Below are positions 1-64,000 of a stretch of DNA of 64,000 nt, piece after piece (the stretch's first letter is position 1; each line of letters starts with the position of its first letter). Source of the stretch: Turnera subulata (Eukaryota > Streptophyta > Magnoliopsida > Malpighiales > Passifloraceae). Below the pieces are notes generated by a model. That model ran no database searches. It was not told where the DNA came from and was given only the letters and a program-made list of their open reading frames with translations. The stretch covers positions 30,483 through 94,482 of the forward strand of contig JAKUCV010002457.1 in assembly GCA_028386065.3 (NCBI GenBank), read 5' to 3'. A program made the translations under genes and the position numbers.

Positions 1-343
1 TGAAAGAAAGAAGATAACCATACACACAAACACCACAAGGTTGTTGCTTCCGGTTTACTCTTGCTAGCACATCAGTCCGGGAGTGCTCGAGGTTTGATTC
101 GTAGGACGATTTCAAGCCAATCACGGTTCGTGTGGATACCGTAGAGGAGCCAGGCCGTTGTCTTGCTCTTGCTGATTCCGTCCAGCATTTAGGTGAAAGA
201 TCCTAATACTAGAGGTACAAAAATTTTGTTATACGGTTTATGCATGCTTCACTTGGTTCTTGGTTAAGTTTCCTTGTTTCCACTGCATATTATGCTTGTT
301 ATGAGTGTCATAATAGCTCTAGGGAAACTTACATCTTGTCCTC
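1..343. other. T1 internal non-coding sequence upstream of the first antisense gene
   Basis: I see no coding region here. T2 has its LTR only about 180 bp upstream of the homologous gene, whereas T1 has at least 385 bp with no LTR. T1 therefore has extra or different sequence at this end. Similarity to T2 begins only around the TATA box. Confidence 0.5.
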
Positions 344-350
344 TATAAAA
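344..350 (+). promoter_or_regulatory. TATA box of antisense gene 1 (T1 copy)
   Basis: TATAAAA lies 42 nt before the ATG at 386. T2 keeps the same spacing (TATAAAA at 60357, ATG at 60397), and the sequence between TATA and ATG is conserved. It is a plausible Pol II core promoter for a transcript antisense to the retrotransposon. Confidence 0.6.
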
Positions 351-385
351 ACCGAACCTCATGACTGGCGAACTCACACATAGCC

Positions 386-763
386 ATGGACTCTCCAATC
401 CGATCTCGAACTACCTCAGACTCCGAGAACAACAGCTATATCGGTGGCACTGCCTTCCCGACAAGCTCTGATGAAGAACCTCCCAAGAAGCGGTTCAAGA
501 CGAACATCGTCGGTCTGAAAGAGCACATGGTCGTCTCTAGCAGACGGCGAAAGAAGCGTGCTCCCCAAGAAGCTGAGGATAGGAAGGGCAAAGCAACGGC
601 TGAAAGCAGCACTCCGCAGCAGACTCTGACGCAGCTGAACGTCTCACTGAAGAAGATCAGCTCGGCGGTGATGCAGATAGAACTGGCGTGTGCGGAACTC
701 TTCCCTCATGTGAAGAACGTACAAAAGCTTGTAAAAGATCTTGAGAAGCATGTAACTCAGTAG
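386..763 (+). CDS. Antisense gene 1 of T1: small basic nuclear-type protein
   Basis: This is an intact 125-residue frame starting MDSPIRSRTT. The family is not recognised. Residues 1-35 are Ser/Thr-rich and acidic. Two basic clusters, PPKKRFK (about residues 33-39) and RRRKKR (about 53-58), look like nuclear localisation signals. Residues 78-125 (from about TPQQTLTQLN to LVKDLEKHVT) form a probable amphipathic helix or coiled coil. The T2 copy at 60397-60771 has the same length within one residue and mostly conservative changes. The start codon is supported by the conserved TATA box 42 nt upstream. A poly(A) signal follows 34 nt after the stop. The frame is antisense to the host retroelement. 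A nuclear or nucleic-acid-binding role is inferred only from the basic motifs. Confidence 0.65.
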   Translation: MDSPIRSRTTSDSENNSYIGGTAFPTSSDEEPPKKRFKTNIVGLKEHMVVSSRRRKKRAPQEAEDRKGKATAESSTPQQTLTQLNVSLKKISSAVMQIELACAELFPHVKNVQKLVKDLEKHVTQ

Positions 764-796
764 AGTACCTCTTCTCTGTATTGTAAAACCGTTATG

Positions 797-806
797 AATA
801 AATAAA
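797..806 (+). terminator. Poly(A) signal of antisense gene 1
   Basis: Two overlapping AATAAA hexamers lie 34 nt after the TAG of gene 1. T2 has AATAAA at 60813-60818 in the same place. The following 807-1525 is AT-rich spacer; I find no frame there that T1 and T2 share. Confidence 0.5.
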
Positions 807-1525
807 ATAAGTTTCCTTTTTAAATCAAAACTCTTATTAAATTATGAAAACTCATGCTAACAGAAAGTTAAAAACATCTCAAAGCAAAACAAAAAACAAA
901 AATCAACAATAAGAATATAAAATCAAATATAAAAAAAAAATTAAAAACAAAACTCGTCTAACAAAATCAAAACAAAAAGAAATTAAAACAAAACATGTTT
1001 TCATGATCAGCGCCCGAATCGGTCCTAAACATCTTCGATCCCGATAAACGTGACACGTACAGCTAACGGTGACGTCGATTTCCCTCGTGACAAAGACGTC
1101 CGTTAACTCGCATGGCGATGATCACGAGCACGTCCTGTGTCCCTCAAAAGAAACGAAACCCACTTGTCCACAAATTCCGCATGAGCCAAAAATGTCTGTC
1201 AAGTCTCGTATCTCTCCACGATGTCCGAACAGGTGTAAGCTTTTCGCACATGCACTCTACTCGAGGTATGGTCCCACCAGTCTAGCCTCAACAATCACGG
1301 ATGCATGTGATAAAAAGATGCAGGAAAACATAGAAAAAGCCATAAAAAGAAAGGACAAAGTAGCCAGGGCGAAAGAAAATCGTGAGATGGAAAAGGGCTG
1401 AAAAACACTGGCATTTGTAGCCCGAAAAACGTATAAAGTAACAAAGCAATAAATGAAGCAACGGCAAAATTTTAAAAAAGCAAAACCTTGAAAATCGAAA
1501 ACAGTAATCACGCTCCCCGTAAGAG

Positions 1526-1533
1526 TATAAAAG
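1526..1533 (+). promoter_or_regulatory. TATA box of antisense gene 2 (T1 copy)
   Basis: TATAAAAG lies 115 nt before the ATG at 1641. T2 has TATAAAA at 61514 before the ATG at 61639. The diverged copy in copia-1 has TATAAGAG at 29440 before the ATG at 29506. Retention in three copies suggests gene 2 has its own promoter. Confidence 0.6.
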
Positions 1534-1640
1534 ACGGAACGGTGAGGTGTAAATCATCAAAAGCATCTAAAAGCAAACAAAACATCCAGGCAACCAAAAC
1601 CACAACGTTCAGCAAACAAAACACCACACGTCCAAACACA

Positions 1641-2324
1641 ATGCCTGCTCCATCATCCGTCTTCTTCGTCGAAGGTGCCAACGTAGGTAGAAGAAACCGG
1701 CTGGCCTACAGCATGATCAACGAGCGTACAGAAGAACTTCCGAACGAGCTCGGCAGAATGCCCCGTCTGGTCTTCGTCGACGAACTCTACTCGTCGAGGT
1801 TCTTCGTCACTCCCATGGAAGAGACGTTCTTCCTGGAGGACCATGGCACCCTGAGGACCTCCTACTACGGCTCGGCCAACTCCGTCATGTTTTTCATCTC
1901 TGAAAGACTTCAGGAGTTCAACCTAGAGTCCACTTGCCATACCTTGGAGCAAGGTACCTACTACCATCTCTCGATGACGGCCCAAAGCATGCCCAGAGTC
2001 ACTCGGTTACCCGTAACTTGGCCCAAGGCCCTACTACTGGTGTGGAACTGTAGAGGAGTCGCTAGGCATTCCCAGGAGTTCTCGCGTACCCTAAGGGACC
2101 TGAAGAACTAGTACAAGCCAAACATGGTTCTTCTCACGGAGACCCAATGGCAGTCTGAAGACGATCACGGTCTCATCCCACTCCGGTTCCCTCAAGCAAA
2201 CCGGTTCGAGCTTCCTGGCCAGAACAACACAGGTGGCATGTGGTTCTCGTGGAGCGACAGCATCACGGTCAACATCAACAATGACCCCAATAGCTTCAGG
2301 GTCAACGTCGTTCCAAGGCGATGA
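1641..2324 (+). pseudogene. Antisense gene 2 of T1: unknown domain plus truncated endonuclease-like domain; one in-frame stop
   Basis: The reading frame has 227 codons and starts MPAPSSVFFVEGAN. Residues 1-130 (motifs GRRNRLAYS, VFVDELYSSRFFVTPMEET, VMFFISERLQEF) match no family I recognise. Residues 132-227 start LLVWNCRGVAR and continue with an ETQW motif and GGMWFSWSD. This resembles the N-terminal part of the LINE-type endonuclease/exonuclease/phosphatase fold, but the downstream GDFN and SDH catalytic blocks are absent. A TAG at 2109-2111 replaces the CAG (Gln) codon seen in T2. Otherwise the frame is open to the TGA at 2322. It is antisense to the retrotransposon. Codons are strongly C/G-ending, unlike the AT-rich surroundings. 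Function is unknown. Confidence 0.7.
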
Positions 2325-2586
2325 ATGTATTTTTACTTTTTTTTTTACAAAATATCAATGTAATATTTAAGTTTGTAATGAAAATATTAGTATTATTAAT
2401 AATATTTATATTTCCGTTTATTTATGGTATCATTTACCTCTTATGTGAATGTTCTGCGACAACTGGTGTCCCTTGACTGGATCCATAATGCACTAACTAA
2501 ATGATATAAAATAATAAACAAATGGAGCGAACTATGCAAACAAGGACAACAAACACACAAGGACTGCCCAACAAGACCTAATGCCC

Positions 2587-2598
2587 GCTCCGCTACCA
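2587..2598 (-). promoter_or_regulatory. Primer binding site of T1
   Basis: On the minus strand TGGTAGCGGAGC begins 3 nt after the LTR end. It resembles the iMet tRNA site TGGTATCAGAGC with two mismatches; T2 has one mismatch. It fixes the element's orientation as minus. Confidence 0.7.
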
Positions 2599-2912
2599 AA
2601 ATGAAATGCCCCGACCCGTATTTACCGTACACAATAAACATGTGCCGGAACTGTGACGACCCAACCAAACCAAGCCCAGCATACAGTGTATACAACAGTA
2701 ACTCGGGCTCAACAGCCCAAAATAAAAACAACAATAACAACATAACTGGCCCAATGGCCCAACAATAGTAAAAATAATGCACAGCGGAAGACTTAATAAC
2801 TCACAAGACACTGTATGCGACATATGATGCAAACTATGGATCCAAGTCCTGTCCAACGGATAACGCCACAGCCTGTCTGGAATGCACCAAACCTGTACCA
2901 CAAGTAACTCAT

Positions 2913-2960
2913 CCTACGGGATGAAAGCCCGCAGGTGAGGGGTGAGTCCGAAGTGCTCAC
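2913..2960 (-). other. Conserved double stem-loop in the LTR
   Basis: On the plus strand CCTACGGG-atgaaag-CCCGCAGG is followed closely by GTGAG-(9 nt)-CTCAC. Read on the RNA-sense strand these are two adjacent hairpins. The block is nearly unchanged in all the related LTRs here (2913, 43534, 44849, 48240, 53569, 58808, 62896), while flanking sequence varies much more. Confidence 0.55.
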
Positions 2961-3198
2961 CGACGAAGGATAGACAATCAATATGCAACACTATAGTACT
3001 CAAGGTCTAAAACACAGGCTTAACAGCTAAATATATACCAATACAAAAGACTCGACCCAAAACTGGTCCAAGTCCAAAAAGACTCAAACAAAAATCCAAT
3101 TTCCAATTTTATCTTTCCGGGCCCCGTCACGGATAAGCTAGAGGTCAGACCTGGTTATCAACACATTTCGGGTGCTAGACCAAATCCAAGAGAACCCA

Positions 3199-3577
3199 GG
3201 GATCGACATCCCAAAAATACGAACCCAGGGATAGACATCCCAAAAATAATCACGGGATAGACATCCCAAGCATAGACATGCTTATCACAAGTAACCCAGG
3301 TCACGGCCACCACGAAACAGTCTCAAACCATCGAGTCGTACCACTACTTACCACGTGACAATTATATTATCATCAACCAAATCAAATCACAGGGATCGAC
3401 ATCCCTAACCAAAATACCGGGATAGACATCCCTATCCAAAATCAAGGATCGACATCCTTATCACAATTTATTATTAATTCCATTATACTTAAACCAAAAA
3501 GACGCAAGGATAAACATCCAAAAACCAACATGGGATAAACATCCCGACCACAATCAAGACAAAGGGATAAACATCCC
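3199..3577 (-). repeat. Array of ten short hairpins in the T1 LTR
   Basis: Ten units of the form stem-4nt-stem were read at 3199, 3228, 3254, 3268, 3391, 3419, 3444, 3508, 3532 and 3564. Most are GGGAT-nnnn-ATCCC. Variants AAGCAT-agac-ATGCTT and AAGGAT-cgac-ATCCTT keep full pairing. Loops are CGAC, AGAC or AAAC on the plus strand. The spacers are not conserved. Confidence 0.75.
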
Positions 3578-4739
3578 GAAACATACCACAGCAAATGCAA
3601 CATCCAACAATGCAATAATCAACAAAACATAATAACCGAGTAATACAGGCACATATTGAAGGAAATCCATCCTCACCTTGGCCGATTACTCAACTCCGGA
3701 AACAGTGACCGGTCCCAAGCCGGCTCCTTGGGAAACTGCCCGATATCCGAACCTATACAACAGAACAATATATACACATAAATGCACATAATCGGTATGC
3801 TATGATGCCAATACTTCGAAATAATCCCATCCCGGTTACATATCTTTTATTATCATCTTTTACCGAAAATATTATACCGTACGTATATCCGAATATAGTT
3901 TCGGTACCATACTTTAATTAAAACTCTTTTTCCAAAATATTTTCATTAAAATAATATACTTTTTTTCCAAAATAATAGTTACCATATTTTCCCAGAAAAA
4001 TAATAACGTATTTATAATTTCCAGAAAATATATATAATATTTATCTTTTTCTAAATATATATAATAATATTTTCCAACACAAAATATAATTACCTTTAGT
4101 TTTCAAAGTACATATATATATATTTCCACAACCATAATTTTCCAAGGAAAATAATATATATATAAAATTTCTAGGAATTATTTCATGGTACATATATTTT
4201 TTTTCCAATTAGTAATAGTTTTCCAAAACATAACTTAATTATTTATCAAAGTATATATATTTATATTTTCCTCAAAATATCAGAATTAAATTGATCAAAA
4301 TTTTCTCAAAGTAAGCATATATTTTTTTCCAAAATTAAATACCAGAATATGAATAAGTATATATATATATATATTTTGTTTTTTTTAAATTAAATCGAGC
4401 TGCCCAGGATCCAACCCAGGCGCGACCCGGCCGCGACCCGCCCGTGAAAATGGGTTGCTCACCTTGATGACGGCGGCGGCGCGACTGACGCGAAGAGAAG
4501 GAAGCCGCGTGGAAGGCAAGCTCGAGGCGACTCCAATGGCGGTGGAAAGGCGGCACGACGGCTGAGCAGAGCGGAGGAGAAGCAGATCCGCTGGGTTCTC
4601 CACCGGGTCAACGGCGCGTCACGGCCCGTCAGGCGGCGGAAGGAGGAGGAGGCGACGACACGGGGAGCTCGATGGTGGCGGCGGTGCAGCGAACGGCGGC
4701 CTGGAGCGTCTCGACGTGCACAGTAACCGTAAGGGTGAC

Positions 4740-5030
4740 GCACTGTTCATCTCTTCCGGGTTTTCTTTTTTTTCCCTATTTTCTTTCCTTTTTTTTCTAT
4801 TTTTTGTTTTGTTTTTATTATTATTTTTTTTCTTTTTCTTTCTTCTTCTCTTCTTTTTTTTTCTGATTTTCTCCTTTTTTTCATTTCTTTCTCTTTTTTT
4901 TTCTTTTTTTTCTTCTTTTTTTTTCCTTTCCTTTTTCTCTCTTTTTTTTTCTCTCTTTTTTTTTCTCCTCTTTCTTTTCTCTCTTTTTCTCTTCTTCCCC
5001 TTCTCCTGCTTCCTTCTTCTTTTATAGAAC
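4740..5030 (-). repeat. Long polypyrimidine/polypurine tract in the T1 LTR
   Basis: About 290 bp on the plus strand is almost purely C and T, so the LTR sense strand is A/G. The same position in D (56945-57305) and in T2's left LTR (59640-59880) has an equivalent tract. Lys/Arg/Glu-rich or Phe/Ser/Leu-rich frames across it are composition artefacts. Confidence 0.8.
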
Positions 5031-5354
5031 GTAATAATACTGTGCAGCGTGTGAACTTCAATAATGCAGCTTGTCTGCATTATGAAGCGAATCCGGTCCG
5101 GACCAGAAAATAACTAATACCCCCTTAGTTATTTTTCGGTGTGATTTTTCTGAGGATTCCGGGACCCAAAAAATACCGACTTAAGTCCGAAAAAATCCAC
5201 GGAAAAATCTTGAGCGCGGGAAAACCCTCGGTTTCGAAAAACGACGCCCGATTTACCTTTAATTAATTACCTAAGATTAATTCTTTCGGTAAATCACTGT
5301 AAAAAGATTTTTACAGTCCCGTTAAAAATCAAAATTTTTACCCGGGCTGTTACA

Positions 5355-6057
5355 CATATGTTCCCACCTTTGGGCATGTTTAGTTGGTTGCAATTTCAGC
5401 TTTTTTTTTATTTTTCTTTTAAAAAAAAGCATATTTGGCTAACCTAGTTTTGGCTTGTTTAAGTGTTAAGTGAAAACAACATCTAATTTTAAAGGACACC
5501 ATAAAAAATAGTTTTTGTATTTTGGTTTTCATTTTACAGTTCAATTTTAAATTTTAAAAACTTAAAAACTCTAAACTTTAATTCCAAAATCCTAAACCTG
5601 CATATTCACAAGAAAAATTAATTATCCGGCCTTCATATCATAAGGTTGGTTCAGAATTACTAGCTTTTTTTGGAAAGAATTCAGGAATATTTGTTGACCA
5701 TTCAGATATATTATGATTTTTATCGATGCATCAACCAGATGGTCTTATGTGTGTTTATTGTCCCCACGCAATTTGGCATTTACGCGCTTAAGATTTATTT
5801 ACAACAAAGTTTGATGATTGTTATTTTGAAGAAAATATTTTTCCAATAACGGGCGGAGAAAATAAAAAGGCAGATAAGAGATTAAATAGAATGCTATATC
5901 ATTATTAACCCTTGATCCTCGAACAAATCAGTATAAATTCGAAGTTCAAAAGATGATTCATTTGCAAAATATAGCAAATCAATTGCCAGACGCATTTACT
6001 AATGTCGATAGAGTGACCAAATCTCATATACCAGCTGCAAATTGTCACAACCTGGGA
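5355..6057 (+). pseudogene. Ty1/copia integrase and linker fragment
   Basis: 5355-5604 is AT-rich with no clear feature. From about 5660 the plus strand encodes broken copia integrase (IDASTRWS-like, 5715-5740). Near 5910-6050 the pre-RT linker appears (LDPRTNQ, IANQLPDAF, RVTKSHIPAAN). The same segments occur in minus-strand copia-1 (28700-28830 and 28070-28180), so this is an internally deleted relative. Several frameshifts are present. Confidence 0.65.
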
Positions 6058-7254
6058 ATCTAAGGTGCATAAATTTTCCTTAGGCATGCTGGTGCGCGTG
6101 TGGACTGACTTATTTTTGTTGGATTTAGGCTGACCACTTTGAATTCTAGCTAGAATAGACTTATAGGAGGAAGCCTAGTTGCGATAGCAATCCTATTATT
6201 TTTAGGGGAAGTAAGCTGAAACCTTGCGGCACTCATAGGACGCGTGAGGGGAAGTTGTTGGGCGTACATTAATATTGATAGTTTATTAATAATAATAACG
6301 ATTCTTTTCCTACTATTTTTCTTACTTTTCTTATTCGCTTGGTTCTTTCTTTATTGTGTTTGCGTGTGGAAGAATTACAAGTTTAGGAACAATCTAGCCT
6401 GTGCTGCACGGTGAGAGTATGCATTCGCTGCGCTACACTCTTAGGCTATGACAAGTAATAATGGAGCAGTCAAGAAGAAGCCAACAAGAGGCTTAAAGCC
6501 ATCGGTTGAGGGTGGAGCAAAATTAAAAGGGGGTCCTTTGTCTCATGCTGTCGACTAAATTGCTTCGGAAAAGTGGTTCTTATTGCCGACTTTTCTTTAT
6601 TATGGAAGAAGAAGACTGAATCGATTGAAGGAAATAATTATTTGTACTTACTTCTTCTCTGATCACCAATTTTACGCAATCCTTGAAAAAGACAATAAAG
6701 GTGGTGCTGTTGGTTGTGACTGAAAATTGAGGTGGTGAATTTTGGACTTTTTTAGACAAGTAGAGTAGCCAAGTTTTGTCATCCACACCATTATTTGCAT
6801 GGAGAAACAAGTCATAACCAAAATTCTTTTTTTGGTTATTTGTTTTACGTCAAGTAGGTGTCTATTTGGGCAGAAATTTTGCTTACGAGTATCCCACTCG
6901 GAGAAAATTTTTGGACTGGAATTTTATTATTATTTTTCAAGGGAGAGAGTAGAATGAATTGGTATTCTTGTTTTTTTTTTGCTGCACAATTGTTGGGGTG
7001 GGTGCTTGGACATAATTGCGACCTTTGTTTTTTTTGTCTTCTTGGCTGAATTGTGGGAGTACCTTGGAGGTAGCAACTGCCTCGACATTGGACAACAAGG
7101 GGATGTGGGGTTTTTTTTTAGGGCAATGGGATGTGGAAATTTGAAGGCCTACTCTAGTGATTTTGAAGTGGGAGAAGGGGCTGAATTGGGGCTGGTCCTT
7201 GTGTGGAAAAGTAGTACTCAGTGCTTACTTTGAGTTGTAGTACTAACAACTTGT
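6058..7254. other. Unassigned repeat-like DNA
   Basis: I find no supported gene. The frames at 6858-7233 are short and have no recognisable motif. The region directly precedes a Ty3/gypsy gag fragment in the same orientation, so it may be that element's leader or LTR. That is inference. Confidence 0.3.
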
Positions 7255-7400
7255 TTGTGGAGGTGGTATTGCCTTGACACAACTTTTGAGCACAAGTACA
7301 CTTTGCGTGGAGAAGATAGTGAAGCCAGCGGGTACTGTCTTGATACAGCTTTTAAGAACAGGTACACTTTTTATGGAGAGGATGTGGAGCCAACAGGTGA
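7255..7400 (+). repeat. Two-copy imperfect tandem repeat (unit about 66 bp)
   Basis: The two units share a TTGA(C/T)ACA block followed by CTTTTGAG or CTTTTAAG, then GTACACTTT and GGAGA. The repeat lies upstream of the gag fragment. Confidence 0.5.
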
Positions 7401-7555
7401 GTTGGCAGGGTCTTCAGTTACCGATAAAGTACATAAGGGTATTGTACCAAAGACTAAAGAATATCGTGGGTGTCCGTTGGAATGTATTGAGTCCGACCAA
7501 AGAAGAAATATCGGTCATAGTCGATAAATCCTTGGACTTCCTTGGATAAGCAGAT

Positions 7556-8253
7556 GATGGATCTCGAGGATCAGTTCAGGGTCTTCAAAATCGAGAAGGA
7601 AGGCATGCTAGAGGACTTGGATGGTACAAAGAACTGGGTGCAAGGGGCACTATAGTAGATGGCAGACATACTGAGACAAGAGTCCAGGCGGGAGTTGAAG
7701 ACATTGCTGGTAACCTACTGGTTCGTTTGTCTAGAGTCGAGGCAAACATAGAGGATTAGATAGCACTCAAGGAGGACATGGTACTTTGCAAGGCGAAACT
7801 TGCAAATTTAGCTTCAGTTGGTGTACACGGTCTGGCAAAGCCTAAAGCTAAAGTGTAGGTTCCAGAGCTACGAGGGTATAATGGTTCGAGATTCGCTAGG
7901 AAGCTTGATGGGCTTTTGTTTGAGTTGGGGACATACTGTGCTAGGCTAGGCATCACTGAGGAACCGGACAAGGTGCAAACGATGACAATGTGTCTCTCTG
8001 AGGCGCGTAGTTATGCTGGATGTCTAGTCCTGGAGTGGAGGGGACGTTACCTTCGTGGGTTGGATTCAAAGCCAAGCTCAAGACACAGTTCTATCCACAA
8101 CATGTCGAGCGGGAAGCATTGGACAAGCTGTGGACACTCAGGCAAGAGGATAGTATTCGGAAGCATGTTCAGGATTTCCTAAAGTTGCTATTAGAGATCA
8201 ACATACCAGGGATAGAGGCATTCTATGCTTTCATGGGTAGTCTGAAACTATGA
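7556..8253 (+). pseudogene. Ty3/gypsy gag fragment
   Basis: Split frames read as a Retrotrans_gag-type capsid: a 'DGLLFELGTYCARLGI' block near 7909, LVLEWRGRY near 8027, then FKAKLKTQFYPQHVEREALD (8068-8127) and a LWTLRQEDSIRKHVQDF block. The order and the FYP-x-RxAxxKLxxLRQxxSI pattern are characteristic of plant gypsy capsids. Stops upstream of 7750 and a frameshift near 8050 break it. No pol follows; LTR-like sequence begins almost at once. Confidence 0.65.
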
Positions 8254-9683
8254 ACAACTAAAATTGACCATCCATATTTTATTAATTTGGACACTTAATG
8301 TGCTTTAACCTAAGGTTAATAAGATGATTTAATTTTGGACTTAGGATGTGTTTAGAGTTTGAATTAATCAAATATAGACACTCACAAGAGTATGGCCCAT
8401 AAGAACATATTTCTTGCAGCTTACTTTGATTCGGATTTCGTCAAAAATTAGAATTAAAATTACATTTTGAGTGAAATGTGAGAATATGGTAAAATATTGT
8501 TAATTTTGAGTAGATTTTGGTGTAGTAATGTTAATTGGAGTGATCTAGAGGAGTCACCATTAAGAAAAGAGTATATTCTAGTTTGACAATCTTTGATTCA
8601 CGGGGAAAGATCAAATCAGACTGGAATTAATGTGAATTCGAAGGTAAAAAGTGCAAGAATGCGTAACAGTAATGAGGGCTGGACAGTCATCTCGCGATGA
8701 CCGCCAAGCCCGACGTTCATATCGACAAGACCGCCCGGCATGGCGGTCATCTAGCACTAGGACGCGGAAAATCTTTAATTTTTCGACCATTATGATGATC
8801 CTATGCGTTTTTGGTTGGATTTTCAGCAAAGATCCCGACCATTATGAGGTCCATGACCTCTGTACTCCTAGAACTCTATAAATAGTAGCCCTCTACTCAC
8901 TTCCAAAAGATCCAGAAATTCTCTACACACACACCTCTAGAAGCTTAGAAAGCTTGGACAAACTCTAATTCTCCAAGCCCCTTAACACTTTTAGTACTGT
9001 TATTCTGCCAAAATCTAGTGGAGTCAAGCATCAAGAAACATCTAGTAAGAGGAAATTAAGAGCTAATCAAGGTGAAGTTAGAGGAGGGCTGCAAGAGGTA
9101 AACCTTGATCTCTTTTCTGTATTGATGTTGTACTGAGATGCATGCTAATATGATGATGATGTGATTGTTGTGATGCCATGATTAGGAACTACGCGAGCTT
9201 TGAACCCGGTTGCCGGGGCATGTAGGTGGTCTCTAGTGGTGGAGACTCAAGCCAAATCCTTTCCCCTACCTTTCTTTTAATTTCAGATTATTTATTTTGC
9301 TGATGTGATTTGCTTCCACACTTACACAAGGCAAACAAATTTAATTCAATTATTACACAAAGTTCTGCCCCAGCACAGGTGGGGTGCCTAACACCTTCCT
9401 ACCCGTGATGAACTACCGAATCCAATAATCTGTGGTTCACTATGATCAATTTCTTAAGTTTGTTGCCTAAGAGAAGTGATGCCCAAAGCTTTTTCCTTAG
9501 ATTTTTTCAAGGAATAAAATCAGGGTGGCAACTCTATATTGTTATTGAATATAGATCATTTAAGGTGAGGAGGACAAAAGGGATTGATTTGGCCAGGGTC
9601 CTCACAGAAACATTGGACGCAATAGATAATTCTAGGACCCAATTAGATTTCGACAGAGATACTCTTCTAGTATATAAAAAAGG
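8254..9683 (+). repeat. Ty3/gypsy LTR-like sequence
   Basis: There is a TATA-like CTATAAATAG at about 8876. Two phrases common in plant Tat/Ogre-type LTRs also occur: GGGTGCCTAACACCTTCC (about 9379) and AGGGTGGCAACTC (about 9522). No partner LTR or TSD was found. Lineage assignment is from memory of such LTRs and is tentative. Confidence 0.45.
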
Positions 9684-9932
9684 GTAAATAGCTTATAGAG
9701 GGTCCGTACTATTTCAAAAGTATCGTTTGGGGGTCTATACTATTTTTTGTCTCTTTTACAGGTCTGTACTCTTATTTTTCGTCCCTTTTAAGGGTCTCGG
9801 GAAGCCCCGCTGATGACGTGGATTGCCCGAGACCCCTAAAAGGGACGAAAAATAAGAGTATAGACCCGTAAAATGGAAAAGAAATAGTACAGACCCCCAA
9901 ACGATACTTTTGAAATCGTACGGACCCTATAA
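9684..9932. mobile_element. Palindromic MITE, copy 1
   Basis: This is a near-perfect inverted repeat of about 249 bp with arms containing GGGTCCGTACTATTTC and a centre near TGATGACGTGGA. It belongs to a four-copy family in this window (9684, 10336, 36421, 36946). The left end is GTAAATAGCTTATAG; the right end is less conserved. Confidence 0.8.
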
Positions 9933-10017
9933 CTTCTCGTCCGGAACTAATAACTCATTATGGCCCTTTTCTTGTTCTCGACCGTTTTCCCTAACGGTTA
10001 GTACATTGGTTTTTTGC

Positions 10018-10290
10018 TATTTTTTAAAGTTTCGAGATAAGAGTGGAGACTAATACTATCCTTTACATCATGTTGAAATAAGAACAAGGAAAAAAATTTG
10101 AACCAAAACGAGTTCCGGACGAGAAGTTATGGCCATTTTTGAATTTACGGCACGAGTTTTATGCTAATTTTTTAAATTTCGAGCTAAGTGTGGAGATAGA
10201 TACTATTCATTAGACCATGTTAAAATAAGATTGAGGAAAGAATTTGAACCAAAACGAGTTCCGGACAAGAAGTTATGGCCATTTTCGACT
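10018..10290. repeat. Two-copy repeat, unit about 148 bp
   Basis: Units begin near 10018 and 10166 and share TTTCGAG(A/C)TAAG, TTTGAACCAAAACGAGTTCC and AAGTTATGGCCATTTT. The repeat fills the space between two MITE copies. Confidence 0.65.
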
Positions 10291-10335
10291 TTACGGTAGT
10301 TTCCTTAGGGGATAGTATACGAGTTTTTTTCCCGA

Positions 10336-10595
10336 GTAAATCGCATATATAGGGTCCGTACTATTTCGAAAGTATTGTTTGGGGGTCTGTACTACTTTTT
10401 GTCCATTTTACAGGTCTGTAGTCTTATTTTTCGTTCCTTTTAGGGGTCTCGGGCTGCCCTGCTGATGACGTGGACTGCCCGAGACCCCTAAAAGGGACGA
10501 AAAATAAGAGTATAGACCCGTAAAAAGGACAAAAAATAGTACAGACCCCCAAAAGATACTTTTGAAATAGTACAGACCCTATATATGCGATTTAC
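10336..10595. mobile_element. Palindromic MITE, copy 2
   Basis: This 260-bp element starts GTAAATCGCATATATAGGG and ends with the exact reverse complement. The arms are about 120 bp each around a short centre (TGATGACGTGG). There is no coding capacity. Because the termini are symmetric, the TSD cannot be told from the inverted repeat. Confidence 0.85.
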
Positions 10596-11530
10596 CCATA
10601 TTAAAAAAAAAAGGACAGAAGTGTGTAGGAATAAGAAGAGAGTTAAAGTTTATAGTAGGATGTAAGTGTAGAAATGTGAAGGAATGAAGGGGTATTTATG
10701 GTTAGAAATGGGAAGATATAAACAAATAAGTATGATTAATTTAAAATGATAAAATCAAAATAATATTAGGTAAAGGAAGATGATATTAAAACTAAAACAA
10801 ATAGAATTATGGAAGGTAAATGGCCAAAAGATGAATCAAAGTGAAAATTAAGTATAGGGATAAAATATTTACTATTGACAAAATCCGAGTATGATAAAAA
10901 TAAATTTTACCGGATGGAAACAATGATATTTACATAATTTATTTATAATATAAACCATTTTTTCTCACTACAAATAGTTTTTACATAATTTATTTATAAT
11001 ATAAACCATTTTTTCTCACTACAAATAGTTTTGGGGAAAGAGGGACAAGTGTGTGCGAGTGGTTGAGTAAAAGTGAGAGAGCTTGTTATTCATTTAGGGT
11101 TAGTGTTTCTTATGGGCTGGGGTGGATTGAGTAGTTTGGGCTTGTCATAGAAATAGGTTGAGTTGGGTAATTTATTGTGGGATTGTTCTAGGCTTGTCGG
11201 TACGGTTTGTACTGAAATCCAACGATACAACCCTCATTATACCGAGCACTTTCACCCATGGAAATGACACAGCCCAAGTCCGTAATAGATAATCCTAGGA
11301 CCCAATTAGATTTCATTACTGTCAGTTCTTTTTGGAAATGGGTACGGTGAGTTCAGTTCGGTTTAATTTTCTCTTCCCTACTTTTAACTCATCCAACTCT
11401 TCATAAGAGACTGAACTCAACTCTTTTGTGGATTTGCTATGGTGTTGCTTTCATCTTTTGCTCATGTACAATTGAATACATGTTGAAAAAGATACGAATA
11501 AGATAGCTTATTTGTTCGTTAGGCAAACAT
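10596..11530. repeat. AT-rich intergenic DNA with a 51-bp tandem duplication (10929-11031)
   Basis: Two adjacent identical 51-bp units start near 10931 and 10982 and contain TACATAATTTATTTATAATA. No gene is seen in the rest. The sequence at 11285-11317 repeats that at 9622-9655 (GATAATYCTAGGACCC...AGATTTC). Confidence 0.6.
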
Positions 11531-11667
11531 AACATACATCATATATGAGGAGATGAAAAAAGGAAGGGGTGCGCGTGGTGGTGCGTGATATTCTCTCAAT
11601 TGGGTTTAGTTTCTGTTTTGGGTTTTTGGTTGGCTTTTTTCACACAACACTTGGGGGGCACTGGAGA

Positions 11668-12582
11668 ATGACAACGGGGGACCCTCCTTCCCTAATGGAG
11701 GAGGATAACGGGACTAAAAGTGACGATGATCATCTCGGTCATAGTCATAAGAAGGTGAGATTGGGTTCTGGTTTAGTGGGAGAGGTGGAGTTCGTGTGAA
11801 TGGGGTGGCTGTTGGGGAGGAGGTTTCTGAGTCCTCGAGGAGAAAAATCTCATTTAAGGAGCTCCTTCTGGGTCCTGCTGCACGGGATATGGACATGGAG
11901 GATCAACAAGCAGAGAGTGAGTGTGATGAGTATGATTATGTGGTATCAGATTCTGATGAGGAATTGGAGGATCCGGAGTGTCCAATGGTGCATTTCTCGG
12001 CATCTGACAAGAAGCGCATGTATAGGCGTTGGAAGAATGTTATGATTGTAAAGGTTCTGGGTAAAGGGGTTGGCTACCAGTTTCTGTAGAATCGACTGAA
12101 CTCGTTATGGCACACCCAACGCCCGTACACTCTTGCGACTATGGGTAATGACTTTTTCTTGGTGAACTTTGCTTGTGAAGATGATTTTAACTCTGTGTTG
12201 TTTGGAGGACCATGGACTGTGGCTGATCACTATCTTACTGTGAGACATTGGCACCCAGGATTTTGATCCATTTAAAGCTTCTATTGAGCGAGTTGCTATT
12301 TGGGTTCATATTCCCTATCTTGGTATGGAGTACTATGAGGACAATGTGTTGTATCGAATTGGGAATAGGCTAGGACGTACTCTAAGGATTGACAGAGCTA
12401 CTTTGGCTGGGGAGAGGGCTGAATTTGCAAAGTTATATGTTAAGGTTGACCTAACTAAGCCTCTTATGGCTAAATTCTGTACTGGAAGGAGGGTTTGGAG
12501 GGTGGAGTATAAGGGACTACACCTGATTTGCTTTGGGTGTCCTAATGCCAAAGATCAATCTTATGAGGATTCACAATCCTGA
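11668..12582 (+). pseudogene. LINE ORF1 (DUF4283 / zinc knuckle), broken
   Basis: The likely start is the ATG at 11668 (MTTGDPPSLM). The frame shifts near 11790 into VNGVAVGEEVSESS. DUF4283 features follow: WKNVMIVKVLGKGVGYQFL, a TAG at 12087 where Gln or Lys is expected, NDFFLVNF, and FGGPWTVADHYLTVRHW. A second frameshift near 12262 leads into a VAIWVHIPYLGMEYY block, and a partial knuckle LICFGCPNAK ends it. The final 30 bases (12557-12588) duplicate sequence found at the start of ORF2 (about 12741-12772), so the true C-terminus has been replaced. Confidence 0.8.
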
Positions 12583-12671
12583 TTTGAATGGGATAGAACG
12601 GGTGATTGTTTCTTCTGATACTTTTGATCTTAGTATAGATTGAGTATGTCTAAACTTTATACTCTGTTATA

Positions 12672-13826
12672 ATGATAGCTAATATATTGTATTAGAACTG
12701 TCGTGGAGCTAAGAGTAGAAGGCTCCAGGGTATATAGAATGATCTTATGAGGATTCACAAACCTGATTTGGTAGTGTTAGCTGAACCAAAAATCAGTGAG
12801 GTGACTGCTGATAGAGTGGTTAGGAGGATGGGGTTGGAATTGATAGTGCGGATTGAGGCTTGTGGGTTTTCTGGAGGTTTATGGATTTAAAGTAGGAGGG
12901 TTGTTGATTTTTGTGTTTTGGAGGTCAATTCACAGTTTATTCATGGCTGAGTTTCTGAGAGGGATGATACTGCTTGGTTTCTAACTTTGGTGTATGTTAA
13001 CCTAAATTTGGAACTTAAATCGCAGTTTTGGGCAGATTTGCTTCGATTGAGTCAGGGCATTAATGGTCTCTGGGCAGTGATGGGGGACTTTAATAATGTC
13101 CTCTCGGATGCTGAAAAAAGGGGAGGATTGCTTGCTGATTTGAGTCGTTGTAATTGGTTTAAAGACAGACTTGGGGACTGTAACTTGGAAGATGCGGGTG
13201 TTGTTGGTCCTAGGTTCACTTGGAGGGGGCCTAAGAGAGTTAGATTAGGGAGGATTTTTGAAAGGTTGGATAGGGTAGTATGTAATATGCAGTGGAGTTT
13301 GTTATTTCCTGAAGCAGTGATCTGCAATTTGCCGAGGGTAAAGTCTGACCATCACCCAATTTTACTTTCTGTCCAAGTTGATGTAGGCATTAGAGTAAAG
13401 ATCAAACCTTTTAGGTTTGAAGCTGCTTGGTTACAACATGACTCGTTTAGTGAGGTGATTAAATCTGGTTGGAGACGGGAGGTTCATATTGCTGCTGCTT
13501 TATTTAATTTGCAGGAATGTTTATGCAAATGGAATAAGGAAGTTTTTGGCAACATATTCTATAGAAAGCGAAAGCTTTTAGCGAGGCTACATAGAGCTCA
13601 AAGAGCTCTTGCCTTACGCCCCAACCCGTTTCTATATTCATTGGAGGAAGAGCTTTTAGTTGAATACCATAAGACCCTAACACAGGAGGAGATTTTGTGG
13701 CATCAGAAGTCAAGAGTAAAATGGTTGATTGAGGGAGATAGAAGCACTAGATTTTATCATCTATCCACAATAATGCGCAGGAGGCGAAATAGGGTGGAGG
13801 CACTTAAGGATAATTCTAGCACCTAG
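12672..13826 (+). pseudogene. LINE ORF2, endonuclease domain
   Basis: It begins MIANILY, then a TAG replaces the Trp of the WNCRGA motif at 12693. Endonuclease blocks follow: HKPDLVVLAEPK, SGGLW, GDFNNVLSDAEKRGG (about 13086-13130), the SDHHPI box (about 13347), then the linker ending WLIEGDRSTRFYHLSTIMRR. Stops in the 12880-12950 stretch and at 13824-13826 break the frame. From 12987 to the final stop it is open for 279 codons. Confidence 0.85.
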
Positions 13827-15277
13827 ATTTGGAATGCACAAGAGCTGCAGAATCATGAGGTTACCTTTTTTAAGGAGCTGTATTCACGAGAAGATGGTAC
13901 TCGACCCAGGCTTATTACCCAAAACCAGGTTTCCTAGTTTAAAGTCAGGAGAGATTGAGAAGTTGAATATGGGGATCTCTGATGAGGACATATATACTGC
14001 AGTTAAAGAGATGGGACCTCTGAAATCTCCTGGTCTGAATGAGTATCAAGCAATCTTTTTTCAATCACAATGGGAGAATGTCGGGTCTGAAGTTTTGAGG
14101 TTTGTGCGAGAGTTTTTGAAGGGCTGTGATGATTTGAGGTCTGTTAATTGTACTTTCTTTGTGCTTATTCCTAAAGTTAGGCCGATTAGCCTATGTAATA
14201 TAAGCTACAAGATAGTTTCTAAGGTGTTGGTGAATCTGGTAAAGCCAATTTCGCCATCTATTATCAGTGAGAATCAGTGTAGTTTTGTGGCAGGGAGGCA
14301 GATTGTAGATAACATACTTATTGCTCAAGAGGTTATGCATTCCTTTAGAGGAAAGAAAAAGGCAAGGAAATATATGGCATTGAAGATTGATTTAGAGAAG
14401 GCCTAAGATAGGTTGGATTGGGATTTTGTAGAGGTTTCTTTGAGTGAGATTGGTTTGCCAAAGAGGTTATGTGAGCTTATTATGTTGTGTATACGAAGCC
14501 CTACATTGCAGTTATTATGGAATGGTTCAGTTACGGAATCTTGCAAGGCTTCTAGGGGGTTAAGACAAGGGGACCCGTTATCGCCCTATATCTTTGTTAT
14601 ATGCATGGATAAACTTTCTCTTCTTGTTTCGGATGCTGTGCAAGAGGGGAAATGGAAACCATTCAAAGTTGGTTGTAGAGGACCAAGGATTTCTCTTCTG
14701 CTTTTTGCAGATGATTTAATGCTCTTTGCTGAGGCTTCCTTGCAACAGGTGAATGTGATTAATAATTTCTTAGGGAAATTCTGTGCAGCTTTCGGCCAGA
14801 AAGTAAGCATTGATAAGTCAAGAATCTTATCTTCTGAGAATGTGAAAAATGACAGAAAGAAGGAGATGGGCGATGGAGTGCGGGTTTGTACTTACTAAGG
14901 ATTTTGGTAAGCATTTGGGAGTGCCACTTATTTATGGAAGAGTGACAAAGACTGCCTATGGGGGTGTTATGGAGAGAGAGCAACAGAATTTGTCTAAATG
15001 GAAGGTTTCGAATTTGTCCTTTGCAAGAAGAATTACTTTGTGCCAATCGGTTCTTAGTGCTGTACCATGTTATATAATGCAGAGTGCTTGCTTACCGAAA
15101 GGGATTTGTGATGAAATTGACAAGCTGTGCCAAAGATTTATTTGTGGTGGAGACGAGAGTAGGAGGAAACTTCATTTAGTGAACTGGGATGTTGTATGTC
15201 AGCCTAAGAATGTTGGAGGTTTGGGTATTAGAGAAATGAAAAGTAGCAATGAAGCCTTTTTGTTAAAACTAATTTAG
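13827..15277 (+). pseudogene. LINE ORF2, reverse transcriptase domain
   Basis: RT blocks are readable in three open pieces: EMGPLKSPGLNEYQAIFFQ, a region ending RPISLCNISYKIVSKVL, SFVAGRQIVDNILIAQEVMH and ALKIDLEKA. A TAA at 14404 follows where Tyr is expected. Next come the GLRQGDPLSPYIFVI block and the catalytic FADDLMLFAEAS (about 14704-14739). A frameshift near 14880 leads into LGVPLIYGRVTK. The catalytic Asp pair is intact, but the frame is not. Confidence 0.88.
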
Positions 15278-16670
15278 ATAATGATTAATGAATCTAGACA
15301 TCTCTGGGTTCAGGTCATGATGGCTAAATACTGGAAGCAAGTTGGAGATGAATGGTGTATGAAGGATGGTAAATTGGTCTCACACCTTTGGCGAAGTTTG
15401 CGGGGTTTATGGGGGAAAAGTTTGAAGGTGGCTTGAGATGGGTTGTTTCCAATGGGCAGGAAGTTGAGTTTTGGAGAGATCTTTGGGTGGAGAATCATGG
15501 ATACTTAGTTTCTGAGCTTGACAATCCGATTGATGAAAATGTATTGAGTAAGAAAGTAATTGATTTTGTTAGAGATGATGGAATGTGGGCTGTGGAAGAA
15601 TTAAGGCAATTCTTGCCGGAACTTGTTGTACGAAAGATTACTGTTGTGTGCCCGCCTTCTTTGGATGCTCCTCAGGATTCTATTACTTGAGCTTGGGGTA
15701 AGAATGGCCAGTTTTCTATAAGCTCAGCCTACAGGTATTTAAATGAAAGCAAGTGGGGTACTGAATGTAAGATTTGGAAGGAGATATGGCTATGGAAAGG
15801 CCCCCAAAGAATTCGTTCATTTTTGTGGTTGGTAGCCCACGAAAGGATTCTAACTAATGAGCAAAGGTTTAGGCGTGGAATGGCTAGTAATGATAACTGC
15901 CGTGTTGTGATTATGGATGTGAAAATGTGATCCATGTTCTGCGTGATTGTATGGAGGCAAAACTTGTTTGGAGGAGTTTTTTGTTTGGGATTCCTGGCGA
16001 GTTCTTTAATAATGGGGTTGAGTGATTGGCTTGACAGGAATTTGATTAATGGCATGGGAGTTGACTGGAGTGAGGAATGGAAAGTGGTTTTTGAAATGAT
16101 ATGTTGGTTTAATTGGAAGCGTAGAAATAGTAGGATTTTTGCCCCAGAAAGTGTGATGGATGTGGAGGGATGCGTAAGAGTTTGTAGACTCTTCCTAAGG
16201 GACATGAAGGCTTGTTATAGCCGAGATGATCGTGGTGTGTAAGGTGGAGGGAGGAAAAACTTATCTGCTGGAAGAAGCCGAGAGTTGGTTGGGTGAAAGT
16301 TAACACAGATGGTGCAAGTAAGGGGAATCCGGATAATGCTGGGACTGGGGGATTAATTAGAGACTCGGATGGTAGATTTTTTAGGGCCTTTGTTGATGGA
16401 GTGGGTTGGTATAGTTCTTTGACTGCAGAGCTCTGGGCAGTTAAGACTGGTTTAGAGTTGGCATGGGATTCGGGGTTGAGGAAAGTGGAATTGGAGATGG
16501 ATTCTACTGCTACAGTATCACTGATTTTGCAGGTGCCTACCTATACAAATTATTTGAGTATGTTGTGCAAAAAGATAGCTGAGTTGAGGAGTAGGAACTG
16601 GTCTGTTGAGGTTATACATACTTACTTACAGTACATACTTACTTACAGGGAAGCATGTATCACAGATTAG
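15278..16670 (+). pseudogene. LINE ORF2 C-terminus: zf-RVT region and RNase H
   Basis: 15278-16240 contains broken zf-RVT-type sequence (GAWGKNGQFSISSAYRYL-like near 15690). 16293-16670 encodes an RNase H type I domain: VNTDGASKGNPDNAGTGG, the SLTAELWAVKTGLELA helix with the catalytic Glu, and the VELEMDS Asp. The end is degraded by a short duplication (ACTTACAGTACATACTTACT near 16620), and the His-containing C-terminal block is lost. Confidence 0.8.
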
Positions 16671-16792
16671 GCCACTTTTGTTTAAAGACTCTGATAGGAG
16701 CTAATGACTCCAGGGTTGTAAATACAGTTTAATGAAATAAAAGGCGCTAAGCCCCTATTTTCACCAAAAAAAAAAAACATACATCATATATG

Positions 16793-17622
16793 GACAAATC
16801 ACAGTATTCTCAAATCTAGTACATTTCAATTTGAGAAATACTAAGTGGTTGCATGGTACATGATAAATAGAATCAACCAAAATATTTTATCAAAAGTAGA
16901 GAAGAAATACAAAAAAACAACTAAGGAACATAAATTCATAATTCTTTGTTGACTTAGTTCGAAATTGATATCAAAGGAATGTTCCGTGGACTAAAAGACA
17001 AGCAGAAGACAGTGTGCACATTGGGTTTAGCAGAGCCCGATTCCAGGGGTCACCAAGACCTCACCCAAGTCCGCCAATTGCTATCAGTACAAAGCAATTT
17101 GGAACTTTACGACTAATCATGCATCGATAACTCATAATATATATCCAAACGAAGATCTCTTGTAAGGTGGAAGTGTAAAAGTTATGCATGCATAACACAA
17201 CCAAGTAACACAACACAAACACAAGATGAGGAGACCTGAAGCCAGACCACCAGCAACTTTTTCATTCTTTGTCAGTCTTGAATTGAATTACAGCTGAGAA
17301 GCTGACCATACAAGAAATATATTTCAGATACAACATATTATACGCCCGGACATGGAGAAGCTATACAAGGGAATAAGTGTAAGCACGAAGGATGCAAAAA
17401 TACTGCCAGCCTCATTTGTTTGCAAAAGAATTCCATTCTTTCTCGTACCATGAAGATTTGGCTGCTATAAAAATCTGGATGACAAATTTAAACCCTTCAG
17501 GGTTTCCTCGTTGAAAAGAGGTGTTTTCCCATGCAATGATACACAAAGGCAGTCTGGTTCGATTCGCTCTCCCACAGTTTCATAGTGTTAGGGATGGTAG
17601 CTACAAGTCAGCATGGTCAAGA
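16793..17622. other. Intergenic DNA and GONST1 3' flank
   Basis: There is no coding sequence. The part nearest the gene (about 17260-17622) is probably the 3' untranslated region of the minus-strand transporter gene, since it follows the stop codon at 17623. The exact poly(A) site is not determined. Confidence 0.45.
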
Positions 17623-20600
17623 CTATGATCTCTCCCGCATTTTGGCCCTAGCAAAAATTACTCCAGCCAATAGACCTACAAAATGCGGCTCTATTAATTC
17701 TGAACCCAATTCTTGGTGTACTGCATAATTGCAAAGGAAAAGAAAAACATACAATCCGATCTATTTAAAGATATAACTCCACATCATCTATACTGGTATA
17801 CATGTAAATTCATAATTGTTAAGCAAGTTATATAAAAGAAAATATACCGAATAAGATGCTCGCTGAGTTTTCCAAACTGGTAGGTACATGGAACAGAAGG
17901 ATGCCAGCAATGGATAAGGGAATCTTATTTAGTGATCCCACAAGGCTACAGAATGCAAATCAGTAATCAGAAATGGCTCAAATTGAATCCTTAATGACAA
18001 GCCATGAACTCATTGTCCTTACCTGTATGTAGTGGCCCCTGTTTGATGTAAAAACCACATAGAAGTAAAGCTGATTGCCAGACCCAAAAATCCACTGAGC
18101 GTCATGACACACCAGAATGAAGGTAACCGTAAAAGTGGCCTGCCAAGTCAGTTTCAAGATCTGTGACCATATGTTATTATATAGTACGAATATAAAAGTC
18201 TAATTCACCAGAAATCGCCCCAGTAATAAGTTTTCTAACAAAAACTAAAGAAGGTTAAAGTACATTAAAGCTTGAAGCTGGGGGAAAAAAAAAAGAAAAA
18301 CTGTCCAAGCAGGGCCCCAAAATTTGTAATTTGAGAAATACCCCTGAGAACAGTGGCATTGCAACTCCACAAATAAATTTGACGATGGAAGATTTAAGAT
18401 GTCAAAAAGACAGAAAAAGTACGCTTTGGACTCCAAGATACAATGCTTACGAGAGGTTGTCTCTTGCCTTTCCCATTGTTTTTTTTTTTTTTTGATACTA
18501 GAAGAGTCTCCCTGTCGACTACCGGACTAAACTTTGCCTTTCCCATTGTTATTACCATACTAGCATCAGTTTTGTCAAATGTACTTGTACGCTGTATATA
18601 CATGGAGTTAACAGCAAAAGACAGGCATATTTTGATTGGAGGATCGGAATAGTTAGAGAATCTGGTTAAACCTAAGCACAGAGACATTCTAAGAGTTTCC
18701 ATCATAACCCTAAATCAAATTAATAGCAGTGCTTTCACATTGAGCCACCTTCAAGCATGAAAAGGAGAAGGAAGGAGAAAAAAGGCAAAAAGTGATAACT
18801 CGTAATAAGAGAAGGGGGGGATTTTTTGGGGCTTTTCACGGTTCATAACTATAAATTTTGCTATGATAGTTCTGCATTTTGGAAGCCAAACACCATTTCT
18901 TGCCAGAAAATATGTACAAATAATAAGCATCTACAACTCAAACACCAATAGTTTAATAGGAAATAAAACAGCCAAGGAGAAAACTCACGTCGTTGACAGA
19001 TAATCCACTTCCTTGAAAACGAAGACAAGAATGATTCCCAGAGGTAATGATAGTGTGTTGTTTAGCAGGACCATTGAAAACTCATTTAAGCTTCCAGATT
19101 TGGTGGCTTGCTTTGCTGTATCCATTACCCGACGCAAAGTCAGCTGCAGTGAATCAAAAGAATGTACAATCAACAAGCCATAGCATAGAAATACAATGAA
19201 AACAAACACAATAACAGAACAAAGTGTGATCAAAATAAACCTTTGGATGGATGCATTAAGAAGATCCACCAATTGTTCAATTTCCCGGACATAAAACACA
19301 AAAAATAGACCTATCGATTCTAAGCATCAAACTTGACGTTTTGAGTCAGAGTACAAGGAAACAGTCCACAAACTTATTTCTTATACTGTACTGTTTTAGA
19401 CTGAGATTTTTATCCACCATGATGCTACCATAAATATCAAAAGTAGATCATTCTTACAATGGAAAAGGAAGAAAGTCCAAACACCCTCTCATTTCGTTTT
19501 TAACAAATTTCCTGGCCAAACACAATTCACTTTCAGTGTTCATGAAATGCAGCCTAGGTGACAACCAAAGGAAACAAGAATTAATATACCACCAAGAGAT
19601 TGACATTAGGGCCTAGCAGAATTGATTTGCTGCAATTTTGATGCAGAAGCATAATTTCTAGTATTCTAATATTTTATTTTATTTTATGTTTAAGTCTGAT
19701 ACAGTTCACGCGCACCATAGCAAGTCATTTATTGTTCACGCGCACTGTAGCAAGTCATCTACTGTTCACATGGCACTGTAGGAACCCATTTCTCAATTCT
19801 CCTCTATTCTCTACCCTACATCAAATTTCCAGCACATAAAATGGGATTCTGAGAACTTAAGAAGTCATAAAGGGACCCAGGAAACGAAAGGAGGATGGAA
19901 GAACAAAAAGAAATAATGACCCATAAATCTACTTAAAAAATTATTCTAGACCAAACCATGTCAAATGAGCAAAAGAATTGCATGACTATATTGTCAGAGA
20001 TGGATCTATGAAAGACCAAGAAATCCCAAAAGAAAATGGGCTCCGATCCTTATATGTCCCAAAAATGTAAGAACTTGTCCTTTGAAGTATCAAATAGTAA
20101 ATCATACAGAAACAGGGTCATCAAAATATTAGTAAGGTTTCACAAGATATCGAGCGTATCTGTAAAAAAATTATGTACTTACAGAGTAAGAAGCAGTCAA
20201 GAAGCAATTTAGAATTTGCCAGGCATATCCAACAGCATGGAAAGATAGATCAGTAATCCCTCCAAAAATTGCTGAAATAATCTGCAGAAGGCAAAAGAAG
20301 AACCTTTTTTCAACTTGTCTGAAGATATTTAAAAACATGTAGGTATCTGTATACTATGTATGATCCAATCATTGTGAATATTACAACTGCAATAAATGAA
20401 AAACGTGCTGATATATGTCTTCTCCTATCACATATATAGATACTGGAAGAAGTTGAACTAAATAATCTGAATTTTTTCTGAACAGAGTGTGAAAGATATG
20501 GGTTGGCCATTGGACAACTTATATCAAGTGAGAACAATACTAATAGTTTTTTTTTTTAAAAAAAAAAAAAGAAGACAATACTAACAGAAGTTTTCCTTGT

Positions 20601-22419
20601 CAGATGACCTTGACTGCATGTGTAAATGATGTAAATATTCACAAGTAAACATCAAACAAAAGGACCCCATGAATACACAACATATGAACATTGCACGTGG
20701 TGATTCTATAGTATTTTCTCCAAAATTTGAAACATCTAATCCTGAATGTTAAAATGTGCAGCCTATTTGATCTAACTGGTAAACTTTAAAACATCACCAC
20801 CTCTAAATTCTTGTGCTCACAAATCAAGTACACATTATATCCGTACACCTTCAAATTCTTACAAAAATGAAATGTTTATAAATAAACAAAAAACCTAGTC
20901 AGAAATTCTGTTCCTTCTCTGTAAACTTTTCCTTTTTTGTCTTTTCCCCCTTTAGTTTTGAATTCTTTCTATGAACCATCTTATTGTTACTCCCATTTCC
21001 TTTACCAGAGCTAATAGAAGTCGTGCTATTTGTTTGCTTAACGAGTAGATTAGAGTACAATATAAGAGACTGATACGCTAGTACCAACAGCTAAATCATC
21101 AACAACTAGATAAAAATGTTAAGTTAACACCAAAGTGTCATGTCAACTAGATCTCCTCTTTCCAAAAACTTCACCATTTTTACAGTAAAAGATTAACATA
21201 CCATTAAAAACAGAGCAGCCCATACTCTGCTGTCATGGTCCTTCTTGAACAGATACATTTCACCAATTGCAGTTATCACGTTTGTAACATTCTTTAGGAC
21301 CGTAACCATAGCGACATTAATGTACTTCAAGCTGTCAAAAACAACAAAAATTAGATGAAATTATTTTAAAAAATTGAATCCAAATTCTGAATTTTCGTGT
21401 GAGTAAAGTTTTCAAAGGAGAAAACAGTTGAAAAATAGATTCCCAGAATCATCTAGCAGTTGCAACATGGCATGGCCCTAATAAAGAAGATCATAGATGT
21501 AAAATTTTTCACCATACATACCCACATCAAATTGATGCAAAGATAGGAAGTTATGTTTAAAGTACAGATAACAAAGTGCATGCTGATAATCATCAAAGAC
21601 TAAACCAAAGCTTTGGTCAATGAATGGAAGAATCTCTCTAAGAACACTACATTTCTCTTCACTTTCCACTTAAAATTCATCAAGAGCGATTTCAAATCTT
21701 TTTGCACTCATATGTTTAATCATTGAGAAAATGATTTCTTGTTCTAGATTTTATTTGTCCATTTTTGGTTTTCCAGAGCAAAAAAATCTAATAGCAAAAC
21801 GAGTTTAGAGTATCTACTTTCAAATGTTAAACTTACGAGCGTTCGTTAAACATAAAAATTTTGCTGTCAAGCGAAACAAAGCAAAACAGAAAAGGAAAAT
21901 ATATCATACCTAAACATGCTTGTAATAAGCATCCCGACAAATATAAAATTCACAGGTAACCAGACCTTAATCAATCTCCATGTCAGCGGTTCCGTCGATA
22001 TTACACCCAGAAAACTCAACATTGATACAATAATCACTGATATGAGATTCTGCATATAGGAAGCAACATGATGAGCATAGTATATAGTTTCATTATTTCT
22101 GTCTCCAAATTTTGAGCTAAATGGCATCAAGTTGAAACACCAACATTGCCAGAACAAAATAACCGTAACTTAAATTTGATCAGAGCATAGAAATAACCTG
22201 GTATAGCATCAAAGATATCCCGGCATTAAAGTCATAGCTGGAGAGCACAAACTTGTTAACCAATATCATGCTGCAGGAGGAAACGCAGTATGCAAGGCCA
22301 GAGAATAAGGCTTGATTGCGTAATTTAAGTAGTTTACTGCTGCTACGTATCTCTTTATCTCTGCTTTTCAACAATTTGGCACCTTCCAAATCAACTTCAT
22401 TGTCTTCCTGAGACCTCAT
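17623..22419 (-). CDS. GONST1: Golgi GDP-mannose (nucleotide-sugar) transporter, GONST1 type
   Basis: Eight coding exons: 22419-22198, 22049-21910, 21331-21202, 20281-20183, 19143-18989, 18139-18023, 17945-17848 and 17675-17623. All have GT-AG introns and join in phase to a 337-residue protein, the usual length for this family. It is a multi-pass drug/metabolite-transporter-fold protein with about ten hydrophobic helices. Conserved plant GONST1 blocks include FSGLAYCVSSCSMILVNKFV, STEPLTWRLIKVWLPVNFIF, LKYINVAMVTVLKNVTNVIT and LAISFTSMWFLHQTGATTY. The GxLNK nucleotide-sugar motif (GSLNK) is at residues 291-295. Family members import GDP-mannose into the Golgi; in Arabidopsis the gene is linked to glycosylation of inositol-phosphoceramide sphingolipids. 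No break is seen, so it is probably functional. Confidence 0.96.
18481..18533 (-). mobile_element. 5'-truncated retroposon tail in a GONST1 intron
   Basis: This 53-bp insert is, on the minus strand, about 40 bp ending CTTCTAGTATC followed by at least 13 A. It is flanked by an exact 17-bp duplication TTGCCTTTCCCATTGTT (18464-18480 and 18534-18550). The tail and long TSD show target-primed insertion of a truncated SINE or LINE. Confidence 0.75.
19704..19782. repeat. 30-bp minisatellite, about 2.6 units
   Basis: Units start GTTCACGCGCAC at 19704 and 19734 and a diverged third at 19764. It lies in the intron between coding exons 4 and 5 of the transporter gene. Confidence 0.7.
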
Positions 22420-22434
22420 TGCAAAAGGATTTAC

Positions 22435-23330
22435 CTAGAAGATGATATAAAAGGATTAGTCCTGGGTTGCTGGAACTCGGGGTTTATAGTTGGTCGGAAG
22501 TATGATCAAAAGTAGGCAACAGCAAGAAAGAAGGAAAAGAGGCAAATTAGGAAACCATTTGAGATACGAGACACTAGACCATAGTAGATCTTAGAGGTCA
22601 AATACAAGGAGAAAGAAGCAAGAAGAATGGAAAAATGAAGATTTTACTGGCAAGGGGAGACAACCACCCAGTTGTCATATTTAGCTACCGAAGCACTGAT
22701 CTAACTATAAAAAGGAAAGCAAAAGGGAGAACAAATTAATGCTTCCAAATAAGGGAAGCTATCAATATGGCAAGAAGAAGTACATTCATATTGACACCAA
22801 GTTTGTGTAGAAGAAGACAAGTTAGGAATCTATCAGTATCACATGATTGATTGATTGATTGATTGATGATTGCACGCACTGAAGCAACGCAACGCAACGC
22901 AACGCAACACAGAATATGAAGGAAGAAGGGGGTAAATCAATGGGGGCAAGAATTACCTGATACTCTTACGCGTTGACAGGGGTGAGGTCTGGTCTTGGTC
23001 TACTCTACAGGACAGGGAGAAAAATGGGTTGGTACACTTGAAAGCCAGAAGAGGTCAACAGCTCCATAGATACAAGTACAACACAAGCATGCTTTGGATC
23101 AGGAGGAAAGACCCATCAAGGGGGTAGGGAAGAAGAGGCGAATTGAGGAACCCAGTTGAGGATTTGAAGAAGAACAAATTGGTGGGCTGGAAAAATTCAA
23201 GCAAACTGCAAACGGGGTGGGGTTTATGTGGAGACTTTTCTTTCCACTCTTCTGCTGCTGATTCTTCTGATTCTCTCCCTCCCTCCCTATTACTACTACT
23301 TAGTACTATTTATTTATTTATTCTTGTGGC
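22435..23330 (-). promoter_or_regulatory. GONST1 5' untranslated exon, leader intron and promoter region
   Basis: A minus-strand acceptor (CTAG at 22438-22435) precedes the 15-nt leader before the ATG. A consensus donor CAG-GTAATT ends an upstream untranslated exon at 22957. The leader intron (22435-22956) contains a (GATT)n run (22844-22869) and an (AACGC)n run (22884-22907). An AT-rich AATAAATAAATAAATAG at about 23306-23322 (minus strand) could act as the TATA region, putting the transcript start near 23280. The splice sites are clear; the promoter position is a guess. Confidence 0.55.
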
Positions 23331-23873
23331 GTTGGTGTTGTCTTTTTTAGAATTGATGGGTTGTTTTGTTTGTTAAATTAGTTGAGGAAGGAAAGGGCAA
23401 AAGGGATGCTGTTTTCTGGGCGGTTTTTGTCTTTTCAATATCGACTCATTCGACGACATTGGACAGTGGATGGAAGAACAACACAAGACCTTTTTTTTCT
23501 TTTTTTTGGGACAGGAACAACACAAGTTAAACAACAATACTAAGGGATGTGATGCAAGTACGAATTAGTAGTAGGTACTAGGTAGTGGTATGGTACTGGT
23601 GGTAGTCGACAAACAAAGAATAGTAGTGGGGGTGGTAGTGATTAGTGGGCTGTACTGTTGTCTGTCTCCCCCCTCCAACCCACCTTGGCTTTTACCATTG
23701 TTAGGCCAACTCCCACCATTACCCCATCCAATCGCACGCAGCAGCTTTTCCTCTCTCCAAAGTACTAATTTTGACTATTTGGATATAGATAATCTTTTTT
23801 GGATGATATGATATCATAAATAATTAAGGCATTCATTCTCCTTTGTTCTTAAAATTAATTAAAAACCTATCAT
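23331..23873. other. Upstream intergenic DNA
   Basis: I see only simple-sequence runs and no gene. The short frames at 23143-23376 and 23590-23811 are G/T-rich without recognisable motifs. Confidence 0.4.
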
Positions 23874-23963
23874 CCGGATGGTGGCCCAGTGGCAAAGTCT
23901 TAGCTTGCCATCTTTAGGATTCGGATTCGAGTCTCAGAAGATCACACTGTGGAGTTCCATCTT
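23874..23963 (+). mobile_element. tRNA-derived SINE head, cut by the copia-1 LTR
   Basis: GGATGGTGGCCCAGTGG contains an A-box-like TGGCCCAGTGG. GGATTCGAGTC, about 40 nt later, is B-box-like. The sequence is not a full tRNA cloverleaf. It stops at the copia LTR start (23964). Diagnosed as a plant SINE 5' part by the internal Pol III promoter boxes; family unknown. Confidence 0.6.
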
Positions 23964-24098
23964 TGTTATAAAATAAAAGGTGATGAACAATAAAATAAAA
24001 GGAATAAATTATTAGGGAGAGAATTTATTTATTAAAAGTATATATCACCATATCAAACTGACTCATAATGTAGACATTTTTATTTATATGCCATTGCA
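23964..24098 (-). repeat. copia-1 3' LTR
   Basis: TGTTATAAAATAAAA...CATTGCA on the plus strand, 135 bp, TG...CA. It matches the split right LTR over its whole length. Confidence 0.8.
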
Positions 24099-24386
24099 AT
24101 ACTCCCCAATGAATGTCATTGTATTTTAGATAGAATATGCTTTTGAAATAAATGCCTCGTTAGCAGTGCGTATTCCACTCCACCTGATTTTGGCATCACT
24201 TGATATCTCGAATCATCCATAAACCAATCTTCTTCATCAATTCTTCAAAAGTTGTAGTAGGAATTGATTTTGTAATAAATCTGTTAAATGTCACTTGAAT
24301 GATTCTTTGATGTATCCTCCCTTCAATTGTGCAATGCAGTTAGCATTATCTTCATAAATTGTCATTGTAACATCTTCCTCGCCAAC

Positions 24387-25205
24387 CGGGGGGGGGGGGG
24401 CGTTCATGGCCCTCCCTAAAATTTGGGAAATGACTAAGGGTAAAATAGTAATTTTTGCATTTTATTAAGTAAAAAGTATAAATATTTTTAATTTATCACT
24501 TCTTTAAACTAAATTTATTTATTATTGTCCAAATCTTTATGTGAGTATCCCAAGATTACCGTGAGCGTTTTGAAACAATTAAAGCATTGATGACTTACCA
24601 TTATTTTATATGCATAACTTACCTATTTTATCTTGTTTACTTTTTAAAATTTATTTAACCACTAGATAATACAATTTCTCTATAAATAGGGATCAAGTCT
24701 AGAGAAAAAATGTTAATAACTTTATAGTAAATTTTGTATAACATTTTTTGTCAAAACATCATATTTTTTATTGAAAATTTAAATTAAAAAACTAATTATC
24801 TAATTAAATTCTGGTTGAAAACATATTATATTATTATTGTTATTTTTGTGAAATATTTTAATAACTTTAAATTTAATTTCAGAAATATTTTACTAATCAA
24901 ATTTGATATATATTTGTTTTTGCCCACGCTTCAATTATTTCATACATTTGTGCAATATCAATTAAAAATTCATGGCTAACAACTAATGATTAACCTTTAC
25001 AACTATGATTTAGAATATAATTTTTTAATTCTAATTCTAGAATTTTATATCATAATTTTTTTATTTAATTAAATTCTAAAATTATATTTTATTATATTTA
25101 AAAAAATTATAATATATATTTTTTATATATACACTCGATTAGTATCCGAAAAAAATTGTATATAAACTTGGCCCCCCCTACTCGTAAATCCTGGATCCGC
25201 CCCTA
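24387..25205 (-). mobile_element. hAT-like non-autonomous element with 8-bp TSD
   Basis: This 819-bp AT-rich insert has TCGCCAAC repeated exactly at 24379-24386 and 25206-25213. The right end, read inward, is AGGGGCGGATCCAGGAT, which is typical of plant hAT termini. The left end has a run of G that probably replaced the matching terminus. There is no transposase. Confidence 0.75.
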
Positions 25206-26154
25206 TCGCCAACTAATCCATATGAATCTTGACTATGTTGCATCATCGATCTTAGCCAAACATATTCTCGATTGACTTCATGTAAGGCCACAATTTCTGC
25301 ATTATTTGAAGAAGTATCCACGATACTTTGTTTTGTGGTTGCCATGATACTTCATGTATTTGTCTGTACTTTATATGGATCAAATAAATGGCTTGCATCT
25401 GCAAAATAAATTTTATTCTCCTTGGACTCACAAAGTTAAAATAATTTTATGTTATATCTTGCTAATAAGTTTTATCGCAAAAGCTTCAGGCTTTATGTTA
25501 CTAGCAAGATAAACTGCACCACAATATGGTACTTCAAGACCAATCTAATCTTTGCGAGATTTTTCTTCTCAAAATCTTTCATTAAAACATAGCAGAGATT
25601 TGGAAACTTCTTCAGGAGTTCCAATAGTATTTAAATCAAATAAAAATGATGAAAAAAAATCATATGTTGATTAAGATACCACAACAATATCTAGATCATC
25701 AATAGCAATAATAAATTCACACATATATCGCTTAAGTAAAACACATAGAGCATATATGCAAGAATAATTATACTACACATACCCAAATTGGTTCAAACCA
25801 CGTAAAGATCAATTTAGTTTAATTGAATATATATATCTCGGGAATTAGTTGCTTCAGGCAACATGAATCCTTCAAGGATTCTCATATATATGTCATGACT
25901 TATGGATCTATACAAATAGGCTGTAATAGCATCCATTAGATGCATTTTTAGTTTTTCATGTATTGCCAGACTTATCAAATACTGAAAAATGATTACATCC
26001 ATCACAGGGGAGTATGTCTCCTCATAATCACTACCAGGTCATTTGGTAAAACCTTGTGCGACAAGCCGTGCTTTATATCTCACTATTTCATTTTATTCGT
26101 TTTTTTTTTTGCACAAATACCCATTTGTAATCGACCGATTTTACACCATAAGGT

Positions 26155-27521
26155 TGTAACGCCCCGAATTTCGTTAATTGATTTTTACAGAATTTTCAAA
26201 TTTTTTTTGGTATTTAATTTCCACATTTACCCTTGTGGAATTTCCGGGATTCTTGGTCAAGAAAATTATTACTCTTTTAATTTATTTTCCTTGGGAATAT
26301 AAATTTAAAAGTCAAAATTTGTCCTTGGTTCGGGTTTTGTTGGAGTAAATGTGTCTCGGGGCTTGACGCGGAGTTTTTAGTAGTTTGGGTCAAAACTACG
26401 TCGTTTTGGGGAAAAGAGAAAAAAAAAAAGAAAAAAACGTTGACTGGCCAGGGCGGGTTGACCGCGCCTAAGCCAAAACGAAACGACGTCGTTTTGGCTA
26501 GGCCGGCCAAACCCTAGGCCTCCTTCTTTTCTTTTTCCTTCTCTTTTTCTCCATTCTTTTTCTTCTCTTCCCTTTTCTCTCCCGGCCGCCTCCATGCTCC
26601 CATTCCCTCTCTTCCCTTGTTTTTCCAAACCGCTGCCACCAATTTCCCCCTTCTCACTTCCTCTTCTTCTTCATCCTTCCTTCGGGCCACCGTCACACTT
26701 GTACACGCCGTCGCCCCAGTTCAGGTCGAGCCGCCGTTGTCGAGCTGAGGGAGGAGGCGGGGGTCCGGTTCAAGGTCGGGGCTCGGACTTGCAGCGTGAC
26801 GGAGAGCCGATGCTGCTCGTGTCGCCGTCTGGTAAGCTTGCCTCGCCACTCTCGTGGCGACACGAGCAGCATCGGCACTCTGTCACGCTGCAAGTCCGAG
26901 CCCCGACCTTGAACCGGACCCCCGCCTCCTCCCTCAGCTCGACAACGGCGGCTCGACCTGAACTGGGGCGACGGCGTGTACAAGTGTGACGGTGGCCCGA
27001 AGGAAGGATGAAGAAGAAGAGGAAGTGAGAAGGGGGAAATTGGTGGCAGCGGTTTGGAAAAATAAGGGAAGAGAGGGAATGGGAGCATGGAGGCGGCCGG
27101 GAGAGAAAAGGGAAGAGAAGAAAAAGAATGGAGAAAAAGAGAAGGAAAAAGAAAAGAAGGAGGCCTAGGGTTTGGCCGGCCTAGCCAAAACGACGTCGTT
27201 TCGTTTTGGCTTAGGCGCGGTCAACCCGCCCTGGCCAGTCAACGTTTTTTTTTTTTTCTCTTTTCCCCAAAACGACGTAGTTTCGACCCAAGCTACTAAA
27301 AACTCCGCGTCAAGCCCCGAGACACATTTACTCTAACAAAACCCAAACCAAGGACAAATTTCGACTTTTAAATTTATATTCCCAAGGAAAATAAATTAAA
27401 AGAGTAATAATTTTCTTGACCAAGAATCCCGGAAATTCCACAAGGGTAAATGTGGAAATTAAATACCAAAAAAATTTTGAAAATTCTGTAAAAATCAATT
27501 AACGAAATTCGGGGCGTTACA
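26155..27521. mobile_element. Palindromic LTR element (two U3 ends) with 5-bp TSD
   Basis: Both termini are TGTAACGCCCCGAATTTCG read inward. Arms of about 670 bp are roughly 98% identical around a 30-nt centre (about 26826-26855). AAGGT flanks it exactly (26150-26154, 27522-27526), and the copia RT frame continues across. Each arm looks like the first part of a Del-like LTR: TGTAAC start, AT-rich part, pyrimidine tract, GC-rich exon-like part and a CTG-GTAAG splice-donor-like site just before the turn. Opposite-strand frames are identical because of the palindrome and are not evidence of genes. Confidence 0.88.
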
Positions 27522-27670
27522 AAGGTGTTGGGATTATAGGCCCAAAAACTTCTCGCTTCATAAGCGAGTGTAACTCAGCCTTAATTTTGTCTCTTAATTT
27601 TGGCCAATCATTTCTCCGCCGGCATTCATGAACTGATTTTGGCTTATGATCCTCATTTCCTTTCATAATA

Positions 27671-29090
27671 TTTAGTGCTATATTATATGCAAAATTCCGT
27701 CGACGGTTATTTCACGTCGGTTCCATTTTGTTCCTGACACAATATAATAGAACGAGATCTCATTATTTTTATTTATTTCAGGTACCTGAATTACTTCTGA
27801 AACTTTGTCAATTATGTCAGAAACCTCTTATGGAGGATTTTCCTCTTCTTGAGGACTTTCAATTTGAACCTCTATTGGAGGTTTTATTTTCTCGCTGGGG
27901 CCATCTTGTTTCTTTGCTCCTTTCTTTTGTCGAGAATTTTTATCTTTGGAACCGAGTAGTCTTCTACGCTTCTGGTGTGCTTTAGATTCATTTGCATTCT
28001 TTGATTGTTTTCCAGGAACATCAATTTGAATAGGAGCATCTGCAGCTGGTATATAAGATTTGGTCACTCTATTTAGATCAGCAAATGTGTCTCGCAATTG
28101 ATTTATCAAATTTTGCAATGAATCACTTTTGAACTTCAAGTTCACACTAATTTATTCGAGGATCAAAAAATTGATATTGATATAGCATTTCAATAATCTC
28201 TTGGTCCAGCTGCTCATTTTGCCCCCTAATGTTGGGTAAACACTTTTATTACATTAACAATAAGCAAATCTTGTTGTAAATAAATCTCCAATCAATGGTT
28301 TCAATTATTTTTGTAACTGATGGAGATTCATACCCAACATATATTCCCATTCTTCTTTAAGAACCAATTTACTATGTTGTACAACTAATGGTCCAAAGAT
28401 GGGAGATATTAGGTTCGTGACCATGAACCAATTGAATAGGAGAGAGCTTATGATAATTTGTTGGCCTGATGCGCATAATGCTTGCTAGAAGCAAAATAGC
28501 ATGTCCCCAAGTAATAATGAGGAGTTTCCATGTCATCAATAATGACCTTACAATTAATTGGAAACATTTGATAAACGGTTTTGCTAGACCATTTTTGGTG
28601 TGAACAAAAACTACAGGATGTTCAACCATAAATCCAATTGACATATTATAACTAAATTCACCAGCATTATCAAGGCTCATAGTCTTCATAGCATGATTAG
28701 GGAAGTGTGCTCACAATTTGATTAAATGTAATAATAAGCGCGCAAATGCCAAATTGCATGAAGACAATAAGCACACACATGCGACCATCTAGTCGATGCA
28801 TCGATTAAAACCATAAAATGCCTAAATGGTACACACAGCGGATGTATATATCCGCAAATATTTCTCTGAATTCTTTCTAAAGAACGTTGGTGATTCTAGG
28901 TCAATCTTATTATATGCAGACCAAATAATTAATTTTTTTTTCTTGTGAGCAAGCAAGCACATGAAAATTCATTGGATTGGAAATATTTCTGGTTTTTCAA
29001 TGAACGACCAAATGAATTTTCAATAATTTCACGAATCATTATTGATCCGGGATGGCTCAACCGGTCTTGCCAAACAGTAAATCCATCAGC
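27671..29090 (-). pseudogene. copia-1 integrase and linker
   Basis: From high to low coordinate: GAG-pre-integrase block LSHPGSIMIREIIENSFGRS (29060-28985); CGYIHPLC and IDASTRWSHVC (28880-28780); LDNAGEFSYN (28680-28645); VEHPVVFVHTKNGLA; AWGHAILLLAS-like block; HGHEPNISHL (28410-28380); the C-terminal segment; and linker RVTKSYIPAADAPIQIDVPG (28070-28010). Frameshifts divide it. The DNAGEF Asp and surrounding fold residues identify the D,D35E integrase. Confidence 0.85.
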
Positions 29091-29439
29091 CAACTTCTAG
29101 TTGGTGCCATCTTCAGGCTGTGCAAACTATATATTTAATAATTTAAGAAAAATTATTTGCCAGCTCCAAGCTGTTATATACCAGCTTCAGGCTGTTGTGT
29201 ACCAGTATTAAATTACTGTGTGCCACTCATAATTGATGATGGAAAATCAAAGTGATTGAACAATTATTAATGTGATGGAAAACTTTTTCAAAAAACAAAT
29301 CCTTGAAGATTGAAAAAACTTTGGAGTTTTGTGAAAAATAATTCACATTTCTAATCACCGAAATTTTTCTTGGATCTTTTTGGAGACAGAAAAAGGGTCT
29401 ACATTTGAAAAAAAGATATCTTGCTTTCTAAGCTTAGAG

Positions 29440-29447
29440 TATAAGAG
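29440..29447 (+). promoter_or_regulatory. TATA-like box of antisense gene 2, copia-1 copy
   Basis: TATAAGAG in the context TTAGAGTATAAGAGGGG aligns with AAGAGTATAAAAGACGG of T1 and T2. It lies 66 nt before the ATG. Confidence 0.45.
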
Positions 29448-29505
29448 GGGAGGAGAGTTATGTGGTGGAAAACAGAAAGATTCAGAAAAACACAACGAGA
29501 TAAAG

Positions 29506-30188
29506 ATGCCTCCCCTGACTACTGTCTTCTTTGTTGAGGGTGCCTCTCTTGGAAGGAGGAACAGGTTAGCATATAGTTTGGTGAATGAGCAGTATGAGGA
29601 ATTACCGAGTGAGCTCACAAGAATTTCTCGTTTGGTTTTCGTTGATGAGCTCTATTCGTCTAGGTTCTTTGTAACTCCTATGGAAGAAACTTGCTTCGTA
29701 GAGGACCAAGGCAACCTAAGGGTTTCTTTTTATGGCTCAGCTAATTAAATTATGTTTTTCATTTCTGTAAGACTTCAGGAATTCCAGCTAGAGCCTTCTT
29801 GTCAATTTTTGAATTAGAGTAGTTATTATCAAGTTTTCATGATGGCTCGGAGTGTCCCTAGAGTGTCTGGGTTACCGCCTACGTGGCCTAAGGTTTGACT
29901 GCTACTATGGGATTACAGGGGAGTAGCCAGACGATCCCAAGATTTCGTGCGTACCTTAAGGGGTCTGAATAATCAGTATAAGCCTAACATGGTACTAATC
30001 TCGAAATTTTGTGGTAACCTGAAGAAAATCATGGAGTCATTCCACTTCGTTTTCCTCCAGCAAATTGGTTCGAGCTTCCCAGCGAGTACAACATGGGTGG
30101 TATGTGGTTCTCTTGGAACAATAGTATTAGGGTCAACATCAACAGTGATGTTCAAAGTTTTAGAGTCAATGTTGTACCCAACAGATAA
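29506..30188 (+). pseudogene. Diverged third copy of antisense gene 2
   Basis: The start is MPPLTTVFFVEGASLGRR, collinear with T1/T2 gene 2 to its end (VNVVPNR then TAA at 30186). Stops at 29746-29748 and in the following 130 bp, and a shift near 30010, make it a pseudogene. Against T1, the 20-codon block LVFVDELYSSRFFVTPMEET has 12 silent and no replacement changes. Codons are T/A-ending here and C/G-ending in T1. The copy is antisense to copia-1 and lies between its gag and integrase, where the protease region should be. Homology with T1/T2 continues about 100 bp past the stop. Confidence 0.85.
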
Positions 30189-30257
30189 AAAATATACATA
30201 AATAATTGTTTAAACTTATGTATGAGAACAATTACCTCTATGTGAGTGTTCTCAAAT

Positions 30258-31000
30258 AATGGACCTATAATGCAGTAATGATATAAATATGCATATTTTC
30301 CCTTTGCCTTGCCATTGTTATAACCATTACGGTCATAGTATTTAGAACAGTTTCTTTCACATCCATGTCCACATCCGCAGCCATGATCAAAATTATAATT
30401 ATATAGTCGCAATTGCTTCAGGGAATGGAGCAAGGTTAATTAGACAGGATTCATAATAGCTCGTTATTTTTGTTCTACCATAATGAGGCATAAAAATAAA
30501 CTCAAATATTTTGCAAATTCTTTTTCACCATATTGCTACTATAGGAGCACATTTGAGGTATGAAAAGTGGAGTGTTTTCTTTTTTTGTATCAGCATCAGT
30601 AATATATTCTCCACACAATTTCATCTGAGAACTTATTCGAAATATAACTGAACTATATTCATGCACAGATTTAAAATCTTGCAACCTCATATGCATACAC
30701 TTGTAATAAAGTCTTGAGAGAATAACCATCTTCTGGTGGTCATAACTTTCTTTTGAATTCTTTCAAAGTTCTGCAGGATTTTTAACAGTAAGACAACCAG
30801 TCTTTTAAACTATCATATAGATGATGGCGAAGGAAACATTACAACTTTCGCCTTACAATAATTTCTTCTAGAAATGTCAAGGGCCTTAAATTCAAGTTTT
30901 ATAATATTGGTCACAATAATAGTAGTAAAATGATAACAAAAGAAATAAAACAAATAATAAGAGTAGTAAAATGATAATATAAAATATGTATTATATATAA
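30258..31000 (-). pseudogene. copia-1 gag
   Basis: The minus strand reads MRLQDFKSVHEYSSVIFRIS then SQMKLCGEYITDAD (about 30690-30590), a typical copia gag (UBN2) block. A Gly/Arg/Asn-rich region follows (30440-30290) that normally precedes the zinc knuckle. The knuckle itself is missing, at the join with the inserted antisense gene copy. Confidence 0.75.
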
Positions 31001-31280
31001 GCTTACTCGATAAATCTTTCAGCAATATTAGTAGGATAATAATATAAAATATGTAATATACATATACTTACTTGATAAATCTTTCAACAATATTAATAGA
31101 ATAATAATATAGAATATTTATACACTTACTCGATAAATCTTTCAGCATTATTAGTAGAATAATAATATAGAATATATAATATATGTATGCTTACTTGATA
31201 AATCTTTCAGCAATGTTAGTAGTATAATAATATAGAATACGTAATATATATATGCTTACTCGATAAATCTTTCAGCAATA
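31001..31280 (-). repeat. Tandem repeats in the copia-1 leader
   Basis: Five AT-rich units of 59-65 bp, each with GATAAATCTTTCA (starts 31009, 31073, 31132, 31197, 31262), lie between the PBS and gag of copia-1. Confidence 0.8.
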
Positions 31281-32065
31281 TAAGTACTATACATGTATAT
31301 ATATAAATGATAATAGTAGTAATGAGAAAAGTTTTAGAAATAATTACCTTAGTTGGATAGAGACTCGTGCTGATAACGTGTTATAAAATAAAACGTGATT
31401 GATGGTATATGTTAGCCGATCTAAATTTTTTTTCACCAACTCAAACTTTAAAGTTTGAGTCCAAGTAGGATTAGGAGTAGCTTAGTATTCTAGTCTTAGA
31501 ACTTGTATAAATAAAGGTGTACCCCTTATGTATTATTATCATATTTTAATTGAAAAATTATTTCACTCGGAGCCAATGGTGCCTTACCGGAGATAGAGCT
31601 TTACTCTCTCCCACACCTGTTTTTTTCTCACCTCCCTCCTCATCTGATAGATCGTCTCCAGGCGAGTCCATCGCTTCAGTTTCGCCGCCGGTCTCCAGTG
31701 CACGCGCTGCCACTCGCCGCCGGGAGCTGCTACCGCTTCGCCCACGCACCTTTTTCCAGCCGCGTGTGCGCCGCCTCCGGCCACCTTCTGACGATGTGAG
31801 TTCACCAGCAGCATCACCTAGCCTTTCCGACCAAAGCCCAAGGGTTTTCAGGCTTGGTTAATTTTTTTCGACGAGTCTTTTCCGGTGTCTTGGACGTTTT
31901 TCTGCTTCCGTTTCTGCTCCGGTTTGGGTTCCAGCCTCATCACCCACCTTTTTCCGACCTGTTGCAGTCCTTTCTTTTCTCCGTCCGACTTTTCGGCAAC
32001 CGGATTCCGGCGAGCTACTGTTCACGAGACAATATTTCTTTCCTGCCTATTGCCTTTAATTTACA

Positions 32066-32874
32066 ATGACAAAAGAAAAAAACAAACAAACTGGTGCTGT
32101 CAACTCTACCGGTGACATTAGAAACTCTAATCACCCTTTTGTGCAAATTAGCTCTGTTAGATTGGATGGATGCGATACTTATTTAGCGTGGTCCAGATCC
32201 AATTTACTCTTTATCAAAGCTAAGAAATTGCAGGGATATATTAATGGAGAAATGACAAAACCAGAGGCATCTAGCTCGATGTTCAGTCAATGGGACTCTG
32301 ATAATTCCCTCGTTATGGGATGGCTTTTGAACTCTATGCAACCACAACTTGCCAGACAATACCTTTTCATGGACACGGCTGCCAAGATTTGGAAGGCTGG
32401 TGAGCTTACTTATTCCCGCTCTGGACATGATGCTCAAATCTTTGACATTCGTAAAGGATTCACAACACCAAACAAGGTACTATGATTGTTGATCAATATT
32501 ATTCTAAATTGGAGTGTCTCTGGCAGGAATTAGATTATTTTCAAACTTTTCAAGCAACTTGTCCAGCGGATGCCAAAAAGTTCCAGACAATGATAGAGAA
32601 GGAGCGGGTTTATGACTTTCTAGCTGGACTAAACAGTGAATATGATCCAATAAGAGCGCAGGTCCTTCGAAGTGTTCCTTTTCCAAAGCGGGGTGAAGCT
32701 TTTTCTCAAGTTCAGCAGGAGGAAGGGAGAAGAAGTGTTATACTTTATCAGCCTCCCCAAGAGAAATCAGGTTTTGCAGCCAGAGAGGCCCCCAAATCGT
32801 TGCAAGTTAATGCTTCAGAACAACTTCACTGTGACTACTATGGCAAACTTAGGCATACCAAGGAGCATTGTTAG
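32066..32874 (+). pseudogene. copia-2 gag
   Basis: It starts MTKEKNKQTGAVN; a core SVRLDGCDTYLAWSRSNLLF is followed by the MGWLLNSM block. A frameshift near 32480 leads into YYSKLECLWQELDYF, then DFLAGLNSEYDPIRAQVL. The knuckle reads CDYYGKLRHTKEHC, in which the second zinc-binding Cys is Tyr. A TAG follows at 32872. Confidence 0.88.
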
Positions 32875-35800
32875 AAATTACATGGCCGACCAACCAGAGG
32901 TCATCCAGGAAAACGATTCCCTACTAAAGCACAGGCTCATTTGACTGATGTTGTTGACCAATCTTCTGCTCCTTTGACAGAGGCTGTTGACTCTCTCTCA
33001 TCTACAAATATTCAAAGCTTAAAACATCTTCTTTCACAGCTTAGTTCACCTCCTAGTGCTACTTCCAATTTTGTGCAATTAAGTACTGCTTTTATTGCTA
33101 AATTTGATTCATGGATAATTGATTTTGGTGCAAATAGACACATGTCAGACTCTTTCCAAAATCTTTTTCATAATTATTCTCCTTGTCAAACACCTGCCAA
33201 AGTTTGCATTGCTGATGGGTCTTCAGCACCTGTTTCTGGTTTAGGTTCTATTGTTTGTACTCCTAATATTGAGCTCTCCTCTGTCCTTCATGTTCCTCAA
33301 TTTCCTGTTAATCTCTTGTCTGTTAGTGCTACTACTAAAGATCTCAATTGTAAAATTGAATTCTTTCCTGATCATTATGTTCTTCGGGACCTTCACACGG
33401 GAAAGACGATTGGCAGTGGTAGGGTGCATGATGGCTTATATATGTTTGAGAACAGTTCAAATGGTGGTGCAACTAGTCAGGCTCTTGTGGGTAGTCAGGC
33501 TTTTCTAGGTAGAACTCTAGACATCAATTCTGAAATTATGCAGTGGCATCGACGCGGTTAGGGCATCCGTCGTTTTTTGTTTTAGAAAAACTTTATCCTA
33601 GTTTATTTTCCAAAACACGGTTTGATTCTCTCGTTTGTGATGCTTGTGAGTATGCTAAACATACCAAAAACCATTATCCTCTAAGTGCCAATAAAAATAC
33701 TATTCCTTTTATGACTGTTCACTCTGATATTTGGGGTCCTACACAAACTCCTTTATCTGGTAATCGATGGTTTGTTACTTTCATTGATTGTTATACTAGG
33801 ATAACATGGGTTTATTTACTCAAAGCTAAGAGTGATGTTTTTTCTTGTTTTCAATCCTTTCACATGATGGTACTTACCCAATTTAATGCCAAGATTAAGA
33901 CTTCGAAGACTGATAATGGCACAGAATACATAGAAAGACGGTTTCAAAGCTATTTAGAATCTTATGGTATTCTTCATCAAACCAGTTGTCCTTACACTAG
34001 TGCTCAAAATGGTGTTGCTGAACGGAAAAATCGACAACTTTTGGAAGTGGCTCGATCTCTTTTATTTACCATGAATCGTCCTAAACCCTATTGGAGTGAT
34101 GCCGTTCTTACTGCAGCTTACCTAATCAATCGCATGCCACTTAGAGCCCTCAATTTTAAGGCTCCTTTAGAGCTCCTACTAGGTAAGACTGCCTATACTG
34201 TTTCCCCTAAAATATTTGGTTGTGTGTGTTTTGTTCATACACGTAATGTTGAAAAGTTAGACCCTCGAGCTCTCAAGTGTGTCTTTCTTGGATATTCTCC
34301 AACCCAGAAAGGTTACCGATGTTACCATCCTCCTTCTCACAAGTTTTTTGTCAGTATGGATGTAACCTTTAGAGAGTCTGAGTCTTATTTTCTTTCCACC
34401 CACACACCTCCTCAGGGGGAAAATAGTGATAACCATGAGGTGTTAGTTCCTACTTCGAAAATTTTAAATGATTCTATTTTTTGGGAAATTCCTACTCAGG
34501 GGGAGAAGACTGTAAGTCTTTTCGACAGACTTGATTTGTGGGTATACTCGAGGAAAAATTCTATGAAAGAGGCCTTCTTGCAACCGTCTCCTCGCCAAGA
34601 ATCTTCTCCTGTTGTTGAATCTCCTGGTGAGTTATCTCCCATTAATCCATTGGATTTACCCATTGCTCAGAGAAAAAGGGTTAGAACTTGTACCAAATAT
34701 TCTATCTCTAATTTTGTCTCTTATGATTCATTGTCTCCTTCCTATAGAGCCTTTGCCTTATCTATTTCTTCTATGTCTATTCCCCAGGATTGGAAAAAAG
34801 CAGTCCAAAATCCAAAATGGAAGGAAGCTATGGTTGAAGAAATCAGAGCTCTGCATAAAAATCAGACATGGGATCTGGTTGATTATCCTTCTGATAAAAA
34901 ATTAGTTGGTTGCAAATGGGTATTTATCGTAAAGCACAAAGTGGATGGTTCAATTGAGAGATATAAAGCAAGATTGGTAGCGAAAGGATTCACTCAGACT
35001 TATGGGGTGGACTACCAAGAGACATTTGCTCCTGTTGCTAAAATGAATACCATCAAAATTTTGTTATCTTGTGCGGCCAACCTTGATTGGGATTTGCAGT
35101 AGTTTGGTGTCAAAAATACTTTCTTGCATGGAGACTTGGAAGAAGAAGTTTATATGGAGAATCCTCCTAGTTTTGGAAGTGAAAACACTCAAGGAAAGGT
35201 CTGTAGGCTGAAAAAGGCTCTATATGGGTTAAAACAATCACCTAGGGCATGGTTTGATAGATTTAGTAAAGCCATGATCCATTTTGGTTATCAGCAGAGT
35301 AATGCCGATCATACCCTATTTTTCAAGCATGACAGGGGTAAGATTACTCTTCTTATTGTTTATTTTGATGATATTGTGATGACAGGAGATGATACAGAAG
35401 AGATATTTTGCCTAAAAAGGCAGTTAGTGCAGGAATTTGAAATCAAAGAGCTTGGAAAGTTACAATATTTCCTAGGTATTGAAGTAGCAAGATCTGCAAA
35501 GGGAATCTTTATTTCCCAAAGGAAGTACATTTTAGATCTTGTGGAGGAAATAGGAATGCTAGGTTGTAAACCAACAGAATCACCTATTGAAAGCAATCAC
35601 AGACTGCAAGCAGGAATTGAAAAAATAGTTGATAAAGAACGGTATCGGAGACTTGTTGGAAAGCTCATTTACCTTTCACACACTAAACCTGACATAGCTT
35701 ATATTGTCAGTGTTGTAAGTCAGTTCATGCATGATCCACGAGAATCACATATGCATGCAGTTCTTCGTATACTTAGGTAACTTAAGTCTGCACCAGGCAA

Positions 35801-36186
35801 AGGCCTCTTACTCTCCAAGCATGATCACTTGCAAATAGAAGCCTTTACAGATGCTGATTGGGCTGGCTCACCAGATGATAGAAGGTCTACAACCGGTTAT
35901 TGTACACTCGTTGGAGGAAACTTGGTTACTTGGAGGAGTAAAAAATAGAGTGTGGTTGCTAGATCAAGTGCTGAAGCAGAGTATAGAGCTATGGCTCAAG
36001 ATGTTTGTGAGCTCATGTGGCTGAAGAAGTTATTAGAAGAATTAAAATTGTCCGAACACTACAAATTATCTCTTTACTATGACAACAAAGTTGCCATCAG
36101 TATTGCTCACATTCCTGTGCAACATGATTGAACAAAGCATATTGAAATTGATCGACACTTCATCAATTTCAATATGCTTGATAATG
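32875..36186 (+). pseudogene. copia-2 pol (protease, integrase, RT, RNase H)
   Basis: The protease motif is altered to DFGA (expected D[ST]GA) at about 33121. A frameshift near 33555 lies inside the HRLGHPS block. Integrase: CDACEYAKHTKNH, HSDIWGP, KTDNGTEY and QNGVAERKNRQ supply the zinc and D,D,E residues within a 519-codon open frame (33543-35102). RT: GCKWVFIVKHKVDGSIERYK, a TAG at 35100, VKNTFLHGDLEEEVYM, LKKALYGLKQSPRAWF and YFDDIVMTGDD. RNase H (35780-36130): DADWAGSPDDRRSTTGYC and SSAEAEYRAMAQ, with three more stops. Confidence 0.92.
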
Positions 36187-36420
36187 AACTTAATGATGAT
36201 CTTGATGAACAATAAAATAAAAAGAATAAAATATAAGGGAGAAAATTTATTTACTAAAAGAATGTATATCACCATATCAAACTGACTCATAAGGCAAACA
36301 TTTCTATTTATAGATCATTGCAATACTGTGAAAGGTGAAATGTGAGGCTACAAATTGTCATGGAATTATTGGCCACAAGTTAGCAAAATCCCACATATTG
36401 TTGGCTACAATGGACATGGA

Positions 36421-36680
36421 TTAATTGCATATATAGGGTCCGTACTATTTCAAAAGTATCATTTGGGGGTTTGTACTATTTTTTGTCTCTTTTACGAGTC
36501 TATACTCTTATTTTTTTTGTCCCTTTTAGGGGTCTCGGCAGTCCACGTCATTAGCGGGACTGCCCGAGGCCCCTAAAAGAATCGAAAAATAAGAGTACAG
36601 ACCTGTAAAAAGGACAAAAAATAGTACACATCCCCAAACGATACTTTTGAAATAGTACGGACCCTATATATGCAATTTAC
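36421..36680. mobile_element. Palindromic MITE, copy 3
   Basis: It runs from ATTGCATATATAGGGTCC to GGACCCTATATATGCAAT and is about 260 bp, with the same arms as the copies at 9684 and 10336. Confidence 0.85.
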
Positions 36681-36945
36681 TATTATATTTATTTTTCTTT
36701 TCCGTCCTCTTGATAATTGTCCTATCAGTGGAAGAATAAGATGAGAATAAACAAATAACTCCAACACAAATCTAGGTTAGATTTATACCATGTATGAGGT
36801 TGTCTAACATAGAAATAGATGATATATAAATATTTTTAAGAAAAATTTGAGAGTGATTAACGAGATTTAAATATCCAAAAAAGTAATTAACCCTTCATAA
36901 ATCAATCCTGCAGCCGAAGGAAAGAAAAACAACTTGCAAAAATAA

Positions 36946-37204
36946 ATAAATCGCATATATAGGGTCCATACTATTTCAAAAGTATCGTTTGGGGGTCTGT
37001 ACTATTTTTTGTCCCTTTTACGGGCCTATACTCTTATTTTTCGTCCCTTTTAAGGGTCTCGTGCAGTCCACTTCATCAGCGAGACTGCCCGAAGCTCCTA
37101 AAAAGAATAAAAAATAAGGATACAGACCCATAAAAGAGACACAAAATAGTATAAGCCCCAATCGATACTTTTGGAATAGTACAGACCCCATATATGCAAT
37201 TTAC
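36946..37204. mobile_element. Palindromic MITE, copy 4
   Basis: TAAATCGCATATATAGGG to CCCCATATATGCAATTTA, about 259 bp, with more mismatches between arms than copy 2. The 265 bp between copies 3 and 4 has no feature I can name. Confidence 0.82.
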
Positions 37205-37570
37205 TCCAATGGACATTCACTCATTAATTTGTAGCAATCTTTGTATTTGACTTGACTGAGCTATGTTACATCATGCAAGGCTTTTCTTTCCTAGTTACTT
37301 TGTTGATGTTCTTACAGAATATGTCTAATGTACTGCCTAGTTATCGAGTTACTCTCCCCCTCTCTCGATTTGTGATTGATTTTTTTTTTTCCGGGGCCAT
37401 GGACATCGCCCCTATCCAACTCCAACCTTTGTCCTGGTTCAATCCTGTCTGAACAGTACACGAAGATATCTGAAGAACAGATTTCTAGAGATGTATAAGA
37501 GCATGTATTTTCATACATTGAGTAAAAGAAATTATGAAAAGCCCTAAAAAAAAAAAAGAAAAAGAAAATC

Positions 37571-40500
37571 TCAAGAGTCAATTTGGTCAAGGTAAAAGGA
37601 TTGTCTGGCTTGGATGAAATTCCTTATGCTTGACCCATCGCCCTGCTTCACAACTCTTCCATCCTCCATATAGAAAGCACCATCTGCATGCTCGAGTTCT
37701 TCCAATCGATGCGTCACCCATAAAGCTGTTACCCCCTCTGATGCATACAAGCAGTTCTTGACTGCTTTAATCACGCCAGTCTAGCAATCATTGACAAATA
37801 TTAGCAATGTAAATTCAGCAGACAAGTTACAGAAGTTGTTTACTATCAGCAACCGTATTAAGTGATTTAAACAAAATCGGAGCTTTTGCAATATAATCCC
37901 TTCTCGCTAACTTCTAACCCTCGAATACTTTTTTGAAATAGAGTAGAATGTCATTCCAGAATCATTTCAAGCCTTACTGCAAAAGTGATTTAAAGAGGAG
38001 ATCAAGATCTAAGGACCTGTGATTCTCACTCCCTATTACCAGTTGATACACGTATTGAGCTGCTTAATCAACCTCCCAACTAAGACACAAGAGGCTAAGC
38101 AACCTCATACCTAAGGTAGATGCCATTTCCCTGGTATCTTTGAGTACTGTTGCACTAAATTGGCCTTGTATTCATTTTTGTTCATGGCTGCCAACTAAAC
38201 CCAAGCTGTTCAACTCCCACATCATATGCTCCAGTCCAAGCTCCTTACGAACACTCTGCATTTGCTTCTAAAGCTTACTAACGAAGCAAGATACTTCTAT
38301 GCTATTATTGCCAGATCAATGACCACCTAAACATCGCTATCTGAGGTAAAAGGTTTCCAACATGCAGTATCAATAGAGATTTTATAATTCCTACAACTGA
38401 TGCGACATATACTTATGCTACAATGATTCTGCAACAATTTTTTTTTGGTTTCCTTCCTGTATCCGGCCTGGCTCTTATAGGCCACAGAGCCAACTAAACC
38501 AAACTTGGGTACTGTCGAACCCATTACTGGGAGCAGACCCCCCAATGTTGCATTTTCCATACACAAGGCAGGGATCGAACATGGGACCTTGCTTAATGGT
38601 TATGGAACTACTTCGTATACATATATGTATTCTCAACTTAGTAAGCTGTAATCTGCTAACCACCTGCAAAGGAGATTTTGATGATCAAAAACAGTGTCAT
38701 CACAGGCCTATCAGATTGACCAAATAATGATGCTTTTCTCTTCAAAAGCAGGTGCCAACAACCGCCTTTCGCTCTGCCCACAAAATCAAAACACAACACG
38801 AAGATCTGAAATTCCAATCATATGTGGCACTCCACATGCATTTACTCCAACATGGGGAAACAGATGGTCAATTAACCTTCCTAATGACACCATAAACAGT
38901 CAATATTGCACATGCCTCCTTCCCACGTTCACTTCTACCAATTAATTACATTCGAAGAATTTCTTGCTGTGTATATAACATTCAAACATCTCAAATACCT
39001 ACTCCACTCTCATATTCTAAAGGAAGCCAGCAATCAAAGAAATTACCCACCATGCTAAAAGATTAAACGGTTTGCATGTCCCTTTATTCAAAGTATTTTG
39101 CTGCTTTCTTATTTTCACTTCCAGTTGATATATTTTCAACTTAGTCTTGTACAAACAATAATCAATAGATGTGTCAATACATAACAATTTCAGAGCTCTC
39201 AAAAAACAATAACTCGTGCATACAAATCATTTTTCAAAAGGAAACACTGGAACAGCTACTTCTCCACAGTAATTACACTAAACTTTCATTGGGACAAAAA
39301 AGCAATTTTACTTTTGCACGGAAAATGTTAAATCTAGCTTATTAATGTTTAAAGAACAAATGCAGCCTTTTATAGTCGAAAGCAAGGAGATTGGTGCATG
39401 CAACAATATTAAACAATAAGCCTAAGGTGCTCACAGGTCAAAAGCTTAAGGAATGGGTTTGAGAAAAATACGGCCAGACTAGAATAGTGTGAGAGGATAC
39501 TGACACATTGTCATGTCTAGAAGGAAGCAACTAATTTGCTGTTTTCTGCAGCCAATGATAATGCATTTATACGACATGGATTATAGGACATGTAGTGTCA
39601 AAAGCAACAGTTAAACTGAGGTGCCGTACAATTCTTCTAGCAGCAATGATTATGAAGCCATGAGATCCTTGCCTCAACAAGGTATGAACTTTTATTGCCA
39701 GTATTCTTCCAACTCCATGAAGTTCCAGAAAGAAAAGACATACAGCAAGGCAGAAAAGCTAATGCCCGCCAAATGGAAAACGGAAATGATTTCTAGCCAT
39801 GAGAATGTCAAGAGAGGTTGTAGCTACATATCATAAAAAGTATCAAGTATATTTCTGATGGTGGTTCATGTACTATATGAGTTGTAGCAGTACTAGGAAA
39901 ACAGGGTCAAATGAATACTCTTTAAAACTAAATTGGCAAAACGTCTAGCAAAGTTGACCAAGAGAGGATGAGAGCCCGTTTCACCACAGCATTTATTAAT
40001 ATATGGCTAGAAAACTAAAGGATCATGTTAAAGTAATGACCACAATTGAAATGCAACCATTACTTGGGGCTTTGAAGAACTATGATCAGATTATTGGGCA
40101 TATAACAATCTGTGACAATTTCCTAAGATAGAAAAGACAACCGTTTCCCCTTTTCAGGGAATTAAAAAATGGAGAACGATATACCTGATCATTTTCATCT
40201 AAAAAGGTTGTGAGCTCATCCAATAATAGCACTTTACATGCTTCAGCTAGAGCGCCAGCAATGGCCACCCTTTGTTTCTGACCACCACTCAGAGTTTGAA
40301 CAGGCCTCTGGCAAGTGTAGAAGAAGGTAACGTGTAAAGCAAATATAATTAGCATATGCCCTTCAGGAAGCTATATGGTACACGATCCTACTTGCATGTA
40401 GGCAGACATGCCAACGGAATCCAAAGCTTTTGAAACCCTGCATCTTACTTCATCTTCTTTGAGGTTGAACTTACCAAGACCAAAAGCCACATCAGCTTCT

Positions 40501-41606
40501 ACTGTAGGCATCACAACCTGACATAAGGTCAATGCTGCTTTTGTCAATAGACATGCTGGTTTTTACTATTTCAAGCTGTGGTGTCCCTACTAATTCAATA
40601 AGCATGATTCTATTTTACAAATTAAATTCGTTCATAATCTCTTGAGACATGCTAAATCAGGCTCAGGAACTCGTCATTATCATCACACCAGATTTTCTTC
40701 TTAACATATTGCAACCAGTAGTAACGGCTGGTAAGAGCTACCATGTATTGACTTTGGGAATTCAAATCTCATTACAAGATGTTGAAATCTCAAAGAGTGA
40801 ATGCAAAATATGAAGAAAAGAAGACACGAGACTTATGCACATCAAGCATTCCCTTAAAATGGAACAATAGTCTTAATCCATCTACACAGTGGCATTAACT
40901 CAAGTTTCCACAAAGTTAAAAGACTCAGCTAATAAAGTTTTCCAAACTGGGTAGCTAAAGAGGTGGAAAAACCAACCTGATGGTCTGGATTTTGGAAGAC
41001 AAAGCTTTTAGGACTTTTCACCCACAAGTTTCCACTATTTGGGTTTAAAAGGCCAGCCAGAACCTGCCAGCATTAGAGAATCAAAAGCCATCATTATGGA
41101 ACTTTGTCCTAATTTCACAGCGGATACCAAAAGTCGAGATGCAATGCTATTGGTACCCTAACACTTGCTAGCAATTGATGAACATAACGTAGAGAGAAAC
41201 ACAGGAGAAAAGATTGAGTATAACCTTCAAGAGGGTAGATTTCCCACAACCATTGGGTCCAAGAAGCATCCAGAGTTGGCCGGAAGGGACCCTGAGAGAG
41301 CAGTCTTTGAGGATGGGAACTGATTTCCCATCGTGCCGCATTTGAATGTAGAAGTTGAGATTCCGGCAGTCAATGGAAATGTCCTCAGTAATGTCAGACC
41401 TGCAAAGGAAATGAGACGACAGTGCTAAAAAAAAAAAAGAGGAACAGAAAGAAACGCAGCAACAGGTGTTTGAAGTGAACAGAAGGGCCTGGGAGACACC
41501 TTGAGGTAGATGCGGATTGAAGGGGAGGGAGATGAGGAGTAGATGCATCAGGGAATGCTTTGGGACGAGGGGTTATTGTGAGGGTTTTGGAGGTGCAAAG
41601 GTACAT
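37571..41606 (-). CDS. ABCI10: Plastid ECF-type ABC transporter ATPase, ABCI10 type
   Basis: Six exons: 41606-41500, 41399-41225, 41063-40977, 40517-40392, 40307-40185 and 37780-37571. GT-AG introns join in phase to 275 residues, the usual size for this family. The first 36 residues are Ser/Thr/Pro-rich with few acids, fitting a plastid transit peptide. ABC motifs: Walker A GPNGCGKST (83-91), Q-loop FQNPDHQ (117-123), signature LSGGQ (171-175), Walker B KVLLLDEL (190-197; Glu196 catalytic, Leu replacing the usual Pro) and H-loop His230. It has no membrane domain, as expected of a soluble ATPase that pairs with a separate transmembrane subunit. The Arabidopsis relative is reported in a chloroplast metal-homeostasis module. 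The ATG at 41606 is the only Met after an in-frame stop. The last intron is 2.4 kb. Confidence 0.96.
38436..38640 (-). mobile_element. Probable SINE in the last ABCI10 intron
   Basis: The minus strand has GTTCGATCCCTGCC (B-box-like, about 38580), then TGGGGGGTCTGCTCCC, and ends in an A-run (GGAAACCAAAAAAAAA, about 38440). The layout fits a tRNA-derived SINE. The A box is not clear and no TSD was verified. Confidence 0.45.
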
Positions 41607-42441
41607 CTTAGTGGGTGGGTGTGTTATATTATTGAGTGGATAGAGAGGAGGGTTAGGTTATGGAACTTGTGCAGCAGATTCCACCTTTTCTTTGGCTGAT
41701 GATGCAAAGCAAATACACATTACTTAGTACCTGAATCAGTTCCTCCCTTGTTAATGACAAAAAAACAAACTCATAGAGTTTTAGATACAAAAGAGATTAG
41801 GGGGGGGTGGGGGGAAAAAAGATGGAATTGCTTGCTTTTGTAATAAGCCTGCAAAATCGAATGTAGCGTGAAGTATGAAGCACAAAAAATGGGATTTGTA
41901 ATCTACAGCTTCCTATTTTTTTCGAGAGGAGGGGATTTTGCAATTAACTGAGATCATAGGGATCATAACCAGATCATGGGGCATTGAACCACCCAACAAA
42001 GAGAGCGGCCACTGATCGGAGCAGGATAAGGAGGTCATCGACAACAAAATAAATAAGAAAAGAAATGCGCAGAATTAGAGATATAAAGGTAAGTAAACTA
42101 TATGGCTGGCAATGGCATGCCTTCCTTCATTTCATGTGAGGATGTTGAGAATCATTGGCGGTTCCCTTCCCCAGAGTAACAATTGCCGTCCCCGAAGAAG
42201 GGGAGCCGTTTATTATCTATCTATCCAGTATCGACTATCTATCTCCGTCTTGCTCACCGTTCGACAAGGAGGAGGGACAAAACGAGGCAAAGGTGGTTTG
42301 GCTCTGATGCTCCGGACCCAAAGAAGCAGTGGAGCTCAGACTTCTTTGGCTTTCTTTTCCTTTCTTCTTTTCTTTTCTTTTTTTTTTATTTTTATGGGAT
42401 TTTTCTATGATGCTCATGAGTATGAGTATGATACTCACCCG
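41607..42441. other. ABCI10 upstream region
   Basis: A minus-strand AATAATATAACAC at about 41624-41636 is a possible TATA region close to the start codon. I see no other gene. The frame at 42112-42465 runs into low-complexity Phe codons and has no recognisable domain. Confidence 0.35.
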
Positions 42442-42587
42442 ATTATAAATAAAAAAAGAAAATAAAAATATGATAAATAATGTTATTATAAAGTTTCAAT
42501 ATCCGTGGTTAAATGATTAGTGTTGGATATTGAAACTTTATAATAACATTATTTATCATATTTTTATTTTCTTTTTTCATTTATAAT
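42442..42587. mobile_element. 146-bp hairpin MITE
   Basis: 63-bp arms (42442-42504 and 42525-42587) are almost perfectly complementary around a 20-nt loop. The arms are AT-rich and include TTTCAATATCC/GGATATTGAAA. No TSD is certain. Confidence 0.75.
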
Positions 42588-42802
42588 AGATATTTTAGGT
42601 AAGAATTCATCCACGATGGTAAGATATTAAATATTACTTTATAAGTTGACCTAGCAAATTTATAAGTACAAACTTTATTTTAAAGATTTAATAAGAAATT
42701 TACCTATTAACCTACCAATATTTGTGTTAAGATTGACCTAGGAGCACATGACATTCGTGAAAAGCCCCCTGGTCCTGTTTTGGTTACCCCGTCTCGGCAG
42801 GT

Positions 42803-43235
42803 GTGGCTACCTCCACCGGTGGTAAATACAAGCTCAATATGAATGCTGGGATTTTTGGTGACGATAGGTGTGGGCTTGGCGCTGTCATTAGGAACTCCAG
42901 CGGGGACATTATGTTAATGGCCTGGACTCAAACAGAAGCCTCATTGTCAGTGGAGATTGTGGAGGCTCAAGCTCTGATTTTTGGACTTCAGCTAGCGGCT
43001 TCTACAGGTTTCTTAGACGTCGAAGCTGAATCTGATTGTCTGCAAGCAGTGAATGAGCTGCGTTCAATCCAAAAGGCACCCTCGTACCTCTCCCTGGTGT
43101 TATCACAGCTGGCTGCTATTATACCATTGTTGCGCTCCTTCTCTATCACTCATATATCTAGACAAGGAAATAAATTAGCCCATGAGGTGGCTCAGCAGGC
43201 TAGATTTTGTAATACTGAATGTGTCCTGTTAGACG
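42803..43235 (+). pseudogene. LINE RNase H fragment cut by T2
   Basis: This open frame of about 144 codons is an RNase H type I (RVT_3) domain: KLNMNAGIFGDDRCGLGAVI, the VEIVEAQALIFGLQLA helix with the catalytic Glu, VEAESDCLQAVNEL with the third Asp, and the ISRQGNKLAHEVAQQA C-terminal helix with its His-containing block. The first catalytic Asp is Asn (NMNAG instead of NxDGA). The frame ends where T2 begins at 43236. A stand-alone host RNase H is possible but the sequence looks LINE-derived. Confidence 0.75.
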
Positions 43236-45413
43236 TGAAATGCCCGACCCGTATTTACCGTACACAGTAAACACGTGCCGGAACTGTGACGACCCAACCA
43301 TAGAAAGCCCAGCATACAGTGTATACAATAGAAACTCGGGCTCAACAGCCCAAAATAAAAACATCAATAACAACATAACCGGCCCAATGGCCCAACAATA
43401 GCAAAAATAATGCACAGCGGAAGACTTAATAACTCACAAAACACTGTATGCGACACTGATGCAAACTATGTATCCGAGCCCTGTCCAAGGGATAACGCCG
43501 CAGCCTGTCTGGAATGCACCAAACCTGTACCACAAATAACTCATCCTACGGGATGAAAGCCCGCAGGTGAGGGGTGAGTCCGAAGTGCTCACAACCATGG
43601 ATAGACGATCAATATGCAACACTAATAATTACTCAAGGTAGAAAACAAGCAAAAACTGCCAAAATACACTCAACCGAAAGACTCGACCCAAAACCGGTCC
43701 AAGACCAAAAAAAAGACTCAAATAAAATTCCAAATTCCAATTTTATCTTTCCGGGCCCCGTCACGGATAAGCTAGAGGTCAGACCTGGTTATCAACATAT
43801 TCCGGGTGCCAGACCAAATCCAAGAGAACCCAGGGATCGAGATCCCAAAAATACGAACCCAGGGATAGACATTCCAAGCATAGACATGCTTATCACAAGT
43901 AACCCAGGTCAAGGCCACCACAAAATAGTCTTAAACCATCGAGTCGTACCACTACTTACCACGTGACAATTATATTATCATCTTCAAAATCAAATCACAG
44001 GGATCAACATCCCTAACCAAAATACCGGGATAGACATCCCATCCAAATCCAAGGATCGACATCCTTATCACCAATTATTATTTAATCCATTTTATTTAAT
44101 GCCAAAAAGACACAAGGATAAACATCCAAAAACTCGACGTACAGGGAATAAACATCCCAAAACCGATCAAGATACTGGGACAAACATCCCGACATCAAAC
44201 CACAACAAATACAACAACCAACAATGCAATAATCATCAAACACAATAACCGAGTAATACAGGCACATATTGAAGGAAATCCATCCTCACCTTGGCCGATT
44301 ACTCAACTCCGGAGACAATGACCGGTCCCAAGCCGGCTCCTCGGGAAACTGCCCGATATCATAACCTATACAACAAAATAGTATATACTCACATAAGATG
44401 CACATAAGAGTATGTCATGATGCCAATACTGCGAAATAACCCATCCCGGTTACATATCTTTTATTTTCATCTTTTACCAAAAATATTATACCGTACGTAT
44501 ATCCGAATATAATTTCGGTACCATACTTTATTTAAAACTCTTTTAAAAATATTTTCATAAATTAATTATACTTTTCCCAAAATATAATCACCATAATTTG
44601 AAACACCCCGACCCAATTTTACCCAACATACAGTAATTACTGAACAATAGTGCCGACACGTGGCACAAATAGTATATTCAACAGAAATCCCGGCCCAACG
44701 GCCTACAGTAACAACATTAGCACAGCGGAAGCGATTATAAACTCAATGTCAACAAATGCAAGGTCCAATGCAACTAATGGATCCGAGTCCTGCCCGAGGG
44801 GTGGGCCGCAGCTTGCCTCATACGTTCCTGCACTACAAACAACTCAACCTACGGGATGAAACCCCGCAGGCGAGGGGTGAGTCCGAAGTGCTCACCGACG
44901 AAGGATAAACAGTGATATGCAGGCAAACACAATACTTTCGAAGTAAAATTCCAGCAAGAGACATAGCAGAGAAGCAACCAGATTATAACTGAGCCCAGAC
45001 CAAAAGAATATTTATTATTGCCAATTTTATCTTTCGGGCCCTGTCACTGGACAAGCTAGGGTCATACCTGGTTATTAACATGTTCCGGGTGCTAGATCAA
45101 TCCAAGAGAACCCAGGGATCGATATCCCAAAATTTTAATCACGGGATAGACATCCCAAGCATAGACATGCTTATCACAAGTAACCCAGATCATAGCCACC
45201 ACAAAACAGTCTCTAACCATCTAGTCGTACCACTACTTTTCAAGTGACAATATAGTCGTCAACACAAATTCCAATTATCCAATTATCTCGTCATATCAGT
45301 TATCCACAATCAATATTCAACATCAACAACAATAGCACCATAATCAAACACAATTGGCTCAGCAGTTCAATCAGGCAAATAACTACCAGAGAAACAAACA
45401 AACACAGTATTAT

Positions 45414-48400
45414 TGTAACAGCCCGAGTAAAATTTGGATTTTTACCGGGACTGTGGAAATTGTTTTACCGTGATTTACTGATGAACTAATCTTGGGTAAT
45501 TAATTCACGGTAAAACGGGAGTCGTTTTTCGGAACCGAGAATTTTCCCGCGCTCGGGAGTGTCTTCCTAACTAACCGAGCCTCGGTTTCTAATTCCGAGA
45601 CTTGGGCGATGCTCAGGGGAATTAATCGGATTTTTCGAGCCCAAGTCGTATTTTTGGACTCGGGACGGAAAATTTGAAATGACGGCTTTGCCCTTCCCCT
45701 CTTTTCTTTTCTTTTCTCCTTTTCTCTTTCTCTTTCTTCCTTCTTCTTCAGTTTTCTCACGTTTCTCAACCTGTCAACAGCCACCGTCACCAAAACCACG
45801 TGCCACCCTACCTACCACCATGCACACCACGCCGCTAACCACCTCGTGACCAACTACCCTGCCTACCACCACAACCACCTCCCGCCCACCAACTGTCACC
45901 ATCTATAAAAACCTCCCCCTCTCAGTAACCCCTTCACGCCATGAACCATCTCTCTTCTCTTCCCATGCACACGCACGCCATCATCACAGCACCATCTCTT
46001 CTTTTCTCCTCCTCTCCACCTCACACAACACCACCCTCTCTTCTCTTCTCCCGAGTGACCGAGCCGCTGCACCGCCAACACGCACAACTGCCCATGCAAC
46101 TTCACGTCAACGAGCACCAGGCCAGCTCGACGCCGCCATCTCCACACGACCCTCTCCTACCTCCTTCACGCTATCTCGCTACAGGGTAGTCGTCGCCGCC
46201 CTCGCCTCCCTCACGTGGTGCCGTTGCCGAGCCCTTCCCTGCCGCGCCTGCACACGCGTAGCCACCAAGTTTCCCGCCCTCGCGAACCGCCACAACCTGC
46301 GCCTGCACCGCCACTGCTCGCGCCACCTCCAGCTGCTGCCGCCTGCTCGCGTTGACCCCACGCCGCGACGAGCTCGCCCGACAAAGCCGCCCGTCACTTC
46401 CCCTCCTTGCTTCCTCTTGCGCCGCAGCCACGACCACCACCCTCCTCCATGCTGCTCGCCTGCCACCTACTCGTCACGCCGTGCCGCCGTGCCCCGCCTC
46501 CAGCCGCCCGCGTCGCACAGGTAAGTGCAAGGTTGAAGAAGACGTTACTGTGAGCATGCATGTGGGCTGTTTCATTTCGTTGCATGGGCTGTGTTCTTTG
46601 TTTCATGTGGGCTGGATTGTTTTATTGCATGGGTTTGCATGATGGGCTTTGCATGGATGTCAGCATGGGCTGTTGGTGCATGTGGGCTGGGCTTATGGGC
46701 TTGCATGTTGGGCTGGGCCTGCGCATGGGCCTGGGTCCTCGGTTGGGCCTGGGGCTTGGCACTGTTCATAGGCTTAGTCCAGCACTATTCACAAGCCCAG
46801 CCCGATTTAAAAAAAATAATAAAAAAAATAATAAAAAAAAGAAGATAAATAAAAATAATAAAAATAAAATCTGGAAAAATATATTTTTTGGGAAATATTT
46901 TAATATTTTTGGACATATATATATTTATTATGAAAATAGATTGGAAATAAAGATATGGAAAATAAATAAATGGAAATATTTTGAATAAGGAAATAATTTG
47001 GGAAAAAGGATTTAACTAGGTAAATATAATTTTTGGAAAAGTATAGTTATTTCTCTAAAGTTATGATTTCTGAAAAGTAAAGATATATTTATGGAAATAA
47101 TTTTTGGAAGGTTTAACCAAAGCATCAAATACCGGAATAGTACCGGGAAAAGTATTTTGACACCTAGAAAAAAATGGTGAATGATGATGATAATAGGGTA
47201 TACACCGGAACGTATAACCGAGTAGAAACAGTATTACAGTACATCATATCATTTGCAATATTTGTGCATTTTATGTGAATATGAATTATCTGCTGCACAG
47301 GAACTGACAACGTATACGAGCACGTGGAACCAGAACCTATTGACGAGTTTCCCGTGGAATTTATCGGCCAAGGTGAGGTTAAGTAAATATTTATTTACAT
47401 CCCGTGTTATCAAGTTGCTGTTTACTTACTGTGTCCAATGATGCTGGCATGATACTTTATGGCTGTGTGTGGTTGTTGTGTGATGAATTATGTTGATAAT
47501 TGTTACCATTGATGTTGTTGAGAATATCACTACTGTTGAGTTGTTGACTATATGTGACCTTGCTGGTATGAAGCCTTGTGGCAGTGTATGGAATTATTGT
47601 TGCTGTTGATATTGTTGTTGATGTTGGATTATGGTTATAAGTAAGACTATTGTAGCTGTTGACTGTAGAATTGTGTGAGTTGAGTACCGGGGGTACTATT
47701 ATGTGATGACAGTTTGGTATTGGTTATTATCCAGACAAGCGGAGAGGCTGCGAGCCTGCTCGGGATAATGAGAAAATGGCTGGACGATAGAAATGTAGTA
47801 ACTAGTCGAGGGGAAAGAAAATAATAAAATGTAAACACCTAGACATCTAGTAAGTCAGAGTTAAATGTTGGAACTGCCAGATGGTAGTCTTAGATTATGG
47901 TGCTGGGGGAGAGTTAGTGGCTGGTGCCTGCTCCCTGTCTGTACCAAGTTATTGTTATTTTTTGGGCACTGGGGGAGAGTTAGTGGTTGGTCCTGCTCCC
48001 TGTCTGTGCCAGTTTTACGTGGAGGTACCAGGGCGGGGTCCACGGGCTAGCTAGCTTGGCTACCAGGCGACGGCCATCATTTAACTTGTGATAGGGGCCC
48101 TGATAATAATATTGGAATAGTGTGTCTAGAATCACCAGTGTGTATTCAAGGTTCGTGAGAACCTTGGTTGATTGTTGTGTCGTGACTTGGAATGGTTACG
48201 GTGTATGTATATGTATATTTGCTTATGGGCTTACCCGGTGGGCACTTCGGACTCACCCCTCACCTGCGGGCTTTCATCCCGTAGGTTGAGTTATTTGTGG
48301 TACAGGTATATTGCATTCCAGACAGGCTGCGGCGTTATCCCTTGGACAGGACTCGGATCCATTAGTTGCATACAGAGTCATTGTGAGTCGTTAAGTCTTC

Positions 48401-48583
48401 CGCTGTGCATATTATTGTTGTTGGGCCATCGAGCCGGTTTTCATTATTATTGGTGTTTGTTATTTTGGGCCGTTGGGGCCGAGTTGTTGTTGTACACACT
48501 GTATGCTGAGTCATGCTGGGTTGGGTCGTCACAGTTCCAGCTTGTGTTTACTGTGTACGGTAAATACGGGTCGGGGCGTTTCA
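45414..48583 (+). mobile_element. A1: LTR-only element, TSD ATTAT
   Basis: TGTAACAGCCCGAGTAAA...GGGTCGGGGCGTTTCA, 3170 bp, with ATTAT at 45409-45413 and 48584-48588. It contains a pyrimidine-rich and GC-rich exon-like part ending CACAG-GTAAGT (46520/46521), a 72-nt island 47301-47372 bounded by splice-like sites, and the double stem-loop near 48240-48290. It lacks the hairpin array seen in T1, T2 and D. No conserved protein frame was found. Confidence 0.88.
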
Positions 48584-49474
48584 ATTATGTGCGGCATATC
48601 AAAGGTTATCCATCCTCACCTGAGATGTCTCTGAAACTGCTATCCGATCAAACCTCGATACCCTATATATATATATAGGACCACAATAATCACTTATAAT
48701 GCAGAACAAGATGATTATGCATGATACCAGTTTAACAGCATTTAGACGGCTTATCTGTTCATTTCATTATCTCCACAATTATCTTATTACCAAACAGTTC
48801 ATCCGACTTGGTGGTAATCAATTCAATCCAACGGTTATATCAAGCATACTTTGATTAAATCAAAAACCGAAACCGAGCGCTCAAGCCGATATCCCGGCCC
48901 TTAGGTCGCTTAAGAAAAGAAAATATATACACATAAATACGTTGTTTAAATCATATATAGGAATTCATATTACTAAGTATATAATATTCCATAAAGTACT
49001 TATACTCGATATAATAGTAATAAATACGTATTTGCTTAGTAGCCAATGATTATAAAATAGTGGTAACGTTAAATACGTCCAAATGGTATATGAATAATAT
49101 TTATCCGATAATAAAACGGTTAAATAGGAAATAGGAAATACCTCCATTGGTAAGGAGGTCAACATAGCTGGTATATAGTATAAAGTAATTTCAACATGAT
49201 ATATAAATAACATATACATTTATAACCATTAATTGTAAATAGAGTATAGAGAATAATAATAATACCATGGCTCGATAAAATATAACGGTATATAATAATT
49301 CAAAATTACTAAGAAGTTGGACAAAATCAATATAACCATTAATAAATTAATATTTCAAAATAATTATTGTTAAAAAAATATTTTTGGTAAATTAAATAAA
49401 CATAATTTAGCATTAAAATAATTTGTATAGGTTTTATATAAAAATAAAATCGGTAGAAATGATTGATATGAAAC

Positions 49475-52400
49475 TAATATTAATTTAGCCCAAAAGAACA
49501 TATTAAAAATAAAGTCGTATATATATATAGCCAAAAATATAAGTTAAGATCTAATATTATTTAGCCAATGAAATATCGTTAGTAATATATATAAGAATAA
49601 AATTGGTAAATAAAATAGGATATGGGCCTATTATTATTTAGCCCAGAAGAACGAAAATTAAACATATTAGAAACGTAATAACATAATTAAGAAATTAAGC
49701 CCAGGGGATCTTCACTTGCGTTTAGTCCATCGGAGAAAATAATAAAAACAACTTCGAATTAAATAAAAGACTTAATTAGAAATTATGGGCCTTTAATTAT
49801 AATTAGCCCAAATAAAATAAATAAAACCGGAAATTAAATTCAATGGGCCTTTTATGAGCCCAGGTAAAACGTAAATAAAATTAAAACGGAAATATAAATA
49901 CTATGGGCCTTTTTAATAGCCCAATCGGAAAATAAAGACATAAGGTAAATAATTGCATAAATAAAATAAATAAAAGCATAAATGAAATAATCAAAAAGCA
50001 TAAAAGCAGAGTTAAATAATTAAATAAAAGTATTGGTTAATATTAATTAACTTAATTAATTGTTTCTTTAATTATCGTTTAAATGTCCGGTTCGTTAATG
50101 TTATCCGGGTTCGTTAAGGTCCAAAGGTTCGTTAGATGCACATGGTCCAAGGAGGCTCGGGTTTACCCCAAGGTCCATTCCCGGGTTCGTCGGAAAATAC
50201 CCGAGGCCGCCGGAAACTCACCGGATTCCGGCCAAACACTGTTCACGCAGTCCTCAACACGTCCAACGCTCCCAGATTACTGTTCACGCACCCTTGCAGC
50301 CACTTCCCTGTTACCATTCATCATCAACCAACGCATCAACCTGCAACATCAAAACAACAACCCGATTTCTAACGAACACACCATCCCCACGACCACACCC
50401 CACCACCAAACCCGCGGCAGACCCACATCATCACCGGGAACATCATTCCCAATTCAATTGCAAGCCACACCCGAAAGAAGACCACGACAATCAATCAATC
50501 AGAACCGGTTAGAGTCAGAGATTAATTGATTTAAGAAACCCAAGAGGAAATCGAAGCAGAGAATGGAAGAGGAGGAAAGGGGTATTTCCGTTTTAATTTT
50601 ATTTAAGTTTTACCTGGGCTCGTAAAAGACCCATTGAATTTAATTTCCGGTTTTATTTATTTTATTTGGGCTAATTATAATTAAAGGCCCATAATTTCTA
50701 ATTAAGTCTTTTATTTAATTCGAAGTTGTTTTTATTATTTTCTCCGATGGACTAAACGCAAGTGAAGATCTAATATTAATTTAGCCCAAAAGAACATATT
50801 AAAAATAAAGTCATGTATATATATATAGCCAAAAATATAAGTTAAGATCTAATATTATTTAGCCAATGAAATATCGTTAGTAATATATATAAGAAAAAAA
50901 TTGGTAAATAAAATAGGATATGGGCCTATTATTATTTAGCCCAGAAGAACGAAAATTAAACATATTAGAAACGTAATAACATAATTAAGAAATTAAGCCC
51001 AGGGGACCTTCACTTGCGTTTAGTCCATCGGAGAAAATAATAAAAACAGCTTCGAATTAAATAAAAAGCTTAATTAGAAATTATGTGTAACAGCCCGGGT
51101 AATTTTTTTACGTTTTTACCGTCACCGTAAAATTTATTTTACAGTCGTTTACCATTAAAATTAATCTTGGGTAGTTAATTAATGGTAATTCGTGCATCGG
51201 ATTCCGAAACCGAGCCTTGTCCCACGTTCGGGATTTTTCTGCGGATTTTCCGGACCAAGTTGGAATTTTTCGGGTCCAGGAATCTTCAGAAAGTCTGGAT
51301 TAACCCCGAGTTATCGGGCCAGAAAATAAAGTCAAGGGGGTACATTAGTTATTTTCTGCTCCGGACAGAACCCGCCTCACATGCTGCACAGTGAGGGGGC
51401 TGCAGCCGCCATTCACTGTGAGGCATGTGAATGGCCAGTACGCCCGTGCTCCACCAGTTCCTTCATGCCTTGACTCTTTTTTTGCCTGCAAAAAAAAAAA
51501 AAAACCTGAACCCAGTGTCTTAGCTTGTCCTCTGCAAAAACTCACCAGCAAACACACAACATCAACTTCCCTTCCTCCGTTGTTTCTGCAAAAAAAAAAA
51601 AAAAACAAAACCAATACATTTTTTTTTCTTTTTCTTCTCTTCTTCTTCCTCCTGAGAAACCCACTCGCTGCCAAGAAGAAACCGGTAGCCGCCTCCACCC
51701 GAGAACACCACCACCTCACCACCAGTCGCCACCCTTCCCTCCTTCTCCTCCTCGCTCGCACGACTGACGCTGCAGACCCCCCACCGCGCCGCCTCCTCCA
51801 CGCATCTCGTCGCGAACGGCGCCGCTGCCAGCAAATGCTTGCAGTACGACGTCGACCCTCCCTTGTGTCTCGTCCCTGCGTTGCCGAGTCGCCGTTCCGA
51901 GCCGCGACTTCCTTGCCGTCGCCTCGCCGATCTGTGTCGCCAGCCTCGCCCTTGTTTCCGTCGTCGCGCCACCTGCACACCCAAGGTGAGCACGACCCAG
52001 CCGTATGGTGTTCCGGTCGGGACGACCCACGTGTGGTAGATGGGTACGGGTTGCAATTTGGGCTAGGGTTGTGGGCTAGGATGTGTGTTCTGTGAGCATG
52101 GGTTGGGTTAGTTGAGTGGTTTGGAATGTGGGTTGGGCTGCTGGGCATTAGTCTAATGGGCCGTGGGCTATGATCCGGGCAAGACTCTGGGCCTACACGT
52201 GGGCCTGCTTCTGGGCTCCTGTTTGGGGCCTGGGCTTGGCACTGTGCATGGCCTGATCTGGCACTATTTAGGCCCAGCCCAGATTTAAAAAAAAAAAGGG
52301 GAAAGAAAATGAAAATAAAATTAAATCTGGAAATAAAAAAATTAATTAAAAGGAAAATAATATTTTGGGGAAAAAGTGGAAAAAGGTTTATAACTTTGGA

Positions 52401-54793
52401 AATAATATTTTGGGAGATAATATGGAAAAATAATATTACGGAAAAAAAAAATATATATATATATATAAATGGTAAATAATAATTTTGGAAAGTACATACT
52501 TGTAGGAAAAAAAATATATATGGAAAGGGTATTATCAAAGTAGGTATTGTATAGGTATACGTATAAGTATAGTATTATTTTAGACACTGGAAATAAATGG
52601 TGAATGATGATGATGATAGGAAATAACCCAGGGGAGTAACCGAGACGAGTCAGTATTTATTTTCCGGTATACAGTAGTAGCATGACATTGCATATCACTT
52701 ATGTGTGCATATTATTTGTTGATATAGGAGTTGATAACGAGCAGATACCTGAGGAACTGGACTTGGAGTCTGTGGGGCATTTCCAAAAACTGATAATCGG
52801 CTAAGGTGAGGATGGATAACCTTGGATATGTGCCTGTAATGCTGTGTTTGATTTTGTTGCTTGATTGAACTGCTGAATCGATTATTGGCTGTCACATGAT
52901 TGTTATGGTAGTTGTTGATGATTATTGTTTGCTATTAAATTGCTGTGGATATTGCCGTGATGTTGTTGGTTTGTGTTGTTGCATTGTGGTATTGTGAGTA
53001 AACATTGAGCTGTTATTGCGAGTAATTAGTGATATGAGATTGTTGGCTGGTTGAGCCTGAGGATTAGTCTGAGATAATAAAAAGTTGAATAACTGATGAT
53101 AGAATAATGGAATTGGAATTGAATTTGAGATGATGATATAATTGTCACGTGGAAAGTGGTGGTACGACTAGATGGTTAGAGACTAGTTCTTGGTGTCATG
53201 GCCGGTTTGGTTGGTTGATGTTGTTATTGGGAAGTTGATCTCGGATTTGTGATATTGGGATGTTGATCCCGGATTTGTTGATATTGGGATGTTGATCCCG
53301 GATTGTTGGTATTGGGATGTTGATTCCGGATTGTGATTTGGCCTGGCATCCAGAATTAGTTAATAACCAGGTACGACCCTAGCTTGTCCAGTGACGGGGC
53401 CCGGAAGATAAAATTGGTAATAAAAATAATTAAGCATTCTTTTGGTCTTGGCATAGTTGTTTATGGTAGTTTTATTGTGTTGTGATTGTTTGTGCTTACT
53501 GTTGAGATTGTTATTCTTACTTCGAAAGTATTACGGTTGAATATATATCTCTGTTTATCCTTCGTCGGTGAGCACTTCAGACTCACCCCTCGCCTGCGGG
53601 GTTTCATCCCGTAGGTTTGGTTGCTTCGTAGTTCAGGTACGATGTACGTTGGCTGCTGCTTTCTTCTCCACCTGACTCCGGATCCATACCTCCGCTGCAT
53701 GTGCATTTAAGTCTTCCGCTACTGTGTCATATATGTTGCTGTGTTGCTGCTATCCTTTATTGCTTTGGTGTTGTCTATTTGAGTTATGTTGCTGTTATTA
53801 CGAGTGGATTGAATAATGGTCCCCAAGTATGGTTGACAACTGTAATATATGGTGTGCTGTTGTATTTGAATTTTCTGTGTAGTATTTTACTGCGATGTAC
53901 TGCTGATCTGTTAATAAGAATAGTTTCGGCACGTGTTTACTGTGTATGGTAAATACGGGTCTGGGCGCTTTATTATGGGCCTTTAATTATAATTAGCCCA
54001 AATAAAATAAATAAAACCGGAAATTAAATTCAATGGGTCTTTTAAGAGCCCAGGTAAAACGTAAATAAAATTAAAACAGAAATATAAATACTATGGGCCT
54101 TTTTAATAGCCCAATCGGAAAATAAAGACATAAGGTAAATAATTGCATAAATAAAATAAATAAAAGCATAAATGAAATAATCAAAAAGCATAAAAGCAGA
54201 GTTAAATAATTAAAACATAAATTAAATTGCATAAAATAAAAGTATTGGTTAATATTAATTAACTTAATTAATTGTTTCTTTAATTATCGTTTAAATGTCC
54301 GGTTCGTTAATGTTATCCGGTTTCGTTAAGGTCCAAAGGTTCGTTAGATGCACATGGTCCAAAGAGGCTCGGGTTTACCCCAAGGTCCATTCCCGGGTTC
54401 GCCGGAAAATACCCGAGGCTGCCGGAAACTCACCGGATTCTGGCCAAACACTGTTCACGCAGTCCTCAACACGTCCAACGCTCCCAGATTACTATTCACG
54501 CACCCTTGCAGCCACTTCCCTGTTACCATTCATCATCAACCAACGCATCAACCCGCAACATCAAAATAACAACCCGATTTCTAACGAACACACCATCCCC
54601 ACGACCACAACCCACCACCAAACCCACGGCAGACCCACATCATCACCGGGAACATCATTCCCAATTCAATTGCAAGCCACACCCGAAAGAAGACCACGAC
54701 AATCAATCAATCAGAACCGGTTAGAGTCAGAGATTAATTGATTTAAGAAACCCAAGAGGAAATCAAAGCAGAGAATGGAAGAGGAGGAAAGGG
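49475..54793 (-). repeat. Forward-inverted-forward duplication inside B
   Basis: Segment 49475-50577 recurs at about 50775-51085 plus 53973-54793 (split by E). Between them, 50578-50774 is an inverted copy of 49709-49905. The copies are almost identical apart from a 28-bp insertion near 54214. The twin 148-codon frames at 50083 and 54295 are products of this duplication. Confidence 0.8.
51086..53972 (+). mobile_element. E: LTR-only element, TSD TTATG
   Basis: TGTAACAGCCCGGGTAAT...GGGTCTGGGCGCTTTA, 2887 bp; TTATG at 51081-51085 and 53973-53977. The last base pair before the TSD is TA rather than CA. Splice-like donor CCAAG-GTGAG at 51985/51986; island 52738-52805; hairpins at about 53227-53335; double stem-loop at 53569-53613. 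Confidence 0.88.
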
Positions 54794-56612
54794 GCCGGCG
54801 GTGTCTTACCATGCTCCGGCGACGAGCATGAGATGGCTGAGGCGATCTCGGGCAGCTACCACTGCCTGCAGGTTCGGCAGCAGCAAAGAACGAGAAGCAG
54901 GAAGGGGAGGGAGATAGAGGCGTTGCGACTGGGCGGCAGCCAGCTTCGGTCGGCACCAAAGGAGAAGAGGAAGAGAAGATGGCGGCGACGTCTGGTTGCA
55001 GCAACAGAGGGAAAAAAGGCGGCTGGTGTCTTTTGATTGTTGTGGCAGAGATCGTCGCTCGGCGGCTGCTGGTGGCACGTGAGGCAGAGGAGGTGCAGAG
55101 AGGGGCTGGTCGCGACGGATTGAAGGAAGGAGGGAGTCGATGCTTGCGGCAGCAACGAGGGAGGAGGAGACAAGGGCGAGGGGGACGGCGGCGGTTTCAA
55201 AGGAAGGCGAGGAAGAAGAGAGGCAGGGAAGGAGAGGAGGAAGACATGAAGGGAAGAGGAGGAAAGAAGGAGGTGAGCTGGGGTTAGTGGTCTCGGATGG
55301 CAGCAAGTGCAGGTGGAGGTGACGACTGGTGAAGGGGGTGAGGCAGGGGCTGCGAAGGTCGGATAGGGAGAGGAGGGATAGGGGTTGGCAAGGGGAGAGG
55401 TAGGAAAGGAAAAGAAAGAGAGAGGGGAAAAGGCAGGAGGGTGTGAGTGTGTGGGGTAACGGGAAGAGAGGTGAATTAAAAAGAAAAAAAGGGAAAGAAA
55501 AGACAAGGAGGCAAGAAAGAAAGAAATGAAAGGAGTGAAGAAAATAGAAGAAGAAGACAACAAAGAAAAGAAGAAAAGAGAGAGGTAGGGCCGGACGAAG
55601 AAAAAAAACCCGGGAGAGAAAAAGAAGGAAAGAAAAAAAGAGAGGAGAAAGAAGAGTGGCCACGTGGCAAGCCACAATTGGCCGGCCCGGATTTCCGTCC
55701 CGAGTCCGAAAATACAACTTGGGCTCGGAAAATCCAATAAATACCCCTGAGCGTCGTCCAAGTCTCGAAATCGTAAACCGAGGCTCGGTTTACGGAAGAC
55801 ATTTCAAAACGCGTATCGGTATTAAACCTTGTGTTTAACATTTTAACTCAATCTTTGTAAAGCATATGCATAATTAACAGTTTACTCAAATTATTTAAAA
55901 TTCAAAATAAAGTCCAAAGATGAATTTTCCTTTTCAAATTATATTTGGTAAATTATCGCAACATAAATATTATAGAAAAATTAATGATAATATTACTATT
56001 AGTATTGGTTAGGAAAATAATAATAATGATGGTATCGTTAATAATAATTTGAGACTAGTAAAAATTAATAGTGAGAATAGTGATAAATGGCTCGGATTGG
56101 TAAAATTCTTGATTAACCGCGATAAAATTTTATTAACCATAGTAAAAGTCAAAATAGAACGGTAAAATTAATAGAAAATTTACCCGGGTCGTTACATAAT
56201 TTCCCAGAAAAATATTAACGTATTTATAATTTCCAAAAAATTTATATAGTATTTATCTTTTTCCTAAATATATATATAATAATATTTTCCAACATAAAAT
56301 ATAATTACCTTTAATTTCCAAAGTACATATATATATATTTCCACAATCATAATTTAATAATACATATTTAATATTTCCAGAAATTATTTTATAGTATATA
56401 TATTTTTTTCCAATTAGTAATAGTTTTTCCAAAACAAAACTTGATTATTTAACATAGTATATATATTTATATTTTTCTCAAAATACCAGAATTAAACTAG
56501 CCATAATTTTCTCAAAGTAAATATATATTTTTTTTCAAAACTGATTTTGTTCCAGAAAATAAATAAATATATATATATTATTTTTTTTTTTACTGGACTG
56601 GGCCATGAACAG

Positions 56613-59166
56613 TGTAACAGCCCGGGTAAAATTTTGGATTTTTACCGGGACTGTAGAAATTGTTTTACCGTGATTTACTGTTGAATTAATCTTGGGTAAC
56701 TAATTCAAGGTAAATCGGGAGTCGTTTTTCGAAACCGAGGGTTTTCCCGCGCTCGTGATTTTCCCGTGAATTTTTCGGAACTAAGTTGGTATTTTTCGGG
56801 TTTCGGAATTTCTCGGAAAATCACACCGGAAAATAACTAAGGAGGTATCGGTTATTTTCTGGTCCGGATCGGATTCGCCCGTAATATGGACGAATTGAAT
56901 TATTGATCATCACATGTATAATAGTATTTTTCTCAGTTTATAAGAAGAAGCAGCCGGTGGAAGAGGGGAGCAGGAAAAAAAAAAGAAGAGAAAAGAGAGA
57001 AAAGGAGAGGAAGAGAAGAAAAAAAAAAGAGAAAAAAAAAAAGAAAGAGAGAAAAAGGAGAGGAAAAAAAAGAGAGAAAAGAAAAAAAAAAGAAAAGAGA
57101 AAAAGAAAAATGAAAGAAAAAGAAAAAAAAGAAAATAAATCAGAAAAAAAAACAGAGAGGAAGAAATGAAAAGAAAAAAAAAGAATTTCAGAAAAACAGA
57201 AAAAAAACCAAGAAATAGAAAGAAAATCAAGAAAAAGAAAAGAAACGAAAATCTGAAAAAAAGAAGAGAAAAAAAGAAGGGAAAAATGAAAAAAAAAAAA
57301 GAACCGGACAGCAACTGTCCACTCTCGCGCCGCCCTTCGTCCGCGGTGGCTTTACTTCGTCTCGTCCTCCCCGCTCGTGCCGCCGTCGCCGTCGCAGCCT
57401 GCTCAACCCGAGGTGAGGCCGGGTCTCCGACCCGTTTGACAGGCGGGTCGCGCCTGGGTTGACGGGTTGGATTGTTTCATTTATTTTTTTTAAAATATAT
57501 AAATATATATAAATCTTTATATATAATAATTCTGGTATTTATTTTTGGAAAAAAATATATAATTATTTTGAGTAAATTACTGCCAATTTAATTCTGGTAT
57601 TTTCAGGAAAATATAGATATATTTACTTTGATAAATAACTAAGTTATGTTTGAAAAACTATTATTAATTGGAAAATTATATATATGCCTTGAAAATAATT
57701 TCTGGAAATTAATATGCATATTATCTTCGTCTGGAAAATTATGATTGTGGTTTATTTAAATAAATATGTATTTTTTTTAAATTAAAGTTAATTATATTTT
57801 GTATTGGAAAATTAAATTGTATATGTATTTAGAAAAAAATAAATACTATGTAAATATTTTCTGAAAATTATAAATATGTTATTATTTTCTGGAAAAATTA
57901 TGGATATTATTATTTTGGAAATTATAATTATTTTATGAAAATAAATTTTGAAAAAGAGTTTTAATTAAAGTATAGTACCGAATTTATATTCGGATATACG
58001 TATGGTTAAATATTTTCGATAAATGGAGATAATAAAGGATAAGTAATCGGGATGGGTATGTATCGTAGTATTGGCATCATAGTACCGATTATGTGCATTT
58101 ATGTGTATGTATGATTTTGTTGTATAGGTTTTTGGATATCGGGCAGTTTCCCGAGGAGCCGGCGTCGTACCGGTCATTAGTTTCCGGAGTTGAGTAATCG
58201 GCCAAGGTGAGGATGGATTTCCTTCAATATGTGCCTTATTACTCGGTTATTGTGTTTGGTGTTGTTGCATTGTTGGATGCTGTGCTTTTGTTGTGTTTTG
58301 GCTCGGGATGTCTATCCCGGTGCTTGTTTGGTATTTTTGGGATGTTTATCCCCGTGTCGATTTTCTGTGTCGTTTGGAATAAGTAAATGGATAATTAATG
58401 AATTGTGATGAGGATGTCGATCCTCGGTATTTTGGTTAGGGATGTCGATCCCTGAGTTTGGTTTTTGATGACGGTAATATAATTGTCACGTGGTAAGTAG
58501 AGGTACGACCGGATGGTTTGTGACTGTTTTGTGGTGCCATGATCTGGGTTACTTGTGATGGGCATGTTGATGCCGGTTTGATTGGGATGTTGATCCCTGA
58601 GTTTGATATTGGGATGTTGATCCCGGGTTCTTTTTGATCTGGCACCAGGAACAGGTTGATAACCTGGTACGACCCTAGCTTATCCGTGACGGGGCCCGAA
58701 AAAGATAAAATTGGATAATGGATTTTATTTGAGTCTTTGGGTCGGTTTTTACTTATTTTTGGACTTGAGTAATTTTTAGTGTCCATATTGATCGTCTTTC
58801 CATTGTCGTGAGCACTTCGGACTCACCCCTCACCTGCGGGCTTTCATCCCGTAGGATGAGTTATTTGTGGTACAGGTTAAATGCATTTCCAGACAGGCTG
58901 CAGCGTTATCCCTTGGACAGGGCTTGGATCCATAGTTTGCATGTGTCGCATACAGTGTCAGTGAGTTATTTAAGTCTTCCGCTGTGCAATGTTTTCGCTA
59001 TTATTGGGCCATTGGGCCGGATTTGTTACTTATGATGTTTTACTATTTTGGGCCGTTGGGCCGAGTTATGGTTGTTCACACTGTATGCTTGGGCTTTGTT
59101 GGGTCGGGTTGTCACAGTTCCGGCTTGTGTTTACTGTGTACGGTAAATACGGGTCGGGGCGTCTCA
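56613..59166 (+). mobile_element. D: LTR-only element, TSD AACAG
   Basis: TGTAACAGCCCGGGTAAA...GGGTCGGGGCGTCTCA, 2554 bp; AACAG at 56608-56612 and 59167-59171. Sense-strand purine tract 56945-57305, GC-rich part ending CCGAG-GTGAGG (57412/57413), island 58128-58206, hairpin array 58304-58624 and double stem-loop 58808-58856. Confidence 0.9.
58304..58624 (+). repeat. Array of seven hairpins in D
   Basis: Units at 58304, 58339, 58410, 58438, 58561, 58584 and 58611. Stems vary in step: GGGAT/ATCCC, GAGGAT/ATCCTC, AGGGAT/ATCCCT and GGCAT/ATGCC. Loops are GTCT, GTTT, GTCG or GTTG. Confidence 0.75.
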
Positions 59167-60215
59167 AACAGTAAGCCCATGCCCAGCCCAGAACAGCCCA
59201 ACAGGTGAGGCCCAACTACCAAGGCCCGCGAGGCAGCCCGGCAGCAGGGTCCAACCCGTTTGTGAGTCGGGTACTCACCATGGCAGAAACGGGTCGCGGT
59301 GCCGGGTAGGAGATGGCGGCACGGCGAGCGGCAGGGACAGGCGAGAGGAAGACTAGCGCGAGGTCGGCGAGGCTGAGGCGACTCCGGAACGGCAGCAGGA
59401 AGGGCGTGGCGGCGACGACAGAAGGCGGGAGGCGCAAGGGAGGTGGATCCGTGGGTTTTCCGCCGGGTCAACGGCCCTCGGCGGCGCGTCGCTGGACGGA
59501 AGAGGACGGGGTCAGCGGCGGTCGAAAGGCGACGGTGTGGCGAGCTCGTTGGCGGCGGTGGTGTGGCGAGAAAACGGCTGGAGCTCCTCGACGTGCACAG
59601 TAACCGGAAGGGTGACGCACTGTTCATCTCTTCCGGGTTTCTTCCTTTTTCTTCCTTTTTTTTTTCTTTTCTGTTTTCTTTCTTTTTTTTCTGATTTCTA
59701 ATTGGTTTTTTTCTTTTTTTTCATTTCTTCTTCTCTGTTTTTTTTTCCCCGATTTTTCTTTTTTTCTTTTTTTTCTTCTTTTCTCTCTTTTTTTTCTTTC
59801 TCTCTTTTTTTTCTTTTCCTCTCTTTTTCTTTTTCTTCTCCTCTTCCTCTCTTCTTCCTCTTCTCCTGCTTTCTTTTTATAGAACGTGAAATACTGTGCG
59901 GCCTGTGAACTTCAATAATGCAGCTTGTCTGCATTATGATGCGAGTCCGGTCCGGACTAGAAAATAACTGATACCCCCTTAGTTATTTTCCGGTGTGATT
60001 TTTTTTTCCGAAGATTCCGGGACCCGAAAAATACCAACTTAGGTCCGAAAAATCCACGGAAAAATCTCGAGTGCGGGAAAACCCTCTGTTACGAAAAACA
60101 ACGCTCGATTTACCTTGAATTAATTACCCAAGATTAATTCTTTCGGTAAATCACGGCAAAAAGACTTTTACAGTCCCCGGTTAAAATCCAAAATTTTTAC
60201 CCGGGTTGTTACAGT

Positions 60216-60232
60216 CTACCCACCTTAAAAAG
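60216..60232 (-). promoter_or_regulatory. Polypurine tract of T2
   Basis: On the minus strand AAGGTGGGTAGAC abuts the TGTAACA of the 3' LTR. This confirms the minus orientation and resembles Del/Tekay junctions. Confidence 0.65.
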
Positions 60233-60356
60233 AATTTCGTCCCCGAAATTCCGTCTTATCCGTGGGTCCTACCACGATAAGCTTCTGGCACTCTCTGCCA
60301 GGTGTCCAAACTCAACGCGAGATACCGCTTATACCCTTAAGCGACATCTCCTCCTC

Positions 60357-60363
60357 TATAAAA
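60357..60363 (+). promoter_or_regulatory. TATA box of antisense gene 1 (T2 copy)
   Basis: TATAAAA 40 nt before the ATG at 60397, in the same context as 344-350. Confidence 0.6.
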
Positions 60364-60396
60364 CCAAACCTCATGACTGGCAACTCACACACAGCC

Positions 60397-60771
60397 ATGG
60401 ACTCTCCAATCCGATCTCGAACTACCTTAGACTCCAAGAACAACAGCTATATCAGTGGCACTGCTTTCCCGACAAGCTCTGATGAAGAACCTCCCAAGAA
60501 GCGGTTCAAGACAAACATCATCGGCCTGAAAGAGCACATGGTCGTCTCCAACAGGCGGCGAAAGAAGCGTGCTCCCAAAGAAGCTGAGGATAGGAAGGGC
60601 AAGGCAACTGCTGAAAGCAGCACTCCGCAGCAGACACTGACGCAGCTGAACGTCTCACTGAAGAAGATCAGCTCGGCGGTGATGCAGATAGAAGTGGCGT
60701 GCGCGGAGCTCTTCCCTCACATGAATAACGTCCAAAAACTTGTAAAAGACTTAGAGAAGCATGTAACTTAA
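60397..60771 (+). CDS. Antisense gene 1 of T2: small basic nuclear-type protein
   Basis: An intact 124-residue frame, MDSPIRSRTTLDS onward, collinear with the T1 copy (386-763). Both basic clusters (PPKKRFK, RRRKKR) and the C-terminal helix are kept; the last codon CAG has become the stop. The frame could be opened upstream to 60262, but T1 lacks that extension and the TATA box sits at 60357, so I start at 60397. AATAAA follows at 60813-60818. The gap 60819-61513 is AT-rich without a conserved frame. Function unknown; a nuclear role is suggested only by the basic motifs. Confidence 0.65.
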   Translation: MDSPIRSRTTLDSKNNSYISGTAFPTSSDEEPPKKRFKTNIIGLKEHMVVSNRRRKKRAPKEAEDRKGKATAESSTPQQTLTQLNVSLKKISSAVMQIEVACAELFPHMNNVQKLVKDLEKHVT

Positions 60772-61513
60772 TAGAGTACCTCTTCTCTGTATTGTAAAAC
60801 TGTTATAAATTAAATAAAATAAGTTTCCTTTTTAAAACAAAATTCTTATGTTTTGAAGTCTTATGTTAAACAGAAAATTAAAACTTCTCAAAGCAGATTA
60901 AAAATCAACAATAAGGATATAAATCAAACATAAAGAAATTAAAAATAAAATTCGTTTAACAAAACCAAAACATAAAGAAGTTAAAACAAAACATGTTTCC
61001 GTGTTCGACGCTCTAGATCGGTCGTAAACATCCTTGATCCCGAGAAACGTGACATACGGAGCTAACGGTGACGTCGGTTTCCCTCGTAAAAAAGATATCC
61101 GTTAACTCGCAAGGTGATGATCACGAGCACAACCTGTGTCCCTCGGTAGAAATGTACCCACTTGTTCACAAATTCCGCATGAACCAAAAACGTCTGTAAA
61201 GTCTCGTATCCCTCCATGATGTCCGAACAGCTGTAAGCTTGTCGCACATGCGCTCTACTCGAGGTGTGGTCCCATCAGTCTAGCCTCAACGATCACGGAT
61301 GCATGTGATAAAAGATGCAAGAAAGAGTCATAAAAAGAAACGCCAAGGTAGCCAGGGCGTTAGAAAATCGTGAGAAGGAAAAGGGTTGAAAAACACTGGC
61401 ATTTGTAGCCCGAAAAACGTATAAAGTAACGAAGCAATAAATGAAGCAACGACAAAATTTTCAAAAAGCAAAATCTTGAAAATCGAAAACAGTAATCACG
61501 CTCCCCATAAGAG

Positions 61514-61520
61514 TATAAAA
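61514..61520 (+). promoter_or_regulatory. TATA box of antisense gene 2 (T2 copy)
   Basis: TATAAAA, 125 nt before the ATG at 61639. Confidence 0.6.
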
Positions 61521-61638
61521 GACGGTGTGGTGAGATGTAAATCATCAAAAGCATTTTAAAGCAAACAAACGCTCAGGCAAAGAAACCTCAAAACTCAGAA
61601 AAAAAAAAAAAACAAAACACCAACACGTCCAAAACACA

Positions 61639-62322
61639 ATGCCTGCTCCATCATCCGTCTTCTTCGTCGAAGGTGCCAACCTAGGCAGAAGAAACCGACT
61701 GGCCTACAGCATGATCAACGAATGTCCAGAAGAACTACCGAACGAGCTCGGCAGAATGCCCCGTCTGGTCTTCGTCGACGAACTCTACTCGTCCAGATTC
61801 TTCGTCACTCCCATGGAAGAGACGTTCTTCCTGGAGGACCATGGCACTCTGAGGACCTCCTTCTACGGCTTGGCAAACTCCGTCATGTTCTTTATCTCTG
61901 AAAGACTTCAGGAGTTCAACCTTGAGTCCACTTGCCATTTCCTGGAGCAAGGTACCTACTACCAGCTCTCGATGACGGCCCAAAGCATGCCCAGAGTAAC
62001 TCGCCTACCTCCAACTTGGCCAAAGGCCCGACTACTGGTGTGGAACTGCAGAGGAGTCGCTAGGCGTTCCCAGGAGTTCTCGCGTACCCTGAGGGACCTG
62101 AAGAACCAGTACAAGCCCAACATGGTTCTTCTCACAGAGACCCAGTGGTAGCCTGAAGACGATCACGGTCTCATCCCACTCCGGTTCCCTGCAGCAAACC
62201 GGTTCGAGCTTCCTAGCCAGAACAGCGCAGGCGGCATGAGGTTCTCGTGGAGCGACAGGATCACGGTCAACATCAATAATGACCCCAACAGCTTCAGGGT
62301 CAACGTCGTTCCAAGGAGAAGA
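61639..62322 (+). pseudogene. Antisense gene 2 of T2, one in-frame stop and lost terminal stop
   Basis: It is collinear with T1 gene 2 over 227 codons without indels, starting MPAPSSVFFVEGANLGRR. A TAG at 62149-62151 replaces the CAG of T1, and the terminal TGA is AGA (62320-62322), so the frame would run on to 62469. T1 has its own premature stop at a different codon, so each copy is intact where the other is broken. Domain content is as for 1641-2324: unknown N-terminal part, then WNCRGVARRSQEF of a truncated endonuclease-like part. The copy may still give a 170-residue product. Confidence 0.7.
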
Positions 62323-62569
62323 ATTTACTTTTATTTTTATATAAAATATCAATGTAATATTTCTATTTGTAATGAAAATATTAGTATTATTAATAATATT
62401 TATGTTTCCGCTTATTTAAGGCATCATTACCTCTTATGTGTATGTTCTGCGACAGCTGGCGTCCTTTGACTGGATCCATAATGCACTAACTAAAATGATA
62501 TAAAATAATAAACAAATGGAGCGAACTATGCAAACAAGAACACGGACTGCCCAACAAGACCTAACGCCC

Positions 62570-62581
62570 GCTCTGCTACCA
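62570..62581 (-). promoter_or_regulatory. Primer binding site of T2
   Basis: Minus-strand TGGTAGCAGAGC, 3 nt after the 5' LTR end, with one mismatch to the iMet-type TGGTATCAGAGC. Confidence 0.75.
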
Positions 62582-62584
62582 AAA

Positions 62585-64000
62585 TGAAACGCCCCGACCC
62601 GTATTTACCGTACACAGTAAACACGTGCCGGAACTGTGACGACCCAACCATACAAAGCCCAGCATACAGTGTATACAACAGAAACTAGGGCTCAACAGCC
62701 CAAAGTAAAAACATCAATAACAACATAACCGGCCCAATGGCCCAACAATAGCAAAAATAATGCACAGCGGAAGACTTAATAACTCACAAAACACTGTATG
62801 CGACACTGATGCAAACTATGGATCCGAGCCCTACCCAAGGGATAACGCCGCAGCCTGTCTGGAATGCACCAAACCTGTACCACAAATAACTCATCCTACG
62901 GGATGAAAGCCCGCAGGTGAGGGGTGAGTCCGAAGTGCTCACAACCATGGATAGACGATCAATATGCAACACTAATAATTACTCAAGGTAGAAAACAAGC
63001 AAAAACTGCCAAAATACAGTCAACCGAAAGACTCGACCCAAAACCGGCCAAGAATAAAAAAAAGACTCAAATAAAATTCCAATTTCCAATTTTATCTTTC
63101 CAGGCCCCGTCACGGATAAGCTAGAGGTCAGACCTGGTTATCAACATATTCCGGGTGCCAGACCAAATCCAAGAGAACCCAGGGATCGACATCCCAAAAA
63201 TACGAACCCAGGGATAGACATCCCAAAAATAATCATGGGATAGACATCCCAAGCATAGACATGCTTATCACAAGTAACCCAGGTCAAGGCCACCACAAAA
63301 TAGTCTTAAACCATCGAGTCGTACCACTACTTACCACGTGACAATTATATTATCATCTTCAAAATCAAATCACAGGGATCAACATCTCTAACCAAAATAC
63401 CGGGATAGACATCCCATCCAAATCCAAGGATCGACATCCTTATCACCAATTATTATTTAATCCATTTTATTTAATGCCAAAAATACACAAGGATAAACAT
63501 CCAAAAACTCGACGTATGGGGAATAAACATCCCAAAACCGATCAAGATACTGGGATAAACATCCCGACATCAAACCACAACAAATGCAACAACCAACAGT
63601 GCAATAATCATCAAACACAATAACCGAGTAATACAGGCACATATTGAAGGAAATCCATCCTCACCTTGGCCGATTACTCAACTCCGGAGACAATGACCGG
63701 TCCCAAGCCGGCTCCTCGGGAAACTGCCCGATATCATAACCTATACAACAAAACAGTATATACTCACATAAGATGCACATAAGAGTATGTCATGATGCCA
63801 ATACTGCGAAATAACCCATCCAGGTTACATATCTTTTACCGAAAATATTATACCGTACATATATCCGAATATAATTTCGGTACCATACTTTATTTAAAAC
63901 TCTTTTAAAAATATTTTCATAAATTAATTATACTTTTCCCAAAATATAATCACCATAATTTCCCAGAAAAATAATAACGTATTTATAATTTCCAGAAAAT
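62585..64000 (-). repeat. T2 right (5') LTR, cut by window end
   Basis: It starts TGAAACGCCCCGACCCG and is nearly identical to 43236-44598 plus 56202 onward. It shows the uninterrupted insertion site of B at about 63955. Double stem-loop at about 62896-62940 and hairpin array 63180-63565 are present. Confidence 0.88.

Follow-up and report, generated by a model that had tools for sequence, protein, structure and literature searches.

Extra ORFs antisense to their carrier have been described previously in plant LTR retrotransposons (PMC7264820, PMC11963269). In the Tat/Retand elements these aORFs (Grande GENE23, RIRE2, Retand ORF4) appear, in the accounts given there, as a conserved extra antisense gene whose function is unknown; the one in Grande is reported to be driven by its own promoter and to yield a product found in the nucleus (PMC7264820). 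The Retand antisense ORFs sit in the interval from pol to the 3′ LTR, with TRP28 (PF04195) in 97% of Retand clusters, and 10 of the 63 Retand clusters with such ORFs are without at least one domain, so non-autonomous (PMC11963269). The antisense ORFs covered by the 2020 review have no clear similarity to other transposons as described there, with the exception of the transposase-28 domain in Retand (PMC7264820). In Tekay chromoviruses, 5′ aORFs with an NLS and helices are reported from maize, rice, sorghum and sunflower, among them 500 of 523 sunflower group-2 elements (PMC11728184). Bdelloid rotifers have nuclease-like ORFs common to unlike retroelement types, and inactive nuclease relatives are mentioned in the same account (PMC5408684).

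We analyzed a window of 64,000 nt of the Turnera subulata genome, the whole stretch of DNA considered below, where two genes, gene 1 (125 aa) and gene 2 (227 aa), are likewise antisense to their carrier. They have the features of plant aORFs: non-gag-pol ORFs in an LTR element, more than one copy (T1 and T3; two only) and protein-level conservation. No gag or pol can be recognised in the T1/T3 element, so the position of the genes relative to pol has no reference. The Tekay aORF, as far as its description goes, is set apart as one protein of ∼400 aa, an ORF(+), in gag-pol elements (PMC11728184). The rotifer ORFs are, like gene 2, the same kind of extra ORF found across unlike retroelements, but those described belong to the DEDDy and GDSL families, and ‘antisense’ refers there to small RNAs (PMC5408684). 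New with respect to the described antisense ORFs are a carrier without recognisable gag-pol, a second context for gene 2 and a tail that resembles part of an endonuclease.

Carrier elements of the antisense genes

Gene 2 occurs in three copies, T1 (1641..2324), T2 (29506..30188) and T3 (61639..62322), all on the plus strand; the starts and the strand given in the initial annotation are thus confirmed. Gene 1 is an open ORF at 386..763 (+) in T1 and open as well, with 124 codons plus stop, at 60397..60771 (+) in T3. The LTR element carrying both genes on the plus strand is present in the window in two copies only, and its LTR ends and PBS-like site place it on the minus strand. The 5′ LTR of the T1 element spans 2602..5354 (−, 2753 bp); that of the T3 element, 62585..64000 (−), extends past the window end. 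The LTR starts with TGTAACA(G/A)CCCGGG. In T3 the PBS-like sequence TGGTAGCAGAGC (62570..62581, −) matches at 11 of 12 bases what we take to be the initiator-Met PBS; its counterpart in T1 (2587..2598, −), located 3 bases after the LTR end, matches T3 at 11 of 12 bases. A purine-rich sequence at 60214..60226 (−), ahead of the T3 3′ LTR, is presumably the polypurine tract (PPT).

The 3′ LTR of T3 is split in three minus-strand pieces. The distal piece (43236..44598) has 26 differences in 1350 sites to the 5′ LTR, in which the insertion site is uninterrupted; it is followed by a nested insertion (44599..56196, −; target duplication TAATT). The middle piece (56197..56612) aligns with the T1 LTR up to 56591, its end being set from the target duplication, and a nested solo LTR (56613..59166, +; target duplication AACAG) separates it from the proximal piece (59167..60213), which aligns with the T1 LTR from 59446 only, 59167-59445 being assigned by position. 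The T3 LTR pieces compared have K2P 0.0195 and the LTRs of T1 and T3 differ by 0.106-0.115 outside one piece; therefore, much of the T1/T3 divergence is older than the T3 insertion.

The genes fill the space between PBS and PPT: the distance from the end of gene 2 to the PBS is about 250 bp, and 184 bp separate the start of gene 1 from the 3′ LTR. Neither gene has a gap between T1 and T3, while the 880 bp of intergenic sequence have 41 gap columns; K2P is 0.077 and 0.074 for the genes and 0.138 for the intergenic stretch. Between gene 2 and the LTR lies a stretch that is not known to be coding (2325-2601); it has 17 gap columns, with K2P as low as in the genes (0.077), and the 55 bp upstream of gene 1 are similar (0.080).

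Pfam scans of the three minus frames of the 2.4-kb internal region of T3 (60214..62584, −) gave nothing up to E 0.1, and neither there nor in the three minus frames of T1 1-2601 was gag or pol detected, the reverse transcriptase and chromodomain integrase of Tekay/Del included. The LTR start, the PBS-like site and the PPT-like sequence may correspond to motifs of the Tekay/Del chromovirus lineage, with its Met-type PBS; the relation of the carrier to Tekay/Del is at most one of LTR kinship.

T2 is found in a different context. Its cassette (29242..30287, +), made up of gene 2 and a homologous flank on either side, adjoins a copia integrase remnant (28378-28698, −). The flanks are homologous to those of T1; neither alignment score was reached in 1000 shuffles. 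A tblastn search with 120 copia-type proteins produced the integrase match left of T2 for 36 of them, and no match in the T2 cassette, right of it or beside T1 (5355-9500). A gag tail on the right side of T2 was read by eye only; stop-masked frames around T2, whether long or short, had no match in Pfam. The initial annotation had placed gene 2 antisense to its retroelement in every copy. This is clear for T1 and T3; for T2 it depends on the adjoining minus-strand integrase and the gag tail read by eye.

Codon pattern and condition of gene 2

No copy of the three is intact. T1 has 227 codons with TAG at codon 157 and TGA at codon 228. T2, about 70% identical, is interrupted by stops at codons 81, 104 and 131, has lost one base at codon 166 and, in the aligned frame, meets another stop at 171. 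In T3, codon 171 is TAG and codon 228 is not a stop. The length of 227 residues is set by the stop at codon 228 common to T1 and T2; thus, of the ‘real protein of about 227 residues’ in the initial annotation, the protein-like codon pattern stands, while no copy encodes it intact and T3 lacks the terminal stop. Codon 171 is CAG in T1. We considered it as a programmed readthrough site, which it may be; C-to-T mutation occurring independently in copies already dead is the simpler explanation. A TATA-like box precedes T1 (1526..1532, +) with counterparts at 61514 in T3 and, as TATAAG, at 29440 in T2; the score of the local T1/T2 alignment of this region was equalled by 23 of 1000 shuffles, which is weak taken alone.

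T1 and T2 differ in the block LVFVDELYSSRFFVTPMEET at 12 codons silently and at none by replacement, and in the 22 codons starting with VFFVEGA at 12 silently and at 4 by replacement; on recount we reproduced both of these earlier figures. Over codons 1-227 the differences at first, second and third positions are 50/33/124 for T1/T2 (P = 5e-15 against a third-position share of 1/3), 48/29/132 for T2/T3 (P = 1e-18) and 15/8/25 for T1/T3 (P = 0.006). Omega is 0.10-0.12 in comparisons with the diverged T2 and 0.18 for the close pair T1/T3. Among the three copies compared, these values, which are not near 1, speak against neutral non-coding decay, as had been claimed. The constraint is significant in codons 1-80, 81-130 and 131-170 for all three pairs; codons 172-227 are constrained in both T2 pairs (omega 0.13 and 0.15) and not significantly so in T1/T3 (omega 0.45).

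The pair T1/T2 alone cannot tell whether selection acted inside a transposon; this claim is carried by T1/T3, members of one element family. Omega = 1 on the T1 and T3 branches jointly was rejected (lnL −1614.25 versus −1602.06 with all branches free); omega = 1 on either branch alone was not. Since all three copies carry stops, the selection is past: as read from the codons, gene 2 was long kept functional as a protein before these three copies broke.

Proteins encoded by gene 1 and gene 2

We saw that gene 2 combines an N-terminal part without match and ∼95 C-terminal residues similar to the first part of a LINE endonuclease (EEP superfamily). The protein had initially been called unlike any recognised, which holds for the N-terminal part and not for the C-terminal one. 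Pfam Exo_endo_phos matched the T1 C-terminus with E = 0.0038; endonuclease matches in three of five gene 2 queries (E 0.0038, 0.024 and 0.026) were all below the curated cut-off, and the whole T3 protein, the T2 C-terminus and the T1 1641-2111 piece had none. Alignment with one LINE in the window gave scores of 57 and 61, the best of 2000 shuffles each being 44 and 46; the alignment includes NCRG ... E over 38 columns, and a later GG.W..W resemblance was noted by eye. The Pfam match covers profile positions 2-91 of 225. The profile continues for the remaining 134 positions beyond the end of gene 2, where this rest of the domain is absent, and no RT follows. The later catalytic motifs of the EEP/LINE endonuclease domain lie in that remainder.

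The gene 1 copies of T1 and T3 are 93% identical, with omega 0.18. The protein has basic NLS-like patches and is predicted to be helical from residue 33 (helices 33-64, 77-105 and 109-124; mean pLDDT 66.7). Its Pfam matches (HEAT_ULK4, Sec3_CC, COG3_N and others) were all below cut-off and were taken as coiled-coil noise. PF04195 (TRP28) did not match either gene in Pfam scans.

Searches of 5.8 billion proteins, with 66 candidates for gene 2 and 11 for gene 1, found no relative of either at E 0.01; the comparison with plant proteins proposed for gene 2 in the initial annotation thus gave no match in a set containing them. A control query with a copia ORF found 5074 proteins at E 1e-5, many of the 120 listed coming from named plants, so plants, including many retroelement proteins, are represented in the set. 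The search requires words of 5 residues in common, and relatives may be hidden where annotation was repeat-masked. Collections of plasmids, viral contigs and contigs of prokaryote genomes, in which one would not expect a plant gene, had no match to the 170-aa ORF of T3. Among solved structures, none of an endonuclease was matched, the two matches of the T1 C-terminus (E 0.48 and 0.65) being at chance level, and the fold of gene 2 predicted from three sequences was not usable (mean pLDDT 32.8).

Origin and role of the antisense genes

Established, at the level of sequence, are past protein-level constraint on both genes, their antisense orientation and the flanks of gene 2 common to a copia-side context. 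We consider it probable that gene 2 and gene 1 are accessory genes, carried antisense in a small plant LTR retrotransposon without recognisable gag-pol and retained while the elements transposed. The element would presumably be mobilised in trans by autonomous relatives. Each gene may have a TATA promoter of its own, with transcripts running opposite to the element's genomic RNA, and both products may be nuclear: a basic helical protein from gene 1 and a putative nuclease-derived, catalytically dead nucleic-acid binder from gene 2. One could speculate that they shield the element from silencing or tune its expression. Genes helping copies of their own family would let the lineages retaining them spread, with single inserted copies afterwards decaying by mutation.

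It is unlikely that gene 2 is instead a host or viral gene, selected elsewhere and captured more than once as a passenger within retroelements. T2 is indeed very diverged from T1 and T3 (dS about 1.6-1.8) and the carrier types are unlike, as separate captures would be. Also, when changes are polarised by the distant T2, those of T1 (4 silent/13 non-silent) resemble mere decay, while those of T3 are 13/7. T1 and T3, however, have a common element structure and yet omega of 0.18 for two genes; no source gene was seen among the 5.8 billion proteins, many from plants; and T2 has matching flanks beyond the ORF.

Quite improbable, too, is maintenance of the genes in an autonomous gag-pol relative with the same antisense genes, T3 being a deletion derivative that merely inherited them. 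T3 would fit, with LTR, PBS-like and PPT-like signals and no gag or pol, and the T1 sequence left of 331 differs from T3 and leaves the window. Loss of gag-pol between the PBS and gene 2 would mean that the genes once lay between pol and the 3′ LTR, in a Retand-like arrangement. Against this, no gag-pol of the family was found in the eight translations scanned, little sequence as these are (six from the minus frames of T1 and T3, and two from single minus-strand frames of 44600-51085).

It is very improbable that the signal stems from a constrained sense strand or RNA structure rather than from a plus-strand protein. The only minus frame with omega under 1 is minus frame 1 (0.23-0.39), whose wobble position is common to gene 2; it has under half the likelihood gain of the gene frame and 7-13 stops per copy. 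Omega exceeds 1 for every one of the three pairs in the remaining two minus frames, and the differences concentrate at plus-strand third positions. None of the other reading frames over gene 2 was as constrained as the gene frame in any pair; a sense-strand frame of equal or stronger constraint, which the initial annotation had named as speaking against its claim, was looked for in the three copies and not found. Chance or an alignment artefact is practically negligible: the two blocks of the initial annotation were hand-picked, but the whole-frame likelihood gains of the three pairs are 126, 147 and 30, next to the third-position excess with P down to 1e-18.

Beyond an accessory gene kept in one small LTR element, a wider reading is possible, if rather doubtful: that gene 2 belongs to a family found exclusively in antisense orientation in plant retroelements, taking a promoter and a 3′ end of its own along and swapped between Ty3/gypsy-like and Ty1/copia-like carriers, in which an unknown domain is fused to a dead LINE endonuclease fragment and which aids the spread of gag-pol-less elements.

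Extra genes are common in plant retrotransposons. The endonuclease-like tail offers a clue to the origin of antisense genes; two antisense genes under protein selection in an otherwise non-coding element would, if true, point to a direct benefit to the element.

Codon constraint across gene 2

The initial annotation proposed an antisense retrotransposon gene under protein-level selection, and placed gene 2 three times on the plus strand, at 1641 (copy T1), 29506 (T2) and 61639 (T3); sequence comparison bore out all three positions, with T2 running to 30188 and T3 to 62322. Its counts for two blocks compared between T1 and T2 were exact on recounting: a 20-codon block has 12 silent codons and no replacement, a 22-codon block 12 silent and 4 replacement. 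As both blocks were hand-picked, we extended the test to the whole gene, using our own implementation of a pairwise codon model (GY94 type, F3x4). Omega was 0.117 for T1/T2, 0.103 for T2/T3 and 0.179 for T1/T3; relative to omega = 1, the doubled log-likelihood rose by 125.9, 147.2 and 29.7, respectively. dN/dS for the three copies in the window (0.103-0.179) is not near 1, and the third-position excess was significant in all three pairs.

Four of the other five frames had omega >1 in every pair. Minus frame 1 gave omega of 0.251, 0.235 and 0.390 (gains 53.4, 61.5 and 8.5), with 7-13 stops in each copy; such a signal is expected where the wobble position is shared with the real frame. No sense-strand frame of the three copies had constraint equal to or above that of gene 2.

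All three copies are broken. T1 has a TAG at codon 157; T3 has a TAG at codon 171 and lacks the stop at 228; T2 has stops at codons 81, 104 and 131, another at 171 in the aligned frame, and a one-base deletion at codon 166. Because T1 and T2 share the stop at codon 228, the ancestral protein probably had 227 residues. Codon 171, a stop in T2 and T3, is CAG in T1. Readthrough of this stop is conceivable; codons 172-227 are constrained in comparisons with T2 (omega 0.13 and 0.15), while for T1/T3 omega is 0.45 and constraint is not significant. We consider parallel decay the likely origin of the two codon-171 stops.

Carrier elements and layout of the two genes

Between the two minus-strand carriers, T1 331-4029 aligns with T3 60344-64000 at 89% identity; leftward of 331, T1 is unlike T3 and leaves the window. 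On the minus strand, LTRs of this family start with TGTAACA(G/A)CCCGGG, and TGGTAGC(A/G)GAGC lies three bases past the LTR end; in T3 this site has one mismatch to the initiator-Met PBS pattern. By LTR, PBS and PPT motifs the lineage may be Tekay/Del. Pfam searches up to E 0.1 of the three minus frames of T3 and of T1 1-2601 found no domain.

The T3 internal region (60214-62584, minus) ends in a purine-rich tract, followed by the 3' LTR starting at 60213. This LTR lies in three minus-strand pieces: proximal (59167-60213, identified by LTR comparison and position), middle (56197-56612, by LTR comparison and target duplication) and distal (43236-44598, by LTR comparison). It is split by a solo LTR at 56613-59166 (duplication AACAG) and an insertion at 44599-56196 (target duplication TAATT, with its uninterrupted counterpart in the T3 5' LTR at 63951). 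The latter, a minus-strand element, contains additional LTRs of the same kind in plus orientation; for two of its minus-strand ORFs, 397 and 303 aa long, Pfam gave nothing below E 0.16. Between the 5' LTR and the distal piece, 26 of 1350 sites differ (K2P 0.0195), about 0.75 million years at an assumed substitution rate of 1.3e-8. The proximal piece, rich in simple pyrimidine runs, is at a distance of 0.211 from the T1 LTR; other LTR comparisons gave 0.106-0.115.

Gene 1 (T1 386-763, T3 60397-60771, plus) is open in both copies, which are 93% identical (omega 0.181, gain 15.1, same codon model). Its protein carries the basic stretches KKRFK and RRRKKR, with helices predicted from residue 33 onward (mean pLDDT 66.7). 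The T1/T3 alignment has no gaps in either gene and 41 gap columns in the intergenic stretch; the two genes show K2P of 0.077 and 0.074, and the stretch separating them 0.138. K2P amounts to 0.080 over the 55 bp preceding gene 1; the segment between gene 2 and the LTR has 0.077 and contains 17 gap columns. TATA-like boxes precede genes 1 and 2 (T1 344, 1526; T3 60357, 61514) and AATAAA follows them (T1 797, 2513; T3 60813, 62507); such short motifs are common in AT-rich DNA, and others occur elsewhere in the region.

Read in element sense, the 5' LTR and PBS come first, then gene 2 and gene 1, both antisense, and finally the PPT and 3' LTR, with 248-263 bp from the end of gene 2 to the PBS and 184 bp from the start of gene 1 to the 3' LTR. 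If the PBS and gene 2 were at one time separated by gag-pol, both genes would have occupied the position typical of antisense ORFs in Retand elements.

Surroundings of T2 and sequence similarities of gene 2

Homology between T1 and T2 extends past the gene 2 ORF on both flanks: T1 1424-1501 aligns with T2 29242-29316, and T1 2381-2510 with T2 30189-30287, each with 0 of 1000 shuffles as good (two control pairs were reached in 691 and 933 of 1000). The score of the TATA region alone was reached in 23 of 1000. Left of T2 lies a copia integrase remnant (28378-28698, minus), to which 36 of 120 copia-type proteins aligned in tblastn; in the best two of them the aligned part runs from the end of the integrase core into the SH3-like domain. 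A gag tail read by eye to the right of T2 had no support from Pfam or tblastn.

Two other repeats were seen in the window. A long, nearly perfect inverted repeat (26154-27522) has inner arms 26419-26826/26856-27263 (99% complementary, 29 nt spacer) and outer arms 26154-26429/27247-27522 (98%). A family of ~250-bp repeats occupies 9672-10602 and 36416-37206 in both orientations, direct copies having 62-91% identity to the reference.

The C-terminal ~95 residues of gene 2 appear similar in sequence to the beginning of EEP endonucleases. The Pfam profile Exo_endo_phos matched whole T1 (E 0.026) and the C-termini of T1 (0.0038) and T3 (0.024), all below the curated cut-off, and did not match whole T3 or the T2 C-terminus. 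Local scores against the window's LINE endonuclease (12660) were 57 and 61 over 38 columns; maxima of 2000 shuffles each were 44 and 46. That degraded LINE-like endonuclease spans 12660-13826 (plus), its start read by eye; ORF 12987-13826 matches the later part of the profile. No match was found for the first ~130 residues of gene 2, nor any relative of either gene in the protein database at E 0.01. As positive control, one ORF among the copia polyprotein pieces at 32941-35102 (plus; Pol_BBD, gag_pre-integrs, rve, SH3_retrovirus, RVT_2) had 5074 relatives in the same database.

Where selection acted

As T1 and T2 are far apart, their constraint could date from any carrier or host; T1 and T3 belong to the same element family. 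With the copies placed on a three-branch tree, omega = 1 on the T1 and T3 branches jointly was rejected (lnL -1614.25 versus -1602.06 free); fixing it on just the T1 branch (-1602.26) or just the T3 branch (-1603.30) was not. A single common omega gave -1604.45. Free estimates were 0.41 (T1), 0.11 (T3) and 0.10 (T2). Silent/non-silent changes polarised by T2, rough given its distance, were 4/13 in T1 and 13/7 in T3. Our reading is that gene 2 was maintained while the lineage transposed, T1 mostly decaying since.

In the accessible parts of published reports, non-autonomous Retand clusters lacking certain domains occur (PMC11963269), 5' additional ORFs of Tekay are conserved in sunflower with counterparts in grasses (PMC11728184), unlike rotifer retroelements share nuclease-like ORFs (PMC5408684) and orchid gypsy elements carry an ORF with an AlkB domain (PMC9289625). 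Among the papers listed, judged by titles and opening lines of abstracts and with thin coverage of subscription journals, none described antisense genes in an element that lacks both gag and pol, a faint hint that this arrangement is new to the literature. Antisense genes in plant retroelements are already known as a kind (PMC7264820, PMC11963269), from which the present case differs as a variant. What these genes did may be judged by analogy only; we regard them as genuine protein genes, antisense within plant retroelements and under selection in the past.
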